A DNA stretch of 64,000 nt. Origin: Mesodorylaimus sp. YZB2_4 (taxonomy: Eukaryota; Nematoda; Enoplea; Dorylaimida; Dorylaimidae). Both the position numbers and the translations under genes were made by a program. Shown one piece after another: positions 1-64,000 of the stretch; position 1 is the first letter of the stretch, and each line of letters starts with the position of its first letter. Location of the stretch: NCBI GenBank assembly GCA_030248295.1, contig JASANH010000367.1, positions 85,982 through 149,981 on the forward strand, read 5' to 3'. Under the pieces are notes generated by a model. It was not told the origin of the DNA. It did not search any database and was given only the letters and a program-made list of their open reading frames with translations.

Positions 1-897
1 AAACATACGTCATCCTTCAGCGCTTCATGGCTATGATTTTATTGCCCGATGCCTTGTGCACTCTGGCTTAGGGCTCTCGTTCCTTTCTACGGATATCTTG
101 TATGTCTTTAAATTCAAGAATCCGTTCAGAAAGAGACGTGATCGAGCCCTAAAACTATCTCTACCATGATCTTCAATGAAAAGAAACCTGGAAATCAAAG
201 AGGTACGTACGTTTTCCGACTTTTTTCATTGATTAAGAATCTGATTCCCTTATCACATAAACGATCCGCCATACTGCCCCAGTAGACTACTCCGGGTTTC
301 TCAGCATCTTACTGTACCCTGCGCACAAATGATCGTAGCAACTGGGAAGGAACGAGAGGACGGAACGAAAACGTGAGAAAGCAACGCGTAAGTTGGTGAG
401 TGTAGAATCATCATATTTCATTTCTGTGCAAACGCATATGCGCACTAGGAGCACAAGAAGCATAAAACACAATACACATGATACTTAAATGTGGAAGCGC
501 GAAAAAACAATATCAAGTCTCGAAATCATCAAAGCATCATACTTGCTAAAAATGAACACAAAATGTGATATCAAAACGCAAAAATGTCTGAAGAGGATTA
601 CGCGAATTTAGTCTACAAAATCCTGAAGCGGCACTGTGTTAAATTTAAGAAAGCAATATCATTGGGCAAATATCCCATAGCGTAATTTAGAAAACACAAA
701 GTTCTGTCGATAGGATTGCAAAAAAGGTCTTAGCACAATAAGATGATGAGCCTTACATGTTCTTGCACTGGCACGGTTACAGACATGAAAACGAATCAAC
801 TCGTCAGAAAATAATGCAATCCATGATAATACTTATAAGATTGACACAGCTTCAGACGCTTTCTCGAATCGCTGATTGACGACCAGCTAGCTCGGCT
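1..897. other. Intergenic, no supported gene
   Basis: I see no convincing exon, RNA gene or repeat family here. The only open frames are below 65 codons. The stretch contains one TACTGTA heptamer (310-316). Confidence 0.5.
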
Positions 898-1293
898 TAA
901 AGCATCCTCATACGCGCACGTGAAATCATTTAGATACAGCCGAAGTGCATAAAACTGCGAACGTTCCAATTTAGAAATATCAGCTTTTAAAACCGGATCC
1001 TGGCATACAGAGCCATATTAGAAAACAGAACAGCGACATGCATTATAATATGATCCTCAAACTTCTGAATGCGTGTGCCTTCCAAGTTTACGTCTAAGCG
1101 CACCTATCAAGCCATTCGACTTCTTAATGACATCACCCACGTGCTTAGAAAACTTCAAATCAGGACTAAAAATAACACCAAGATATTTTACCTTATCTTT
1201 CTTTGCCTCTTCCAGACGTCTAACTGGGAAAAACAAGGCGGTATCATCAGCGAAGGCTTGTAACAGAGATGCTGGGAATCGACAGGGCGGCAT
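898..1293 (-). mobile_element. LINE reverse transcriptase fragment
   Basis: Read on the minus strand, the frame from 1293 contains the reverse-transcriptase active-site block FADDTALF, followed after a short internal deletion by KYLGVIFSPDLKFSKHV and a Lys/Arg-rich segment. This order is typical of the palm and thumb of non-LTR retrotransposon polymerases of the Jockey/CR1/RTE type. It continues downstream to about 898, where a second, more decayed copy of the post-RT segment lies. The reading frame is broken, so this is a dead 5'-truncated copy. Clade cannot be fixed from so short a piece. Confidence 0.75.
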
Positions 1294-1297
1294 GCGT

Positions 1298-1516
1298 GAA
1301 GAAGTCGATGAAGGTTTTCGGCAACTTCAGCGACATGAGATCACTATCGCGAAATACTGCAAATGTGTGCCAATGCAACGTAGCTTTGCATAAAGCATCC
1401 TCATACGCGCACGTAAATTTGTTTAGATACAGCCTAAGCCCATAAAAATGCGAACGTTTCAATTCAGAAATATCAGCTGTTAAAACCGGATCCCAGCATG
1501 CAGAGCCACATTCCCA
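1298..1516 (-). mobile_element. LINE RT C-terminal fragment, second copy
   Basis: The minus-strand translation from 1516 starts with a tract resembling the conserved ECGSACWDP motif that follows the RT thumb in LINEs. It continues with FYGLRLYLNKFTCAYEDAL. The same tract recurs in decayed form at about 898-1040, so the two blocks are copies of one LINE segment in direct orientation. Both are inactive relics. Confidence 0.65.
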
Positions 1517-2124
1517 AACAGAGCGGAGACATGCAAATCGGTATGTACTGTACGGTATGTGCTGTCCTGCACACTAAAAAACTACTGGCGCCTCCCTCTG
1601 GCACAATATAGTATATGATGGGTTCTTATGACTGAGGAAAGAGGCAATCATGCCAAATTATCACTACAGTCCCCAAACTACAAATTACATACTAGTTTTT
1701 GGTATTTGTGCTTATCATTATGGCTTTTATTACAGCCACGGTAGATACGGGTTGCAGAGAGAAAGAAATAAAATCCGATACGTGGTTTGTTCAACAGCTA
1801 AATTTGCGCGTAAAGATAATGACTGGAACGCTCAAAATTTATCTGTTTTCCCCTTGAAGTTTCTGCCTGATTATTAGCTTTATGTAAGACCATGTAAGAC
1901 CGTGGCATATGTGTGAGAAGAACTAAGAGCCTTATTCTCAATTTTGAAAGTAACCGTTGAAATTAACCGTAAGAATTAAGAGCATCCCAATTTGGAGTCC
2001 TGCTTGCGCGCAAAATGTCCTTCATCAGCGAGGAACAGTCGGGAAGAGTCTCTCTGTTACCTGTCCTACCTAAGAAGCAATATCTCGTTTCTTGCAGAAT
2101 TGAAATGATTTTTTTTAATTTCAG
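1517..2124. other. Intergenic, no supported gene
   Basis: No recognisable coding or structural feature is seen apart from one TACTGTA heptamer at 1546-1552. A 75-codon open frame at 1650-1877 has no domain and no splice or promoter context. Confidence 0.4.
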
Positions 2125-2364
2125 CGAAAAATTTTCTGGGAATGGGAAAAATTGATGTCATGAGGCTCAAACTTGAAGAGTTCGCGGAGCGGGCCATGTT
2201 ATGGAACCAATACCCTGGACGCCATAGTCTTACGAGATATAGGAGGCGCGATAAGGCTTGCGTGGAGTCCGAAGAGGAGAGTGACTTGTCGTGGGAAGAA
2301 AGAATAAAGACGAGGCGTGGAAAAAGTTTGACGACGAGGAAGTCGAATGGATCATGTTGGAATA
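2125..2364 (+). pseudogene. Acidic protein family, copy A (last exon, frameshifted)
   Basis: An acceptor (T-rich tract then CAG) ends at 2124. The exon carries an ATG at 2142 and encodes a highly charged protein with LEEFAERAMLWNQ, PGRHSLTRYRRRD and an acidic run ESEEESDLSWEE. A second copy of the same exon lies on the minus strand at 16518-16770, with the same acceptor context. In copy A the frame shifts by one base after SWEE. The ending seen in copy B (EVEWIMLE then stop) is present here only in another frame, finishing at 2364. I do not recognise the family. Two copies in one 64 kb window on opposite strands suggests a multicopy gene or an element-borne gene. Confidence 0.55.
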
Positions 2365-2871
2365 AGCTTGTACCATTTTTTAATGAGGGCTCCGAACAGA
2401 GGGTAGAATGGAATCGAACATCTGAAATTATTGCACGTCTTGTTAAGATTTTTGCATGCGGACAAATTTAAGATGAAATATTTCTTATTTTGTTGATAAA
2501 ATTCGGCTTGAAAAACCTGCGCTGGGGAGGTAGACTGAGGTCGTCGTCCATTTCTATAGGGTGGGAGAAGTGGTCTGCATGTGTCAGGGGGTCTACCGCG
2601 AGTTTTTGCGGTCCACTGTTCCTTCATGTTGCTCTCCATATTATTCCCGTTTTTTTTTTGTTGCAACAAGATGAATTCCTTTTTTTAGTGTTTTGAAGAT
2701 TTCCAAAACCTGGGATTATTACTGTATTCGTTACGTTTATGAGGTATAACGTGACTATATGACTGCATTGTTACAATGTATCGATGTTCGATGGCGTCTT
2801 ATCTCGTAGTTTGGTGACTTTTTGAACCTTTCCCTCCCCAAATTCAGGGATGCTGACGATTCGTCGCTCAG

Positions 2872-3461
2872 GAAACAACAGTTAAATTGCTCAAAAAAGA
2901 AGGCTCAACGAATTTACGTTTTCAAAGCTGATACTCACCAATACCTGTTGTCACTGCAAGTGGGAAGCCTGTTGCAAGTGTGAGTCGCTTCTTGTACTGC
3001 ATAGTAGCTGCACTTATCCTTGATTTATCATGCAGGTCTTACGATTAGTTAATCCCTGCTCAAAATCAGCACCCAGCTCTAATGCTCAAGTCATGCAACC
3101 AAGTAGCACAGCAGAGACAGTTTTGGATAGAATTGGTGAGCCGTTTTGAGAATGGTTTTGATTGATTGTTGCATGATCAACTCGAATTTAATTCACAGCT
3201 TTCGAAGACTTTAGGAAGGCAAGAAAGTGGAAGTGCGTTTTTTGCCATTTCAAGAATCACGTAGATGGTTTGTCGTGTCGTCAATGTTGTCGCACGAGAC
3301 CAAAATTGCTCAAGCCGTATGCACAGGAAAAATTGGCAGAGCGAGAAGCATACTTCTCTGCGACGTACGCTGCAGTTGACATGGCCCGCAGCGCTCAACG
3401 AGGTACGCATAAGAAGACAGTGAAGCCAGACGCTGGAGAGGAGAAACTAAGCAGTAAGTAA
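2872..3461 (+). CDS. RanBP2-type zinc-finger protein, three internal exons
   Basis: Three exons join in frame with consensus splice sites: 2872-2977 (donor GTGTGA), 3036-3135 (acceptor TGCAG, donor GTGAGC) and 3199-3461 (acceptor TTCACAG). A further donor GTAAGT at 3454 suggests that the gene continues. The third exon encodes KWKCVFCHFKNHVDGLSC followed by RQC. This fits the RanBP2 zinc-finger spacing W-x-C-x2-C-x3-N-x6-C-x2-C exactly. That domain usually binds single-stranded RNA or ubiquitin. The rest is basic and helical with no other domain recognised. Start and end exons were not located. Introns of 58-63 bp match the general size seen in this window, so this is probably a host gene. Confidence 0.6.
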
Positions 3462-4214
3462 TCTCTATGGCTTTTTGTTGGTTTTTGATGATCTGGCTTT
3501 ATTCTTCGAGGGTTGAGTCGCATGTTAGACAGACCCTGTCAGCTTCTTTGCCTTTTTGTCTCAATTTCTTTAGTTCTGTTGCGTCGTGTGGATTCACATT
3601 CACTTTTTTCACAGTACACTTTTCCAAAACTGTGCGCCATCGTTTTTGGGGGCACATGCCCAGGCGCAGAAGGAGGAAGAATAACTTAAAGTTTTTTTAA
3701 ATTCAACGTCGTCACCTCATTATTCGCTCTACTCGTTTATATATGATCTGGTGACTTTATACTCTTCCTTCGATTTCATGGGAATTAGCTTCGACTGCTT
3801 GTATTTCAATCGGATTTCTGTTGGGCGTGTCGGAATCGCAACCCCCGGAATAAAATATTTTATGAGGCCTCCCACAACAGGAACAAGTTTCTATAATTGT
3901 GGGGCATGCCTCGACGCACAGCTCCACTGCAGCCGTCCGTCCACTCGGGCATCGTTCATGCGTGTCCGTACATTCTGGAAGCCCATTGACCAATCGTACC
4001 ATCCTGACCTTTTTCGAATCCATCACACGGCGGCAGTATCGAGAATGGCACGTAACTGAGACCACTTGCCCATTGTGATCCTTCTACTCCCTAATCGAGG
4101 AAGAGCCACACTTCCATACCCGCATAAACTCGACGTGAGACATTTTCAACAATGTCAACCCGAGATCAGCCAGCCACTTAAATTCTTTTCAAGAACAACT
4201 CTGGCATCAGTTTA
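3462..4214. other. Intergenic, no supported gene
   Basis: Two 102-codon open frames overlap on opposite strands (3751-4059 plus, 3757-4065 minus). The minus one is Cys-rich. Neither shows a domain, start context or splice signal that would favour it. Confidence 0.35.
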
Positions 4215-4265
4215 GACACATGACCAATCACGTTTTTGTCGGCATCGCGATAAATGAGTCATGTT
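4215..4265 (+). repeat. Direct repeat, left copy
   Basis: A block running ATGACCAATCACG ... GTCGGCATC ... GATAAATGAGTCAT is repeated at 4719-4767 with few differences. Part of it (GACCAAACACGTTTTCG) appears a third time at about 4641. These copies sit just outside the first Polinton gene and could belong to the terminal region of that element. Confidence 0.6.
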
Positions 4266-4385
4266 TCCACCGCCAATGTTTCCGCCATTTGCTTAAAAAC
4301 TATAAAATATTCTTATCAAAAGGGGCTTTTGCTGCAGCATGATCTATACTGTGCATGTGCAGTCGAGCTCAGGCTTTACCGTATG

Positions 4386-4413
4386 GGTGGAGGGGGGGAA
4401 TGGGGGGGGGGGG
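4386..4413 (+). repeat. Poly-G tract
   Basis: The tract is G-rich, with runs of 7 and 12 consecutive G separated by AAT. It could form a G-quadruplex. Confidence 0.8.
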
Positions 4414-4718
4414 AACAGTTGTCAATAACACTTGCGATGGCAGCGTTTGCAAGTGTAAAATGCTGAATGCTAAATGTTTAGCATGTTTCTTAGAGTGGGC
4501 AAGACCCATTTCCGAGTACGGGCCGCTGTTTGCCTGCACCACCTAGCCACCACAGGCAGCCTGACCAAAGTCGTCTCAGCTCGGTGGCACGATCCCCATA
4601 TACGCTGCGAACTCACGCAAAAAAGTAATAGCATTCATTTTTGACCAAACACGTTTTCGCTGGCTCAAACTTCTGATTTACAGTTCGCTGTTGCATCGTT
4701 TCATGGCAAATGTAAAAT

Positions 4719-4767
4719 CGGATGACCAAACACGTTTCCGTCGGCATCATGATAAATGAGTCATAGT
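4719..4767 (+). repeat. Direct repeat, right copy
   Basis: This is the second copy of the 4215-4265 block, about 450 bp upstream of the first Polinton gene. It is followed at 4780-4786 by a TACAGTA heptamer. Confidence 0.6.
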
Positions 4768-4946
4768 GACGTGTTTCTATACAGTAGACAAGTCCAAACA
4801 TGTTTCTGGCAGCGTACTGCAACATGTATAGTAATAGCGTGTCTAGACAGTCATGGTGTCTTATGACTGAAATTCAACCAGCTGTCAAAGACGACACTTC
4901 CTAAAGTATTTAAGTGACTGGCTGAGTTAGTCTGTCAATGTTAAAA

Positions 4947-5464
4947 ATGTCGTCCCGTCGTCTCACTGCCGCGGACCCAAATGCTTGGTACTGCTCTATT
5001 TGTTGCGAAATTTTAAGTTACTCAAATCGATCTCGGTATGTTCTGGCAAGTCGGATGTAAATTACAGTACTTTACACCATCTACTTTCTTTCAGGCATAT
5101 CAAAACACACCGAACATGTTCCGGTTGTGGTGAAGTTGTTGGCCCGCGCCACGTTTGTCAGTCGTTAAAGAATCAGGCCCAGTTTCACCCGCTGTACATC
5201 GATAAAGAACTCAAGATGTACGTTCTGGGCATCTTACCAGAAGGATGGCCCGCCAAGCAGGAAGAGGCCACTCATCAAAAGATCACTCCAGGGATGCAGG
5301 AGCCTCCCACAATGGTCGTTGCTGAAGGAGAAAATGGAATCGATGTGGCTGGTACAAAAATTTTCCCAGTGTCTCACATCGTCAATGCAAATCAAGTTCC
5401 GTATCCTCCATCACTCCAGCCTCTATCGCGGGAGGAAATCAAGAAAAGGGGGACGTTTCTGTGA
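4947..5464 (+). CDS. Polinton zinc-binding protein, two exons
   Basis: Exon 1 starts at the ATG at 4947 (an in-frame ATG also at 4938) and ends at 5035 with donor GTATGT. Exon 2 runs from 5095 (acceptor TTTCAG) to the stop at 5464. The joined length is a multiple of three, about 152 residues. The N-terminal half has paired cysteines and histidines: YCSICCEIL, then HIKTHRTCSGCGEVVGPRHVC. This suggests one or two zinc-binding modules. The C-terminal half is Pro-rich with no known domain. It is the first gene of the Polinton plus-strand block. The intron contains a TACAGTA heptamer at 5063-5069. The function is unknown, and nucleic-acid binding is only an inference. Confidence 0.6.
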
Positions 5465-5697
5465 TGCAGAATAGTGAGGCGCGCAGAAATTCAATTCTAG
5501 CGAAGGTGTTTTGTGACATGTTGTATTCTCACTTATGCCTATGTTGCTACGGGAAAGGAGGGTGCGTGAACAGTACTAAAAGTGTTTTAGATTTTTTCGA
5601 AGGCTCTGTCACTAAGCTCGGTCACGAGAAGGAGGTTACGCGTGATGATATGGTTCTGTATATGCTTATGAATGCTTCTTCGATTCCTGCTTTTTAG
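5464..5697 (+). CDS. Small Polinton protein, unknown
   Basis: A 77-codon frame begins at an ATG that overlaps the stop of the previous gene and ends 6 bp before the integrase ATG. The tight packing favours a real gene, or an N-terminal part of the integrase transcript. The product has a Cys-rich patch (LCLCCYGKGGC) and an acidic C-terminus. I do not recognise it. Confidence 0.4.
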   Translation: MQNSEARRNSILAKVFCDMLYSHLCLCCYGKGGCVNSTKSVLDFFEGSVTKLGHEKEVTRDDMVLYMLMNASSIPAF

Positions 5698-5703
5698 AAT
5701 AAA

Positions 5704-6776
5704 ATGGAAGAGTTGGAGAATGTGTATAAAACTCTAAATTCGAAAGATGCATTTGGTGATCAAGACAAACTTACGCGTGCTGTACCCGGTTTGAGTCGCA
5801 AACAAGCAGCTGACTTCCTGACGACTCAAGAGTTGTATCAACTGACTAAACCACCTCGTTTGAAATTTCCAACTAACCGAATTCATGCTCACAAAGTCAA
5901 TGAAATTCATAAAGCTAATCTATCCGACTTGACAATTTATCAAGATGACAATGACGGATATAAATTCTTACTTTTCATTATTAATTCATTTTCAAAAGTT
6001 CTAACAGTAATCTCGCTCAAGAATAAAAGTGAGGTTTAGACTCAAAATTCTTTCTGATAAATTCAAATTAAAGTTTCGTACTTTAGGCAGTGATGCGATG
6101 CATGAGGCATTTGTGAAAGCTCACAGTGATCCAAAGAGTAGACCGTTGTATCTCCATACGGACAAGGGAGTAAGTTTACAATACTTTTTTCAAAAAAAAA
6201 TTTTACGTTCATATGAACATTTTAGACTGAATTTTACAATTCGAAAATGAAGAAGCTTTATAAAACTTTTGGTATTGTTCGCCACTATTCTACTTATTCA
6301 GAAAAGAAGGCATCTACAGTAGAGAGCGTAAGAGTGTGAAGCATGTTTCGACTTGTTCATAAATTGCGTTGCCATAGGTTCAAAGAACATTCAAGTCAAT
6401 GCTGATGCGCTATCTACTGGATCGAAAGACCAAACGAGTCATTGATGTGTTGCAACTTTTGGTTGAGTCATACAACCAGTCCTATCATAGAACGATCGGC
6501 ATGGCTCCAGCCGACGTCACTGACGCCGACGCAGACGTCATTCGGGAAAGGATTCGCCCAATAAATTACGCCGTCCTTAAAATACAAGTGGCAGTCTTTT
6601 CAGGTGCTTCTTACGAACCAGAATTGCAAAAGGTGCCAGCGCCGACAGAGTATAGAATTGAAAAAGTTATTCGCCAACGTGAAGGCAAGGACGGGAAAAA
6701 GCAATATTTGGTTCGATTCTGAGGATACGGTCTCGAAGACGACGCCTGGATATCTGAAGAAGATTTCACGGCGTGA
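5704..6776 (+). pseudogene. Polinton integrase (rve) with chromodomain, four exons, one stop
   Basis: This is a DDE-type integrase that would insert Polinton DNA into the host genome. Exons are 5704-6028, 6087-6169, 6226-6327 and 6378-6722. The three introns (58, 56, 50 bp) have donors GTGAGG, GTAAGT, GTAAGA and acceptors ending TTAG, TTAG, ATAG, and the phases agree exactly. Catalytic landmarks lie at exon joins. The second Asp (HTDKG) ends exon 2 and the catalytic Glu (STVES) ends exon 3. Exon 4 holds the C-terminal LLVESYNQSYHRTIGMAP. A chromodomain begins at YRIEKVI, is interrupted by TGA at 6720-6722, and its conserved ending (GYGLEDDAWISEEDF) follows in the same frame to 6776. This is the family of the nematode F54H12.3 protein. 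The stop implies decay or read-through. Confidence 0.85.
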
Positions 6777-7174
6777 ATCCGTTCAACTTGCATCTTTGTA
6801 GTAGAGGGAGTAAGGAATATTTTCTAGACAATGTACCGAGTAATTTTACGAATATTTTATCAACTCCGCTGTCTGGCATGTTAAATTTCAAAGTGGCCAT
6901 TTCAGCCTGTCACCTGTTTTTTCCAATCCCGAGTGGCCTGCCCCCGTGTCACATAACTTGCGATATTGTTACCCCATCCCCCTATGATAATCGCAAGCTA
7001 CCCATTATTGGTTTCTTGCCCAATTCAAATTTATGGACCCCTAGACCCGTTTTCTTCACTGTATGCAAGGATAATATCGAGTATATTACGGTATCGATCA
7101 CTGATGATGACGGTAAAGTGGTGCAGCAGTTGACGAGTGATTTCATCCTTGTACTGACTTTCAAACGTGTATAA
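6773..7174 (+). CDS. Penton-like (single jelly-roll) minor capsid protein
   Basis: The frame runs from about 6773 to the stop at 7174, about 133 residues. There is no ATG at its start, so the true start is unclear. The N-terminal motif YFLDNVPSNFTNILSTPL and the C-terminal pattern IEYITVSITDDDGKVV followed by ILVLTFKR match the Polinton minor capsid protein thought to form pentons. It directly follows the integrase, overlapping the last codons of its chromodomain. That is consistent with a compact viral gene block. A TATAAAAT box lies just after its end, ahead of the next genes. Confidence 0.65.
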   Translation: MNPFNLHLCSRGSKEYFLDNVPSNFTNILSTPLSGMLNFKVAISACHLFFPIPSGLPPCHITCDIVTPSPYDNRKLPIIGFLPNSNLWTPRPVFFTVCKDNIEYITVSITDDDGKVVQQLTSDFILVLTFKRV

Positions 7175-7315
7175 AATCTCGCACTTTTAATTCGGCATTC
7201 TCATTGTTTGGTTATCATGTTGGCTTCATGGAAAGTGAACTCGATTCCCTGCATATAAGCTCACAGTCTCAGAACCCAGTGGAAAGACTTCATTTAATTC
7301 CTATGAAATATTTGG

Positions 7316-7525
7316 GTGAAAAAAGTGTCAGTGAGGAAGGAGCGAGCCACCACGACTACGACGCCCGCTGCTCAGAAGAAGAAAAAGAAGAATACCAGGG
7401 CGCCAGCCAAGAAAGGAAAAGTAGTCTCGAAGCCTGGACGTGTGGCTGAAAAAAAGCCAGCGCCAAGAAAGAACGTCAGAAAAAGAGGATCAACTCGAAC
7501 TGCCAGTAAGCTTGGCAGATATTGA
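7316..7525 (+). CDS. Very basic core-like protein
   Basis: This is a 69-codon frame with Lys, Arg, Ala and Pro making up most of the product, including KKKKKNTRAPAKKGK. Such strongly basic small proteins in Polintons and adenoviruses are thought to condense DNA inside the capsid. It overlaps the start of the major capsid frame. The reading frame at 7230-7449 on the same strand is acidic and is probably the shadow, though its first 30 codons could be an exon of the capsid gene. Confidence 0.45.
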   Translation: MKKVSVRKERATTTTTPAAQKKKKKNTRAPAKKGKVVSKPGRVAEKKPAPRKNVRKRGSTRTASKLGRY

Positions 7526-8809
7526 TCCCTTCGAGGGCAAGTGTGTGAAAAAAGCACTGGCTGAAACGCGTTTGGACATTATACCATGCTCAGTTCCTCT
7601 TCCAAGTTCTGATGTAAACTCGAGTATAGATTTCCATATCCCCATTGTCGAAGGTTACTTGACTGATTTAAGTCCCACTCTGCTCGAAGTGGAATTGAAA
7701 ATTAGTTACGTGGAAGAAAATGTGGAAGATCGTTCGATAAAAATGAATGACAAGGTAGGATAAGTCAATAATGTTTTGGCCAGTTTATTTTCGAGTGCAC
7801 AAGTTCTGATCAATAATACACTGATGGTTGCTCCGAACGGCGCCCTCCCATTCATCAGCTACAATTCGATCATATCCAATTATTCGTACGAAACTCGACA
7901 GTCATTGCTGAAAAGTGCCGGATGGATGGACGATACAGCGGCTGATATTGCCAAGGGTACAAACAATCCGAATGCCATTGAACGTATGGAACAATTCTTG
8001 CTCGGTATAACTGGTCGTCTGATGGACATTTTGCCAGTGAATTTTTTTAAAATTAGGAGATATATTATGCCCAACGCTGATATAATTTTAAAATTGCATA
8101 GGGGTAGGCCAAAGTTTATAATTCTGTTTTCACAGGAGAAACCGCCAGCAAAGCAAAGACAGTTTAGTGTTAGCATCGAGAAGGCCTACTTGCACGTCAA
8201 GAGAATCAGACCGCACGATGACACGATGGCAGTGCTGCATCGCACACACCTGCGTACGCCGGCACAATACGACTATTTCGACACCCAAGTCAAGTCAATT
8301 CTATTGGCACCCAAGGTGTACAGCCTCGATGCAGAGGTCTATCAGGGTTTGTCACCGAGTCAAATGTTTATTGTGATGACAAAACAGCCGATGGCTGGAG
8401 CAGTCAAGGAGTACCCATTCTATAATATGCATAACAACCTCCAGTCTGTTTCACTGGAGAAAAATGGTGAAGTTGTGGGGGAGAACTACCAGGCAGATTT
8501 TTCAAAGGGTGATGTTTCGCGGTTGTACATGTCCTACCTGAGATCGACTGGCTGTATTTTGGATCGTGCTGGCGTAAGTTTTCTCGATCAGACGGCTTAC
8601 TGTAACGGATTCGCAATTATTGGCTACAATTTGGAAAAGTGCGATGAATGCACCTGCTCGTTGCATTTGCCTCGCGAGCTGGCTACGTTTTGTCTTCGTA
8701 TGGATTACAACACAGCAGTTGAACGTGATTACACTGTTGTGGTTCTGGTGCTTTTGAAATTTAAACGCACTCTGCTGTTGTATTCTGACGGTAACGTGTC
8801 AGTTCAGTG
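7518..8809 (+). pseudogene. Polinton major capsid protein (double jelly-roll), one stop
   Basis: One frame runs from about 7518 to the stop at 8809, interrupted only by TAA at 7761-7763 directly before VNNVLASLFSS. The N-terminal part carries the first jelly-roll strands (IDFHIPIVEGYLTDLSPTLL). The part after the stop contains VNNVLASLF, a long central region and the C-terminal block (QADFSKGDVSRLYMSYL). The family is that of nematode protein F54H12.2, the predicted Polinton major capsid protein. No ATG opens the frame. An acceptor-like TTGGCAG ends at 7517, so the start may be spliced. About 430 codons is close to the usual N-to-C extent of the core. Capsid assembly is the family role. Confidence 0.8.
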
Positions 8810-8838
8810 ATCTTATTCAATTGATGCTGTTTGCCGGA

Positions 8839-8846
8839 TATAAATA
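8839..8846 (+). promoter_or_regulatory. TATA box of ATPase gene
   Basis: TATAAATA lies 38 bp before the ATPase start codon. Similar boxes precede other genes of this element (TATAAAAT after 7150), so each gene may have its own promoter. Confidence 0.5.
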
Positions 8847-8883
8847 CTGTGTAAATGATAAAATCTAAAATCCATTCGTGGCT

Positions 8884-9513
8884 ATGGCGTTTAAACTGCA
8901 GCACCCGTCCACGTTTATTGTCGCTGGTGGTACAGGCACTGGAAAAACCAGATTCGTAAAGAAGCTTCTTGAAGAGAGTGATGAATTACTTTCCAAACTG
9001 CTTACAAAGATTGAATGGTACTATGGAGTGTACCAAGGTATTTTTTCCGAGATGTCGAAAGTGGAATTCAAAGAAGGTTTTCCTGACGTGGCCGATTTAA
9101 TCCCTGGTTCTTGCATAGTGCTGGATGATTTACAAGCATCGCTAACCAAGGACACCTGCAAACAGCTGGTTCGTATGTTTACTGTGGATTCGCATCATGC
9201 TCCATTCACACTCGTTTACATTATTCAAACTTTGTTCGATAATCGAGATGAAATGCGGACTATTGCTAGAAACTGCGAATACTTGACACTCATGCGTGGC
9301 CCGAGAATAGAGGGGACCGTGGAAACATTCGCCCAACAAGCATTCCGTCGGAAAAATGGTTTCCTGCTTGATGCCTACGAGAAAGCAACAGCCAGCAAAC
9401 AATTTTCTTATTTATTCATCAATATGCACCTAGCAGAAACTGATCCCAAATTCAAAGTGATGACAAACATTCTTCCATCCGAATATCCCACGCATGTTTT
9501 CCTGCCAGTATAA
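8884..9513 (+). CDS. Polinton genome-packaging ATPase
   Basis: The frame is intact and 209 residues long from the ATG at 8884. Walker A is GGTGTGKT near residue 18. Walker B is the hydrophobic run ending in SCIVLDDLQ near residue 78, and SHHAPFTLVYIIQTLF follows. This order matches the FtsK/HerA-type packaging ATPases of Polintons, virophages and adintoviruses, which drive DNA into the capsid. The length is typical. It sits between the capsid gene and two small genes on the same strand, with a TATA box 38 bp upstream. No defect was seen. Confidence 0.9.
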   Translation: MAFKLQHPSTFIVAGGTGTGKTRFVKKLLEESDELLSKLLTKIEWYYGVYQGIFSEMSKVEFKEGFPDVADLIPGSCIVLDDLQASLTKDTCKQLVRMFTVDSHHAPFTLVYIIQTLFDNRDEMRTIARNCEYLTLMRGPRIEGTVETFAQQAFRRKNGFLLDAYEKATASKQFSYLFINMHLAETDPKFKVMTNILPSEYPTHVFLPV

Positions 9514-9590
9514 AAAAATAATGATGATTATCACATGAAGACTGTGAAGTGTGAATAAAAAGATAGTGACAGCGCATTCGCCTTTTAAAA

Positions 9591-9953
9591 ATGTCCGAGT
9601 CTGTCGGCAAAGTTGAACGTGAGTTGCAAATACTCTCCCAGTCACTCCCGTCTGCTGCCAAAAGGCAATTGACCGACGCCAGTCTCACACTCATCACAGC
9701 CATTGCGGACTTTGCTTTGAACCTGGTCAAGAATTCCGACATTGATATTACGCCCAAACGAAATCGACTTTTGACCAAGTTCAAAGGAGATATTGCTTTC
9801 TTGGCCAACGAAAAGATTTGTTAGAAACGGAAAACCCGCCTTATTCAAAAACGTGGTTTTAAATTCGTCCCAACTTTGATTCAAGCCATTCTTCCGTATG
9901 TCAAAAGAGTACGTACTGATCTCAGTGTCGGAGAACCAACGTTTGAAAAATAA
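9591..9953 (+). pseudogene. Small Polinton protein, one stop
   Basis: The frame starts at ATG 9591 with a helical N-terminal part and reaches TAG at 9822-9824. The same frame then stays open to 9953. It is Lys/Arg-rich and then hydrophobic (QKRGFKFVPTLIQAIL). A short protein with a basic segment followed by a hydrophobic tail is common beside Polinton capsid genes. The exact role is unknown. The single stop may be a mutation, or the upstream part may be translated alone. Confidence 0.5.
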
Positions 9954-10314
9954 TTTTCAAAAGTCCCATCCAGCACCCGCCACGACTCAGCCACAAACTG
10001 ACAATGGCCAAGTCCAGATTGCAAGCGAAGAGGTGAAAGGTGATCAGAATTATGATAAGTATTTAGATCTTTTACCAAAAGCCTATATCAATCGTTCCAG
10101 GGTAATTCTGAAAACTCTGCAGCCTGCACTTACTGAGCATGGGCGTATTGTGTATTCAGATTCCAGTGTAGGCAGTCACATTCTTGATTTGCTTAAGTAT
10201 GTAATTGCACCTCCCCATTTTCGTAAAGGGCGTCCTATTGACACTTTTAAATTTACTGAAATGATGCAGCGTGCAAATGTGCGTCAAAGCGTGTATAATG
10301 ATGAAAGTCAGTGA
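9898..10314 (+). CDS. Polinton conserved hypothetical protein
   Basis: A 138-codon intact frame begins with KEYVLISVSENQRL. It then has a Pro/Gln-rich linker and a folded C-terminal part (YDKYLDLLPKAYINRSRVIL). Polintons commonly encode a protein with this N-terminal pattern near the capsid genes. Its function is not established. It overlaps the tail of the preceding gene in another frame and is the last plus-strand gene before the convergent minus-strand block. Confidence 0.55.
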   Translation: MSKEYVLISVSENQRLKNNFQKSHPAPATTQPQTDNGQVQIASEEVKGDQNYDKYLDLLPKAYINRSRVILKTLQPALTEHGRIVYSDSSVGSHILDLLKYVIAPPHFRKGRPIDTFKFTEMMQRANVRQSVYNDESQ

Positions 10315-10473
10315 ATGAAACCACCAATACCGCTTAGCTAACCTTCGAAAAGTAAAATGTGTATACCAGATATGTATTTCTCACATGTCATTGCAGTTGT
10401 AGTTGCATTTGATGTGAATAAAGATAATTTTAAATTTTCCTTGTACAGTAAAACTAATAATATGAATAAAATA

Positions 10474-10815
10474 TTATATAAAATATTCAAATATATATAC
10501 GTATATAAAACTGATAAACATCGAAATATAAATTACATGTTTCATTTGGGGATATAGCAAGTTTCGATAACTTGCCAGGAATAGCAGCGTACTTTTGGCG
10601 AGTTTTCTCTTTAGCTGCTGCTCCGAGACGTCGCCAACAGGTTCCGCGAACGAAACCTGAATGGGTCCCCACATAAGTCGTTGTGCCGCCAGGTCGTAGG
10701 TCGGCGCCACGTACTCGCCAATGATCCTAATAACATCTAGCACCATTGGTGTTGGATGGAGGTGGGGAGTCGCCTGGAAGGTGTCCAAAAACTCGTTAAT
10801 CGTATCGGAATCCAT
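10474..10815 (-). CDS. Hypothetical protein between ATPase block and polymerase
   Basis: The frame starts at ATG 10815 (MDSDTINEFLDTFQATP) and stays open for 113 codons. The first 85 look protein-like, while the last part is AT-rich and may be read past the true end. It is convergent with the plus-strand Polinton genes. No domain was recognised. Confidence 0.4.
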   Translation of the reverse strand: MDSDTINEFLDTFQATPHLHPTPMVLDVIRIIGEYVAPTYDLAAQRLMWGPIQVSFAEPVGDVSEQQLKRKLAKSTLLFLASYRNLLYPQMKHVIYISMFISFIYVYIFEYFI

Positions 10816-10990
10816 TCCCTTTTTTCATGCTATAAAATAGAAGTGAAGCCAAAGTAGAAGAAATGCTAAAATAGAAGCCAAACTGAAATAGAAAAAACCA
10901 AATTTAGCAAGATACTTTCGTCAAACGAGCGTCGTAGTCATTGAGGCCATAACAACTATTTACAATTCTTACTTGGACTTTAAAAAGCAG

Positions 10991-11048
10991 GGGCTCGCTG
11001 CTCCCATCATCATGATATATACGCTTAAAGGAGCAGCGAGTGAGCCCT
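10991..11048. repeat. Inverted repeat (hairpin)
   Basis: GGGCTCGCTGCTCC at 10991-11004 pairs with GGAGCAGCGAGTGAGCCC ending at 11047. Arms of 14 and 18 bases (a 4-base bulge in one arm) flank a loop of about 25 bases. It lies between the polymerase and the small minus-strand gene and could be a terminator or an origin-like structure. Confidence 0.7.
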
Positions 11049-11123
11049 ACCTTCCCTAAATCGCAGTTACTACCCCTACATTCAGTAAAACACGGATCGT
11101 TAGATTATGTACATTCGTAAAAG

Positions 11124-12598
11124 CTAGTGGATCAGCAGCCAATACTTTCTATAATTTCCGAATGTTAAAGCTGCTGCATTGACTTCGGTTAGCTGAACTT
11201 CCTTGGCCTTTGGATGTTCCTCGCCTGGACTGGCGAGGACATAGCACTGAAAACCGGTTATGGTTAGTTCGAGTCGATTCGTTGTAGTACAGCAATCACT
11301 TACCTTGGGATTCAGGCCGGCAAAGTTGGATCCTTGCTTTTCCAGTTTGAAGCGACCAGGCTCGCGTTTGTGTAATGCATTTGTCTCGTCCACAAACCAT
11401 TTGGCCTTCAAGCGTTGCCACTCGTCCCGTTTTTCAGGCAGCACAATGTCATCTAGGCAAAGTGCTGCTATGGCCATGTAAAACTGAAAAGACAAAATTT
11501 CATTTAAACAGTGTTATCTTCACAATGTAACATTACACTCACCGAGTCTGTGTCGCTTTCTGACCATGTCTATCGTTTTCGATCCAAGCATGGAATCAGT
11601 TGACCGTACATAAATTCCAGCATGGTCATTTTGGCGTTACCATATACGGACAAACCTAAAATTTTAATACGCCAACTTTCATGAAATTTAGTCTGCATGA
11701 AACCTACCGATTACAATTGGCAGCTGGTAGACATGCTTCTTCGGTTGACACCTCCGCATGTTTTACTGCAAAAGGAACAAATCTTATTTTCGAAAACAAT
11801 TTTACGTTTAAATTACTTACTTATGGGAGGGAATTCGGAGAATTTCCCTCGAAGATGTGGCGGGCAAGTGATGTCGACGCAAGCGAAACCAAAGGCTTGT
11901 CCGCTCAGAATCGCTTGCCTCATACTTCTTCCCGAGACGAACAAGTCGTTTTCGAATGCACGTTTTTGAAGACTGCTTGGATATTGGGCCAATCGCTCAG
12001 CTTGTGAAGCATATGTACTGCCTCAGCTCGGAAGGAATACTTCCTCGCTGACCTTTGCGTATAAGCGTGGCCACTTTATCGATATTATTCCACTCACATT
12101 CTGCAAAAAATTTCAAGTTAAAGACTAGAATTATTCGTTAATTTATTTGCTTCCCTCACATCACGTCGATTGTGAAACCAAAAGTTTTTAAATGCTCGAC
12201 CTGATCGTGGGAATCTTGATAGGCATCCGGGTATTTTGGGTTGGGCTTGACATTCTTACTGCAGCATTGTGTCGGTGGATGGTTGTGACAATAGCAACCG
12301 TTGAAAAAGAAAACTGTCCGTGATTTTTTTCGAATATCCATCGACACGAAGTTGCTTGAGGCTGAGGCATTGCTGGTCACCATCACTGCCCATGCGAATT
12401 TTCTTTACACTTATTACGCTGCGGAAAGTGCTGCGCATTTGATACAGCTGTCAAGGAGCCAGATTCTGCCAAATTCTTATCCATGATGGCTTCGGCAATG
12501 GATCTGCGAAAAAAGGAGATGTTTCTCTGAGCTGTCATTAATACTGCTCCCTTGCCTGCCTCTCGGAAGTTGGAATAAAAATCAACAGATTTTTCCAT
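11124..12598 (-). pseudogene. Protein-primed DNA polymerase B, C-terminal half, spliced and broken
   Basis: Exons run right to left: a poorly resolved block near 12598-12383, then about 12386-12160, 12100-11821, 11765-11708, 11655-11543, 11483-11304 and 11246-11124. Introns of 52-59 bp separate them from 12159 leftward. Recognisable blocks are FFFNGCYCH, a Cys/His motif of the viral polymerase insertion; FSEFPP in the palm-associated region; VYGNAKMTMLEF; the catalytic SDTDS of polymerase motif C; and a C-terminal block around EPGRFKLEKQG. This enzyme replicates Polinton DNA from terminal-protein primers. At least two frameshifts (near 11990 and 11655) and a TAG just before the catalytic motif break it. 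The N-terminal domain and exonuclease are absent. A related N-terminal fragment lies at 39569-40447. Confidence 0.8.
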
Positions 12599-12806
12599 GT
12601 TTGCCTTTCTTTTGTTCCTGTCTCCTTACAATAAATACTGTTCGCGGCATCTATCTGTGGGCCCCGAGTGTTGCGTAGGCTCCGACTGATCTTTCACTCT
12701 CGCACTCGGCAATTACCTGATGCATCCATAGATCCTTGGTTCTGTATCTGCAAGATTGCCGACCGTCCAGCCTTTTTTCCCGCTTAGGGCTGCCGACTAA
12801 TGTACG

Positions 12807-12830
12807 TATATAAGAGAGGTCAAACCCGTC
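12807..12830 (+). promoter_or_regulatory. TATA plus GAGAGGTCAAACCCGTC block, plus strand
   Basis: TATATAAG is followed immediately by GAGAGGTCAAACCCGTC. The same block occurs on the minus strand 450 bp away, again directly after a TATA-like sequence. Together they look like two core promoters facing each other. Confidence 0.45.
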
Positions 12831-13257
12831 TTAAGGTTGCCCACTAAAAGTAAAAAGCGCAGTCGGCGCGAAATTCAAACTGTATGAACTGTGCTAATGC
12901 AATTTGACTCGTACCTACAATGGCAAAGTCAGGCCTTTTTTCTAAATATCGTATTTGACAGTCACCCATTTTCACTTAAAAAATTGATACAGCTGATACA
13001 AATCGATGCACGCTCCCCATAGCTCTCTGTTCTATTATATAATATACATGCGAGTGACGCTGAATCTAAGGCAATAAGGTACCAAAGCCATGCATTACTG
13101 GAGCGGCGCTCGAGTTTGCAATTCTCTGGAAATCTGGAAGCATTGCGAACTGCGTTTCTTGCAGACAATTTCCGCACAGTTTTCGTTAAACTTTTAGAAC
13201 AGAAAGTGTACTTGGGATATTTTGTATACTGCAGATGGTCATTGGTCAGCAAACTAC

Positions 13258-13284
13258 GACGGGTTTGACCTCTCCCATATTTAT
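13258..13284 (-). promoter_or_regulatory. TATA plus GAGAGGTCAAACCCGTC block, minus strand
   Basis: On the minus strand, ATAAATATGG is followed by GAGAGGTCAAACCCGTC, mirroring 12807-12830. It could have driven transcription leftward, toward the polymerase gene. Confidence 0.45.
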
Positions 13285-13443
13285 CGCAGCCGACCTTGTC
13301 CGTTAATCACGCCTATTTTGGATCAACCCTGGCTGTCGCTATGGCGTCGCCGTTTTTTTCTCTCACGAGTCTTTTCACGAGCAGTCACCAACGCGTCTTT
13401 TCAATATAGCTGTAGCTGCTGATATTGCCTTGACTCATCTGAA

Positions 13444-15113
13444 TTGATACATAAGTATTGTGCTGTCATTGATTGGTGTCTTGTTTCACTCAGAAACAGC
13501 CTAACGATTGGGTTGGCCTCCGACATTCACACCTTGCCCCTATCATTACGCCAGACTCTGTTTCAAATTATTCTTGTGCGCGGGTCGATCCACAAATTGA
13601 CGACCTTGCTTTTGAGCTCAGCAAAGTTTCTCGATGGTTTCACATCTTTTAGCACTCGAAAAGGAAAAGTGGACGATCGTAACATCTTGCATCTTGTGGC
13701 CAAAAGCTTTAGTTTGAATCGATTTGATGCACATACTATTGGGTCAAGAATCATTGACTTAAACTTGAATGTATATCGATATTTTTAGCAGCTCACTTAC
13801 GAGAATGCAACGACCTTGGACGAGGCTTATGCTCTCTTTTTGTCAGTGTCTGAATTTAAAGAAACTAAAAATACGATTTGTGGATCAGCCACTTGGACAA
13901 ATGCCATCTGACTCTAATCTTACTACGACACTTGATCAGAATCATTTGGATCAAATCATCGAGATCGATCGAGGTGACATGGAGGACGTCGGCCAGCACC
14001 GAGGTGGCCTTCATTCTTATGTCGATGAACTTTGTAGAAATCAAGTTTCAGAAGGCGGAATTTTTAACCTGTCCAGAATCCCTGATTCATGCCTATCGCT
14101 TCTGGAAGATATTCAAGAACTGTCATTGATTGGACAAGCCTTAATTAATGATGCAGCTATCGATTGGGAACAATTTTCGATTGCAAGCAGTCGATCGCCA
14201 CTTATCCAATCTCGAAATTTGACCTCTTTGCGTTTAGTACATGGAAAAGTGGACGAGGAAGGCTTTCTCGTCCACTTTTCCTCAGGAAGCATGGATTGAA
14301 TTATTGCTCATACTTCAGCCAACGCTATTAAAATTAGAAATCAAAAAGGTCAACGTCTTTACCAATCGCACTTCAGAGCATTGCATCATGCCAGTTACTC
14401 TGCCCCATCTCAAACTTTTTAAAATCGATCGATACAGCATTGGAAATTTGGAATCGCTCATTGACACATTGCTCCAGTGTCCACGCTTAAATTATGCCTC
14501 TTTGGTCCTGGTTAACAGAGATGCCCAAGTTCCAAATATGGCCCTAGTGAATCAGCTGACTGGCGTGATAGCATTGGACGTGACATTTCGTCATACGAAT
14601 GAGGAAGATCAAATGTTCGATAATCGATCATCAGTTCAATATGAAACGGCTGGTTTGTTCAAGGATAAGATTAAAAGTGTGCACATCGAAGTACCAGATT
14701 GGAATTGGACGTCAAGCAAATCAGCAATTGACTGTCTTAACGAATGCCTGAATATTACTTCACTCAAGTTCTCGATTTTAGTACTAAGTTCAGTGCAAGG
14801 TGTTACGGAAGCCATGGAATCCTATTTTATAAACAGAGACAAGGCGTCGAGGTTGAGCCGTCTGGCATTGGATGGTCAGTTCGATGATGACGTGCTAAAA
14901 TTGATTACCAGAAATTGCACGAGTTTAGATTCGCTCGAATTATCCAACTGTCCTCACCTGACTGATAATCACCTGATCGAATTAGCTTCTCGAAGGGGAT
15001 TGTCAGAATTGGTATTGCTCTCGTGTCCAAATATCAGCGATAAAGGCATTATGCCGATTTTGATCAATAGCGGTTTACGATTGAAGAAATTTATATTTCG
15101 ATCGCTTCAATAA
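13444..15113 (+). pseudogene. Leucine-rich-repeat (F-box/AMN1-like) protein, frame-broken
   Basis: Three overlapping frames make one gene-like product: 13444-13788 (LSLRQTLFQIILVRG, helical N-terminus), 13769-14299 (CLNLKKLKIRF) and 14241-15113. The last carries cysteine-type leucine-rich repeats: LDSLELSNCPHLTDNHLIEL, then LSELVLLSCPNISDKGI. This repeat type is typical of F-box/LRR and AMN1 proteins, which select substrates for ubiquitin ligases. No F-box was identified with confidence. Frame changes occur near 13780 and inside a perfect 15 bp inverted repeat at 14243-14281. It may be a decayed host gene, or one with unusual short introns. Confidence 0.6.
14243..14281. repeat. Perfect 15 bp inverted repeat at a frame break
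   Basis: GGAAAAGTGGACGAG (14243-14257) and its exact reverse complement (14267-14281) flank a 9-base loop. The LRR gene changes frame here. A templated inverted duplication during repair would explain both facts. Confidence 0.85.
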
Positions 15114-16517
15114 TGATATCGTCACATCACAGCCGCTTACGGATCGTGCTTGGCGAGTATTGATTGATAACTGTCACTTCATAAAAAGTGTGGATGGAAT
15201 TCCCGATTATCTGAGATACGAATTGAGGAGAAAGTGTTTCTGGGTTATTAATTGATTGCGATGATGAATTATAAGGGTTATGATGATGAATTTGATATTT
15301 ATGATGCATCGTCGGGAATTCTAACGATACTTGAATGTAATTTGGTTTTTTTATATCGTGTAATTCGAAGTTTTCCTGGACAAGAAAAAAGTTGACAGCC
15401 TAACTAAGGTGCCTATCGCATCTGATACGTTCAAAATTAGCGCCTAGTAGGTCGTCTTTCCCATACTGTAAGGCGAATAGGCTGCACTCCGAGGTCACGG
15501 CTCTAAACGCTTTGCGCTGGGCGGACAGGCCGGACAGGCGAACAGACTGGACTGGCGAACGCCCAGACACAATTGATGTCAATTACAAATAGGAGAAGGA
15601 ATTGAATTGTGTGAAAGAGTGCAATCAAAGCTCACACTGCGAAACGCTACGCAGAGAATAGACGCGGCAAGGCCATGGCTGGTCCACAGACGCAATGTGA
15701 CTGGGGTTATGGTCGTTTGATCTCACCGCATAATCGGCTTGCATTGCAACAAGGAGGGGAGAAGTTGAAGAAACATGAACAAATGATACAGTAGATAGAA
15801 TGGAGCTGGAGCGCACTACTGTACGTACGCTGTCAAAAGATCGAACCTTATCATGCGCGGAGCCTCAAAAACTTTTGAACGCTTCAAACCCTTTTCTGCC
15901 ATCCTCCACGAGCGAGAACACAAGAAAATTTAATCGCGGACAAAAGCAACGGGCCGTAGCCAGAGCCGTTTGTCGCAGCTCGACTAAACTGGAACTCCAC
16001 TAAAGCTCAATAATGAATGGGTAGATGTCTCGACACGTGACTAGCGAGTATAATGTTATTGGCTTAGAGGTGAGGCCCCGCCTCCTAATTCTGATTGGTC
16101 GGCAGCGCGGCAGCCAGCTGGACGAAGCACCGCCAGCTGCTAGAAATTTAGCTGGCTTGCAGTCCCCATACAATTAGCAGTCACAGCTAAGTATCTAAGT
16201 TGAAGAGACTAATTATAAACTTTAAAAAACTAGCAGGCTCGGGTCAGTGGACGCGTGACTGTCACCTGGCAAGTCTTCAACAGGCCTTCTAGCAAGGCGA
16301 TAATGACGAGCTGGCCACCACCCCATCACACGGTACCCATGGAAAAAAGACTGCCTGGCGCGTATAAAGGCGGCAATTCGAAAAACACTAGCTTTACGTG
16401 CATTTACTGATAGTTAAAAACCCAAGCGTTTCATTACACGATTTAAAAATGATTATAAACATTGTAACCTCTACAGTACCCTCTGTTGGAAGCCCTCATA
16501 AAAATAGTGGTCCAAGC
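15114..16517. other. Intergenic, no supported gene
   Basis: Only short open frames are present. Three TACAGTA/TACTGTA heptamers fall at 15464, 15787 and 15817, and one more at 16472. Confidence 0.4.
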
Positions 16518-17123
16518 TTATTCCAACATGATCCATTCGACTTCCTCGTCGCCCAAGTTTATCCACGCCTCGTCTCCCTCCTCTCTTTCCACGTCTTCCC
16601 ACGACATGTCACTCTCCTCCTTGGACTCCACCCACGCGTGATCGCGCTTCCTGCATCTCGTAAAACTATGGCGTCCAGGCCATTGATTCCATAACATGGC
16701 CCACTCTGCGAACTCTTCAAGTTGAAGTCTCATGATAATATCGATTTCTCCCATCGCCAAAAAATTTTTCGCTGAAATTAAGAAAAGAATCATTTTGATT
16801 CTGCAAACGATGCAGCACAGTGTGTTTAAAACCCCTAACCTTGGCCTTTGCCACATGCCCACATGCTGTACATATACCAAAGTCGATTTTTTTTATCGTG
16901 AACTGCTTCTGTCTGCTTCACACGCGCCTGTCGTACTACAGGGGGGCTTGTCCCTTGTGTGAAAATAAATTTTTTCAGCATTAATTTGCAGATGCAGCCC
17001 CTCATACAGAAGATCCCGAGCTCTTGCGTGCTCCAAATTTTTATGCAGCTCCTTGATGCGTTGCTGAACCTGGTTATGTTCCTGCTGCATGGCATGCCAA
17101 AAATTACGAAGTGTCATATGCAT
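16518..17123 (-). CDS. Acidic protein family, copy B
   Basis: The last exon runs from 16770 (acceptor TTTCAG) to the stop at 16518. It keeps the frame lost in copy A at 2125-2364. It encodes LEEFAEWAMLWNQWPGRHSF, then a basic patch, then an acidic end (EEVEWIMLE). Upstream, the minus-strand frame from ATG 17123 encodes a coiled-coil-like segment (QQEHNQVQQRIKELHKNLEH) that is probably an earlier exon. The donor between them is not certain. Family and function are unknown. The charge pattern suggests a nuclear or scaffold protein, but that is a guess. Confidence 0.5.
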
Positions 17124-19592
17124 CTCTAGAACTGAATTGCGGCTGACTGTTGAGTGATGCTTCCCGCATGATTAATTGTCCTTGGCCCATCATTCCGGAA
17201 GTGATTCCAAACAGATTGTGGATTGCTATTGATCCAACTCTTCAAGAAATACGCAGCAAAATTACGCAATGGCAAAAAGAAGGAAAATTCTTCCCTGATG
17301 ACCCTTGCGCGCTCTTGACAGCGATCACCTCAGGGAGGTGACCTCATAGTCGGGACAATGCGTGCGCGCTCTTGACTAAGACCCAACTAAAATCGATCCC
17401 CCTTATCTGTGTTAAAGGGGGATTCAACAATTTAAAGATTCCTAAAATAAAAATCGACACACGAAGTACAGTAGTCGTTCTTACCTCTTCATTTATTAAA
17501 AAAAAGTGAAATTTCTTATTCCTTAATGTAATATTGGCGATGATTTTGCCTGCAAAAAAGACATAGTAAGAAGCAGCCAACAAAGAACGAAGATGCTGTA
17601 CAGTATCTATTTTGAATTCGCTCCACCCAGTCACCCTGAGTCACTCAACAAAGTATGTACATCGGCTCGACACCTAATCGCGTATGGGAGGCTGGCGCCC
17701 AATGGACGTGTACTGTACTTTACAAAATTGCCGGAAAATATCTCGTAAAATTACTAATATTTAAATCATGAACAATGGATCCAAAGACTCCTCGTCAGGT
17801 GACTCAGATAAATGATATTCAAGTGTCTCAAAGCACTTTTCATCTTTTGGCTTGTCTTTAAGTATCTGAGGCGTATAAACAATTTTAGTGCTTGGTGCCA
17901 GTATTTGTCGCAAAATTAGGTGCCTTGATAACAAGCCCTGCAGGCGTGGGCGGGGGAGGGTCTCATGGGCAAGTACTCTCAGGAGCGAGCGAGTATATCT
18001 CTGGCCTCCCAGTCCAGCGTCCTACAAGCCTGCCCTGTTTCAGCTGTCACTATCCATTATACCACTCCGATTGCCCAGGAGAACTGGCCTGCAGCTAAGA
18101 CGGACTTTGGAAAAAACTCTATGTACAGTAGCAATTACAGTATATGTAGCATGTTGGACAATATTATTTGCAAGCAGAAATAGCGCAAAAAAATTTTGAT
18201 GCGAACTCGGACGATTCAGCAGTCGGATGACTGAAGACCGGTACCCATCACTTCTAGACGGGGGATCACGGCGTGGATAGGGAGGGTCAAAAAACGCGTT
18301 TTTTTGGTGACGTATGGAACTGAGAAGTCAGCAAACAAAAAAAACAGCTACTGGAAAAAACTTCCTCCTTGTAATGAAAATATACCTTTCCTTTAGCCGA
18401 AGTCTCGTAAGACTATACAGTAGATGGCAATCGGTGCGAGAAACAGGGTCGTGTATTAAAACAGAATCAAAGATCACGCTTCGAAACGCAACACGTAGAC
18501 GGGCTGGTCCACTGACGCAATGGGACCATGGTTATGGTTTATTGTTTCGCAAGCGAGGTCAGCTATTGGGGACACTGCCAGTTCCGCACGCGCTATTGTT
18601 CCAGTGACCTGTGTCCGCAAGTCCCGCACCCGTATATGCTTTCTACATGCCCATACGTTCTACATAACTATAAGCTCTGTAGGGGGGCCATCCATGAGGG
18701 TCGGCTTTTAGTGATGGCACTTTCGAATCTCGATCTCGATTTTTTTGGTCTCTCGATTATCTGATTCACGATCTCGTTTTTCTGGATCGAAAATTTCGAG
18801 ATCTTTTTTTAGTTCATAGAACAGGTTTCCCTTTTGTAAAAGAGTCCACAAAAGAGTGATGATTGCTATGCACACATTGCGAGGTAATGCTAGCTGATAT
18901 GAACGCGGAAAGCACGCAAAGTTTATAGGGGATAGAAGAGAGTTGTTAGAGTGCATTTTTTGGGAAAACTGTTACTCGTATTTCGGGTACTTCAAAGTTT
19001 TTAAGTATGGCTTCTCGGAGAACCACAGACTAGGATTGATACAGTTACAGTAACTGAAACTGAATCTACTCGCCATACCTGAATTCAACTTTAACTAAAT
19101 CTTTTTAAATCCAGTTAAATTCTCCATCATAAACTTGGTGATCTTTTTCCGACTATACGTGGAAAGCTCGAAAACAAAAGAAAAGAAATGCAATTGATTG
19201 CTAGTTGGAATCCTGTTGATCACGAGTTGGAGGCGTACTGTATTTTGTCATCCTTTTGAATAGAAGTTTTTTGTTTTAAATTTGTGGGCTGAAGCCTGTT
19301 TTGCCACCAGCCAGCCAGCATTCACACCTTATAAGGGGCTGTGCGTGGACAAGCGCACAAAGCAGCGTCCCTCTGTGTGTCTCCACCAGAAGTAACTCCA
19401 CTCGAGGCCATCCTGGACTGGACACCGACTTCCTCAGACGATTGCGGGTAGGGTTTGAACCCTGCTGCTGTTCGATTGTTGAGACTGCCTCCTCGTCTGG
19501 CTTTCGTCTCTTCACTCGGACCATCTACAGTAGTTGGTACCGGGTGACGGCCTAGAAAGCAAGCTCAGCGAGGGTTTATAATTCGCGAGCTG
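17124..19592. other. Intergenic, no supported gene
   Basis: Nothing clearly coding is seen. It holds nine TACAGTA/TACTGTA heptamers between 17467 and 19532. A T-arm-like palindrome (AGGGTTTGAACCCT, about 19450) may be a relic of a tRNA-derived SINE. Confidence 0.4.
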
Positions 19593-20245
19593 ACCTCGAT
19601 AACTTAGGATCGAGCCCAGGACGAGTAAAGCCACTCGCTCCTAAGCAATACGAGAAGACAAATGCTGAACTCCTCTGCATGACCGCGGACGCCCATAAAA
19701 TTAAAGTTGACATTATGAGGATTGTGATTGTTGATTGGTGCAAAAGAAAGCTCTCTGCAGTGGTGGCGCTGTCTGGCCGACTGGTACAGCGGTCAGGAGG
19801 TTGGGCGGGAGGCTTGCGGGGGCCGAGCTGGTCTCTGTCCAAGGCAAAGGCTGGAGGCAGCGAGCACCTCTAACCCTGCCTCCAAAAAGGGATATGCAAG
19901 AGGCTTGTGAGAGGCTGAGGTGGTCGGCTCGTAGCGGCTCCGAGCTGGTCTCTGTACAAGGCAAAATGCTGGGGGTAGTGAGCACTTTTAAACCTGCCTC
20001 CAAGTCAGGAGACACTAGCGTGCCTGGATGATAATTGGAGAGAACGGAGGGCTCCTTTCTAGCTGGTGTTTCAGAAGCAGTTTCGATTTTCTTTTGGGTT
20101 GGGCGAGTCATTCAGAGCTAGGAAGGCCAGGACTAACCAAACTGTTCTCCTCAGCAAAGTGGCTGGCTGGCCCTAGCAAAGTGACCACCGAATATGAGCA
20201 TGATTCCTGCATAACATCATAATATCATAGTATCATAAGATCACA
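19593..20245 (+). repeat. Dispersed 650 bp repeat, copy 1
   Basis: This is nearly identical, with scattered substitutions and small indels, to 26757-27435 in the same orientation. It includes matching blocks such as GGATTGTGATTGTTGATTGG and ACTGTTCTCCTCAGC. Open frames inside are conserved only because the copies are recent. I see no protein domain. It is probably a non-autonomous element of unknown class. Confidence 0.85.
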
Positions 20246-20402
20246 ATTGAATACTAAGAAGCATTGCGTGGCTGGCAATAGACGTGAACCAATCGATAGC
20301 CACACTAGCCAGAACGTTTGCCTCGTATTAGTCGCGAGAACGAAAATTCAGCAGGCACTCGGTTTACTGTGCGATGATGCCAGCGTATTGTATAGTACAG
20401 TA

Positions 20403-20580
20403 CAGTCAACCTCGGATAATTGCAACTGCTCCGCACCCCAAAACGAGTTGCAATTAAACAAGGTTGCAAAGTTGCAACTCATTTTGGCGTCTGGAGCAGC
20501 TGAAATTATCCGAGGTTCAAAAAAACGTACGCTTAACAATGGGGGAATGGGGACTTGTTGCAATTATCCAAGGTCGACTG
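20403..20580. mobile_element. 178 bp MITE with Tc1/mariner-type ends
   Basis: The ends are inverted repeats of about 24 bp, CAGTCRACCTYGGATAATTG at each side read inward. They are flanked by TA dinucleotides (20401-20402 and 20581-20582), the target-site duplication of Tc1/mariner transposons. The element has further internal inverted blocks around ATTGCAAC. It carries no gene and would depend on a transposase elsewhere. Immediately to its left, TACAGTA (20396-20402) shares the TA of its target site. Confidence 0.75.
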
Positions 20581-20589
20581 TACTTTGAA

Positions 20590-21299
20590 TCAGTGGTCAA
20601 AAATGCTTCAATAGCTATATTATCACTACCACGACCGCACCCACAAAAAACCCACACAACCACCACCCAAAAACAAAAAAAAACCCCAAAAAAAAAAAAA
20701 AAAAGCTCTTATGCCCACTTGAGGCTCGAGACCTTGCCATGCTGAGAAGGTAATATAAGTGCGCTTGTGACACAGTTACCACGCACGTTTGCGCTGGTCG
20801 CTTGAGACAATAGTGTCTCGCGACTTTGCAAATTATGCCATGACAATTACGAAGACAAGACGGTAGATATGCGGTGTCTTTTGATCGTGCGAAAATAGAT
20901 TGATTACCATAGGATTTGTTTCAAGTGCGGGGGCCCTTGACAGTAGCGTGCGCAAGACCATGCAATAGAACCACAATACCGGTACGACGAAAGATGACAA
21001 TATGTCTGCGGAAAACTATGCGTAAGAGAACCACGATTATGTAAATTTTGCGACAGCGCTCATAAGAATTAATAGATGGGACGATAATCCGATTTCGGCG
21101 AAAAAGAAAGGAGGCGGATAGTAAAAAGGCAAGTCAGCTGTTTTATCAACGGCAGCAATAGAAGCAGAATCGGCGCATCGTGCACGAAGCATTTTACATA
21201 AGTGTCAAGCAAAGGTTAGGATATGAAAAGCTGTAAACATGTACAGTAGCCAGATTTTGTTCTACAAGCAAGGTCAGCGTTAGAATTTCTCATTCTTAA
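20590..21299. other. Intergenic with low-complexity tract
   Basis: 20636-20704 is a C/A-rich low-complexity tract ending in a run of A. There is no gene-like signal. Confidence 0.5.
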
Positions 21300-21487
21300 G
21301 TGGCGAAAAGGCTTGTTGTTGTTGTTCTTGTTGTTTCAGCACATTACCAAGCACTAACCAGCGCACGAGGGTTAAGGGACACATCACACAAGCATTTTTA
21401 CCAGGCCGCGAGTCGAACACTCGCCCGTAACTGCGCATCTGGCGTGACAGGCATATGCTTAACCCGCCAGACCACGAGCCTGGCAGG
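21300..21487 (-). mobile_element. tRNA-derived SINE
   Basis: On the minus strand a tRNA-like head carries an A-box-like GTGGTCTGGCGGGTTAAGC and a B-box GTGTTCGACTCGC. An unrelated body and a 3' tail of AAC/CAA repeats (AACAACAACAACAAG) follow. Internal polymerase III promoter boxes with a simple-repeat tail define a SINE. A functional tRNA is unlikely, since the arms pair poorly. Confidence 0.65.
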
Positions 21488-21499
21488 CGGCGTCGTTGT

Positions 21500-24429
21500 G
21501 TCAAGCGGCTGATAAAAATTAGCCAGAACAGAGGTGCCCGCAGTACTTGATACCATTGCTCGGAACCAGAATACTAGTTAAATGAGGTACCTTGGCAAAT
21601 TTCCCCATTTAACGCGAGGGTACTATATGTTCAGCCCCAAACTTTGAGTAAAAGTTTTCGTTTAAGAAGGTATGAGCGAAGTCCTCTACGTGGTTAACGC
21701 AACCCAAGTTTTAGTTCAAGAAGACGTTGATGGGGAACCTTGGCCAATTTCCCCATTTTAGGGAAGGGTATTGTATGTGTTAACCTATTTCGTTTGCGCT
21801 TTTCCCGCAAGTGCGAGAGTATTCATGGGCTTATTGGAGAGCATTACAGTAGCTGAGTGTACCCAGGGCATGTTCTTTTTCGCAACAAGATTTTCGAGGA
21901 GAAGATTAGCATCAAATACAGTGTATAGTGTACGGCTCTCAGCTTCGATTAATCACACACAGTGAATATAGCAGTTTCTGGGATCTGAGCAGTCATAAAA
22001 GTACTGCATAACTTATATGCAGAATCAAGTTCTTACAAGCTGACAGTTGCTAGAGCCACTTAACCAGCAGAAGATTGTCGTTGAGTTTTAGGTGTTTAGA
22101 GTTTTTGACTTATACAGTTGTACAATTGTACAATTGACTTATACTGTACAATTGTAGCTTCTCATTTTGGATTTCGATTCCTATTCGGCGAGTGTGGTAT
22201 AGGCGTTCAATATTTTCCGTTAGGCGGCGGAGCGCAGCCAGAGGGAGTTGCGAAAGGCCGCGCAACCTATTCTGATTGGATGCGGTGGTACTATACATGT
22301 AGCCATGATCCATCACGCGTACGCTTCCCTCACATAAAAGGTCGCTTATTACTCGCTCACTCGCACATTCGAAATTCTTGACTCTGATCAGCATGGCAAA
22401 CTTAAAGAAGTTCTCGAATATTATGGGAGTGTTCCTGAGCAAGATTTGGAGATGTGAAAGAACAGGTGAGTGTCCTAAAAAATTTATCTTGCTCCTATGC
22501 TGACTGAAAAATGTCTTGATCTAACTGACTATCTTGTGTTCTGCTGATGGTCTACTTATGTTCTACCGAATGGTCAACTGATGACCAATAATAAGGTTCG
22601 CGAAAGTGTTCCATATAATAATTGGCCTGTTCTCATGTTTCAAAAAGCCAATGTGCACCGATGTCCGTTTTCGCGAAGTGTTATTTTATCAGCGGACGTA
22701 TACTTCAGCATCTGTAATTCAAATCATTCATGAGTCCACATTCGCCCAGCGAGAATAATGCTGCACTGCAGAAGTGAGAGCATGTGATAGTATAGGGTAT
22801 ATACACAGTATTAGCAGCCAAAATCAGCGTTGTCGGGAGAACAGCTTTTTCCTAGATCTGAAGGACCTTCACACTGTTTGGGCAAGTTTTGAATTAACCT
22901 TTTTTCCAGGTGATTTCTAGGCAATCTGAGATTTGAGAGATCCTTAGGTCATCTTGAGATTTTAACGGCTTTTGCATTGGCTTTCTCGACCTTGATTATT
23001 TCTTGCGGGTGGCCCGAAGATTGCCGAACTCAGGGCTCAGGGGTTTGTAACTGAGGGTGCTCCCTCAGATACGAGTTCGATGATACGACGAGCAGTAGGC
23101 AATAGGAGATAGCAAACACGATCCATGATTTTCTCCCTTATTCACTGCTGTGTCAGTCGTTCCAAGATAGTACTGTCTGAATATCTGTTTCGCTTCAATT
23201 TAGGGCGAAAGGAGGAGGAATGGGAAGACGTTTCGGATGATTGGTCGGCCAACTAAGGTAAGTGCTCCGCAGAATCTTTTTCTGATGCGCCTATACTAGC
23301 CAGAGGCCTGCATTCAGTGATATTGCATTGTCAGTTACCAGCCTGGTCCAACATTGGGTTTCAAAACCCTACCCAAGCCATTTTCGGGCTTTTGGGTTGG
23401 GTTGGGTTGGGTTTTTAGAGAGAGTGGTTTTGACTTGTGGAGGTTGGCCGCTTTCAAGCCCTCCAAGAACAAACCTTTTTGCTACAAGGGGTCAGGCTTA
23501 TTAGTCAGTGGAATTTGGTTCCCACAGGGGTTTGAAGCCACGATGTTTGTTGGCTTCGATGTGTAATGGTTTCGAGTCGACAAATCATGGTGTGATGAGA
23601 GCGTACTACACAGACGTCGGGCGCACAGTTCAACATGAGATCATTGCTGTGATCGAAGACCATGGCCGCTCGAGTGCTCACTGCCTTTTGTTAGTCTAAT
23701 TCTACATGTCAGTGTCATTGTGACATAACTGAGAAATCGTCTGTCAGCAGATGATATTGAGCTTTGATCATTTGCTGACTCAGCCACTAGGAAGCACTAG
23801 AATGCCCAATTGATATTTCCCTTTTGATTCATTCCCTAAAAATGTTCTTCGTATACTGCATTTCTTTGTGGTATCCCTCGCGCATGACTCCGAATAACGC
23901 TCTAAATGAAGACTAGGCTTAGAATAGCTACGAATCACATCTAGGCCAGGGCACAGGTCCACAAACGGCTCATGCTTCTCTAAAATAAGTCATCGACATT
24001 TCCGAATGTAACAGGGCTCACTCAAGACGAAATATAAGAGATCTAGGCTCTTAAACTTACAAGTTTTCAGAAACAGCATAGACTGGTAAGTGTAAGCGAT
24101 TTCCTACGAGTCAGCAGGAGGTTCGTAGGCTTTGCAGGGCCCTTTTCATTTGCTTAGCTAATTTTTAATGAAACTTCTGTCTTTTTGTCGTTTGGTGGGT
24201 CATTCAGTATGATGGCGGGAGACAAGCATTTCTTTGCTCGAGGAACGAGGCTTGTAAGATTTCAGTGCCGTGGTGAAAATGGATCCTCAGCTGGGGTCAT
24301 GTAATTTGAAACTTGCAGCCCGAAAAGAGAATTGTCCTTGAGATATGTGCAGGACCATTTGTTTTTGAACCTCGGGTTTAAAAACCGCGGGACCCCAGGT
24401 TGACCATCTCTTTTTGAAAGAGTATGAAA
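21500..24429. other. Intergenic, no supported gene
   Basis: It includes a small AT-rich inverted cluster at 22115-22157 (repeated TGTACAATTG) and a (TTGGG)n-like tract at about 23394-23416. TACAGTA/TACTGTA heptamers fall at 21845 and 22142. No exon was recognised. Confidence 0.4.
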
Positions 24430-24795
24430 AGCGAATTTGAAAAATGTGGACAGATTACATTAGATCGTCCAGTTTTAATCCCGTGCTAGATAAGTTGCTT
24501 TCTCTGAAAATCTTCCTTCAGGTACAGCAGATGAAAGATACGAGTGGGCACGACTCACTCGACTGTTAAAAAATGTACTCATCGGAAGGTCAAGTTTTAG
24601 GCTCATGTGCACTTCAAGATGTGGTGCACGGAGCCCTTGGGAGGCCGGGAAAGATTCTTCCACTTATCTCTGACTAGGAGGAGAGTTTCGAGTAAAGCCA
24701 TTTCGCATGCTAAGATAATTTTTCCAGGGGTCGAACTGTGAACCGATTGTTGGACCTTAGCACCCACCATACCACTTAGCTTATGACTGCAAATA
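24430..24795 (-). mobile_element. tRNA-derived SINE family 2, copy 1
   Basis: The minus strand from 24795 starts with a tRNA-like head: CATAAGCTAAGTGGTATGG (A-box region) and CAGTTCGACCCC (B-box). The body matches 44230-44640 on the plus strand. Both copies lie just upstream of a Cys/His-rich gene, in the same relative arrangement. Confidence 0.65.
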
Positions 24796-24875
24796 CTGAA
24801 GCTGAATTTTGAAGTTTATTCACTGTGTGTCGAAACAAAATTAGATTTCTGTTCAAGAATGTCTCTCTCTTTTAG

Positions 24876-25420
24876 GTTATTTCTCGGACCATGATTGGTC
24901 CGAATTCGGACAAGACGTTGAAACGTGTTTCAGCGTAAATGGATTTTGTTTTGGGTGGCGGGTGCGGGGTCGGCGCGACTACAAGCCGCCATGCTTGGAG
25001 GTAGGCTGCAAGAATCGAACTCCTGGGGTGGAATATAAATGCTGTTCTGAGCACAAGCCACCATGCGAGTATCAGGACTGTCGTACGCGAGTTGCCAAAG
25101 CCTCACACAAATACTGTAAAGCACACTTCGATAAGATGGTGAAAAAGCTGAAGAGATGTCATCTAGTGAACCCACTCCCTCTCGAGCCCAAATATTCCAT
25201 GCTAAGTCCGTGTCTGCTGGCGCGTTTGGAGCTCCGAGCTCGGAGGGCATATACGAAGAAATGGTGTGGTGGTGTGACGGACCCGGGCCACGCTTACTGG
25301 GAGAGATGTTTAGAGGAACTAAGTCAGAACTGCGATCATGATTGCATATGCCAGTTCAAGATCTCGGCTGACATGTGGGGGTCTAAGGTTTACAATAAGG
25401 TACGGGTACCGTACGTTTGA
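24876..25420 (+). CDS. Cys/His-rich zinc-binding protein, paralog 1
   Basis: An exon opens after a T-rich acceptor (TTTTAG, ending 24875) and stays open to 25420. It contains an N-terminal SDHDWSEFGQ acidic segment. Then come two tandem units of the form C-x4-C-x(10-12)-C-x2-H: PPCLEVGCK ... CCSEH, and PPCEYQDC ... KYCKAH. The C-terminal helical part has more cysteines. Similar units occur at 43928-44150 and 25625-25778. The spacing suggests a zinc-ribbon-like fold, distantly like the C..GC...YC..H repeats of plant and fungal proteins. Function is unknown. A TACTGTA heptamer falls in the coding part at 25112. Confidence 0.55.
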
Positions 25421-25624
25421 CCTAGACCTCCCTGTCGTGCGACCAGTTTTGCAGTACTGAATTAGCCTCCTAAATCTCCCAAAGATTCGAGGTTTGGGGC
25501 CGCCACGCCGACTGCCATCCCGTTTCTGTGTGTGTGCTCTCCTGGCTCGCAGCGTCGCATGCGCTCTCAGACATGGGCTTACTTGTCACACACGGACTTG
25601 TTGACTAGATGATATTTTTTCCAC

Positions 25625-25778
25625 TCAAACACCTTTTTGTCGGTGTGTGTTTTTCAGTAGATCGGGTCGCTTGCTGCATCCCCGCTGTTCGCATCGTGGC
25701 TTGTGAGAAGGGCAGTATGAATATCCCATGCCCAGGGCTTTGACCCTTGCGAATACCTCTGGGCATGGTGGCTGTATT
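25625..25778 (-). pseudogene. Cys/His-rich family fragment, paralog 3
   Basis: On the minus strand this encodes PPCPEVFARV, then GYSYCPSHKPRCEQRGC, then a basic end and stop at 25625. It is one and a half units of the same C-x-C ... YC-x2-H-x-x-x-C pattern as 24876-25420, in inverted orientation about 200 bp away. An inverted repeat CCATGCCCAG ... CTGGGCATGG lies within it. It looks like a decayed terminal exon. Confidence 0.45.
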
Positions 25779-26375
25779 CTGTACGCAATGTATGTGATAT
25801 CTTCTGTATATACTTCATTTTGCACGAGTATCTTTTTTGCACAACATACTTGCTGCACCTGTGATGTACATTTTCTGATGTGGTGTATGTGCTGTAAAGA
25901 ATTGTATTTTATTGTACAGTAAGGTATTGTATTCTCCGCATTGTAAATATGCATCAGATTGCAGGCGTGGCGGCGTGGCGTGTTTAGCGAAGGGTATGAA
26001 CAATTCTTTAGACGGAACGATTTCGAGTATGACTGGCCCATTCAAAGCTGGGACAGCATGTAGGAAGAAAAATATGACTGTGAAATTGAATGAATCCTTG
26101 TCAGATTACAGTGTTGCTCGCTTGCTTATCGGCTTTCAGTCTCGACTCCAGTTCGAGTCAAGTCACTGATGGTGCGAATGATATGGCGCAAACGCGCGAC
26201 CATTAGTCATATTTCCTTATCCGATTTAGACTCGACTTCATGTCGTCGCAGTCTATGTAGATGTCTACCTCAGACAAAACAGGCAGTTACTGCACGCTAA
26301 TTCGTACTCGCTCCTCCTACAGGCAGCCATTGCGGTGGCTTCATTTCTTTTCGAATTCTTGGTCTGTGCTGTTGG

Positions 26376-26684
26376 TTGAAAATGCTCATCACTTTTGTCT
26401 TCATTGTCTTTGTCGCCGAGGCGAAACTTCGTCCCATGGTCTGTCTCGCTGACACCAACCCGATGGTGTTCGATCTCACCATAAAATCGGCTTGCCTTGC
26501 CAAGCCTTCGGAAAACGTCACGGTTTACGAGTCGACGGCCGAAGTCTATAAACGAAATTTGGCCAAATATTTTTCTCCTGCTGTGAAATGCTGGTGTCGT
26601 GAAGACGACCCACTCGTGCTGGACCTCCTTTGGACAGTTCAACTTTTTTACAAAAGTAAGAAATACTTGCCAGAAAAACAGTGA
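26376..26684 (+). CDS. Secreted or membrane glycoprotein 5' exon
   Basis: The frame starts with a clear signal peptide (MLITFVFIVFVAEA). An ectodomain follows with several cysteines (VCLADT, SACLAK, KCWCRED) and an Asn-x-Thr glycosylation site (ENVTV). A donor (GTAAGA) at about 26655 suggests the exon ends before the frame does. It faces the glycoprotein-like gene at 27618-28943, which lacks a 5' exon, but lies on the opposite strand. An inversion or a separate copy could explain this. Viral origin is an inference from that neighbour. Confidence 0.45.
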   Translation: MKMLITFVFIVFVAEAKLRPMVCLADTNPMVFDLTIKSACLAKPSENVTVYESTAEVYKRNLAKYFSPAVKCWCREDDPLVLDLLWTVQLFYKSKKYLPEKQ

Positions 26685-26756
26685 GCGGAGGGGTGTGTCT
26701 CAGTGCAGACTTGATAGAGATAGGGATACAACTCCCCCTTTTGCGTTTGCTATTGA

Positions 26757-27435
26757 CCTCGATCACTGAGAATCGAGCCCAGGACGAGTGTAGCCACTCA
26801 CTCCCAAGCAATACCGAAAGACAAATGCCGAACTGCTCTGCATGACTGCGGGCGCCCATTAAATTCAAGTTGACATTATCAGGATTGTGATTGTTGATTG
26901 GTGCAAAAGAAAGCTCTCTGCAGTGGTGGAGCTGTCTGGCCAACTGGTACAGCGGTCAGGAGGTTGGGCGGGAGGCTTGTGAGGGCCGAGCTAGTCTCTG
27001 TCCAAGGCAAAGGCTGGAGGCAGCGAGCACCTCTAACCCTGCTTCAAAAAGGGATATGCAAGAGGCTTGTGAGAGGCTGAGGTGGTCGGCTCGTAGCGGG
27101 TCCGAGCAGGTCTCTGTCCAAGGCAAAATGCTGGGGGTAGTGAGCACTTTTAAACCTGCCTCCAAGTCAGGAGACACCAGCGTGCCTGGATGATAATTGG
27201 AGAGAACGGAGGGCTCCTTTCTAGCTGGTGTTTCAGAAGCAGTTTCGATTTTCTTTTGGGTTGGGTGAGTCATTCAGAGCTAGGAAGGCCAGGACTAACC
27301 AAACTGTTCTCCTCAGCTGTAGCAAAGTGGCTGGCTGGCCCTAGCAAAGTGGCCACCGAATATGAGCATAATTCCTGCATAACATCATTATATATCAAAG
27401 TATTATAAGATCACAATTGAATACTAAGAAACATT
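26757..27435 (+). repeat. Dispersed 650 bp repeat, copy 2
   Basis: This is the second copy of 19593-20245, same orientation, 7.2 kb away. It sits between the two glycoprotein-like pieces and may have mediated their rearrangement. Confidence 0.85.
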
Positions 27436-27617
27436 ACACGGAGGAAGAAAGTGGATGTAGGTGGATCAGAGTGTAGTTGCAGCTTGTACTAGATAAACGA
27501 CTATACACAATGCCCGCTTAATTCAGACCAATTCCTGTAGCATACTGTATTTGGCGATCGTCAAAAAAAGTGACCACTCGCTGCAAAAATGGTTGGTCCT
27601 GTTTCATTCGTGACCAC

Positions 27618-28943
27618 TCACACGTTCAGAATCGCTTCGTTAGCAGCAGCTGATATTTTTGAGGAGATTCTGCGTAATGAACTTTTACAAAATGATGGAA
27701 AGATCTTGGACCAAATTAATTTGATTGTGACAATTGTTGGAGTGAAGTAAATCCAGGCCCACATAATTTTGTCGCCTCGCTCTGAAATCCATCTGAGCGG
27801 ATCGAAAAAGATGCTTGAACTCACAGTGCGTACAATTGTTTGACCTCTCGCATCCATAGGTTGCTTTCGTTGTAGTTGATCCAAAATTGCCGCGCTGCTT
27901 TCCGCTGCTGCCAAGACATCATTCAGACTGATTTGTCCATGGATCTCTCTCAACGAGTACATCTCCATGGGCACATGAATGATCTCTTTAAAATCTTGCA
28001 AAGCCGCCGCTGATAACGCGCTCACATCAATTGAGTGTAAAGGCCTGGCAAGAACCCGTTTAGTATCATTGTGAACTTCTCCAGAAGTGGAATTGTAAAA
28101 AAGTGATTTCTTGGGATGTAGCATAATAGGAATTTCTCGTACCAAACCGCTTGCAGCAGGTGGTGAGTGTTGATGAATGATACGCGTTGTCGGGTCTATG
28201 TATCCAAACAGGGTGATTTCTTTCGCAGTGTATTCGACAGGTATGAAGGATGTGCATTTGTCACCGATCATGGGTTTGAATCTGTGAGTGGACACGTATT
28301 CGCAGGGCCAAACGTAAAGTATCATTCCTGTGAGCCGACCAAGAACCAAGGAGTCATTAGTGATTCGTCGCGCAACAAGCGTCGCAGAATTTTCTCCTGA
28401 CTGTGCTAGTATGAGGTCTATTGACTGCAAATCCCTGAGGCTTTTCCAGATACCACGAAAAGCGTGACGCAAATTTTTCTTCAAGTCATGCTAAAGTCGC
28501 ATCTCCAACGCTTGCAGCCGACTATTGATTGGATCTGATTGGTAGAAATAATCTGAATCTAATCCGCGACGTTTTCGGGAACTACTTGATTCATGCATCA
28601 CGATAGGAATACCTTGATCCGTCAATGTTCCAATATCCTTGCCGCGACCACTGCATACTTCGACCTTTTTCCCTTTGCTGTCCCACGTAAATCCGGCCTG
28701 TTGATCATCCGAGAGAAAATTTTCCCCATCCCATATTGTCCCAGAGATATTTCTCCAAAGCAAATACTCGCACGACGCTTGCTGATTAATGTGCCAAATA
28801 ATCCTCGATTTGTCGCTGAGGACGCAGGTCTCTTCGACATAATAACACTCTGCCACATTGCCCAGATTTGATTCTATGACGCCGTTGAACATCATGTAAA
28901 CTTTTCCCTTGATAAGGATGCAGTTTATAGTGTCAGTGGACAT
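27618..28943 (-). pseudogene. Viral-glycoprotein-like gene with one in-frame stop
   Basis: The minus-strand frame runs from 28943 (just after acceptor TTTTAG) to 27618, broken only by TAG at 28491-28493. The first part is Cys-rich with a furin-like basic motif (SSRKRRG). The second part has DKCTSFIPV, a FGYIDPTTRII motif, a helical stretch and a hydrophobic C-terminal segment (WAWIYFTPTIVTIKLIW) fit for a membrane anchor. This order resembles glycoproteins of mononegavirus-like (chuvirus-type) RNA viruses, which some retroelements and genomes have captured. The assignment is from pattern only. It is about 440 codons including the stop and lacks a 5' exon on this strand. It is probably an endogenous, inactive copy. 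Confidence 0.5.
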
Positions 28944-28949
28944 CTAAAA

Positions 28950-30848
28950 GAATGCAAGATTAAGAGGTCACTAAAAGCAGGACTGACATATGCGAGTGCG
29001 CTCTAACGAGCTGGAAGGAGAACACTCACTTCAACACCCAGGCAGCAAACTCACTTAGACACCCAACTAACTTCATCTTTTTAGCTAAAGTTAGGGACAA
29101 CCTGACTTGTCTAGCTTTTTTAACTCATTCTCCAACTTTAACAGGAAGCTTATAACAAAAATCTTACGCTTATAACATCTGTAGGCAATGCTTTCGTGCT
29201 TGGCGACGTTTTTCTTGTATACTTGGATGGTCGCTTCCTTGATCGGCCCACGTTGTACTTCCCGCATGGAACTATTTTGCTCAGGAGATAGATCGAATGC
29301 GAGATATTAAGCTTCGGAATTGCAAATCATTGGTATGCAAAAATTTGTCGAGACCAACGCATTCAGAATAGCGAGCAAAAGCGTCATATGCTTCCAATCC
29401 ATGCTGGAAAAGATGAACTTACGAAGACTGGAACAAGAAATCTTAGTCATAAACCAAGTCGCAAATACTATATCAGCACACGAGCTCCCAGCCGATCAAG
29501 CTTACCACATTCCCAAAATTTTAGAATTTTCAGATATTAATTTCGGGACTTTGGAACAACTTCCAATAAAGCACGTATACTATTGTCGCCACTAACGTTA
29601 GCAGTTGAAAAAAGGACAAACTGACTGACCCTGTGCACGGAAACCGCGACAGGCAGCTAAAAAGTCGTCTGGCAGACCAAGGCAAGAATGCTAGGGTATC
29701 CACGAGGAAAGGGCGGGAAGGGCAATGAGCGGCCATAAATGATTTATGACTTGGCTGCTCGATCAAGCCAGACTGCAAGTTTGACAGCCAGCATAGTTTA
29801 TTTTAGCCAGACAGGGGCAGGCGAAGGGTGACCGCAAATGGCTTTTGATCTACTGTAATACCCTATTCACCAAATCATCTTGTAAGTTCACCACAACTTT
29901 ACAAGGATTCTGAGAGCTCTAGAGCCTCCATCACATCGCGAAACTATCATTTTTCGTTAGATAAATCATTTATCTCCGCAATCGCAAAATTCTGTTACAA
30001 AGGTCGATCTGCTGACGACAATCTTGAATTCTTGACCCCTACTGTTAAGTGTGAGTTCGATACATCCTTCAGTGGTGATAGTGATGCATCAGTGCTTTTT
30101 TGTGCGCACTTAATGTTCACGGAATTATCGCAAGAACCTTTTTTTAAAAGTGGCTGGGCGATATTGGCCGTACCAATGACGTCAACATCACCACTGATGG
30201 TTGTTTTCACAACAAAAAAGTTTTTCTACCTTCCGAAAATTTTCAAGACAAGGTTTTCTCAATGAAAAGGAAACGGATTAGGGTCAAACACTCCCACAGC
30301 CTTCGAATTCCGCCGAAAATGGCATATATGCCACGTCTGGCAACGCTGATCAACAGGCTCAACGGTCTAGGTATGTACAGTACATGGGCGCGTTTCCCTT
30401 TCCACAAGGAGTGTTTCAGTTAGCCGTACCAAGCAAGCGACACGACAGTACCCAGTAGTCTGCTATAGGCGGTAAAGGGCACGTCGCCAGCGCCACCTAG
30501 CGAGCGCACCAAGCACTCCTTTGACGCCGTTTTGTGCAATATGTTTGACCCCGCGGTCTGTTTCAATAACTCTTGATGTAAGTGGGCCCATTAAACTTCA
30601 AAGTTAAATTGAGAATATTCAAAGTCAGAAATTGTCTATTGGATACTTAACGTGGTCGAGCGTGTTTGTCATTCAAAACCAACAGTTTTGTCATCATTCT
30701 TTTATCGAGACCGTATGGATCGATAATGTCATTAGGTGGCAAAGGCTCCCGAGGCGTTTCCCAATGTAAAAAGAGCAAATGCCGTCTTTGAAAATTAACG
30801 TTATTTCCAACGACGACTCTAAGTTTCGTTAGTTCGTGACGCACATAG
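28950..30848. other. Intergenic, no supported gene
   Basis: A 91-codon frame at 29320-29595 has no domain. TACTGTA occurs at 29851 and TACAGTA at 30376. Nothing else is recognised. Confidence 0.35.
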
Positions 30849-32026
30849 ACCCTGGATCAGGTCGGATCAACCCGACCCAACCTGAAAGTCCCAGACCCGA
30901 AATTTCGGGTCGGGTTGACCCGAAATTATAGCAGCTGTAGTTCCCTGAGATAAAAACCTTTCACAAATCCTAAGAACATGCGGTGACTTTGCTGTGAAGG
31001 TGACCATGTGAAAAGGATAAAAGGGTTTTGATTATACGCACCCGAATTTTCATGTTTTGTTATCCCTAGTACACCTTCCAAAACAGCGTTCCTTCATTAC
31101 ATTATTTCCGACTATAGTAGTGCAATTATTTGAAAAATACCTTGGTAGATCTAAGAGCGACTAAAGTCTGTCTGCTAGTCTTTAGCAAGATTTAATCAAT
31201 CCAAATACTATTGACTACTTGCATAAATTTTGCAATCAGACAGGCTATACTGGCTAAATATGGAAATATCTATAGATATTGACGCACTCGAGAATATGCA
31301 TCTAGTATTCACAAAAGGTACTGCTTACAAAGTCATATTGTGCCGGACTCATATAGCTCGTCAGAACATTGCTTCTGATGGGGGAATGTAGGGTACCAAG
31401 ACTTTTTAACAAAGCGAACTGTTTCGCAATGGTGACGTGTATGGTGGTCGAGGGGAGTATTATTGTTGCAAATTTTTTGTGGTTCAGGTCCAGACTGAAT
31501 CGCAGGCTTCTCCAGCCAGGTCCCAAGACTTTACTTCTCACATTCAGGAATCAAATGTGATTGCAGATAATCCAACGACCTGTTATCAAAGATCGTCAAG
31601 TCCTTGTCAGATTATGGCTAGCCCCGGCCATTTATCAGAGTTGCTAAGACTGTTAATAGGAGCTCTGAGATATCGACCTTTCCTTATGCAGAAATTACTC
31701 GGAAAATTCGCTCATTGTCACATCTTGCAATTCGTCTGACATTCCTAAAAGTTACGCAGAATTAAACCATTGTAATGCGAGGCTCTATATGTACGTACAT
31801 GCATGCATTAGGCAAATTCCGCAAATCCTTGAGTTAAACAGCTATGAAAAGGTTTTTGTAACTGTCAATAGAAGAAACTAGCAAAATTGCTGTATTTTTG
31901 ACCCGTTTGACCCGATCTTTCAAAACAGTGACCCGACCCGATTCTGACCCGACCCAACCCGAAATGTAGCTGACCCGACCCGACCCGACCCGACCCGACC
32001 CGAATATACTCGACCCGATCCGGGTT
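30849..32026. mobile_element. Non-autonomous element with ACCCG-rich inverted ends
   Basis: ACCCTGGATCAGGTCG at the left and CGACCCGATCCGGGTT at the right are imperfect inverted copies (13 of 16 positions). Inside each end lie ACCCG/CGGGT repeats (GACCCGACCCG... at 31970-32005, CGGGTCGGGTTGACCCG at about 30908-30924). The interior has no coding signal. A target duplication was not clear. It could also be an unrelated pair of simple-repeat arrays. Confidence 0.45.
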
Positions 32027-32686
32027 CTACCTGTCACACATACACACACACACGCACATCTCTCTCTCCCTCTTTCTGTTCTGCATTGATTCGTTTCTGC
32101 CAGGATCCCTCCAGGAGGTTCTATTCTCAAAGGCTTTCTCGTCTTGCCACATTTTGTCGCGAGATAGTCTTCGATTCGCTGTCCACTCTCATCAGTTGCG
32201 TTAAGTATGTTCTTATCGATGACCGAACCTACTGTACACAGGTGAAATGATGTATATCTTTATAGTTCCTTGTGTGGATTGTAATCTTTGGTGCTATACA
32301 TGAGTATTTTACTGATCTAAACAAAATGAGATAGTATGGTACGAAGGCGTTTCACAGTCTTTCCAACAGTGCACGCATGAGGTATAGTAGTGCAGTTTAC
32401 AAAGGTGCTGGTACACATCAATGAAACACTCACGAAGATTATGCAATATTGTTTACAACGCTTGTACTATTATGAAACTTGTTGAAAGCGCATCAGTGAT
32501 GCTCCTTTTTAACACAGCTCCCTCCCATTTCTTACTTCAGATTCAACAGACGGTTGAGGAAGGAATTTCGACGGTTTGAATTCATGCCCGCGGACATATT
32601 TGTGCCTCCTGTTGCGCTACTACCAGCCACCTCCTCCGCCACGGCTTCCTCGCCAGTCTCAAGGTGGCAATATACTTCTTGATGCG
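32027..32686. other. Intergenic, no supported gene
   Basis: A short CA/TC microsatellite occurs at 32036-32075. No gene-like signal. Confidence 0.4.
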
Positions 32687-32771
32687 CGCGCTGTACAGCG
32701 CGTGCCGTACAGCGTGCTTGATTAGTGATCGTTTATACTGGCACGTTGGATCAGGACGCTGTACAGCGTCC
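32687..32771. repeat. Cluster of GTAC-centred palindromes
   Basis: CGCGCTGTACAGCGCG (32687-32702, 16 bp perfect) and GGACGCTGTACAGCGTCC (32754-32771, 18 bp perfect) share the core GCTGTACAGC. Two half-sites lie near 32707 and 32790. Dense perfect palindromes with one core suggest sites for a dimeric DNA-binding protein. Confidence 0.75.
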
Positions 32772-34072
32772 ACGCAAAAGTGTTCCAGCAGGTTCGTACA
32801 GCACGCGCATTAGAGCGTCCTTTATAGTCCGTTCAGCAAAAATGGATCCGTTAGAATTTTGAGCTAAATATACATAGAGAAAACTTGCCCATCTTCACGA
32901 ATATTGTAGAATTTTATAATTTCCTGCAAGGCTAGCGCGGAATGAAAGGTTTTGTTCAACTGGGCGAGGTCCATGTTGAAAAGCAGTCGACATATTAAGA
33001 TAAAATAAAAATGTGTAAAAGAGGGTTTCTTTAATTTCAATCATTTTATAAAAAACATTTGTAAAGTCACATCTTCTTAATCTTAGAAAGCTTTGCCAAT
33101 CATTAAGTTGAACTTGGCATGCTTATTCGATAATTCCCAAGTTCCTGGTCTAAAAGAGAGCTCTCCAGGCCAGCTGGTCAGCAGTAGTAAGCGCCTCAAT
33201 TCTTGTGGGGAAGAAGACAAAAAGTTGAGAAATACTCACAGGGTTCTTCTGAACCCTCTGATGAGGCTTTGGTTCCGTCTTTCAATCCTTTGCTTATTGG
33301 TTTTTTGCGCAACAGGCTCGAAGCAGGAAAATTTCCAAAAACTTGCAGGACTTCGGCCGCTGACCTCTGCTGAGTAGTTGGCCGGACGAGCTGGAGCTTT
33401 CTATCGCTCCAAATGAAATTGCAATCACTGGCTATGGCAAGATCAAATTAGAATGGTTACAAGTCTCCCTTGTGAGTTGTTTAAAGTCTTTAATCCGAAA
33501 GAGGAGTCATTTGAATAAAGAACGGTAGAGATTTTAATCGTCAAGTGTTCACATCTAGATGCGGCTCAAGGAAACACTGAATCTTTTGAGACCTAGTTAA
33601 CTGTGACTGAAAGTGAATCTATTCAGGGATTCAGTCAACATAAGTGAAACTTAAACTGAATCTTTTTTTCAACACTGTATCAAAGCTTGGGCATAGTAGA
33701 AGACCAGATGTATGGACTCATCTGCCGTATGTGCACTCCTGATTAAATTTCATGCGAAGATAAGATCCCTGCAGATCATGATTCGCACAATATGTTGAAG
33801 CCGGTTCCACTTCGGATTTTTTAACGCATGTTTTTCACGTAACGCATAGCACTTATGTATTGAATAATACGGCATACGCGCGCGTAATCCTCTGGCGCGG
33901 CGCCTCCCGTTCTAATTCATGCGGCGCACCGCGCGCGGCCCTTGGAACAGCATGGGGCCTACCTCGTCTCGAAACTATAGAGTCCAATGAGGAAAAAACC
34001 AGCCAGGTTGCGGGGACCGTATAAATTCTCGAAAAAATCTTTTAGGTGCGGTTCACGTATGTTTGGTTTCTT
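32772..34072. other. Intergenic, no supported gene
   Basis: A 94-codon frame at 33093-33377 has no domain and no splice context. Nothing else is recognised. Confidence 0.35.
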
Positions 34073-34305
34073 TCGGAGATTTCATACCTACAATACGTCG
34101 TAAACGAGAGCACAGATCAGAATACAGGACTGGATCTTGTAGCTGTAATCAAAAGTACAGTTGAGCAAAAGAGTGCATGAAGTGTTCTTTCGGAGCGTTC
34201 ATACCTACAGTAATTCATAAAAGAAAGCGTAGTTTAGAAAATGGTGTTAGCTCCATCAGCTATGAGAAAAGTACGGTTACTTGTGCATGAAAGGTGCATG
34301 AAGTG
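34073..34305 (+). repeat. Diverged tandem duplication, about 117 bp unit
   Basis: Two adjacent copies share TTTCGGAG..TTCATACCTACA near their start and GTGCATGAAGTG near their end, with much substitution between. Confidence 0.55.
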
Positions 34306-34391
34306 TTTCAGAGGTCGCTCATCTTTCATCGCTGATCTAGTTGGATGCTTCAAGTCAATCAGCTGCTAACGCGCAAACACATGCAATGTCA

Positions 34392-34659
34392 TACCTTCTT
34401 CGTTTTTGAATTTTCCTCCCGCATTTTTACGTCGCCCCTCTTGCGCGCTCGAGTTCACTTTGAGACGAACCAGTTCACTTGAACTGATTCGCCTGTTATA
34501 CAGCAGCTTCCCCCACTTCGTCGTTGTGAAATACGAGGGCGTGTTGACCAGTTGTTGTTGTTGCGAATTCTCATACTATCCATGCACGCACTCAATCTTC
34601 TTCAGGGCCGAACGAGGTATCTCCACAAGCAAACTCTGAAAACGATTGACCAACTTCAT
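34392..34659 (-). pseudogene. Small protein gene with TATA promoter and one stop
   Basis: The ATG at 34659 lies about 47 bp downstream of a TATAAAA box. The frame encodes MKLVNRFQSLLVEIPRSAL, meets TAG at 34576-34578, then stays open in the same frame to 34392 (Gln-rich then basic). No domain is recognised. The promoter resembles that of the polymerase fragment at 39569-40447. Confidence 0.4.
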
Positions 34660-34705
34660 GGCTGTAGGTCAGATACTGCGACTGAGGATCCTGATCTTAC
34701 CGCCC

Positions 34706-34785
34706 ATTTTATACTCTATTCAAGCTGGTAGCAAAAAGCCATGATCGATTTCGGTGTACGTACTCGATTCTGATTGGTAGGGGTG
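34706..34785 (-). promoter_or_regulatory. TATA box plus inverted-CCAAT block
   Basis: On the minus strand, CCAATCAGAATCGAGTACG (part of 34752-34785) precedes TATAAAA (34706-34712). The same upstream block occurs at 40619-40657 ahead of another minus-strand gene with a TATA box, and again at about 34850-34875. This is a shared core promoter. Confidence 0.6.
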
Positions 34786-34879
34786 GACTGATTGGAGGCT
34801 TTGGGTGTACTTGTGCGTACTTTTTAGCATAAATTTTGGGATTTAACATGCTTGATTCTGATTGGCTGGGGTGTAATTC

Positions 34880-37800
34880 GTGTGCTCACAAAGTTAAGTG
34901 TGGCTGCAGTCACCTTGTTTGGTGAGGGGTGTACAGGCTCATGCTCACAGCCTACGTCGAGTATGCGACCTTCCCGCCTTTAAAAATTTAAATTTGAATA
35001 TTTGCAACAAGAAAAAACCAATTTCCTGATATCCAATCACTGCGACCCCGCACCTATTCGACTTATATATTACAAAAAAAAAGTTTTTTCTTACGAACAC
35101 TGAGTCAACAACCTTTAAAGGAAATGGGTAGGCCTCGTTGAACGAGTTTTGGGCCCGCCAAATGTTGATAAGTTGGTGCCCTGCCCATTGTTTTCACGGC
35201 TAAACCCTATTGTCTAGCCCACACCTGCGCCCAAAATCAATAAGACGCAGCGGGCGTAATCTGTTGCCTGACTCATGAATTCTACTCGTCTTTGTTTACC
35301 TCCATCGTAAATCTTGTAGTCCACTTTATCATGTACACAAAACGGTTAGAGCGATACTGTAAGCACAAATTAGCTCAAGAACTGAAAAGCATAAAATTCA
35401 TGAAATCTGTAGTTTTATAAAATGCTGCCGCATGCGATCTAGACGGCCAAAATCGAGAGAAATTGCAAAAACATGCGCTTGTGAAGAGACTGAAGATACA
35501 TGTTTCTGAATTGACTGCCCTGATCACCACTTGCACAGCAACGACATTTTACTCTGTCATCTGCATCTTGTATCTGCATGAACGAAAAAAGGGGTTTCCT
35601 TGAGACAGAGGGCATGCAATACTGCAAAGGTAAACTTACGATTAGTAAAAGCATGGCAACATGCGAAGCCTATTGTGCTGCCAGGGACGGTTTGGGGGCT
35701 TCCTCATAATAAAATTAGGGTTTTATTTCTGTTTTGCTGATGTCTGCAATTTTCTGGCCCAAGCGAGACTTCATTTTTCAATTCCGAGCAACCAAATTTT
35801 GGCAAGAAAAAATTTTAATAGATGCAAACTTTTACCACCTCATAGAGTAGAACTCTTGCTCTTTATCTTTGAGGACGGGCGCCTAGAACGGCTGCACCAC
35901 TGCGCCCTGCGCTGCAAATGCAAGAAGACGGATTCCAGTTGAGTGACAAGTTATCTGTCTCACTACGCAGTATGTGGCATATAGACATCATCGTGCACCA
36001 TGCAAATCATCTGTGCGCCGCTCGTCAATTCCATTTTGCCTTCCTCGAGGAGAAAACCAATAGATTCTAGGCGAGTGAGCGCAGAACTGATTGCCAAATG
36101 ACACCCGCAGAACTAGCGAACACGGATTAGATTATGAGAAAACCCCTGTAAAGACTCAATATTTGGTGCTGCTAAGGCGTGATTCTCGCCAAGCATGGTA
36201 AGGGAGAGGAAATGATACTGCAAAAGGTGCTGAATGTAGACACTGACCACTGTCCACTCGGATTTTGGTTTTACGCGCACAGTCATTCTTTCTTGCCTGA
36301 ACAGTTTGGCACGACTTTAAATGACTTTTGACCATCAGGCTGCCATACACCACACAGCTATGGTCAAAAATTTTAAAGGGCCGTATGAATTTATCTGCAT
36401 TTCATGCAAAAGAAATGGTGCATTACGATTCATTCACTTTTTCATTTATGAGAAAACCCCTCTTGGAGGGGGGAGGAAGAAAAGACCAAGGAGGCGCGAC
36501 GATGGGAAAAGCCACAAAATCATTTGTCACGTGATGATGCGCGAGAAAGAAAGAAAAATGCAAAACTAATGGATGAAGTGGGAGTTGAACTTGCACACAG
36601 CTGAACTAATCAGCGCCAATCCAAGCGATTTTTCCCCTCGGCCACGTCTGCCACTGACAACTATGGTGCGATAGATAAACTCACGATCAGACGGACATCG
36701 CGGCGTTTTGCTCTCCAGGTTTACTGGGTCGTCACCAGCTTCTCGTATCGTGGTGCAAACACTGACATATTGACATTTTATGCTGTTTTAGATGAGCTCC
36801 TTGTCATGGCTGTGCCACGTCTTGTGTCATGTTCGCTTCGCGCTAACGGAAAGACGCGTAATCGATTGGTTCAGAGAAAGACAAACAAACAGCCACGCAA
36901 GCCACCCAGCACTGGACGGCTCGTGAACGACAACGGCAACAGTAGCTCCCACCTAGTCTCTATCAGATCATTGTTTGAATATCACGCTCTTTGCGATAAG
37001 AAACACCTGCCTGAAAATATTTGGCTCCAGAAATTGCCGAAAATCGAGGCCTACCCATTTCCTAATGGCGCAAATCACTCACAAAAAACTACTTTTTTTC
37101 TTGTATCGAGTACGAGTCGATGATACGTGTGCGCACCTTCACAACAATGCCATTCCCAGCAAACACTTGATTCCGGGTTTTTACCGTTATCACCCCGTTC
37201 TCCGGCACTGAAGGCCGCACACGCCTTCCGAAAATAGGAGGAGGCTTTTGCCGCAACTATCGATGGCGGCTACTGTTTCGGGCGAGAAACTCGCCTTTGG
37301 TGATGCTATGGCCGGTGAGGTGGTGACAGGCGGCTCTCCTTTCTCTGAAATAAAAGGGAAAAGTCACCGGAATCAATGACCAATTTTCAAGCTCTCCCAA
37401 ATTAACAAAAAAGTAACCCCTTAAATTCAAAACGTGGGTCCTTCACCTACCCAATACGAGCCTACCTAGATCAGTCTTCCTATACGTCCACCTTGCAGGA
37501 AAGCTTTAACACAGGACCAGCAACAAAGAGGACCTAACCACACAAAATTATACAAAGTACTACATATTTTCCATATCTGCATAATCGCGTTCCTTCTCGT
37601 CATCAGCTCACTTCTTCGGCGGAAGCCGCCGTGGTTCAGCCAACTGAAGCATATGCAGGAATGCAGCTTGAGTACTTCCTCATTTGATCCACTTGAGAAC
37701 AAAACAAATAAATATACAGAAAGAGAACTAGATAAGACCATCCCATCAACGACAGGTTCGTTCACCCGCACCAAACATTCTTCCACGTCAAATTTTCTCC

Positions 37801-38230
37801 ATCGTAAAAAAAAATAAGAGAATTATTGACCGTCGCCTGTCGCTGCTGAAAGCAACACTGGTCTGTTTTGGGGCCGACTTAGTCCGGTGTGGCGCTTGCT
37901 GGAGGTTACCAACAGCACTGATTGCCGGATGTCCTTCTCGTTACCTTTGTAAATCAACAGGGCTGGCTTGGGTACTCGCGGCCTCTGCACCTGAGACACA
38001 ATCGCTCTCGTTTTAGCCAATTGTGCAAAAATAATTCGAGAAATTAGGATGAATCCAAAAACAAGCAAAATTTACAGACGGAAAAAAAAAAACAAAGCAC
38101 ATCACAACGAGTTAAGTTTCGTGAAAAAATCCATGATAATGATGCAAACTCAAAGGCTCCTAGTATGGTAACTGCACGTATTTCACATCTTTATTTATCA
38201 TGGCCGGGCTTCTTGGATGGATGGGCGGGG
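34880..38230. other. Long stretch without a supported gene
   Basis: Open frames up to 117 codons (36770-37123) and 106 codons (37466-37786, minus) show no domain. One TACTGTA heptamer lies at 35355. A degenerate tRNA-like T-arm is seen near 36580. Confidence 0.35.
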
Positions 38231-38232
38231 CG

Positions 38233-38598
38233 TCAATGGGAATAAGCTTCCAACTCGGTAAGTGCTTTGACGCTTGGCCACTTATCCGATGACCGTTGGG
38301 TTTGGGCGCGTTGACGAAGACTTGCTGGAAGGCGCGGAAGACTTTGCTTGGACTCTGCCACGCTTTTCTTTTCTTTGGCTCCCACTTTACACGGCGGGAT
38401 AAGCGAACAACCTCTGATCCACCTTGCGAGCACTTTGACGACAACCTGAGCAGCTTTGACTTTCCTGGGAGGCAAGTGATGAGTCAATAGCAGAGGCATA
38501 TTCGACTGGACGAACAATTTTCTAAAACCAACCTTCCTACAGTACTTGACTGCAAAATTCCGATAAGGCAAAAAAATTGAGATTGCATACACGTTCAT
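38233..38598 (-). CDS. Hypothetical basic protein
   Basis: The ATG at 38598 opens a 121-codon frame (MNVYAISIFLPYRNFAVKYC) with a basic centre. A second frame from 38444 to 38160 is equally protein-like, so a splice or frameshift may join them. The upstream region has an inverted CCAAT (ATTGG at 38695) and GTGTAC motifs like those ahead of 40447. Function is unknown. Confidence 0.35.
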   Translation of the reverse strand: MNVYAISIFLPYRNFAVKYCRKVGFRKLFVQSNMPLLLTHHLPPRKVKAAQVVVKVLARWIRGCSLIPPCKVGAKEKKSVAESKQSLPRLPASLRQRAQTQRSSDKWPSVKALTELEAYSH

Positions 38599-39568
38599 CG
38601 GTATATTTTTCAAAGTGTGTATAAGCTTTGGGTGTCTCTGTATGACTTACCTGCACGATTAGGGTGTACTCCCCTTAGACTGATAGACAGTTCTGATTGG
38701 TTGCCTGATATCAGACTGCGGATAAGGCTTGGGTATACTTGCGTGGTTGCTGACTCACCATTGGACAACACGCCTCGCCAGGATGCTGTAGCTGACCACG
38801 TAACCATGTAATTGTTGCTAGTGCTGATCGTAGGCTTATTGTAAGGCTCATCTCCAGTGACCCGCTATCGACCTTCGTCGCCTCTGTGGACTGCATTCGG
38901 GCAGCAAAATTGTTAAAGTAAGCCCTGCCAGTCTACCCAACTTTCCTTCATCGACCCAGAGAACACAGTGGGTAACCCGGTCAGGGTTAGCAGGCCAGCT
39001 AACGGCTTAAATATTAGGCTGACCTGGAGCCGCAGGGTTTGGTGCCACCCAGCCAACCCCGACCAACCACGCGTTCTCCCGTATCGCTATTCGCCATATA
39101 TGATTCATCTCTTGTATTTCTCGCTCCGCTTTGGTTCAGGAGCATTGCCAATAGGCTCCTCGCTAGGACGCATCTCAGGTGGCTCTCTACCTCTGTAGCT
39201 ACGCCAACCATCGTCCTAACAACACTCTTCCACGAGCTCTAGCCTCGTTTCAAGAATTAGCTCAATTAGCCGTTTTCGAAACTTCCGACGCTCTCTCTAC
39301 ACAACCCCAACCTAAGAGAAAACCTCTTACAACCAACACCCCCAAAAAGCCCAAAGCAGAGGTAAATCAGGTACCTTCGTTCCTGCCAGCTCGCCAAAAC
39401 ACAACAATACCGCCCAACAAAACAAACAAAGCCCACACAAAAACACACGCGCACTTATAAGGGCGAGGCACATCCGCAAGGCGGCCTCGGACATAACCAC
39501 GATAAGATAACAACGGAAATACAGACAGTAAAGGAGCCCTTATCTTACAAATATGACTATTTACACTA

Positions 39569-40447
39569 TCACACACCCACCTTTTCCATGGCTAATTTCA
39601 ACGTTTCCAAATTGTGCACGAAAATATTGCGATCAAATAATTCATTCATTTTTTTCTGGGCGGTAAACACTTTGAATTCTCCTTCTTCATCGTTCAACAA
39701 CAAATACGTATAGCCCAATTTGAAATTTAAGGCGCAGGTGACTTTGGGATAATTAAATCGAAGAGCATCACCCAAACGGAAGTCCATGACATCAGAGCCA
39801 GCCACACGAAAAATATATTTCTGAAGAATTTCGGATTTATTGTCAAAATGGGTGCAGACATCACCCCAAATGTCTCTTAATTTCGGGCATGTCGTCTGGC
39901 AAATACGGCAGCAGCGGCAAATAATCCTAAACTGGATGAGCATCAGCTGGCATGGCGAGCGAGTCGGGTTGAAAATTAGGGGCATCATCCGGCTGCAGAT
40001 TGGGCAAGAACGGACCACCACTGGGACATTTGAAACGGATTTGGCATTTGCCGTCCAATGATCATTTTCCCAGAATCCAAATTCGGTGAACTGCTGGCGA
40101 CACTTCTTGCACTTGAAATTTTAATTTTTGTGCTTCCGATTGTAGTGGCTTTTCAAATAATCCAAATTATGGGCACCTTGGAAATCACAACATGGGCAGT
40201 CGTAGCAACATTCCACTGGCTTGTGTGTGTTTATATGACGATCCAACGTATCCGATCTCATGGACTTGCCACAAGTTGGACAGTTGACGTTGGCATGACG
40301 GTCGGTAGATGCACCAGCGGTTTTCTGACGTTTGTTGCTGGAAGACGTGCCAGAGGTACCAGGCGGATGAGTTTTAAAATGCTCGGCCGAATAGCGACCA
40401 CCCATGAATCTCAATTCATCATTACCAATGGGCTTGGACAGCGACAT
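39569..40447 (-). pseudogene. Polinton polymerase B N-terminal fragment with zinc fingers, one stop
   Basis: The frame starts at ATG 40447 and encodes C2H2/C2C2 zinc-finger-like motifs (CPTCGKSMRSDTLDRHINTH, then CPCC with SHYNRKH). It meets TAA at 40121-40123 and continues in the same frame through further cysteine pairs (KCKKC, CPICSRM). The last 100 codons (DIWGDVCTHF, LNFKLGYTYLLLNDEEGEF) match the N-terminal domain of Polinton protein-primed polymerases. It breaks off at about 39575 near a donor-like GTGGGT. This half is missing from the polymerase at 11124-12598. A TATAAAAA box lies about 105 bp upstream. Confidence 0.6.
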
Positions 40448-40550
40448 TTTCTGAAATGATGGAAATCCAATACGGCAGAGCGATTATGAGGAGACGACTT
40501 TTCACCAGTTTGACTGGGGAGAACACTGACCAGTCAGCCGAAATGGGCCG

Positions 40551-40657
40551 TTTTTATAGATTTCTTGAAAGGGGTGATCTCGTTGGGGTGCACTGATTAG
40601 GTGCCCTAGATGACTCATGGGTGTACGTTCTCGATTCTGATTGGCTGAGGTGTACTT
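40551..40657 (-). promoter_or_regulatory. TATA box plus inverted-CCAAT block of polymerase fragment
   Basis: TATAAAAA (40551-40558, minus) lies downstream of a block reading GTACACC..AGCCAATCAGAATCG on the minus strand (40619-40657). The block is shared with 34752-34785. Confidence 0.6.
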
Positions 40658-40659
40658 TT

Positions 40660-42379
40660 TTTTGTTTGTAACTTTTTACCTTTTTTAGAGCAAAATATAT
40701 GGATGTTAGTTAGGCCTGCGAAAAAAACCCTATTTCTGGCTGGAACACGTACAACAAAACAGCAAAGCAGGCATGAAAGCGAGCGAAAAGATGATGCTAT
40801 CAAATTTTTCAAGCACTCGTTCAACTTGGTTCACCTCCACTCCCTTCTCTGAGCACACCAGTTATCATCATTGAGCGGATACATCGTGGGTTACAGCCGA
40901 AGAGTTGACTGCAAAAGACAGTGTAATTCACTGCTTCCCACGATCACATGCACCTGGGATGTTAGCTCAGATCCGTTCATGTCGGATCCCCTTGTATCAC
41001 GAAAACCCAAATAATAGTTGTATATTAGCGGCATACCAGACACCAAAAAACAATTGGATGACAAACGAAACAAAACAGCAGGGCAAAAGACAAGATTAAA
41101 CTTTTAACGAGCGGCACAGGTATCATTAATGAACAGGCGCGTAAAGTCCGTCCACTTGCACTTGAAAAGCTCCTTCCCATGTGATCTGTGAGCAACCAAA
41201 AACAGCACATCATACCAACTCCGAATAGTACTAACAAAACGAGCCAAACTGAGAGGATCATTTTTCCGTTTACAGTTATAGATGAGAAAACGTGCCCGCA
41301 AAAGTATTATATTCAATGGCAATGACAAGTCAGTCGAGCCCAGGATGGCAACATCTCTCGATAAAACAAATTCGACTACACAATACTGCAAACGATTTTC
41401 AAAAGACCCCTAAAATGACCGAACATGCACACACTCAAAAAAGTGATGCTCAATTGTGTCCGTAGATTCCTCACATCACTGACAGATGTCCGTAGTACAG
41501 ATTTTCCGAAGAAGAAGGTATCGACAGGTAGGAACCAATCTGTGCAGCAACCTCCATCGAAAGCTTATCATTTGAGGAGGTTGCCGAAGGCGCAACAGAA
41601 GACGAAAAGAAGGAAGGATGTCTGGGATCGCTAGCTCTTTCCTCCAAGTTGTCTGAGCCGTAGGGAATTGAGAGCTCAGTTCCACCAGAAAAGAATAGAG
41701 GTTTTTTGAATTTGTGCAGCTTTAAACTAAATATGGATTGGACTTGACTTAGTCACTTTGATTACCTGCTTTCTTATCAAGTTTCTAATTTACAGTGAAG
41801 ATTTCTTCGGACAGCTGAAGTCTATGTGACGTTGAGAAGCAAGGGTTCTTACGATTGGTGGTTCAGCAACAGACCAATTCACATTCTTCAACGATTCAAA
41901 AAGGTACAGACTTCTCAGAGTAACAAATTTTGATAGCGAAAGCTGGGTAACAATCCAGTTGACTCCGCCTCGGTTGGGTCAAATTTCAGATCCAATGCAG
42001 AAGCTGGACGCTAAATCTCAACAGCACACGGGTCTTTGCCAGGCATCCACGAATGTACCTTAAAATTTTTTAACACGTCAGCAAATCTATGTAATTCTAT
42101 TTATGAGAGATTAAACTAACGATAAGACTCCGAAATACGCTCTTTCTGCTTATCAGGGAGCATCGCCCGTCAAGTCGAACTTGACAAAACCGAAATTGCA
42201 GTTTGTTCGCCGGTGCAAACTAAAGCGCTGTGGAAAATATTAGAGACGGCTGGCCAACCAATTAGCAGCGCCTGAAGTACGCCGGATATTCGAACTTTTA
42301 AGTAGTAAAGAACCCAACCATCTACTGAAGCTTATTTTGGTGTCTCCTCACCAGGTGCAGTTGTGTACCACAGCCTAAT
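40660..42379. other. Intergenic, no supported gene
   Basis: Open frames of 60-95 codons overlap on both strands without domain or splice support. Confidence 0.35.
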
Positions 42380-42688
42380 TTGTTGTCACGTCTTTGCAAA
42401 GCCACCACATGCAAAGATTTTAAATCTTCTCAGGTTGCAGAACTTGGAGACGAATTACGGGCGTCTGGTCTGCCTGTCTCTGGGACAAAGTGTGATCTTA
42501 AACGTCGCTTGCGTGGCCTAGGAAAGTGGGGTCAGAAAACCAGCCGTCAACACGAAGATGAAAGTTCGGACGAGGACTGGGACGAAAGAGATCGTCATCA
42601 CGGATTGGACTTTCACCATCGAACCTCAAACCAAAACTTCTCGATTCACGACAATTTGCAAAGCGAAAAGTACGTGCCCTTGGTCTAA
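42380..42688 (+). CDS. SAP-domain protein exon
   Basis: The frame of 102 codons contains SSQVAELGDELRASGLPVSG then TKCDLKRRL. This fits the SAP motif (two helices with L..L...GL...G.K..L..RL) that binds AT-rich DNA. A CAG within the exon (before AACTTGGAG) could be an acceptor. An acidic tail follows, and the frame ends in a second overlapping frame at 42558-42809. SAP domains occur in both cellular chromatin proteins and large DNA viruses. The remainder of the gene was not found. Confidence 0.5.
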   Translation: MLSRLCKATTCKDFKSSQVAELGDELRASGLPVSGTKCDLKRRLRGLGKWGQKTSRQHEDESSDEDWDERDRHHGLDFHHRTSNQNFSIHDNLQSEKYVPLV

Positions 42689-42689
42689 G

Positions 42690-43927
42690 AAATTCTACGG
42701 ATTGCTAACCATGTGTACCCTCAGAAGTAACCCTTACCCAGAAGAGACTCCTTATATTAACAATGAAAATACAAACTTCTATAATTTTAGGAAAGAGGAG
42801 CTTGTTTGAAATTGAAACCGAAGATGCTCTGTGCTTGAATTATCTTAATACCGATACAGAACTTGAATTATCTTAATACCGATCCTGAAAATCTGTAGTA
42901 CTGAAGCTTCGCATTGAGATCAACTGATTTGGGCATACTGTTTTGCGTTTCCATTATCATGTGTAAAATAACAAGTTACTCTACGTGCGGTACTTGAAAT
43001 TTTTCTTTCCAAAATTTGAAAACAAAGATTTTGCAATGAAATTTTAAGGGACGACGAACTTTGTTTTACAAATTGACTGATTTGTCTTGCTATCATTTAT
43101 TGCAGTAGGGCTAGCTTGTATGTATGTCTTTTGACACACTCATTGTCAGTGCACAGCTTGTGATTAGTCGAAAGTAAAGTATCAGTATCAGAATCAACCA
43201 GTATTGTAGGTCTTTTGATTATGCAAGAATGTAGGCTGCGAACCCTTGCAGCTTGTGCTTGTGCTTTTAAAAAGTAGATCATTTTAGGGAAGGGGTCGTG
43301 CCAACTTACGACATTGCCCCATGTATTGACGGCCCCTCTTTTAAGTCAGTGATTGTACTACACGACGTCGCGCTTTTTGTGGCTGTGTGGCGCAGGGCTT
43401 TCGGGCCGCCATTTTAGAACCGCGCAATAAATTCCGATAATTTTTTTGTACCAGAATGTCCTTGGTAAGGTGGAGAATGCAGTCGATGTATGACTTGCCC
43501 TCACCCAGCCTTGCCTCTTCGCTATGGATACATACCATGTACATTGAATAACACATGAACACACAAACTCTGCATTGAAAAAACCTTCACATTACACCTT
43601 CAAAATTACATTACATAATTACACGTATGGTACTTAGACCGTATGGTACTTTGGTCTAGACCCCCACATGTTGGTCGAAATTTGGAATTGGCATATGCAG
43701 CCATTATCACAGTCACGACTCAATCTTGCTAAACCTCTTTCTCATTTAGCATGACCCCCAGTGACACAACCACACCACTTCTTGGTGAACCGCTCCCGAC
43801 ATCGGAGCTCCAAGTGAGCCAGCATGCAAAAGAAAAAAATATCACACTTCTCATTGTGTATTAGATAATATCGATCACACTTGTACGTCCTAATCTAGTA
43901 GTGTCTCTGGCAATAGATGTCTAAGGG
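42690..43927. other. Intergenic, no supported gene
   Basis: A tandem GAATTATCTTAATACCGAT repeat occurs twice near 42835-42880. Nothing else is recognised. Confidence 0.35.
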
Positions 43928-44150
43928 TCATGTAACCCTTCCGGTACAGTCTTGAAACGTGCAGGGTGCCCTATGATTGGGGCAGTATTTATAATCCTCT
44001 TCTATAGTCCAGTCCTTGCAGCCAGCGTCCAAGCAGGGCGGGTTGTACTCGCGAAACAGGACTCGCCACCCAAAACCAAAATAGCTTTCGCTAAATGCGC
44101 ATTCCACTTCCCCGCCAAACTCCGTCGAATCGTGCTCAGACAAACTCTTT
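43928..44150 (-). CDS. Cys/His-rich zinc-binding protein, paralog 2
   Basis: On the minus strand the frame encodes SEHDSTEFGG, FGFGWRV, then PPCLDAGCKDW ... YKYCPNHRAPCTFQDC, ending at 43928. It is clearly homologous to 24876-25420, including the segment before the cysteines and the upstream noncoding DNA with its SINE. The second unit is truncated by a stop. The pair forms an inverted duplication about 19 kb apart. Function is unknown. Confidence 0.55.
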
Positions 44151-44229
44151 TTTAGAAGAAAGAGACATTTTTCGACGGAAATACAATTTTTTCTCGACAC
44201 AGGTGAATAAACAAGAGAATTCTAGACGA

Positions 44230-44640
44230 GTATTTTCAGTCATAAGCTAGGTGGTATGCCTGGTGCCCAGGTCCGAGTGGGCTCTCAGTTCGACCCAAAA
44301 ACAACTAAATGACCATAGGAAAATAATCTAGCATACGTAGAGGCTTTATTTGAAACTCTTCTCCTGAAGAAAAGTTACAGGAGGAGATTAGAGGAAGAAT
44401 TCTATTTGGCCATCCTGTGGGCTCTGGGCACAACCTCTCGAAGTGCATATAACCCTATAATAAAACTTGACCTTCCGATGAGTACATTTTTCAACACTTA
44501 AGTGAGTCGTGCCCACTCGCATCTGTGATCTATTGTACCTTGAGAAAAATATTCAGAGATACCAGGAGCAACTTTTTAGCATGGTATTAAAACTGGCATG
44601 ATCTACTGTAATTTGTCCACATTTTTTGATTTCGCTGTTC
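44230..44640 (+). mobile_element. tRNA-derived SINE family 2, copy 2
   Basis: CATAAGCTAGGTGGTATGCC (A-box region) and CTCAGTTCGACCC (B-box) begin a body matching 24430-24795 in reverse orientation. It has the same position relative to its neighbouring Cys/His-rich gene. Confidence 0.65.
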
Positions 44641-44925
44641 AGGCTTTTTCAAAAACAATTGTCAGCCTGGGAAGTATCCTGCTTATATCTCAAGGACCCT
44701 TCTATTTCCGAGCTGAAGTTTACATGACGTGACCTTAGCTGAGAAACCATTTCCACGTAGGAGCTGAAATCTTACTAGCCCTGAGTAGTTAGGGCAAGGC
44801 AATGAGACCCAAGGGCATGTGGTTAGTAGAGACCCGCCCTTAAGCACAGGGCTGCCCTGACGGTCCCTGAGGGATCCCTGATGAGCCACGTACTGATTCT
44901 TGGAGGGAGCCGACCCTGGCTCGCG

Positions 44926-45040
44926 CCATTCAGGACCGGGCCCTGATTTGGCCGCATTTGGGAAGCCGACCCTGACTTACCGCATTCAGGCTCCAATCCC
45001 CACTTGCCGCATTCAGGAACCGACCCCGATTTCGGAATCA
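44926..45040 (+). repeat. Minisatellite-like tandem repeat, about 30 bp unit
   Basis: About four imperfect copies of a unit with GCATTCAGG and CCGACCCTGA occur in a row. Confidence 0.6.
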
Positions 45041-45044
45041 TCAG

Positions 45045-46338
45045 TTCTCGCCCGACGGGTAACTTTCTTCTACATTCGATTCCGAAGTCGGACTGGCTGA
45101 GGAGAGAGACCGGAGGACTAGAGTTGATGGACTTAGGTGTAGAAAGCACTAGGCTACTACCGCCGCTGATTTCAGAACTATCCCCAGGGATCGTGTTCTG
45201 TCCTCTCCATAATCTAAGGCGTGCTAGCCCGGAGATACTCATTTTGGGAGTTCTGACTTTAGCTCTAGTTCATTATGTGGGTTTCAGGTTGACATACTGA
45301 CAGAAGTCTGGACAGTTCACTCAGCCTGGAGCATTGGCGTCTTCAGAATTGACAGCTGGATTGATGAGTGTTTGCAGCGCGACGGGTATCCACGGGACGA
45401 CCACTAATCGCAAGGTTTTCACACGGCACGCCAAACCCCATCTTTTTGTTAAACGCTTCCTGAAGGGCACAGAATTTGTAATTTGTTCTCGTATATATTC
45501 CCTGTGATGTTTTAAAACGTTTAAAGCTATTATATGAAATTCATTTGGATACAGATGCTATCAGTTAGTATCAGTTGGTAGTAGTGTGTGGAAAGATGGT
45601 CTTTTCGCCTCTGTACTTATGCCGGCCAAGGACCCTGACCAGTTCAACTGTCACCACCCCATCCGTATGAATACATGCTCGCGGGCGTGGTTATGTGGTA
45701 AAGCATGAACATTAGCATGAAACGGCAGCAGGCAAAAGCGAAGCATGTTAAAATTTTAAGACTCGATACCAGCCTGATTTTCACCACACTACCCGCAAGA
45801 ATGCGTGTTTATCAAGCCTACTTCCCGTCGTTAGTGTCTTATCAGAGTTGGAAGACGATACTTATGGTTGGCATATATGGGCTAGGTATTCTCAGGTATT
45901 ATCAATAGATTCAGTTTTATCTTCTCTTACTCGATGAGCTTTCGATCTTTTTCTCGCACAGATCGCAATGGCGCGCTGTAAGCTACTTAACCATTTTCCT
46001 ACTGCCTTATCAGAGCACGGAAAAGGCAATCCCCAGTAGGCAATCATAGTAATTTTTTAATTTTTATGCGACATAGTACACAGAAATTACAGCAAGAGCA
46101 ACGAGATCGATAGCGCATTTGAATCATGATGGAAAGTCTAAAACGAAACAAAAAAAAGATTGTAAGTCCTGGTCTCACAGCCCTGATGGATTCCCAGGAC
46201 GGGGTGAGAAGTATTGCATACGAGTGGACTTCTAATCGCGCCTGCTCATCCTCTTTTAGTATACATACTATCGAGGATTAGAATGCAGCCCAACACGCAC
46301 ACACGTACACAGTCTAAGCTAACCTCTTTCCTTACCTA
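45045..46338. other. Intergenic, no supported gene
   Basis: Only short open frames are seen, with no recognised domain. Confidence 0.35.
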
Positions 46339-46710
46339 TCACATCGTAAATTTCGCCCAGCTCCAACTTCCCGCACTAGGATCCTTAATTTTATATTTGA
46401 CGTATTCGAACGTTCCATTCACGGAATTGTCTGGCCCGCCCCGATAAACTGGTCTGGGCCGTCTGTTTCCGACGGTGGGTGGTGCGATTATTATCGAGTG
46501 CAGTTGAATCGGCGGAGCCATCACCGGGATTCTTTCAGCCAGAAAAGTGGACTTCGTCCATTGAGCTCCACTGATCACGTATGAAATTTTAAAAGTGACT
46601 TGACAGAGGTGATTGTTGACGGCTAGAGTTTGTGGGTAAAAGAAAGGCCTCGGGTCCGCGTTGTTGTTTGCTGGCGGAATAATCAATGAGCCGGCCCGCG
46701 GCAATGCCAT
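46339..46710 (-). CDS. Hypothetical protein, 123 residues
   Basis: A frame from ATG 46710 begins MALPRAGSLIIPPANN and contains many beta-type segments (QVTFKISYVISGAQW, IQLHSIIIAPP). It ends near a GTAAGG donor-like site at about 46340. The beta-rich pattern could fit a jelly-roll or envelope-type protein, but no family was recognised. It lies just outside the left end of the MULE element. Confidence 0.4.
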   Translation of the reverse strand: MALPRAGSLIIPPANNNADPRPFFYPQTLAVNNHLCQVTFKISYVISGAQWTKSTFLAERIPVMAPPIQLHSIIIAPPTVGNRRPRPVYRGGPDNSVNGTFEYVKYKIKDPSAGSWSWAKFTM

Positions 46711-46791
46711 TTTTGGAGTAGGAATTTGTAAAAAAGTAACAATGGAAACAGATAAAAATGATGACCGTTGTTAAAGCGTACACGAACGTAC

Positions 46792-46896
46792 GCACTTTTA
46801 CGATGTGTACAGGGGTACGGATCCACGCGACTAGGCGTCCACCTGCGACTTTTTGCGACCGCAACGAAATCTAGGTGCGTGGTCGCTCGCGTCTTC
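46792..46896 (+). repeat. MULE left terminal inverted repeat
   Basis: It matches 50747-50851 in reverse complement through GTACAGGGGTACGGATCC, GCGACTTTTTGCGACCGC and GTGCGTGGTCGCTCGC, with only one or two differences. Confidence 0.9.
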
Positions 46897-47595
46897 AGCC
46901 GCGTATACTGTAAGGCTTTGTGTTTTCCACATCATAGATTCATATGCGTCCGCTACAAGTACAGCACTTTATCTAGCAGTGACATGACAATAGCTCATCA
47001 GATAAAGCGAGCAATGGCAATAACGGACGCCTCAGATATGCTCACAAATATATTTATCTGTCAGACAGATCAGACACAAGCGCAAAAAAAACCCGTGAAA
47101 CTGCCTTCAGTGCCCATTACGCAGATTCGACAAAATGCTCGCTTTCAGATCATGTTTTCGTTTTTTCGAAGGCGGTTGAGCTAGCTTCGTGGACCTCCTT
47201 CCGTATGGCAGCTTTTTGGAACCGCGAGTCAATCCAGGACGGCGGCGCGCAGTGCTAGTCGGCTGGACATGAATTTTCCCACCAGAACGTACACGTTTTC
47301 TAGATGTCGATCCAGCGGTGCGAAAGAGCGTCGACAGTTGGCTGGCAGTGACCATTTTACTCGCTCTTGCAAAGAATTTCTCCAAGCCGACCATGAGGTT
47401 TGGGTCGCTTTCAAACTCACTCACTTTCGACGCAAGATCGAGGAACTTTTCTCGAATTATATTTCGCGGGATCACAATATTGGTCTAAATATTTCACATT
47501 CAGCAATATAGCAAAGTACATAAAAGGGGCCTTTTCCTGCACCCATGACCACTTTAGAACCACCCCAAGACACTGCAACATGCTGTACTCCCTAG

Positions 47596-48360
47596 CATGG
47601 TTCCCAGCACCTTGCAAGACCAGAATTTGAGGAGGTTTTGATGAGTTTGAGGCAGTTCAGAAAGTTTTGAGGAGGTTTTTTCCCTAACAAATGACTTTGC
47701 TATTCTTCACAAACTGACATACGGTATTCTCTCACTCTCAACCATACCTCATCCCCACCCATCTCATCGTTATGCTCTAGAAAACAAACGTGAGCACCTG
47801 AACGCATCAAACTCACGATCAGCAGGGATAGGTCGATATCACTTTTTTTAGGATCAGGATTTTTTGCACTTTTTTGTGTTTTGCCTCTGAGCCTATATTT
47901 CTCACCAGAGCACACTTATTAGTCATCCAGGTTTCTTGGCTTTTTCTCAGGCCAATTTTGAATCATTGAATTTAAGCAGAACTTGATGAGTTCATTTGCA
48001 GTTTCGTATACGTCCAGCAAGGTCAGCCTAGGCTTAAGCAAAATTAGTGTCGCTATTATTATCGATTTGAGCTGATTTAACCGTTGCCTATTTATCGCTA
48101 CTGCTGTCAGCCTCTGAACTATCATCTCATCGAACGATAATGAGCCAATATCTCCTGCTTCCTCTAGCCAGGTGATATGATGGAGCAGAGTGTAGATACC
48201 TAATGTGCTTATGCATAAACCTATATGCAGTCGGCCTCGGATAATTGCAACCGCTCCAGACGCCAAAAAGAATTGCAATTAGACGAAGTTGCAATTATTT
48301 TGAGGAGCACCTTGGATTTTGAGGAGTTTTCTGAGGTTTTTGAGGGTGCTGGGAACCATG
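47596..48360. mobile_element. Nested 765 bp non-autonomous DNA element
   Basis: It begins CATGGTTCCCAGCACC and ends GGTGCTGGGAACCATG, exact inverted ends of 16 bp. It is flanked by the 5 bp direct repeat CCTAG (47591-47595 and 48361-48365). It sits wholly inside the last intron of the MULE transposase. No gene is visible within. Confidence 0.8.
48228..48300 (+). repeat. Fragment of the 20.4 kb MITE family
   Basis: CAGTCGGCCTCGGATAATTG is followed by CAACCGCTCCAGACGCC and further matches to 20403-20515. Only about 73 bp remains, inside the nested element in the MULE intron, giving three layers of insertion. Confidence 0.65.
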
Positions 48361-50746
48361 CCTAGTAACTTCCTTTACCGATGCTGGTTACTAACCTTGT
48401 CAATCGACGATGTTGTTTCGCCAAATGTACTAATCTCCATATTTTCGTATTCTTCTATACATTCGTGCGAAGGCCCAGTTTCTAATGCTGATCCATTTAT
48501 CAAAGCCCCGCCTTCTGTTCTGTTGCATTCTTCCTGAAAACAGTTTATTGGAAAAAAGTTGACATTTACTGCTGTGCAGACTTAACTTACATCAAGTCCC
48601 TGATAAAATTCTAAATTTTCTGCCTTATTCCCCAGAGCTAAGGTTGCCATGTCGTGGCGAGCGAGCATGGACACCGCTGGCAATGAAGGAAGTTGAATTT
48701 TTTTGTGAAAATACAATGCTGCCTGGTGCTTGCAAAAAGTTCCGAAGATACCAACAGGGCATGAGCACGCCCCAGAAGGGACGTCGATGAAATAGTATTC
48801 GCTCGTAGATTCACTCTGCACGCAAAAAATCCATCGCCAATATCCTCGATTTGTTGCTCGTGGATATTTTGAGCTTTGACTAACAATTTGCTGAGCATTA
48901 GGTGTTGACGAGTGCTTCGTGAAAATGAAAACTGCCGGAGCCGTCTTTCGTAATACTTCTCCATAACCGAAACAATAAAGTCGATCAACGAAATTACATT
49001 GAAAGCACGTGCTCTATAATGGGGAGAATGGGTAAGTTTTTCAACGCATTTTTTCAGTAGACTATTAAGCCGATGATTAAATTAGACCAAACCAAACTTA
49101 CCGAGACAGGACAATATCTTTAAAAAGACGGATGGCCACTTCGACGTAGTTGTTGGTGTGATTTCCACGGATGGAGGCAGATTTTCTGTACGCCAAGCAC
49201 TAAAGTTCACGGCGCATCCAATACTCGTGCGTTATATAATTCACCCAATGCTCATATCCAAGACGACGACCTGCATCCACTGCTACCGGTGAACTGGTAT
49301 TGAGCCTCGTCTTCAGTCATAGCGTAAATAATGCGACGAAAATCCTTCATCAAACTTTGCCGATCAGCTTGGCAGATCCCATTCTTCGCGTCATATAACC
49401 ATCTCCAGATTGATTGAGGAACGTGGAATAAGCAGAGCAGTGATTGTGATGCCGGGAAAACTGCCTTCAGCGCCTCTCTCTCTGCCTTCGAATCATCTGT
49501 CATAAAGAAGTCTGGCGTCCCCTTTCCACCGAAACCACGAGATCCAATAGCCTCTCGCAACAGTCGAAAACCATCCGAGTACTGTTCTTCTGACTGACCA
49601 TTCGTGATAATCACTCCAACTGGAACTGCACCAATTGCAGTGGCAGAGAACAAGAATGTCAACACGTGATGACCATCGTCGCACGAACTGGTGGAATCAA
49701 CAAAAATAATTTCGCTTGCCGACTTCAGATCGTGCGCTCGTTGCATGATGGGGGTTAAGACAACCACGACCTCCGGTTTCTTGTTGCCTCTGACAAGTTT
49801 TCCACTCGAATCGACAATCAATTTTTCGCAGACGTTTTCTTTATCGTACTCGAGTGAGACGATAGTTCCATTCGCCATGTATTCTGGTATTTTCTCTTCG
49901 AGAACGCTCCACATTTCCAGACCGTCACGAGCGCCCAAGTTTTCTTTTCTCCATTGATCATGCCAAGTATACACCGATCGATTTGGTGGCACAACGCTTG
50001 CCGCTGCCAAAATCACTTCGTCGCCATCGTGCTGCAGCTCTATTTCGGTCGTAAAGCAATTTATAGCAGACGGGACTGTGTGTCCTTCATTGAAAAATCG
50101 AATAAATTTTTCTCGCACGCTTTCAGATGGCCGTAAAAGTGATAATGCATGAGCGTTTCGAAGTAGATGACTGTGGACCGCATTTAGTTCAACCACGCCG
50201 CAAAGGCCTTCCTGAAACGACTTACTTTTTCATGAAGTCGTGTGAGACGAAACACATAAAAAGGCCTACAGGCTAGAGGACAAGGTGTTTCTATTTCTTA
50301 CCTTGATATATGGATCCGTTTGCTTAGTTTTCTTTGAAGCGATTTTCACCTTGCAAATCATGGACGCCTTGCAACCACGGGCCAGGGAATGAACGTTTTT
50401 GGTTTTTATGTGACGATGATCAGTAAGCCGACAGACATAATCTTTTCGAAAACGAAGACGTTCCACACTAGGGTACGTGCTCCTGCTAATCCAACTCGTG
50501 AACGACGATTCCGAAAATTCCGTGACCCATCGCTGAAAGTCTTCTTCATTCTCGCAACTACAACGAATAACGGCACTAAATCCTTCTTCACCAACAGCCA
50601 AAAATTCGTGAATTTTGTTTTCAAATGACTTCGGAAGCTTCTCCAATAACAAATCGCTCATTTTTACCAACAAATCGCATAAGTTCGAGGTTTCAAGCTG
50701 CTTTCCAAACAGTCATCGACGTTGCGTAATTAATAGCGCGCGCGGC

Positions 50747-50851
50747 CCGGCAGCGAGCGACCACGCACCTAGATTTCGTTGCGGTCGCAAAAAGTCGCAG
50801 GTGGACGTCTAGTCGCGTGGATCCGTACCCCTGTACACATCGTAAAAGTGC
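50747..50851 (-). repeat. MULE right terminal inverted repeat
   Basis: This is the reverse complement of 46792-46896. It lies just upstream of the transposase ATG at 50673, so it should also hold the promoter. Confidence 0.9.
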
Positions 50852-51115
50852 CGAACGTACTCTAGAGCACTCACGGCTCGCGCACACGAGTGACGAGTCC
50901 TTCCTGCTAGCGTAAAGTGGCGTAAGTAGCCCCTGCCCAGACCGTCTGAGGATCAGGTGAGCCTAATGTATTCTCTCGATGCTCATTCTTGCAAAGTCTT
51001 TACCTTCTCGAACTACCAGTTTGTTGAAAATACTTTAATTAATTATCGATCAGAAATAACTTATGCGGTATTTGAATAATTAGACGGTATCTTCTACTAT
51101 GCATGCCCACTATCA

Positions 51116-51886
51116 CTATCCCTCGATCATTATTCCTGCCTGCTTACTCTCATTCGGATTTTGCTGACGATAGCAGGCCCGGCAGAGAGCCCTGTACCTA
51201 AAAAGGATGCACGCAAGTTAAGAAGCAGAGGGCTGCACGGGGGAGATTTTGCTTACTTGTCCGGACCCTCGACCATATTTTCGGTGTCAGTCTTGTCGAT
51301 TTTGTCCGTGAAGGTGGCTCTTTTACCGCACAACTGACACACAGCCTTCAGCTTGATCACCCTCTCCGATTTGGGCATTAGGCGGAGGATTTGATCGAAG
51401 CCTACTTGACCCATGGCCTGATCTAAACTGGCTATTACGACGTGAACTCCCGCGTAGGCCAGACGGTCGGAGACCTCGCAAATGTTGTTGAAAAAGTGCC
51501 CTAAAAGAGAGCATAGTCTCCACGAGCTACAGTATGCCTTTTCTTCCCTAACGGGACAGGTACCTTCATCTATGCAGACCACTTCGAATCGCTCGAGATC
51601 TGCCACTCTCTTGCTTAGAGTTTCTGTTTCCAGATGGGCAGTCGCCACCTGACCCGAGTGGGTCACCGCTTCGCCCCCGCTCGTGTACCTCGTGTCGCTA
51701 GTATGCTTCACGAGGAGGCATCGCTTTCCAGCGATTCGATGCATATTGTATCTTCTTAATAGCTCGCCGGTTTTGCCGCTAAAGAAACATTTCGTCTATA
51801 CAGCCCACTGTACATCAGACTATGTGCTACTTACGCGAACATACAGTAGGCCCGATGATGAGAGTGATCGATCCAGCCATTCTCAT
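51116..51886 (-). pseudogene. Thymidine kinase (TK1 type), four exons, P-loop frame break
   Basis: TK1-type kinases convert thymidine to dTMP. Exons are 51886-51835, 51778-51564, 51500-51257 and 51197-51116. The introns are 56, 63 and 59 bp with GTAAGT, GTACCT, GTAAGC donors and TTTAG acceptors. Exon 1 gives the first strand and Gly-Pro of the P-loop (SITLIIGP). Exon 2 opens with GKTGELLRRY and includes TAHLETETL and the IDEG motif that joins FF across intron 2. Exon 3 has the CQLCGK zinc pair and VEGPDK, and exon 4 has the CRACY zinc pair. Joined exons total 593 bases, two more than a multiple of three. A TACTGTA heptamer (51842-51848) adds five bases inside the P-loop and explains the break. 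A TATA box (TTATAAAAGG) lies just upstream. Host or viral origin is open. Confidence 0.8.
51842..51848. repeat. Putative transposon excision footprint in TK
   Basis: TACAGTA on the plus strand lies between the Gly-Pro codons and the rest of the P-loop. Removing CAG plus one TA copy (5 bp) leaves a single TA and brings the two parts into the same frame. Confidence 0.6.
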
Positions 51887-52142
51887 TCTCTCCTATCGCA
51901 GCTCATATAATGAGAAGTGCCTCCCATGAGTCGCCTTTTATAAGAGGATGATAAGCAAATTTCGCGTGATGGTGACAATGAGCATTTTTCATTTGTCATG
52001 TGAGGAGTCTAGAACGCACGATAAGCTATCACGATGATACTAGATCTTCCAAGTGAGCGCATGACTAAATTCCTGGTTTTGTAAAATCGTTCGCTTAAAA
52101 GGCGCGAGATTGGTGTTTTTCTTATCCTTTCGTCTTCAAGAG

Positions 52143-52483
52143 ATGGCTTCGCCCACTTCTCAAGGCCAGATTGTGATGCCGAGTGTTCATGTGAAACTTC
52201 TCACGGAGACGGCCATTCTGCCCCGAGGGCAACGGGCGGGTCGGCAGGCCTCGACTTATTTTCTCCAATCGATGCGACTATATGGCCAATGGAAAAGGCC
52301 TGTATTCCTCTCGGGATCGAAATCATGCTACCGCCAGGTCATTATGGGAGGATGGCTCCACGCTCGGGTCACGCTCTAACGCACTCGATCGATGTTCTAG
52401 CTGGCGTGATTGATGAAGATTACAAAGGCGAAGTGTCTGCCCTCCTTATCAATTTTGGACGTCAACCGTTTTACATTCGATGA
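52143..52483 (+). pseudogene. dUTPase, one frameshift
   Basis: dUTPase hydrolyses dUTP and supplies dUMP for thymidylate. The first frame starts at ATG 52143 and covers the N-terminal strand (VHVKLLTETAILP). Near 52235 the homology moves to the -1 frame, which carries the family motifs: GSAGLDLFSP (motif 1), GRMAPRSG (motif 2), VLAGVIDEDYKGEV (motif 3) and INFG (motif 4), ending at 52483. Motif 5, the Gly-rich tail, is absent or lies on another exon. The shift sits in a G-rich stretch, so a one-base deletion, a sequencing error or programmed slippage are all possible. It lies about 260 bp from the thymidine kinase start, divergently transcribed. That pairing of two dTMP-supply genes is typical of DNA viruses. 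Confidence 0.8.
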
Positions 52484-52863
52484 GGCATGCGCATCGCCTA
52501 GTTGATTTGTCAGCCGATTATATATCCTCCCGCTAAACTTGTTGATGACTTGGGCGTGAGCGTGCGTGGCACGGGCGCATTTGGGTCGACCGTGTCGTGA
52601 GATAGGCATACGTCCTCGTCATCTATGAAGAGGGTGAAGTAAAGCGAAAGTAGTGAACTTTGCTTGACCGAAACTCTGAGTTCCTGATTAGGATTCTCTT
52701 CTGCTCTGCGGCTGCGGCATCTAGATAGGGTATTGTGCTACAGTAAGTCGCTATGTCCCGAAGTCAGACTGTAAAACAATGGATAGCGAGCTAGTAATAA
52801 TTCAATAATTCACTAATAATTTACTAACGCAATTAAAATTAATCTACTAATTCCCTACCAATC

Positions 52864-53300
52864 CTAATCTATCAACTGCTCTACTAGCATCACTTTAAAT
52901 GTCACTAGTTTTGGGATGTGAAATGATTGACCGCAGCTCGGTCGGTGACACCACACAGGGTTTCCAACTGTGGAGGCCATGATGTCACAGCCTCCACAAG
53001 AGGGACAGACCTGCACTACGACCCATTCCGTGGGTGGAGCGGGTGGCGACGGTTCTGGCGATGGGGGCAGCTCCCTGGCCGCCCGTACTTGTCGCCGCAT
53101 TTCGGCGGCCTCTTCTTTGTATTGCCGCTTTTCATCATCGCCCATAGCCCTCCAGGGCTGATCGGCCACGATGAACGCCGTTTTCATGTCTGGCGTCCGT
53201 CCAGACTCGTACAATTCGCGTGCAAACAGGCCGTATCCTGTAATTCGGTGCTTGCTTATGGTGAGTTGATTGGCGGGAGCGAATGGATGCTTTGAGCCTC
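52864..53300 (-). CDS. HMG-box protein with zinc-ribbon-like tail
   Basis: On the minus strand the frame reads KHRITGYGLFARELY, then DQPWRAMGDDEKRQYKEEA. This matches the HMG-box pattern (GY.LF ... W..M...EK..Y...A) that bends DNA. A Pro-rich linker follows, then CPSCGGCDI ... CHRPSCGQSF, likely a zinc ribbon. The stop is at 52864. No ATG opens the box. The first in-frame ATG lies inside it (about 53181), so an upstream exon or a start mutation is likely. A TATAAAAG box lies at about 53311-53318 on the minus strand. Confidence 0.6.
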
Positions 53301-53369
53301 TCGGGCCAGCTTTTATAGTTTCGGGGGTATGCCGAAAATTTCTGGGCTCGCGAGTTTGCTTCCCCCAAT

Positions 53370-54220
53370 TTGCACCAGCCAGGCTTATTCCTTCAAAATT
53401 GGTTTTTCGGCTGATTTATGGCGTGTTTTAGGCCTAATCACGACAAATCGGCCCGGCTGTCAGTGACGACTTTGTAATCGGGACCGTCCTTGGAACGCGC
53501 TGATCACCTGATTTTCTGCCCGATAGTGCGGTTGCTGGTTAAAGGTCGAATTGTCTGGTAAGTAATGCCATTGTCTGATCTAGGTTGCAACCGATATTTC
53601 TGCAAATTTGGTCTCTATCTTCGGCCCGTCACGGGTTTAAGTCTTCATCTTCATGGCCCAATTCAATTTTTGTCAATGACTATGTCGTAAGTAAGGGGGG
53701 CCCTATCGTGCCTGGTGGTACCATCACGGGATAACTTTGTCTGACTGATCACGTGTCGGGGTCTAAGGCTGCAAGTCATGATGAATTTGGCACGTCTTCT
53801 GATCATCAGGTTCGTATCGCTCATAGGTCTTTGATTCTTTCCAGCATCTCGAGATCGTAGACTATCTGTACTTGGAGCTGTTGATTTTTCGATCACGCGA
53901 CTGTTTGTCAGTGAAAACTGCGCACTAGGGCCCAGTCTGAGGCGTACAAATACGAGGACCTTTTTGAGAATAGGGCCATTATTGTTCTTTAAGACCTTTC
54001 CATAATGTCGTCTTCTCGGCGAGCGCTATTCGTCTGCTCTCTTCGCTCGCGACCCATTTACCCACCTTTCGAAGATATCAGGACTGCACTGGACAGTCAG
54101 TATCCGAGCAGGCGTGCCAGGGCGGCTATTGTTATTGACGCAGGTCACTGATGTAAAATAAGTCGAAGCACACTGGTTTTTATGATAAAATTTCAAAAAC
54201 CTGAATTCGACGAGCCGAAA
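53370..54220. other. Intergenic, no supported gene
   Basis: No exon or repeat family was recognised. Confidence 0.35.
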
Positions 54221-54750
54221 TCAATTGAACTTGCTGTCAGCTTTAGTTCTGGCATCAAAACATGGTAGAGTAATAAGCGCGTCCCCAGCAGACAACTCTT
54301 GGCCCGCTCGCGGACAGGTCGCGGGTCGGCACCTATTCACATCCGCTCCGCACCCGCTGACAGTATAAGCAGCAAAATTCATCCGCATCCGCTCCGCACC
54401 CGCACCCGCGCCGAAGTATAAAGTCGGCTTGATGTCCCTTCGCTTGATCACTCGTTTTCGGCAAAAGTAGAAAATAAGGGTCACTGTCCATCCAGTAGTT
54501 GTCAAGCAGATCGTGATGCCCATGACAATGATGGCGGGCGCTCTGGAATTATATGGTGCCAAAAGTAAGTAATTGCTTTCTAGTAAACAGCTAGACCGTC
54601 TTACGTGCTGTCTTTGTGAGAATCGTGAGACAGGCTGGTACGACCGTGATTACCATGTTTGTAAGATGGGTCTGGATCGTCTTGCTCTCTAAAGACAAAA
54701 AGGCTAATATTTCGGCTGCGGGCGTGATAAGAATGGACGTACGTGGTCAT
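54221..54750 (-). CDS. Single-pass membrane protein, two exons
   Basis: Exon 1 runs from ATG 54750 to 54605 (donor GTAAGA), and exon 2 runs from 54542 (acceptor TTCCAG). The join is in phase across a 62 bp intron. Exon 1 is hydrophilic and His/Ser-rich. Exon 2 opens with a transmembrane segment (IIVMGITICLTTTGWTV) followed by a basic stop-transfer (CRKRVIKRR). The C-terminal part after about 54400 enters GC-rich simple repeat and is doubtful. Family unknown. Confidence 0.5.
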
Positions 54751-54945
54751 TCGGTGTAGTTTGAGGGATGTTTTGTTCTTAGTGAAATACCTATATTTAT
54801 AGAGGAATTTGGGCGAGTATTGTCTTTTAAAACAGCGATGCTCACTTTTCCCAAATCCAGATGAATTGTGAGACGCTGCAGCATAAAGCTATTTCCTGTT
54901 CTGCTTTAGGGTTAATGTGTGTCGGTGAGGGGGCGACGAGCTCGA

Positions 54946-55255
54946 GATGGCCTGACTCGACGATCTTGGCCGTATGGTCAAAAATGGGCTCGTTATGTAA
55001 TGGCGCTCACCCGTTGGAATTGGAAATTGGGAAGACGAAGTCGAGATAGGCATGATGGCCTGGCTCGACGATCTCGGCCGTATGGTCAAAAATGGGCTCG
55101 CTATGTAATGGCGCTCACCCGTTGGAATTGGAAATTGGGAAGACGAAGTCGAGATAGGCATGATGGCCTGGCTCGACGATCTCGGCCGTATGGTCAAAAA
55201 TGGGCTCGTTATGGAAATTGGAAATCCTGCTATTGCCATCTCGGCCGCGGTCGTT
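54946..55255 (+). repeat. 108 bp tandem repeat, nearly three copies
   Basis: Units begin GATGGCCTG at 54946, 55054 and 55162, so the period is 108 bp (36 codons). The first two are almost identical, and the third is truncated where it joins the downstream coding sequence. Confidence 0.9.
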
Positions 55256-55338
55256 GTCGGGCGAACATCAGTATTTGATAGGCCATATTTGACTGCTACC
55301 GATCCGGCTCTCGACCTACTCATCATGAAAGTAATTGG
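55155..55338 (+). CDS. Unknown protein exon next to tandem repeat
   Basis: The frame beginning MMAWLDDLGRMVKNG continues from the third repeat unit into GNPAIAISAAVVVGRT and ATDPALDLLIMKVIG. It ends at a clean GTAAGC donor. The same frame in the first two repeat units is interrupted by TAA. This suggests that one exon segment was duplicated internally. No family was recognised. Confidence 0.4.
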
Positions 55339-55395
55339 TAAGCTTCATTTCTTGTCCTTTTAGTATGCCGATAGTAGTTTGGATAAGCATACTGA

Positions 55396-56545
55396 GTGTT
55401 TACTCGATTATTCCAGAGCTACTTACGCTTCATCGTAGTCGGTTGGTGCGGGGCATGCGCAATGGCAGTTCCGGCATACGATATTTGCCGCCTTCCCGCA
55501 GAAACAAGAACAGCCCGGCATGGTCGCTATCAAGCATCGATTCACAACAACACAGCGCTCAATGCCGTCGATAAGATGACTTACTTGAAAGGCCAGTTGA
55601 CAGGACCTGCCGCGCAGGCAGTTTCTAGACTGTCGACAACAGCAGCGAACTATGAAGCCGCCATCACGCTCCTGCAGCGGAGGTTTGGAAACAAGGATGT
55701 CATTATTGACATACATTACAACGCGCTCAATGAGTTGGCACCAGCTCAAAATTAAAGGGGTTTACGCACAGTTTTCGATCAGCTGGAACAACATCTGAAT
55801 TCGCTAGCTGCCTTGGCGGAAGATACCAACCATAGACAGTTCTAGATAGGCCACAGACCTTGATTGAATCCAAGATGCCACCCGCAGTGATCATCCAACT
55901 TGAAAAGGAGAGAGCTGGAAACGCTGATGTCTGGACAACTGACACCCTGCGTGAACATTTGCGCCGTCATCTCCAGATCTGTGAGACCGCATACCAACAC
56001 GCTGACAACAAGACCACGGATCATGACTACAAGCCAAAAGCTTCAACGACACCTAAGTCTAGTAAGCCTAGTTTTCATTTAACTACAGGAGTTCTTGTCT
56101 CGCAGACAGCCCAAGTGAAACAGCATCAACGCCCAAGAGGTCAACCGCTCAACCAGCCATCGAATCAGCAATCCCGTGGAAATCGTCTCACTCTCGGCCC
56201 ATCAGCAACACACAACTTCCCACCGGTTCAGCCAACCGAGGAGTGCCCATATCACGACCGTCGCTGACACATTAAACATTGTGATCCCAACATCATCAGA
56301 AAACGCCCGATTACCAAACGCTCTATTCTGACTTTTTTGGCCCCACGCAACGGAAAACTTTTCATCAAGAAAAATGGCCATCCGAGTAAGGTGTGAACTT
56401 GCCTGCTCACCTGTCTGGTTACACGCGCCGTTCATTTGGAGATTGTGACAGATATGTCTGCTGATCAATTTTTGCTCTGTTTAAAACGACTCATCGCCAG
56501 ACGTGGGGAACCCTCAATCATCATTTCTGACAATGCGCCTTAATT
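55396..56545 (+). mobile_element. BEL/Pao LTR retrotransposon, deleted
   Basis: The 5' part encodes a BEL/Pao Gag: KMTYLKGQLTGPAAQAV, ITLLQRRFGNKD, then after a stop at 55755, IESKMPPAVIIQLEKERA and WTTDTLREHL. A CPYH...H....C knuckle-like end follows. From 56390 the frame jumps to the integrase core (CLVTRAVHLEIVTD, IIISDNAP). Protease, reverse transcriptase and RNase H are missing, so an internal deletion joined gag to integrase. LTRs were not found. It is cut on the right by the Harbinger element. Confidence 0.8.
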
Positions 56546-56568
56546 CAAGCTGGTCAAACCCCGCCTTC

Positions 56569-56631
56569 AGGCCCGTTCAGACTTCGGTGTGTTTGTGTGA
56601 TTGTGGAAGTGGGGAGGTGTGGTTGTGAAAG
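56569..56631 (+). repeat. Harbinger left terminal inverted repeat
   Basis: It pairs with 60330-60391. Beyond it, many copies of TGTGGTTGTG-type motifs continue to about 56790, a subterminal array likely to bind the MADF protein or the transposase. Confidence 0.85.
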
Positions 56632-57180
56632 TTTTTTGCTTCCCGCTAGAAGCAGACATCGCCCAGTGTGGTTGGGGTTGGGGAAGTGTGGTTGTGACAA
56701 CACGGCAGTCTGGGAGAGCGAAATCACGAAAACTTGGTGTGGTGGTGAAAGCACTTCCACAACTGTTGTGATTGTTGTGGTGTGTTTCGTGCAGAGATTT
56801 CGCAAATCTCTGAAGTAACCACACCTGGCTTGTTTCCAAGATCCATCGGAGGGAAAATTTTTGCAGGGAAAACGATTTATGTAGAAGAAAATGTGCTCTT
56901 TCAGAATACCGTAATGATTTTTGCTGAAATTGCCGATATGATTAATTATTTTGCTCCGAGCGAAGACACTGTCGCTGGTGCGTTTTCCGGAGTGCATAGA
57001 TAGACCTACGCCTGATTTCAAAATCTTGATAGATTGGACCATTCGCGTAGATACTGTAGCTTTGGCGACAGATCAAGCATTTTTCAGATACGCTAATTTT
57101 TTTGCAGGATTTGAGTTTTTGCCGGTTTAAAAATTTGGTGGCTCTGACTTTTCTTTCATCTATTCCAACGAAATGCAATC

Positions 57181-58116
57181 ATGCCCCGTCAAATGGACGA
57201 TTGGGTCGTGGCATTGATCGAATCGGTGCGATCTAAACGGGCTTTATGGGTGCACGCCGACCCGAGTCGCAAGGATAAAGAGTTTGTTGCTAATCTTTGG
57301 AAGCAAGTGACTACGGATATTTTGCGGGAGTGTGGAGTGGAAAAGACTGGTGAGTTCTGGTGGTGCATTTTTCGTAACCGCAGACATACCATTTTCAGCG
57401 GAGGCAGTGGCGACACGTTGGAAGAACGTGGTCCGTGAGTATCGTCGCTCTTTGATTAAAAAACCGAGCGGTAGTCAGGCTTAACCGCAGCAGGAATACT
57501 TATATGGTCGACTATTGTCCTTTTTGGGCGAGAAGCCCTCGCAGAGAGAGTATGAAAAGCAGTTTTATCATTTTGTGTTTTATGCACAAAAATGATTTTC
57601 ACAGCCGCGAGAGTAACTGCCCCTTCTCTCAACACCCGTCGATTGAAACTGCGCTGGTCGATCAACTGAGTGATGAAGAAGACGATGCTGAAGCTGCATC
57701 CACGGCTTTCGATGAGTCGGAACAAAGCATCATCGGGCCTACGCAAAGAAGTAAGAGCAATGAAATCTTGAAAACCTGGGTTGGTGCGAGTTCTATAACT
57801 TTTAGGCGTAGTACTTTTGCCTCGATCAGGAAATTTTCTATGCGCAGCGGGGGAAGCACCTGGATTATCCACGTCAACTGATCAGCTAAGTGACTCGACA
57901 TTATTTTATCCACCAGCTCGAGCGTCAAAGTCAAGGACTGGAAGTACGAAAAGGAAACGGGTGCTGGATGGTGATACAATGATTGCAGCATCTATTGATC
58001 GATTAGCATCAATTCGAGAGTCTAATCAGAAGAAGGCTACAGCGGAGGACGAGATCACTTTATTAGGTGAGTTCACTTCGTTCCAGTGTATAAGTGATGA
58101 CCATTGCTGGGAAGAT
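57181..58116 (+). pseudogene. MADF/Myb-like DNA-binding protein of Harbinger
   Basis: Exon 1 from ATG 57181 encodes WVVALIESVRSKRALWV and DKEFVANLWKQVTTDIL, the start of a MADF domain. A roughly 53 bp intron (GTGAGT...TTTCAG, ending near 57403) leads to AVATRWKNVVREYRRSL, its end. TAA at 57482-57484 interrupts it, after which the same frame continues with EYLYGRLLSFLGEKPSQRE. Later exons are acidic (DQLSDEEDDAEAA) and end with a basic-helical tail (ASIDRLASIRESNQKKA). In PIF/Harbinger elements this protein carries the transposase into the nucleus and binds the ends. Confidence 0.75.
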
Positions 58117-58130
58117 ATATGAAATTCATT

Positions 58131-58150
58131 CCCCCCCCCCCCCCCCCCCC
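58131..58150 (+). repeat. Poly-C run of 20
   Basis: Twenty consecutive C occur inside the Harbinger element, between its two genes. Length is likely to vary between individuals and reads. Confidence 0.9.
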
Positions 58151-58501
58151 GCGGGGACAGGTAGCCTCTCCGCCGTGGATGGCCCAAGACCAACCTGACC
58201 CAACTCCCTGTCTGTAGTAATGTCACTCGCTTTTAGGCAAGATGAAAGCTGAGAAGTGAGAAGAATAACTCCAGAGAACTTCAAAATCGCTCGTCGTGGT
58301 CTTAACGCGTTGTTCATAACTTGGGAGGATTCCGAGTTTTGTTGATGTTTGTTGATGTATATGAAATTACGAAATGCTATTTGAGGGCTCAAAGTTTTCT
58401 TGTTAGCAACATTTGACCAAATTTAACTCGAAATAAACGGCGCCTAACGCAGTTCAATAAAATTGCAGGCCTTTCCATATCTTGTGCCACGATTCAGGTT
58501 G

Positions 58502-59953
58502 TCATTTTAGCCCACGGCGTACATAATCCAACTGCCAGGGTAAACTGCCGTCCACTGTTTGAAAAAAATTTTTGTAGTTCTCTCGCACTTGATAAGCGTG
58601 CCGACGAACTTCTGCATTTGAGGGTAGGCCAACGAGGCCGTCGTCGTTCGACGAGTTCGCTCTCCAATTTCCAGGGACAACTTGACCATCTTCTGTTTCG
58701 TAATCGACGTAGCACGCTGGCATGTATCTTGGCTCAGAGTGATCAATGGCGTCAGTGGTTTTCAGGTAGTTGTGAAGGGCAAGACACAAGCTGACAAGCT
58801 TGCACAATGGCGTCCACTTTCTTGGTTTGCGCAATGATCTTATTTTCCAGGACCCGCCACCTCGAGGTCAATACGCAAATGCGTTCTCCACCACTCGCCG
58901 CGCCCGGGAAAGTCGATAGTTAAAAATGGCTTGGTCGTCAGGGGCATTTCGGAACTTATAGGGCTTCATCAAATTTTCTGATAGTGGGAACGCGTCGTCT
59001 CCAACAAACACGTGTGGTGATCGTATATTCGAATTCGGTAATTGACATGATCGCGGCAGGTCCAGTCCAATCGGCATGGGTTCATACGGGTTGTCCAATT
59101 ACCGCTTGAAGGTTGACATGTTGAACAAGCTGACGTCTCCTTCTCGGCTGTACCCTCCAATATCAACGATTAAAAATTTGTAATTTGCGTCGACCACGGC
59201 GAGAAGCACAATCGAAAATGTGGACTTATAGTTGAAAAATAAGGAGCCACTGTACTTAGGGCACTACAAAGAAGGAGATAGGTCACATAATGCCAAATAA
59301 TAAAAATTATAACCTCACCTGGATGTGAATGTGTTTACCGTCGATGGCGCCGAGACATAGTGGGTGATTCCATTTGATCCAAAACTCGTCAGCAACCTCC
59401 CGCCATTTCTGGCGCGTTGGTGGAGCGACAAACTCATCTTTTAACACCGACCAAATCGCTGAGCAGGTCTCATGAATTATTTCCGCAGCAGTCGACAAAC
59501 CAAACCGGTAACTGAATGCCATGCTTCTCATGCTATCGCCAGCAGCCAAAAATCTATAACAAATTACGGAAGATGCTGCTGTATTATAGTGATGACAGCA
59601 CCTAAACTCAATCATCTATGGGCCTTTGCATCAGATCATCCATATAGCATAGCTACACCATCGCCACAAAATCTGAACCAATCTGACGGCACGTACCGTA
59701 GGGTGAATGCAAGACGCTCCCTCGCAGAAATTGGAATTCGATGGGTCACATTTTTTGAAATGATCGGTGCAACAAGACCCAATAAATCATCGAACCTTGG
59801 TGCGGTCATTCGAAAATACTGGAAGTGATCATCAGCCAACTGACGCATCGGAAGAACTAACGTAAAATATTCTCCAACATGAGGTCTGTTACGATTGATT
59901 TGACGGATATAAGTGCGGTCGTGCTGCCTTCTTTGTCTAAGAGTCATTGCCAC
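58502..59953 (-). pseudogene. PIF/Harbinger transposase (DDE_4), broken
   Basis: Exons are 59953-59697, 59553-59319 and 59263-58502, with introns of 143 and 55 b. Landmarks are RFDDLLGLVAPII and RERLAFTLR (N-terminal helix-turn-helix region), LGAIDGKHIHIQ (first catalytic Asp), GGYSREGD (second), FVGDDAFPL, and RARRVVENAFAY (catalytic Glu). HNYL and a C-terminal tail follow. The order and spacing match animal HARBI1-like transposases. Breaks are a TAA near 59100, a one-base loss right after NAFAY (about 58868) and another shift before ALHNYL. It is therefore inactive. Confidence 0.9.
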
Positions 59954-60329
59954 TTCAATTATTTCATCCTCGTCGTCAGAATTAAAAATTCATAACTCCG
60001 CCATGAGAAGAAAATATTTCCGCCCCTTTTTCGTTTCAAATTGACGTTTAAATTCAATAAAATTGATAATTCGCTCCGCGAGGGACTCAAATATTTGATT
60101 TCGAATAAAAGTTCTAAAAAGAATTCAATTTTATTTGATCGGAAATAGAATTTTGACGAGATCGGATCGACAAAAAAGAGCGAAGTCTGCAGAGGACAAG
60201 CGGCCAACGCGCACATCACGTGACTTTCATCTTTCACAATTCCGCAACCACAACTCTCATAGAAACCCACCACACAAACACAAACACACCTGGAGTTTGA
60301 ATAGACTTCTCGCACTTCCACAATCACAC

Positions 60330-60391
60330 TTTCACAACCACACCTCCCCACTTCCACAATCACACAAACACACCGAAGTCTGAACAGGCCT
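60330..60391 (-). repeat. Harbinger right terminal inverted repeat
   Basis: This is the reverse complement of 56569-56631. Subterminal CACAACCACA-type motifs extend inward to about 60235. Confidence 0.85.
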
Positions 60392-60392
60392 T

Positions 60393-60600
60393 TAGACAAG
60401 ATGTGTGCTGAGACTGCAAACGCATTCGAGTAGATTTTGCGAACAAGCAATGGTCGGAAGCCTGTTGTTGTCTCGAGTGATGGTGGAAAAGAATTTTTTG
60501 GAAAGGAATTCCAGGATCTACCCGAACGCAACGGAATTTATTATTTTACGTCTACCAGTGACAACAAGTGCCCCTATGTGGAGCGTTAAAACAAGATTTC
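60393..60600 (+). pseudogene. Second integrase (rve) fragment, Polinton type
   Basis: Directly outside the right Harbinger end, one frame encodes VVVSSDGGKEFFGKEFQDL, then FTSTSDNKCPYVER. This is the segment from the second Asp to the Glu of a DDE integrase, closest in pattern to Polinton integrases. There is a stop at about 60438 and another after the Glu. It is not the continuation of the BEL/Pao integrase on the left side. Confidence 0.6.
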
Positions 60601-60604
60601 TGAT

Positions 60605-61292
60605 GCTCCGGGGTCTTTTGAAAATAATTTTTAAAAAATTTCCTAAGTTCGAAACATCGCCTAAATTCTAATTTCCAACGAAAATGAATAAAAATCACCA
60701 TAATCGACGCAGAAAAATTTTCTGAATTTTAAACAGTTGGTTTCGGTCGACTCCTTTGGCGATAATGGGTAATTAGGTCCAAATATCGACTAAGGGCGTA
60801 GCGCACACTTTCAAGTCGGACTGATCCCACTGGAGTTCGACATAACTATACTTAAAACTACTAGATTTTAGTTCGCAGATTCAACTCAAGTTGGCTTGTA
60901 CTGCGTTTTTAGAATACCGACAGTATGTCAAATGTTTGAACGGTTTGTGTTTGCAAGCTGGCAAAATGCAGCGACATATAATTTGTTCCATGCGGCAAGA
61001 AGCAGTTGCACTCTCGGACTCTAGTGGTTTTCAGTGATATGATGTCTGGCATTTAGAGCAAGATACCGTTGCTGTTGTCGCGTCTGAAAGAAGGATGGCG
61101 CAACGGTGTCATTGGCTGGCGAGCTGTAACCGCTTATTTGTAATGTCATGTGATGAGCAGGTACCAATACTACGTTCAACCCCTGGGTTCACTCTAATTG
61201 GGTTGCCTTATCTAACCTGGTCACCCTGACCAGTGGGTTGTGAGCCCCTGCTCGATTGCACTTCTACCTAACTTACACTGCCACCGGCCTTA
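60605..61292. other. Intergenic, no supported gene
   Basis: No recognisable feature. Confidence 0.4.
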
Positions 61293-61512
61293 GCGACCAC
61301 GCGCCCACAGCTTTGAGACTGCAACGGAACGAGGTGCGCAGCCGCTCGCCTCTACGTTGGGTGGCGCTTCGTAGTTTACGAGTACTTTTCTTCATCAGAG
61401 AGCCCCCTATATCTAATGTACGTATATATCTTTTGCTGCTAGTTGTGTGCGTATGCGCACCTCGTTCGTTGCGGTCGCAAAGCAGTCACAGAGGACGCAT
61501 GGTCGCTCAGCC
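61293..61512. mobile_element. MULE-related foldback element
   Basis: GCGACCACGCGCCCACAG...GCAACGGAACGAGGTGCGC on the left is mirrored by GCGCACCTCGTTCGTTGCGG...CGCATGGTCGC on the right, with about 100 bp between. The arms resemble the inner part of the MULE terminal repeat at 46792 (GCGACCGCAACGAAATCTAGG). It is probably a short non-autonomous relative. Confidence 0.55.
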
Positions 61513-61898
61513 CATGTCACTGTCCGCTGTTCGGCTGATTAGTATGAGACGACGCACTCATCGCCTTTATTTAGGGTTTGGTCATAAGACATAAAAAAAA
61601 ACTTTTCGAGCTTTTCAGATGTTGTATGTATACAAAAAAAAGGATAACGCTTTCCCATTTGCGCAGAGATTGGCAAGCCTGAAAACTAACTTACAAGGTT
61701 GATTGGCGCAACCATGAACTTAGCTTGCCGGGTTTTCGTCAATGCAAATATTAGGATCCACAGAAAAAGAAACTGCCAACTGCTTGATTTGCTGCTGCTA
61801 TCTTTGGCTATACACCTCGATAAATATTACCGTTGCTGACTATCGGGTATTAACTTTCATCGGGACCAAATACTTGAAAATTTTGACAGTTCAGATCA

Positions 61899-62893
61899 TC
61901 ACAATTCATAGTCGGGGCCAATACCACCATGCAGTTCGTTTAGCCAGGCAAAAACGTTGACGATTTTGTTGGGTTTGTTCACACTGGTCCAAACCCATTG
62001 AGCATCAGAAGCGATCTCGATAATTTCACATTGTACCATTACAAGCTGATTTGGGTATATCATAACTAAGACATTTCCATGGCAATCGGTACAAACTAGG
62101 CTGTAAGTACTATAGATAAATATAAAATGACTTAAGTAGACATTGACAAGCTAAAAAAATGTAAAAATTACTTGTCAAGTTATTCACCTAAGGATTATCA
62201 AGTTTGTTTTCAAACTTGAAAATGTTCTTATCTTTGATCAATGATAGCACTTATATTCGGTTGAACATGTACATATTTCACCGGGATAAAATTGATTTTG
62301 CGCATTCAAGTTGAGCCTTGCTCCTTGGCTATCTCTTACTTTAACATACAGTATTTGCATCCGATCTGCTGACATTTTTCGACATAAGATTGGATCTTTG
62401 AATACTCCTCCATTTCAGGGACTTTGCAATATCTTAGAGCGTAGATAAGCGACTTTGGACTCGGATAAAATTTGGCTGGACAAGGGCAAAGATGATTGAC
62501 GTTTGCTGGGTGCCAGAGGTATATGTGAATTTCCCTCCCGGTGAACCTTTGCAAGTTAGCTTTTGATCATTGAGGCCAGTTACCACAGCTTTGATATATA
62601 GTAAGTGTTAGCCCGGCAGATATTCTCCCGAAATATGAAAGTTCTGAGGTCAGAATTTTTCCCTCAAGTCCACCAACGTGATTTCTTGCACATGCCCAGT
62701 TTTCTGCTTTCCCATGCCATCCCTGCTGATCAAAAATCCATATATTTTTAATTTATCAACAAAAAAAAGTAGTAGCTCCTTCCCTAACCCACGCCTGTTG
62801 ATGATCCCAATCAGCAGGATTTTCTCCATTCGCATTGAACGTCAGTACACGCAGGCCGCGTTTGACCGCTTGAACAAAGAAGTTCGATTTTAA
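61899..62893 (-). pseudogene. Possible beta-propeller-type gene remnant
   Basis: Minus-strand segments look like coding exons. At about 62890-62760 there is NFFVQAVKRGLRVLTF, then NPADWDHQQAWVREG. At 62554-62336 there is IHIYLWHPANVNHL. At 62100-61899 there is LVCTDCHGNVLVMIYPNQLV then WVWTSVNKP. Repeated Trp and short beta-strand patterns suggest a WD40-like propeller, but no clear repeat was established. Splice sites are plausible at 62100 (acceptor TTACAG). A TACTGTA heptamer lies in the middle segment. Treat as tentative. Confidence 0.3.
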
Positions 62894-62899
62894 ATAAGG

Positions 62900-64000
62900 T
62901 CGCGAAGACATGCTTGCAAAACCCAGGCAATCTGAAAGAAAAAAATAATTTTGTTAAGCGTGTAAAAAGTTTAGTTCAACATAAAATTTTATTCTAGACC
63001 CGATGGACTCTGTGCCTGTGCAGGACATTCTAGCCTGGTTGTTCCAGCCTGGTTTCTGGTTTTTAAATCATTAACTGTACCTGCCATAAAAGGTAACACA
63101 AGGGCAGACGTGACCAGTACTCCAATACTTGACAACTATGGCCAAGAAGGGGGTAGGCGGGGTGAACCCCCCTGTTGGGCCGGCCAGGACACTGAACCCT
63201 TTCGTCTCAAACCTCCTTCCTCAGATCCCGCTGGAAGAAAAAAGGGAGCAAGCAAAATCGATCAAATTGATTGTGGGCTGGACCAAGACCTGACCTGACT
63301 GACCAAGCCCTGGCCTCCCAGCATAGGCCTATTGTGCAGCCAGCCCACAGAACTGTATGTTAACAGTCATACAACTCACTCACTCGACTCGACCCAAACC
63401 TGACCTGTCTAACATCGGATCAGATCAGGCTTGCCTTTGTCATAGCACAGGAAAGCCAGCCTAGCCTGGCCTGGGCTAGTCCCGCTTTTTTTTTTCTCAG
63501 TAAGTATATACTCACAGACTTGACTCACCAAGTTCCTTGCCTGAGCTGAGCGGACAGCCAGCAGCCAAATCCTGCTTGTTCTATTATTAATGCATATCAA
63601 GCAAGGTCCCTTGCTAGCCTGGGCCGGCCCGGGCAGCCGCCACGTCTGCTTTATCTCCCATAACAGAAACATGCGTAAAAGGCGCATTATAAAGCAGTAA
63701 TTTCTAAAAGTTTCGCCTCTGGCGGGTCGGGGGCACATCCCCCGCCCCGCACCCCACCCGTACGCTTCGCGCTGGCGCGGCAAGCGCATCTTGGCCATCT
63801 CTCCTAGCCCCCTCCCACACTCCCCCTTCCCAAACCACCCCCTCCTAACCCAGCAGACCTTGCCCATACTTGATACTTGATACTATAGGATCGGTTCAAC
63901 ATCGCTGACTGGGTGTCCAAGGTAGTGTAGACCCCCCTAAGAAATTTTTTGAAAATTTTGTAAAGGGGGGACCCTGCTCATTTTTAGACCCCTTGTCCCG
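62900..64000. other. Intergenic, GC-rich at the end
   Basis: 63300-63900 is GC-rich with repeated GGCCTGG/CCAGGCC-type words. No exon was recognised. Confidence 0.4.

Follow-up and report, generated by a model that had tools for sequence, protein, structure and literature searches.

The heptamer TACAGTA and its complement TACTGTA are in strong excess throughout this genome, and most copies are very probably inherited excision footprints of cut-and-paste transposons of the Tc1/mariner class (IS630-Tc1) with CAG...CTG ends. The observations behind this reading are the excess itself, target-like flanks, an alternation with TA of exactly 5 bp, a centre letter that is inherited, and elements with CAG ends that enclose an open transposase frame. 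In the proposed mechanism, an element would insert at TA, preferably at ANNTANNT, duplicating the TA. The transposase would excise it by cuts with a 3-nucleotide stagger, so that the terminal triplet of one end would remain, and end joining would settle the A:A or T:T mismatch as CAG or CTG. Relative to the empty site, the product, TA-CAG-TA or TA-CTG-TA, would have gained 5 bp. The donors are likely to be resident CAG-ended families or their extinct relatives, and the repair route is presumably that known for Sleeping Beauty.

The scar type itself is already known. A passage on Sleeping Beauty gives its typical footprint as TAC(A/T)GTA (PMC3432063), which is identical to the present sites in the heptamer, the TA flanks and the W centre. 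Whereas that footprint is the product of an assay, the sites here are inherited, decayed, duplicated and counted genome-wide, and no report of a genome-wide excess of such footprints was found in the literature, among the matches listed.

A direct count found 41 heptamers in the window (the whole 64-kb stretch of DNA that was analysed). These are exactly the 41 sites listed by the first-pass annotation, with none extra; 40 of its starts are correct and one is shifted by 1 (34206, given there as 34207). By comparison, 100 dinucleotide shuffles of the window gave a mean of 4.38 (sd 2.21, maximum 12), and the Markov expectation is 6.7 at order 2 and 22.7 at order 5, the latter model soaking up much of the heptamer signal. 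The excess had been put at about fourfold over a chance count of 10-11; the excess is real, but against the shuffles and the order-2 model this size is too low. In the window the heptamer ranks first of the 420 canonical heptamers of equal base composition; it also has the highest z-score of any heptamer, both there and in an outside sample. This sample, 20 ten-kb stretches (L009-L028) of the same genome taken at one fixed position on the 20 largest contigs, contains 95 copies in its 200 kb against 21.1 expected, giving 136 against 27.8 in the combined 264 kb. The G/C-centred words TACCGTA/TACGGTA number 24 against 14.5 expected in the 264 kb (7 in the window), and the excess is thus specific to the W centre, as for a Sleeping Beauty-type footprint. 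The excess is therefore confirmed, and is genome-wide; extrapolated, it comes to about 59,000 copies. Long ORFs are poorer in the heptamer, with 9 of the 136 sites in the 38.9 kb that they occupy. A common repeat family behind the 41 sites was rejected, there being nothing alignable beyond the heptamer in the flanks. The window sites not listed further below are:

310..316, minus strand: heptamer; same in L058, 4 bp longer in L059
1546..1552, minus strand: heptamer; same in L059
2720..2726, minus strand: heptamer; six relatives, same or substituted
4780..4786, plus strand: heptamer; seven relatives, same or substituted
6315..6321, plus strand: heptamer; six relatives, same or substituted
8598..8604, minus strand: heptamer in codons within ORF 7764-8810; may be chance coding sequence
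10444..10450, plus strand: heptamer; window count
15787..15793, plus strand: heptamer; same in L061, L062, L063 and L066
15817..15823, minus strand: heptamer; no aligned paralogue
17467..17473, plus strand: heptamer; nine relatives, same or substituted
17599..17605, plus strand: heptamer; nine relatives, same or substituted
18124..18130, plus strand: heptamer; adjoins a TATG length variant, which misled the automated paralogue count
18136..18142, plus strand: heptamer; window count, paralogue alignment
18416..18422, plus strand: heptamer; window count, paralogue alignment
19046..19052, plus strand: heptamer; window count, paralogue alignment
19236..19242, minus strand: heptamer; window count, paralogue alignment
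19526..19532, plus strand: heptamer; window count, paralogue alignment
21845..21851, plus strand: heptamer; window count, paralogue alignment
22142..22148, minus strand: heptamer; larger gap in L039 and L048, hence uninformative there
25112..25118, minus strand: heptamer; diverged relative with substitutions
25915..25921, plus strand: heptamer; window count
27543..27549, minus strand: heptamer; window count
29851..29857, minus strand: heptamer; same in L049
30376..30382, plus strand: heptamer; same in L049
32230..32236, minus strand: heptamer; substituted in L050
34206..34212, plus strand: heptamer; same in L051
35355..35361, minus strand: heptamer in a young repeat; same in L053-L057
38538..38544, plus strand: heptamer; window count
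44604..44610, minus strand: heptamer; diverged sister reads TAATGTA
46906..46912, minus strand: heptamer; window count
51528..51534, plus strand: heptamer in a thymidine-kinase-like ORF
51842..51848, plus strand: heptamer; window count
52739..52745, plus strand: heptamer; window count
57052..57058, minus strand: heptamer; window count
62347..62353, plus strand: heptamer; window count

The genome holds CAG...CTG elements with a TA duplication and a DDE transposase. The MITE reported at 20.4 kb does exist, with TA on either side:

20403..20580, unstranded: MITE of 178 bp with CAG...CTG ends and flanking TA duplications

A second element, L073:424-1795, has CAG...CTG inverted repeats bounded by TA on both sides, and encloses an open frame of 349 aa with HTH_Tnp_Tc3_2 and DDE_3. 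For L072, a second Tc1-like frame, element ends were looked for and not found. An inverted-repeat scan gave 81 candidates, of which four start with CAG; one of these four, the window MITE, falls in the window and L009-L028 taken together, which is too few for a sound estimate of resident copies.

The same mechanism could have operated mainly on pogo/Tigger-like donors, namely the family of the 20.4-kb MITE, which we take to be pogo-like, rather than on Tc1-like ones; we regard this as possible but rather unlikely. The end of the MITE occurs in 98 exact copies in the genome against 6 exact ends of the L073 Tc1 family, and two scar-like 5-bp additions are found at the MITE's own TA ends. However, DDE_3 (PF13358) transposases, with at least 126 matches in the genome (150 of 222 candidates scored), outnumber those of DDE_1 (PF03184), with at least 16, and Passer, of the pogo superfamily, leaves mixed footprints of 0-4 bp in the passage that describes them (PMC9976928).

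Whichever family supplied most of the donors, resident CAG-ended copies appear few against about 59,000 scars. The lineage's Tc1-like transposase might be unusually excision-biased or host-controlled, perhaps domesticated, with germline removal of TA/CAG elements outpacing their persistence, although we consider this improbable. If it were true, there would be between ten and a hundred times as many scars as resident elements, and the genome would in effect be in the course of being swept clean.

The flanks of the 136 sites have A at -3 in 71 cases and T at +3 in 59 (chi2 43.3 and 24.8); the next strongest position is -1 (chi2 9.3), which favours G over A. Among 48 TA-Nk-TA words whose flanks were tested, the heptamer alone reaches p<0.01 (2e-12). 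Because of the A(-3)/T(+3) preference, a site collapsed to a single TA reads ANNTANNT, which we take to be a Tc1/Sleeping Beauty-like target; this string is absent from the literature on point, among the matches listed. The flanks thus carry the palindromic target preference of a transposase, at the -3/+3 pair only. The target of ZB, SB and Bari is described, in a passage of PMC7913693, as the palindrome ATATATAT. The present sites resemble such Tc1-like targets in having A at -3 and T at +3 about the collapsed TA, but differ in that the inner A/T positions show no enrichment, so that of six flank positions only -3/+3 fit a target of this type.

Paralogue comparison shows a plain TA, and with it a copy exactly 5 bp shorter, as the alternative to the heptamer at 7 of 49 sites; the corresponding figure for other TANNNTA sites is 1 of 102 (Fisher p 0.0017). 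The automated count was 8 of 49, from which L032:1252/L034:768 was dropped on inspection as an alignment artefact. The lone control case is TAATGTA at the right MITE end, one substitution from TACTGTA. If words overlapping the heptamer or lying up to 14 bp from it are included, the control becomes 6 of 116 and the contrast p 0.05, the five extra cases adjoining heptamers and sharing their indels. Five of the alternating sites carry the heptamer in the window; at a sixth window site, homology extends to a single flank. These sites, with related unscarred and decayed ones, are:

5063..5069, plus strand: TACAGTA scar; TA in L084; heptamer in L075, L078, L081, L087 and L090; L093 too diverged
15464..15470, minus strand: TACTGTA scar; CATACTGTAAGG in the window, CATAAGG in L061 and L062; L063 too diverged
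16472..16478, plus strand: TACAGTA scar, right-flank homology only, the adjacent ~402 bp being missing from the window copy; heptamer in L060, L065 and L032; TA in L059 and at window 2404
2404..2405, unstranded: unscarred TA, inverted relative of the 16472 locus; GAGGGTAGAATGG at 2399 against GAGGGTACTGTAGAAGG in L060
17711..17717, minus strand: TACTGTA scar; TA in L033 and L044; heptamer in L029, L030, L032 (twice), L038 and L042; TACTTTA in L031
20396..20402, plus strand: TACAGTA scar adjoining the left TA of the MITE; L040 exactly 5 bp shorter, with TACAGTC where TACAGTACAGTC stands elsewhere; doubled end retained in L043 and L046
21242..21248, plus strand: TACAGTA scar, window copy only; TA in L039, L043 and L045; L048 likewise 5 bp shorter, its TA mutated
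21199..21200, unstranded: unscarred TA; TACTGTA in L043
4815..4821, minus strand: decayed scar TACTGCA; intact TACTGTA in L074, L077, L080, L086, L089 and L092; deleted in L083

At 21242 and 15464 the insert is present in the window copy alone, and gain is therefore the simpler polarity. At 44604 the diverged sister differs by substitution with no 5-bp loss, as the first-pass annotation had cautioned. No element-occupied copy of a scar locus was found among the paralogues retrieved for window sites, nor any locus in all three states (empty, occupied and scarred) among the paralogues compared. Because exact flanks were demanded, the gap-pattern searches around 5063 and 6315 matched the window copy alone and are uninformative. 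The 5-bp gains between paralogues predict 0.23 scars/kb at steady state against the 0.41 excess seen, a rough rate derived from 7 distinct strings. Overall, the annotation's interpretation of the heptamer as a Tc1-type excision scar is supported by the genome-wide excess, the plain-TA paralogues and the A(-3)/T(+3) flanks.

The heptamer is a near-palindrome, dispersed and scarcer in long ORFs, as a regulatory site would also be. A functional motif under selection (for example a binding site) with no transposon link is nevertheless very improbable, because a symmetric A(-3)/T(+3) pair lies outside the heptamer, spaced as in a TA target, and because some alleles have a bare TA instead and differ by exactly 5 bp. 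Sequence between direct repeats can be deleted, and TA...TA provides 2 bp of microhomology, but there is hardly any chance that the 5-bp differences are deletions from an otherwise common word rather than insertions, because other TANNNTA words with equal microhomology alternate at 1 of 102 sites, at 21242 and 15464 the heptamer is in one copy only, and deletion leaves the excess and the flanks unexplained.

Comparison of the centre letter in paralogue pairs, which lack independence, gave 772 identical, 188 with other changes and no CAG/CTG flips; the absence of flips implies that the scars are inherited and not somatic. Ciliate internal eliminated sequences are TA-bounded, and their excision is somatic and programmed. 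Like the present scars they are bordered by TA, and their terminal word is similar, TACAGTA resembling their ends; the contrast between tens of thousands of scars and few resident elements could suggest that scars are made anew each generation in this way, the assembly being mostly somatic DNA. This is extremely unlikely: fresh mismatch repair would pick CAG or CTG again, yet the centre letter is inherited, and decayed inherited forms exist, for example at window 4815. The one-step decayed forms (19 words) are in slight excess, 628 against 584 expected, with a clear flank signature in TACCGTA only.

Cut-and-paste excision normally leaves no visible trace once the element has gone. Since the scar is the top heptamer in the sampled genome, past excisions are countable, datable (from decay and paralogue age) and mappable without an intact element, and the genome would amount to a fossil record of them. 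The lifetime number and rate of DNA-transposon jumps in a lineage, otherwise difficult to obtain, would become a k-mer measurement for any genome with CAG-ended Tc1-class elements. It is worth adding that an enriched short word is not necessarily a regulatory motif.

The double scar TACWGTACWGTA occurs at 1,636 places against 31 expected from an order-2 Markov model, but its reversed-pattern control occurs at 1,539 against 52 by the same model. Because the control is likewise abundant, this model serves badly as a null for 12-mers of this kind, and the double scars carry no weight. By hand count, 24 of the first 50 places among the matches listed are the inverted doubles TACAGTACTGTA or TACTGTACAGTA. 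Inverted forms are beyond the reach of a 5-bp tandem duplication and are not obviously explained by the reversed control, whose four matches in 264 kb are all direct repeats. At L005:812 a doubled scar stands against a 10-bp gap in a diverged relative, which reads TG and not TA.

The word TACGAGTA, found 24 times against 5.5 expected with flanks that are not significant, might be a 4-nt footprint; no alternation between it and TA was seen among the paralogue alignments examined. The 4-bp indels seen fall within tandem repeats of TATG and do not identify 2-bp footprints. Tc1 and Tc3 leave 2-bp footprints, TACATA/TATGTA, in a reaction of the same class, two bases being left there and three in the present scars. 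Here TACATA is mildly over-represented, with 151 copies against 106 expected in 264 kb and a flank fraction of 0.33 (p 0.018).

The heptamer TACAGTA/TACTGTA occurs 41 times in the window at the positions listed by the first-pass annotation, one of which is off by a single base. Dinucleotide shuffling predicts 4.4 copies by chance and an order-2 Markov model predicts 6.7, and the heptamer ranks first among 420 heptamers of the same composition. The flanks of the 41 copies have no mutual resemblance, so the heptamers do not belong to a single repeat family. The window lies in a eukaryotic assembly of 145 Mb and 1,067 contigs, and in 20 ten-kb stretches from this assembly, one at a fixed position on each of the 20 largest contigs, there are 95 copies against 21.1 expected, TACAGTA/TACTGTA again being the top heptamer. 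Together this makes 136 per 264 kb, which extrapolates to approximately 74,800 copies genome-wide, about 59,000 more than the 15,300 expected. Density lies between 1 and 11 copies per 10 kb, with 0.23/kb inside ORFs of 180 or more codons and 0.56/kb elsewhere. The proposal that these heptamers are Tc1-type excision scars is right in substance, as seen from the excess, from the bases at -3 and +3, and from alternation with TA. The footprint type is already known; a field dense enough to lead a genome's heptamers is new, as far as a limited literature search shows.

On the reading that each heptamer is a TA that has gained a 5-bp footprint, the bases flanking it belong to the former target. The Sleeping Beauty target is ANNTANNT. 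Position -3 is A in 71 of the 136 sites (chi-square 43.3) and position +3 is T in 59 (24.8), the next-largest flank value being 9.3. When 48 TA-Nk-TA words, each present 15 times or more, were compared, the heptamer alone had this signature at p < 0.01 (p 2e-12), with similar fractions in a few words of small number (e.g. TACGCTA, 0.47, n=17, p 0.013). PMC7913693 gives ATATATAT for ZB, SB and Bari, which matches the preference seen here for A three bases to the left (-3) and T three bases to the right (+3) but differs at the inner positions, which are not enriched around our heptamers.

CAG-ended elements are present in the genome. Transposase domain matches number at least 126 for DDE_3 and at least 16 for DDE_1. 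Two candidate donors of the scars are:
L073, a sequence from elsewhere in the genome: inverted repeats with CAG at the start and CTG at the end, TA on either side, enclosing an open frame of 349 aa with matches to HTH_Tnp_Tc3_2 and DDE_3; only 6 exact matches to the family ends
20403-20580: 178-bp MITE with CAG...CTG ends between TAs, presumably pogo/Tigger-like in form; 98 exact copies of its end

Copies of window 17.4-22.3 kb and of other regions are found elsewhere in the genome at roughly 75-98% identity, and part of these were compared. At least one aligned relative was available for 27 of the 41 sites (22142 being uninformative and 16472 aligned on one flank only), and none or a poor one for 14. 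Six sites alternate with a bare TA (5063, 15464, 16472 on its one flank, 17711, 20396 and 21242), and at a seventh the heptamer is in the paralogue L043 and the TA in the window (21199). A scripted scan of all the sequence retrieved called TA alleles at 8/49 heptamer sites versus 1/102 other TANNNTA sites. One of the eight was dropped as an artefact of an adjacent TATG length change (the paralogue L044 has the heptamer there), leaving 7/49 (p 0.0017), a contrast that weakens to p 0.05 once the controls also include 14 words lying no more than 14 bp from a heptamer, a separate class with five TA calls. The TA-NNN-TA forms among distinct clean 5-bp indels are TACAGTA, TAAAGTA, which adjoins heptamer sites, and TAATGTA, which is the MITE end. 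Longer differences were also seen: the window is without approximately 141-160 bp at 17686-17689 that nine aligned copies have, and L064 carries, relative to window 16190, a 445-bp insertion with inverted ends ACAAGGGAACATCG... that is missing from the window copy and is another TA-associated MITE.

Pairwise paralogue comparisons gave 772 identical and 188 otherwise different heptamers, and none with CAG changed to CTG. Repair of a new excision would pick the centre afresh, and the lack of flips thus indicates that the scars are older than the duplications and existed in the germline. A decayed scar, TACTGCA at 4815, is intact in 6 of 7 relatives examined. In the genome-wide sample, words one step of decay away from the heptamer exceed expectation only a little (628 versus 584 expected), below the level that a long steady state would give, which hints that the field is young or the expectation too high.

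For Sleeping Beauty, the literature describes a TAC(A/T)GTA footprint (PMC3432063) and 3'-overhangs that stay at the donor site and are then joined (PMC7827188), this joining being the cause of the footprint. From the sequence pattern, we infer that the same route operated here. The 5-bp gains among paralogues give 0.23 scars/kb at equilibrium versus 0.41 seen, in rough agreement for a check based on 25 event-pairs with 7 distinct strings, non-independent pairs and at least one likely artefact.

Over the same 264 kb, TACGAGTA is dispersed and over-represented (24 versus 5.5 expected), as is TACAAGTA (18 versus 6.9); these could be the 4-nt footprint of another element. Other features of the window are:
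3859-6700 and 7764-9513: repeat family with dozens of copies beside ORFs, one of them P-loop ATPase-like with a weak AAA_22 match; possibly a virus-like or Polinton-like element
27618-28490, minus strand: 290-aa ORF with a hit to the Pfam bornavirus glycoprotein family BDV_G (E 9.5e-7), probably the remnant of an endogenous virus
49252-50229, minus strand: MULE transposase ORF (E 2.8e-8)
51253-51795, minus strand: thymidine-kinase-like ORF (E 3.1e-31)

The host is probably a nematode and may be an enoplean. Among the ten-kb stretches, L022 contains a collagen-like frame, which we take to resemble nematode cuticle collagen, and L024 a DRG2 gene for which the named protein of highest identity belongs to the nematode Soboliphyme baturini (82%), although insect proteins reach 80%.
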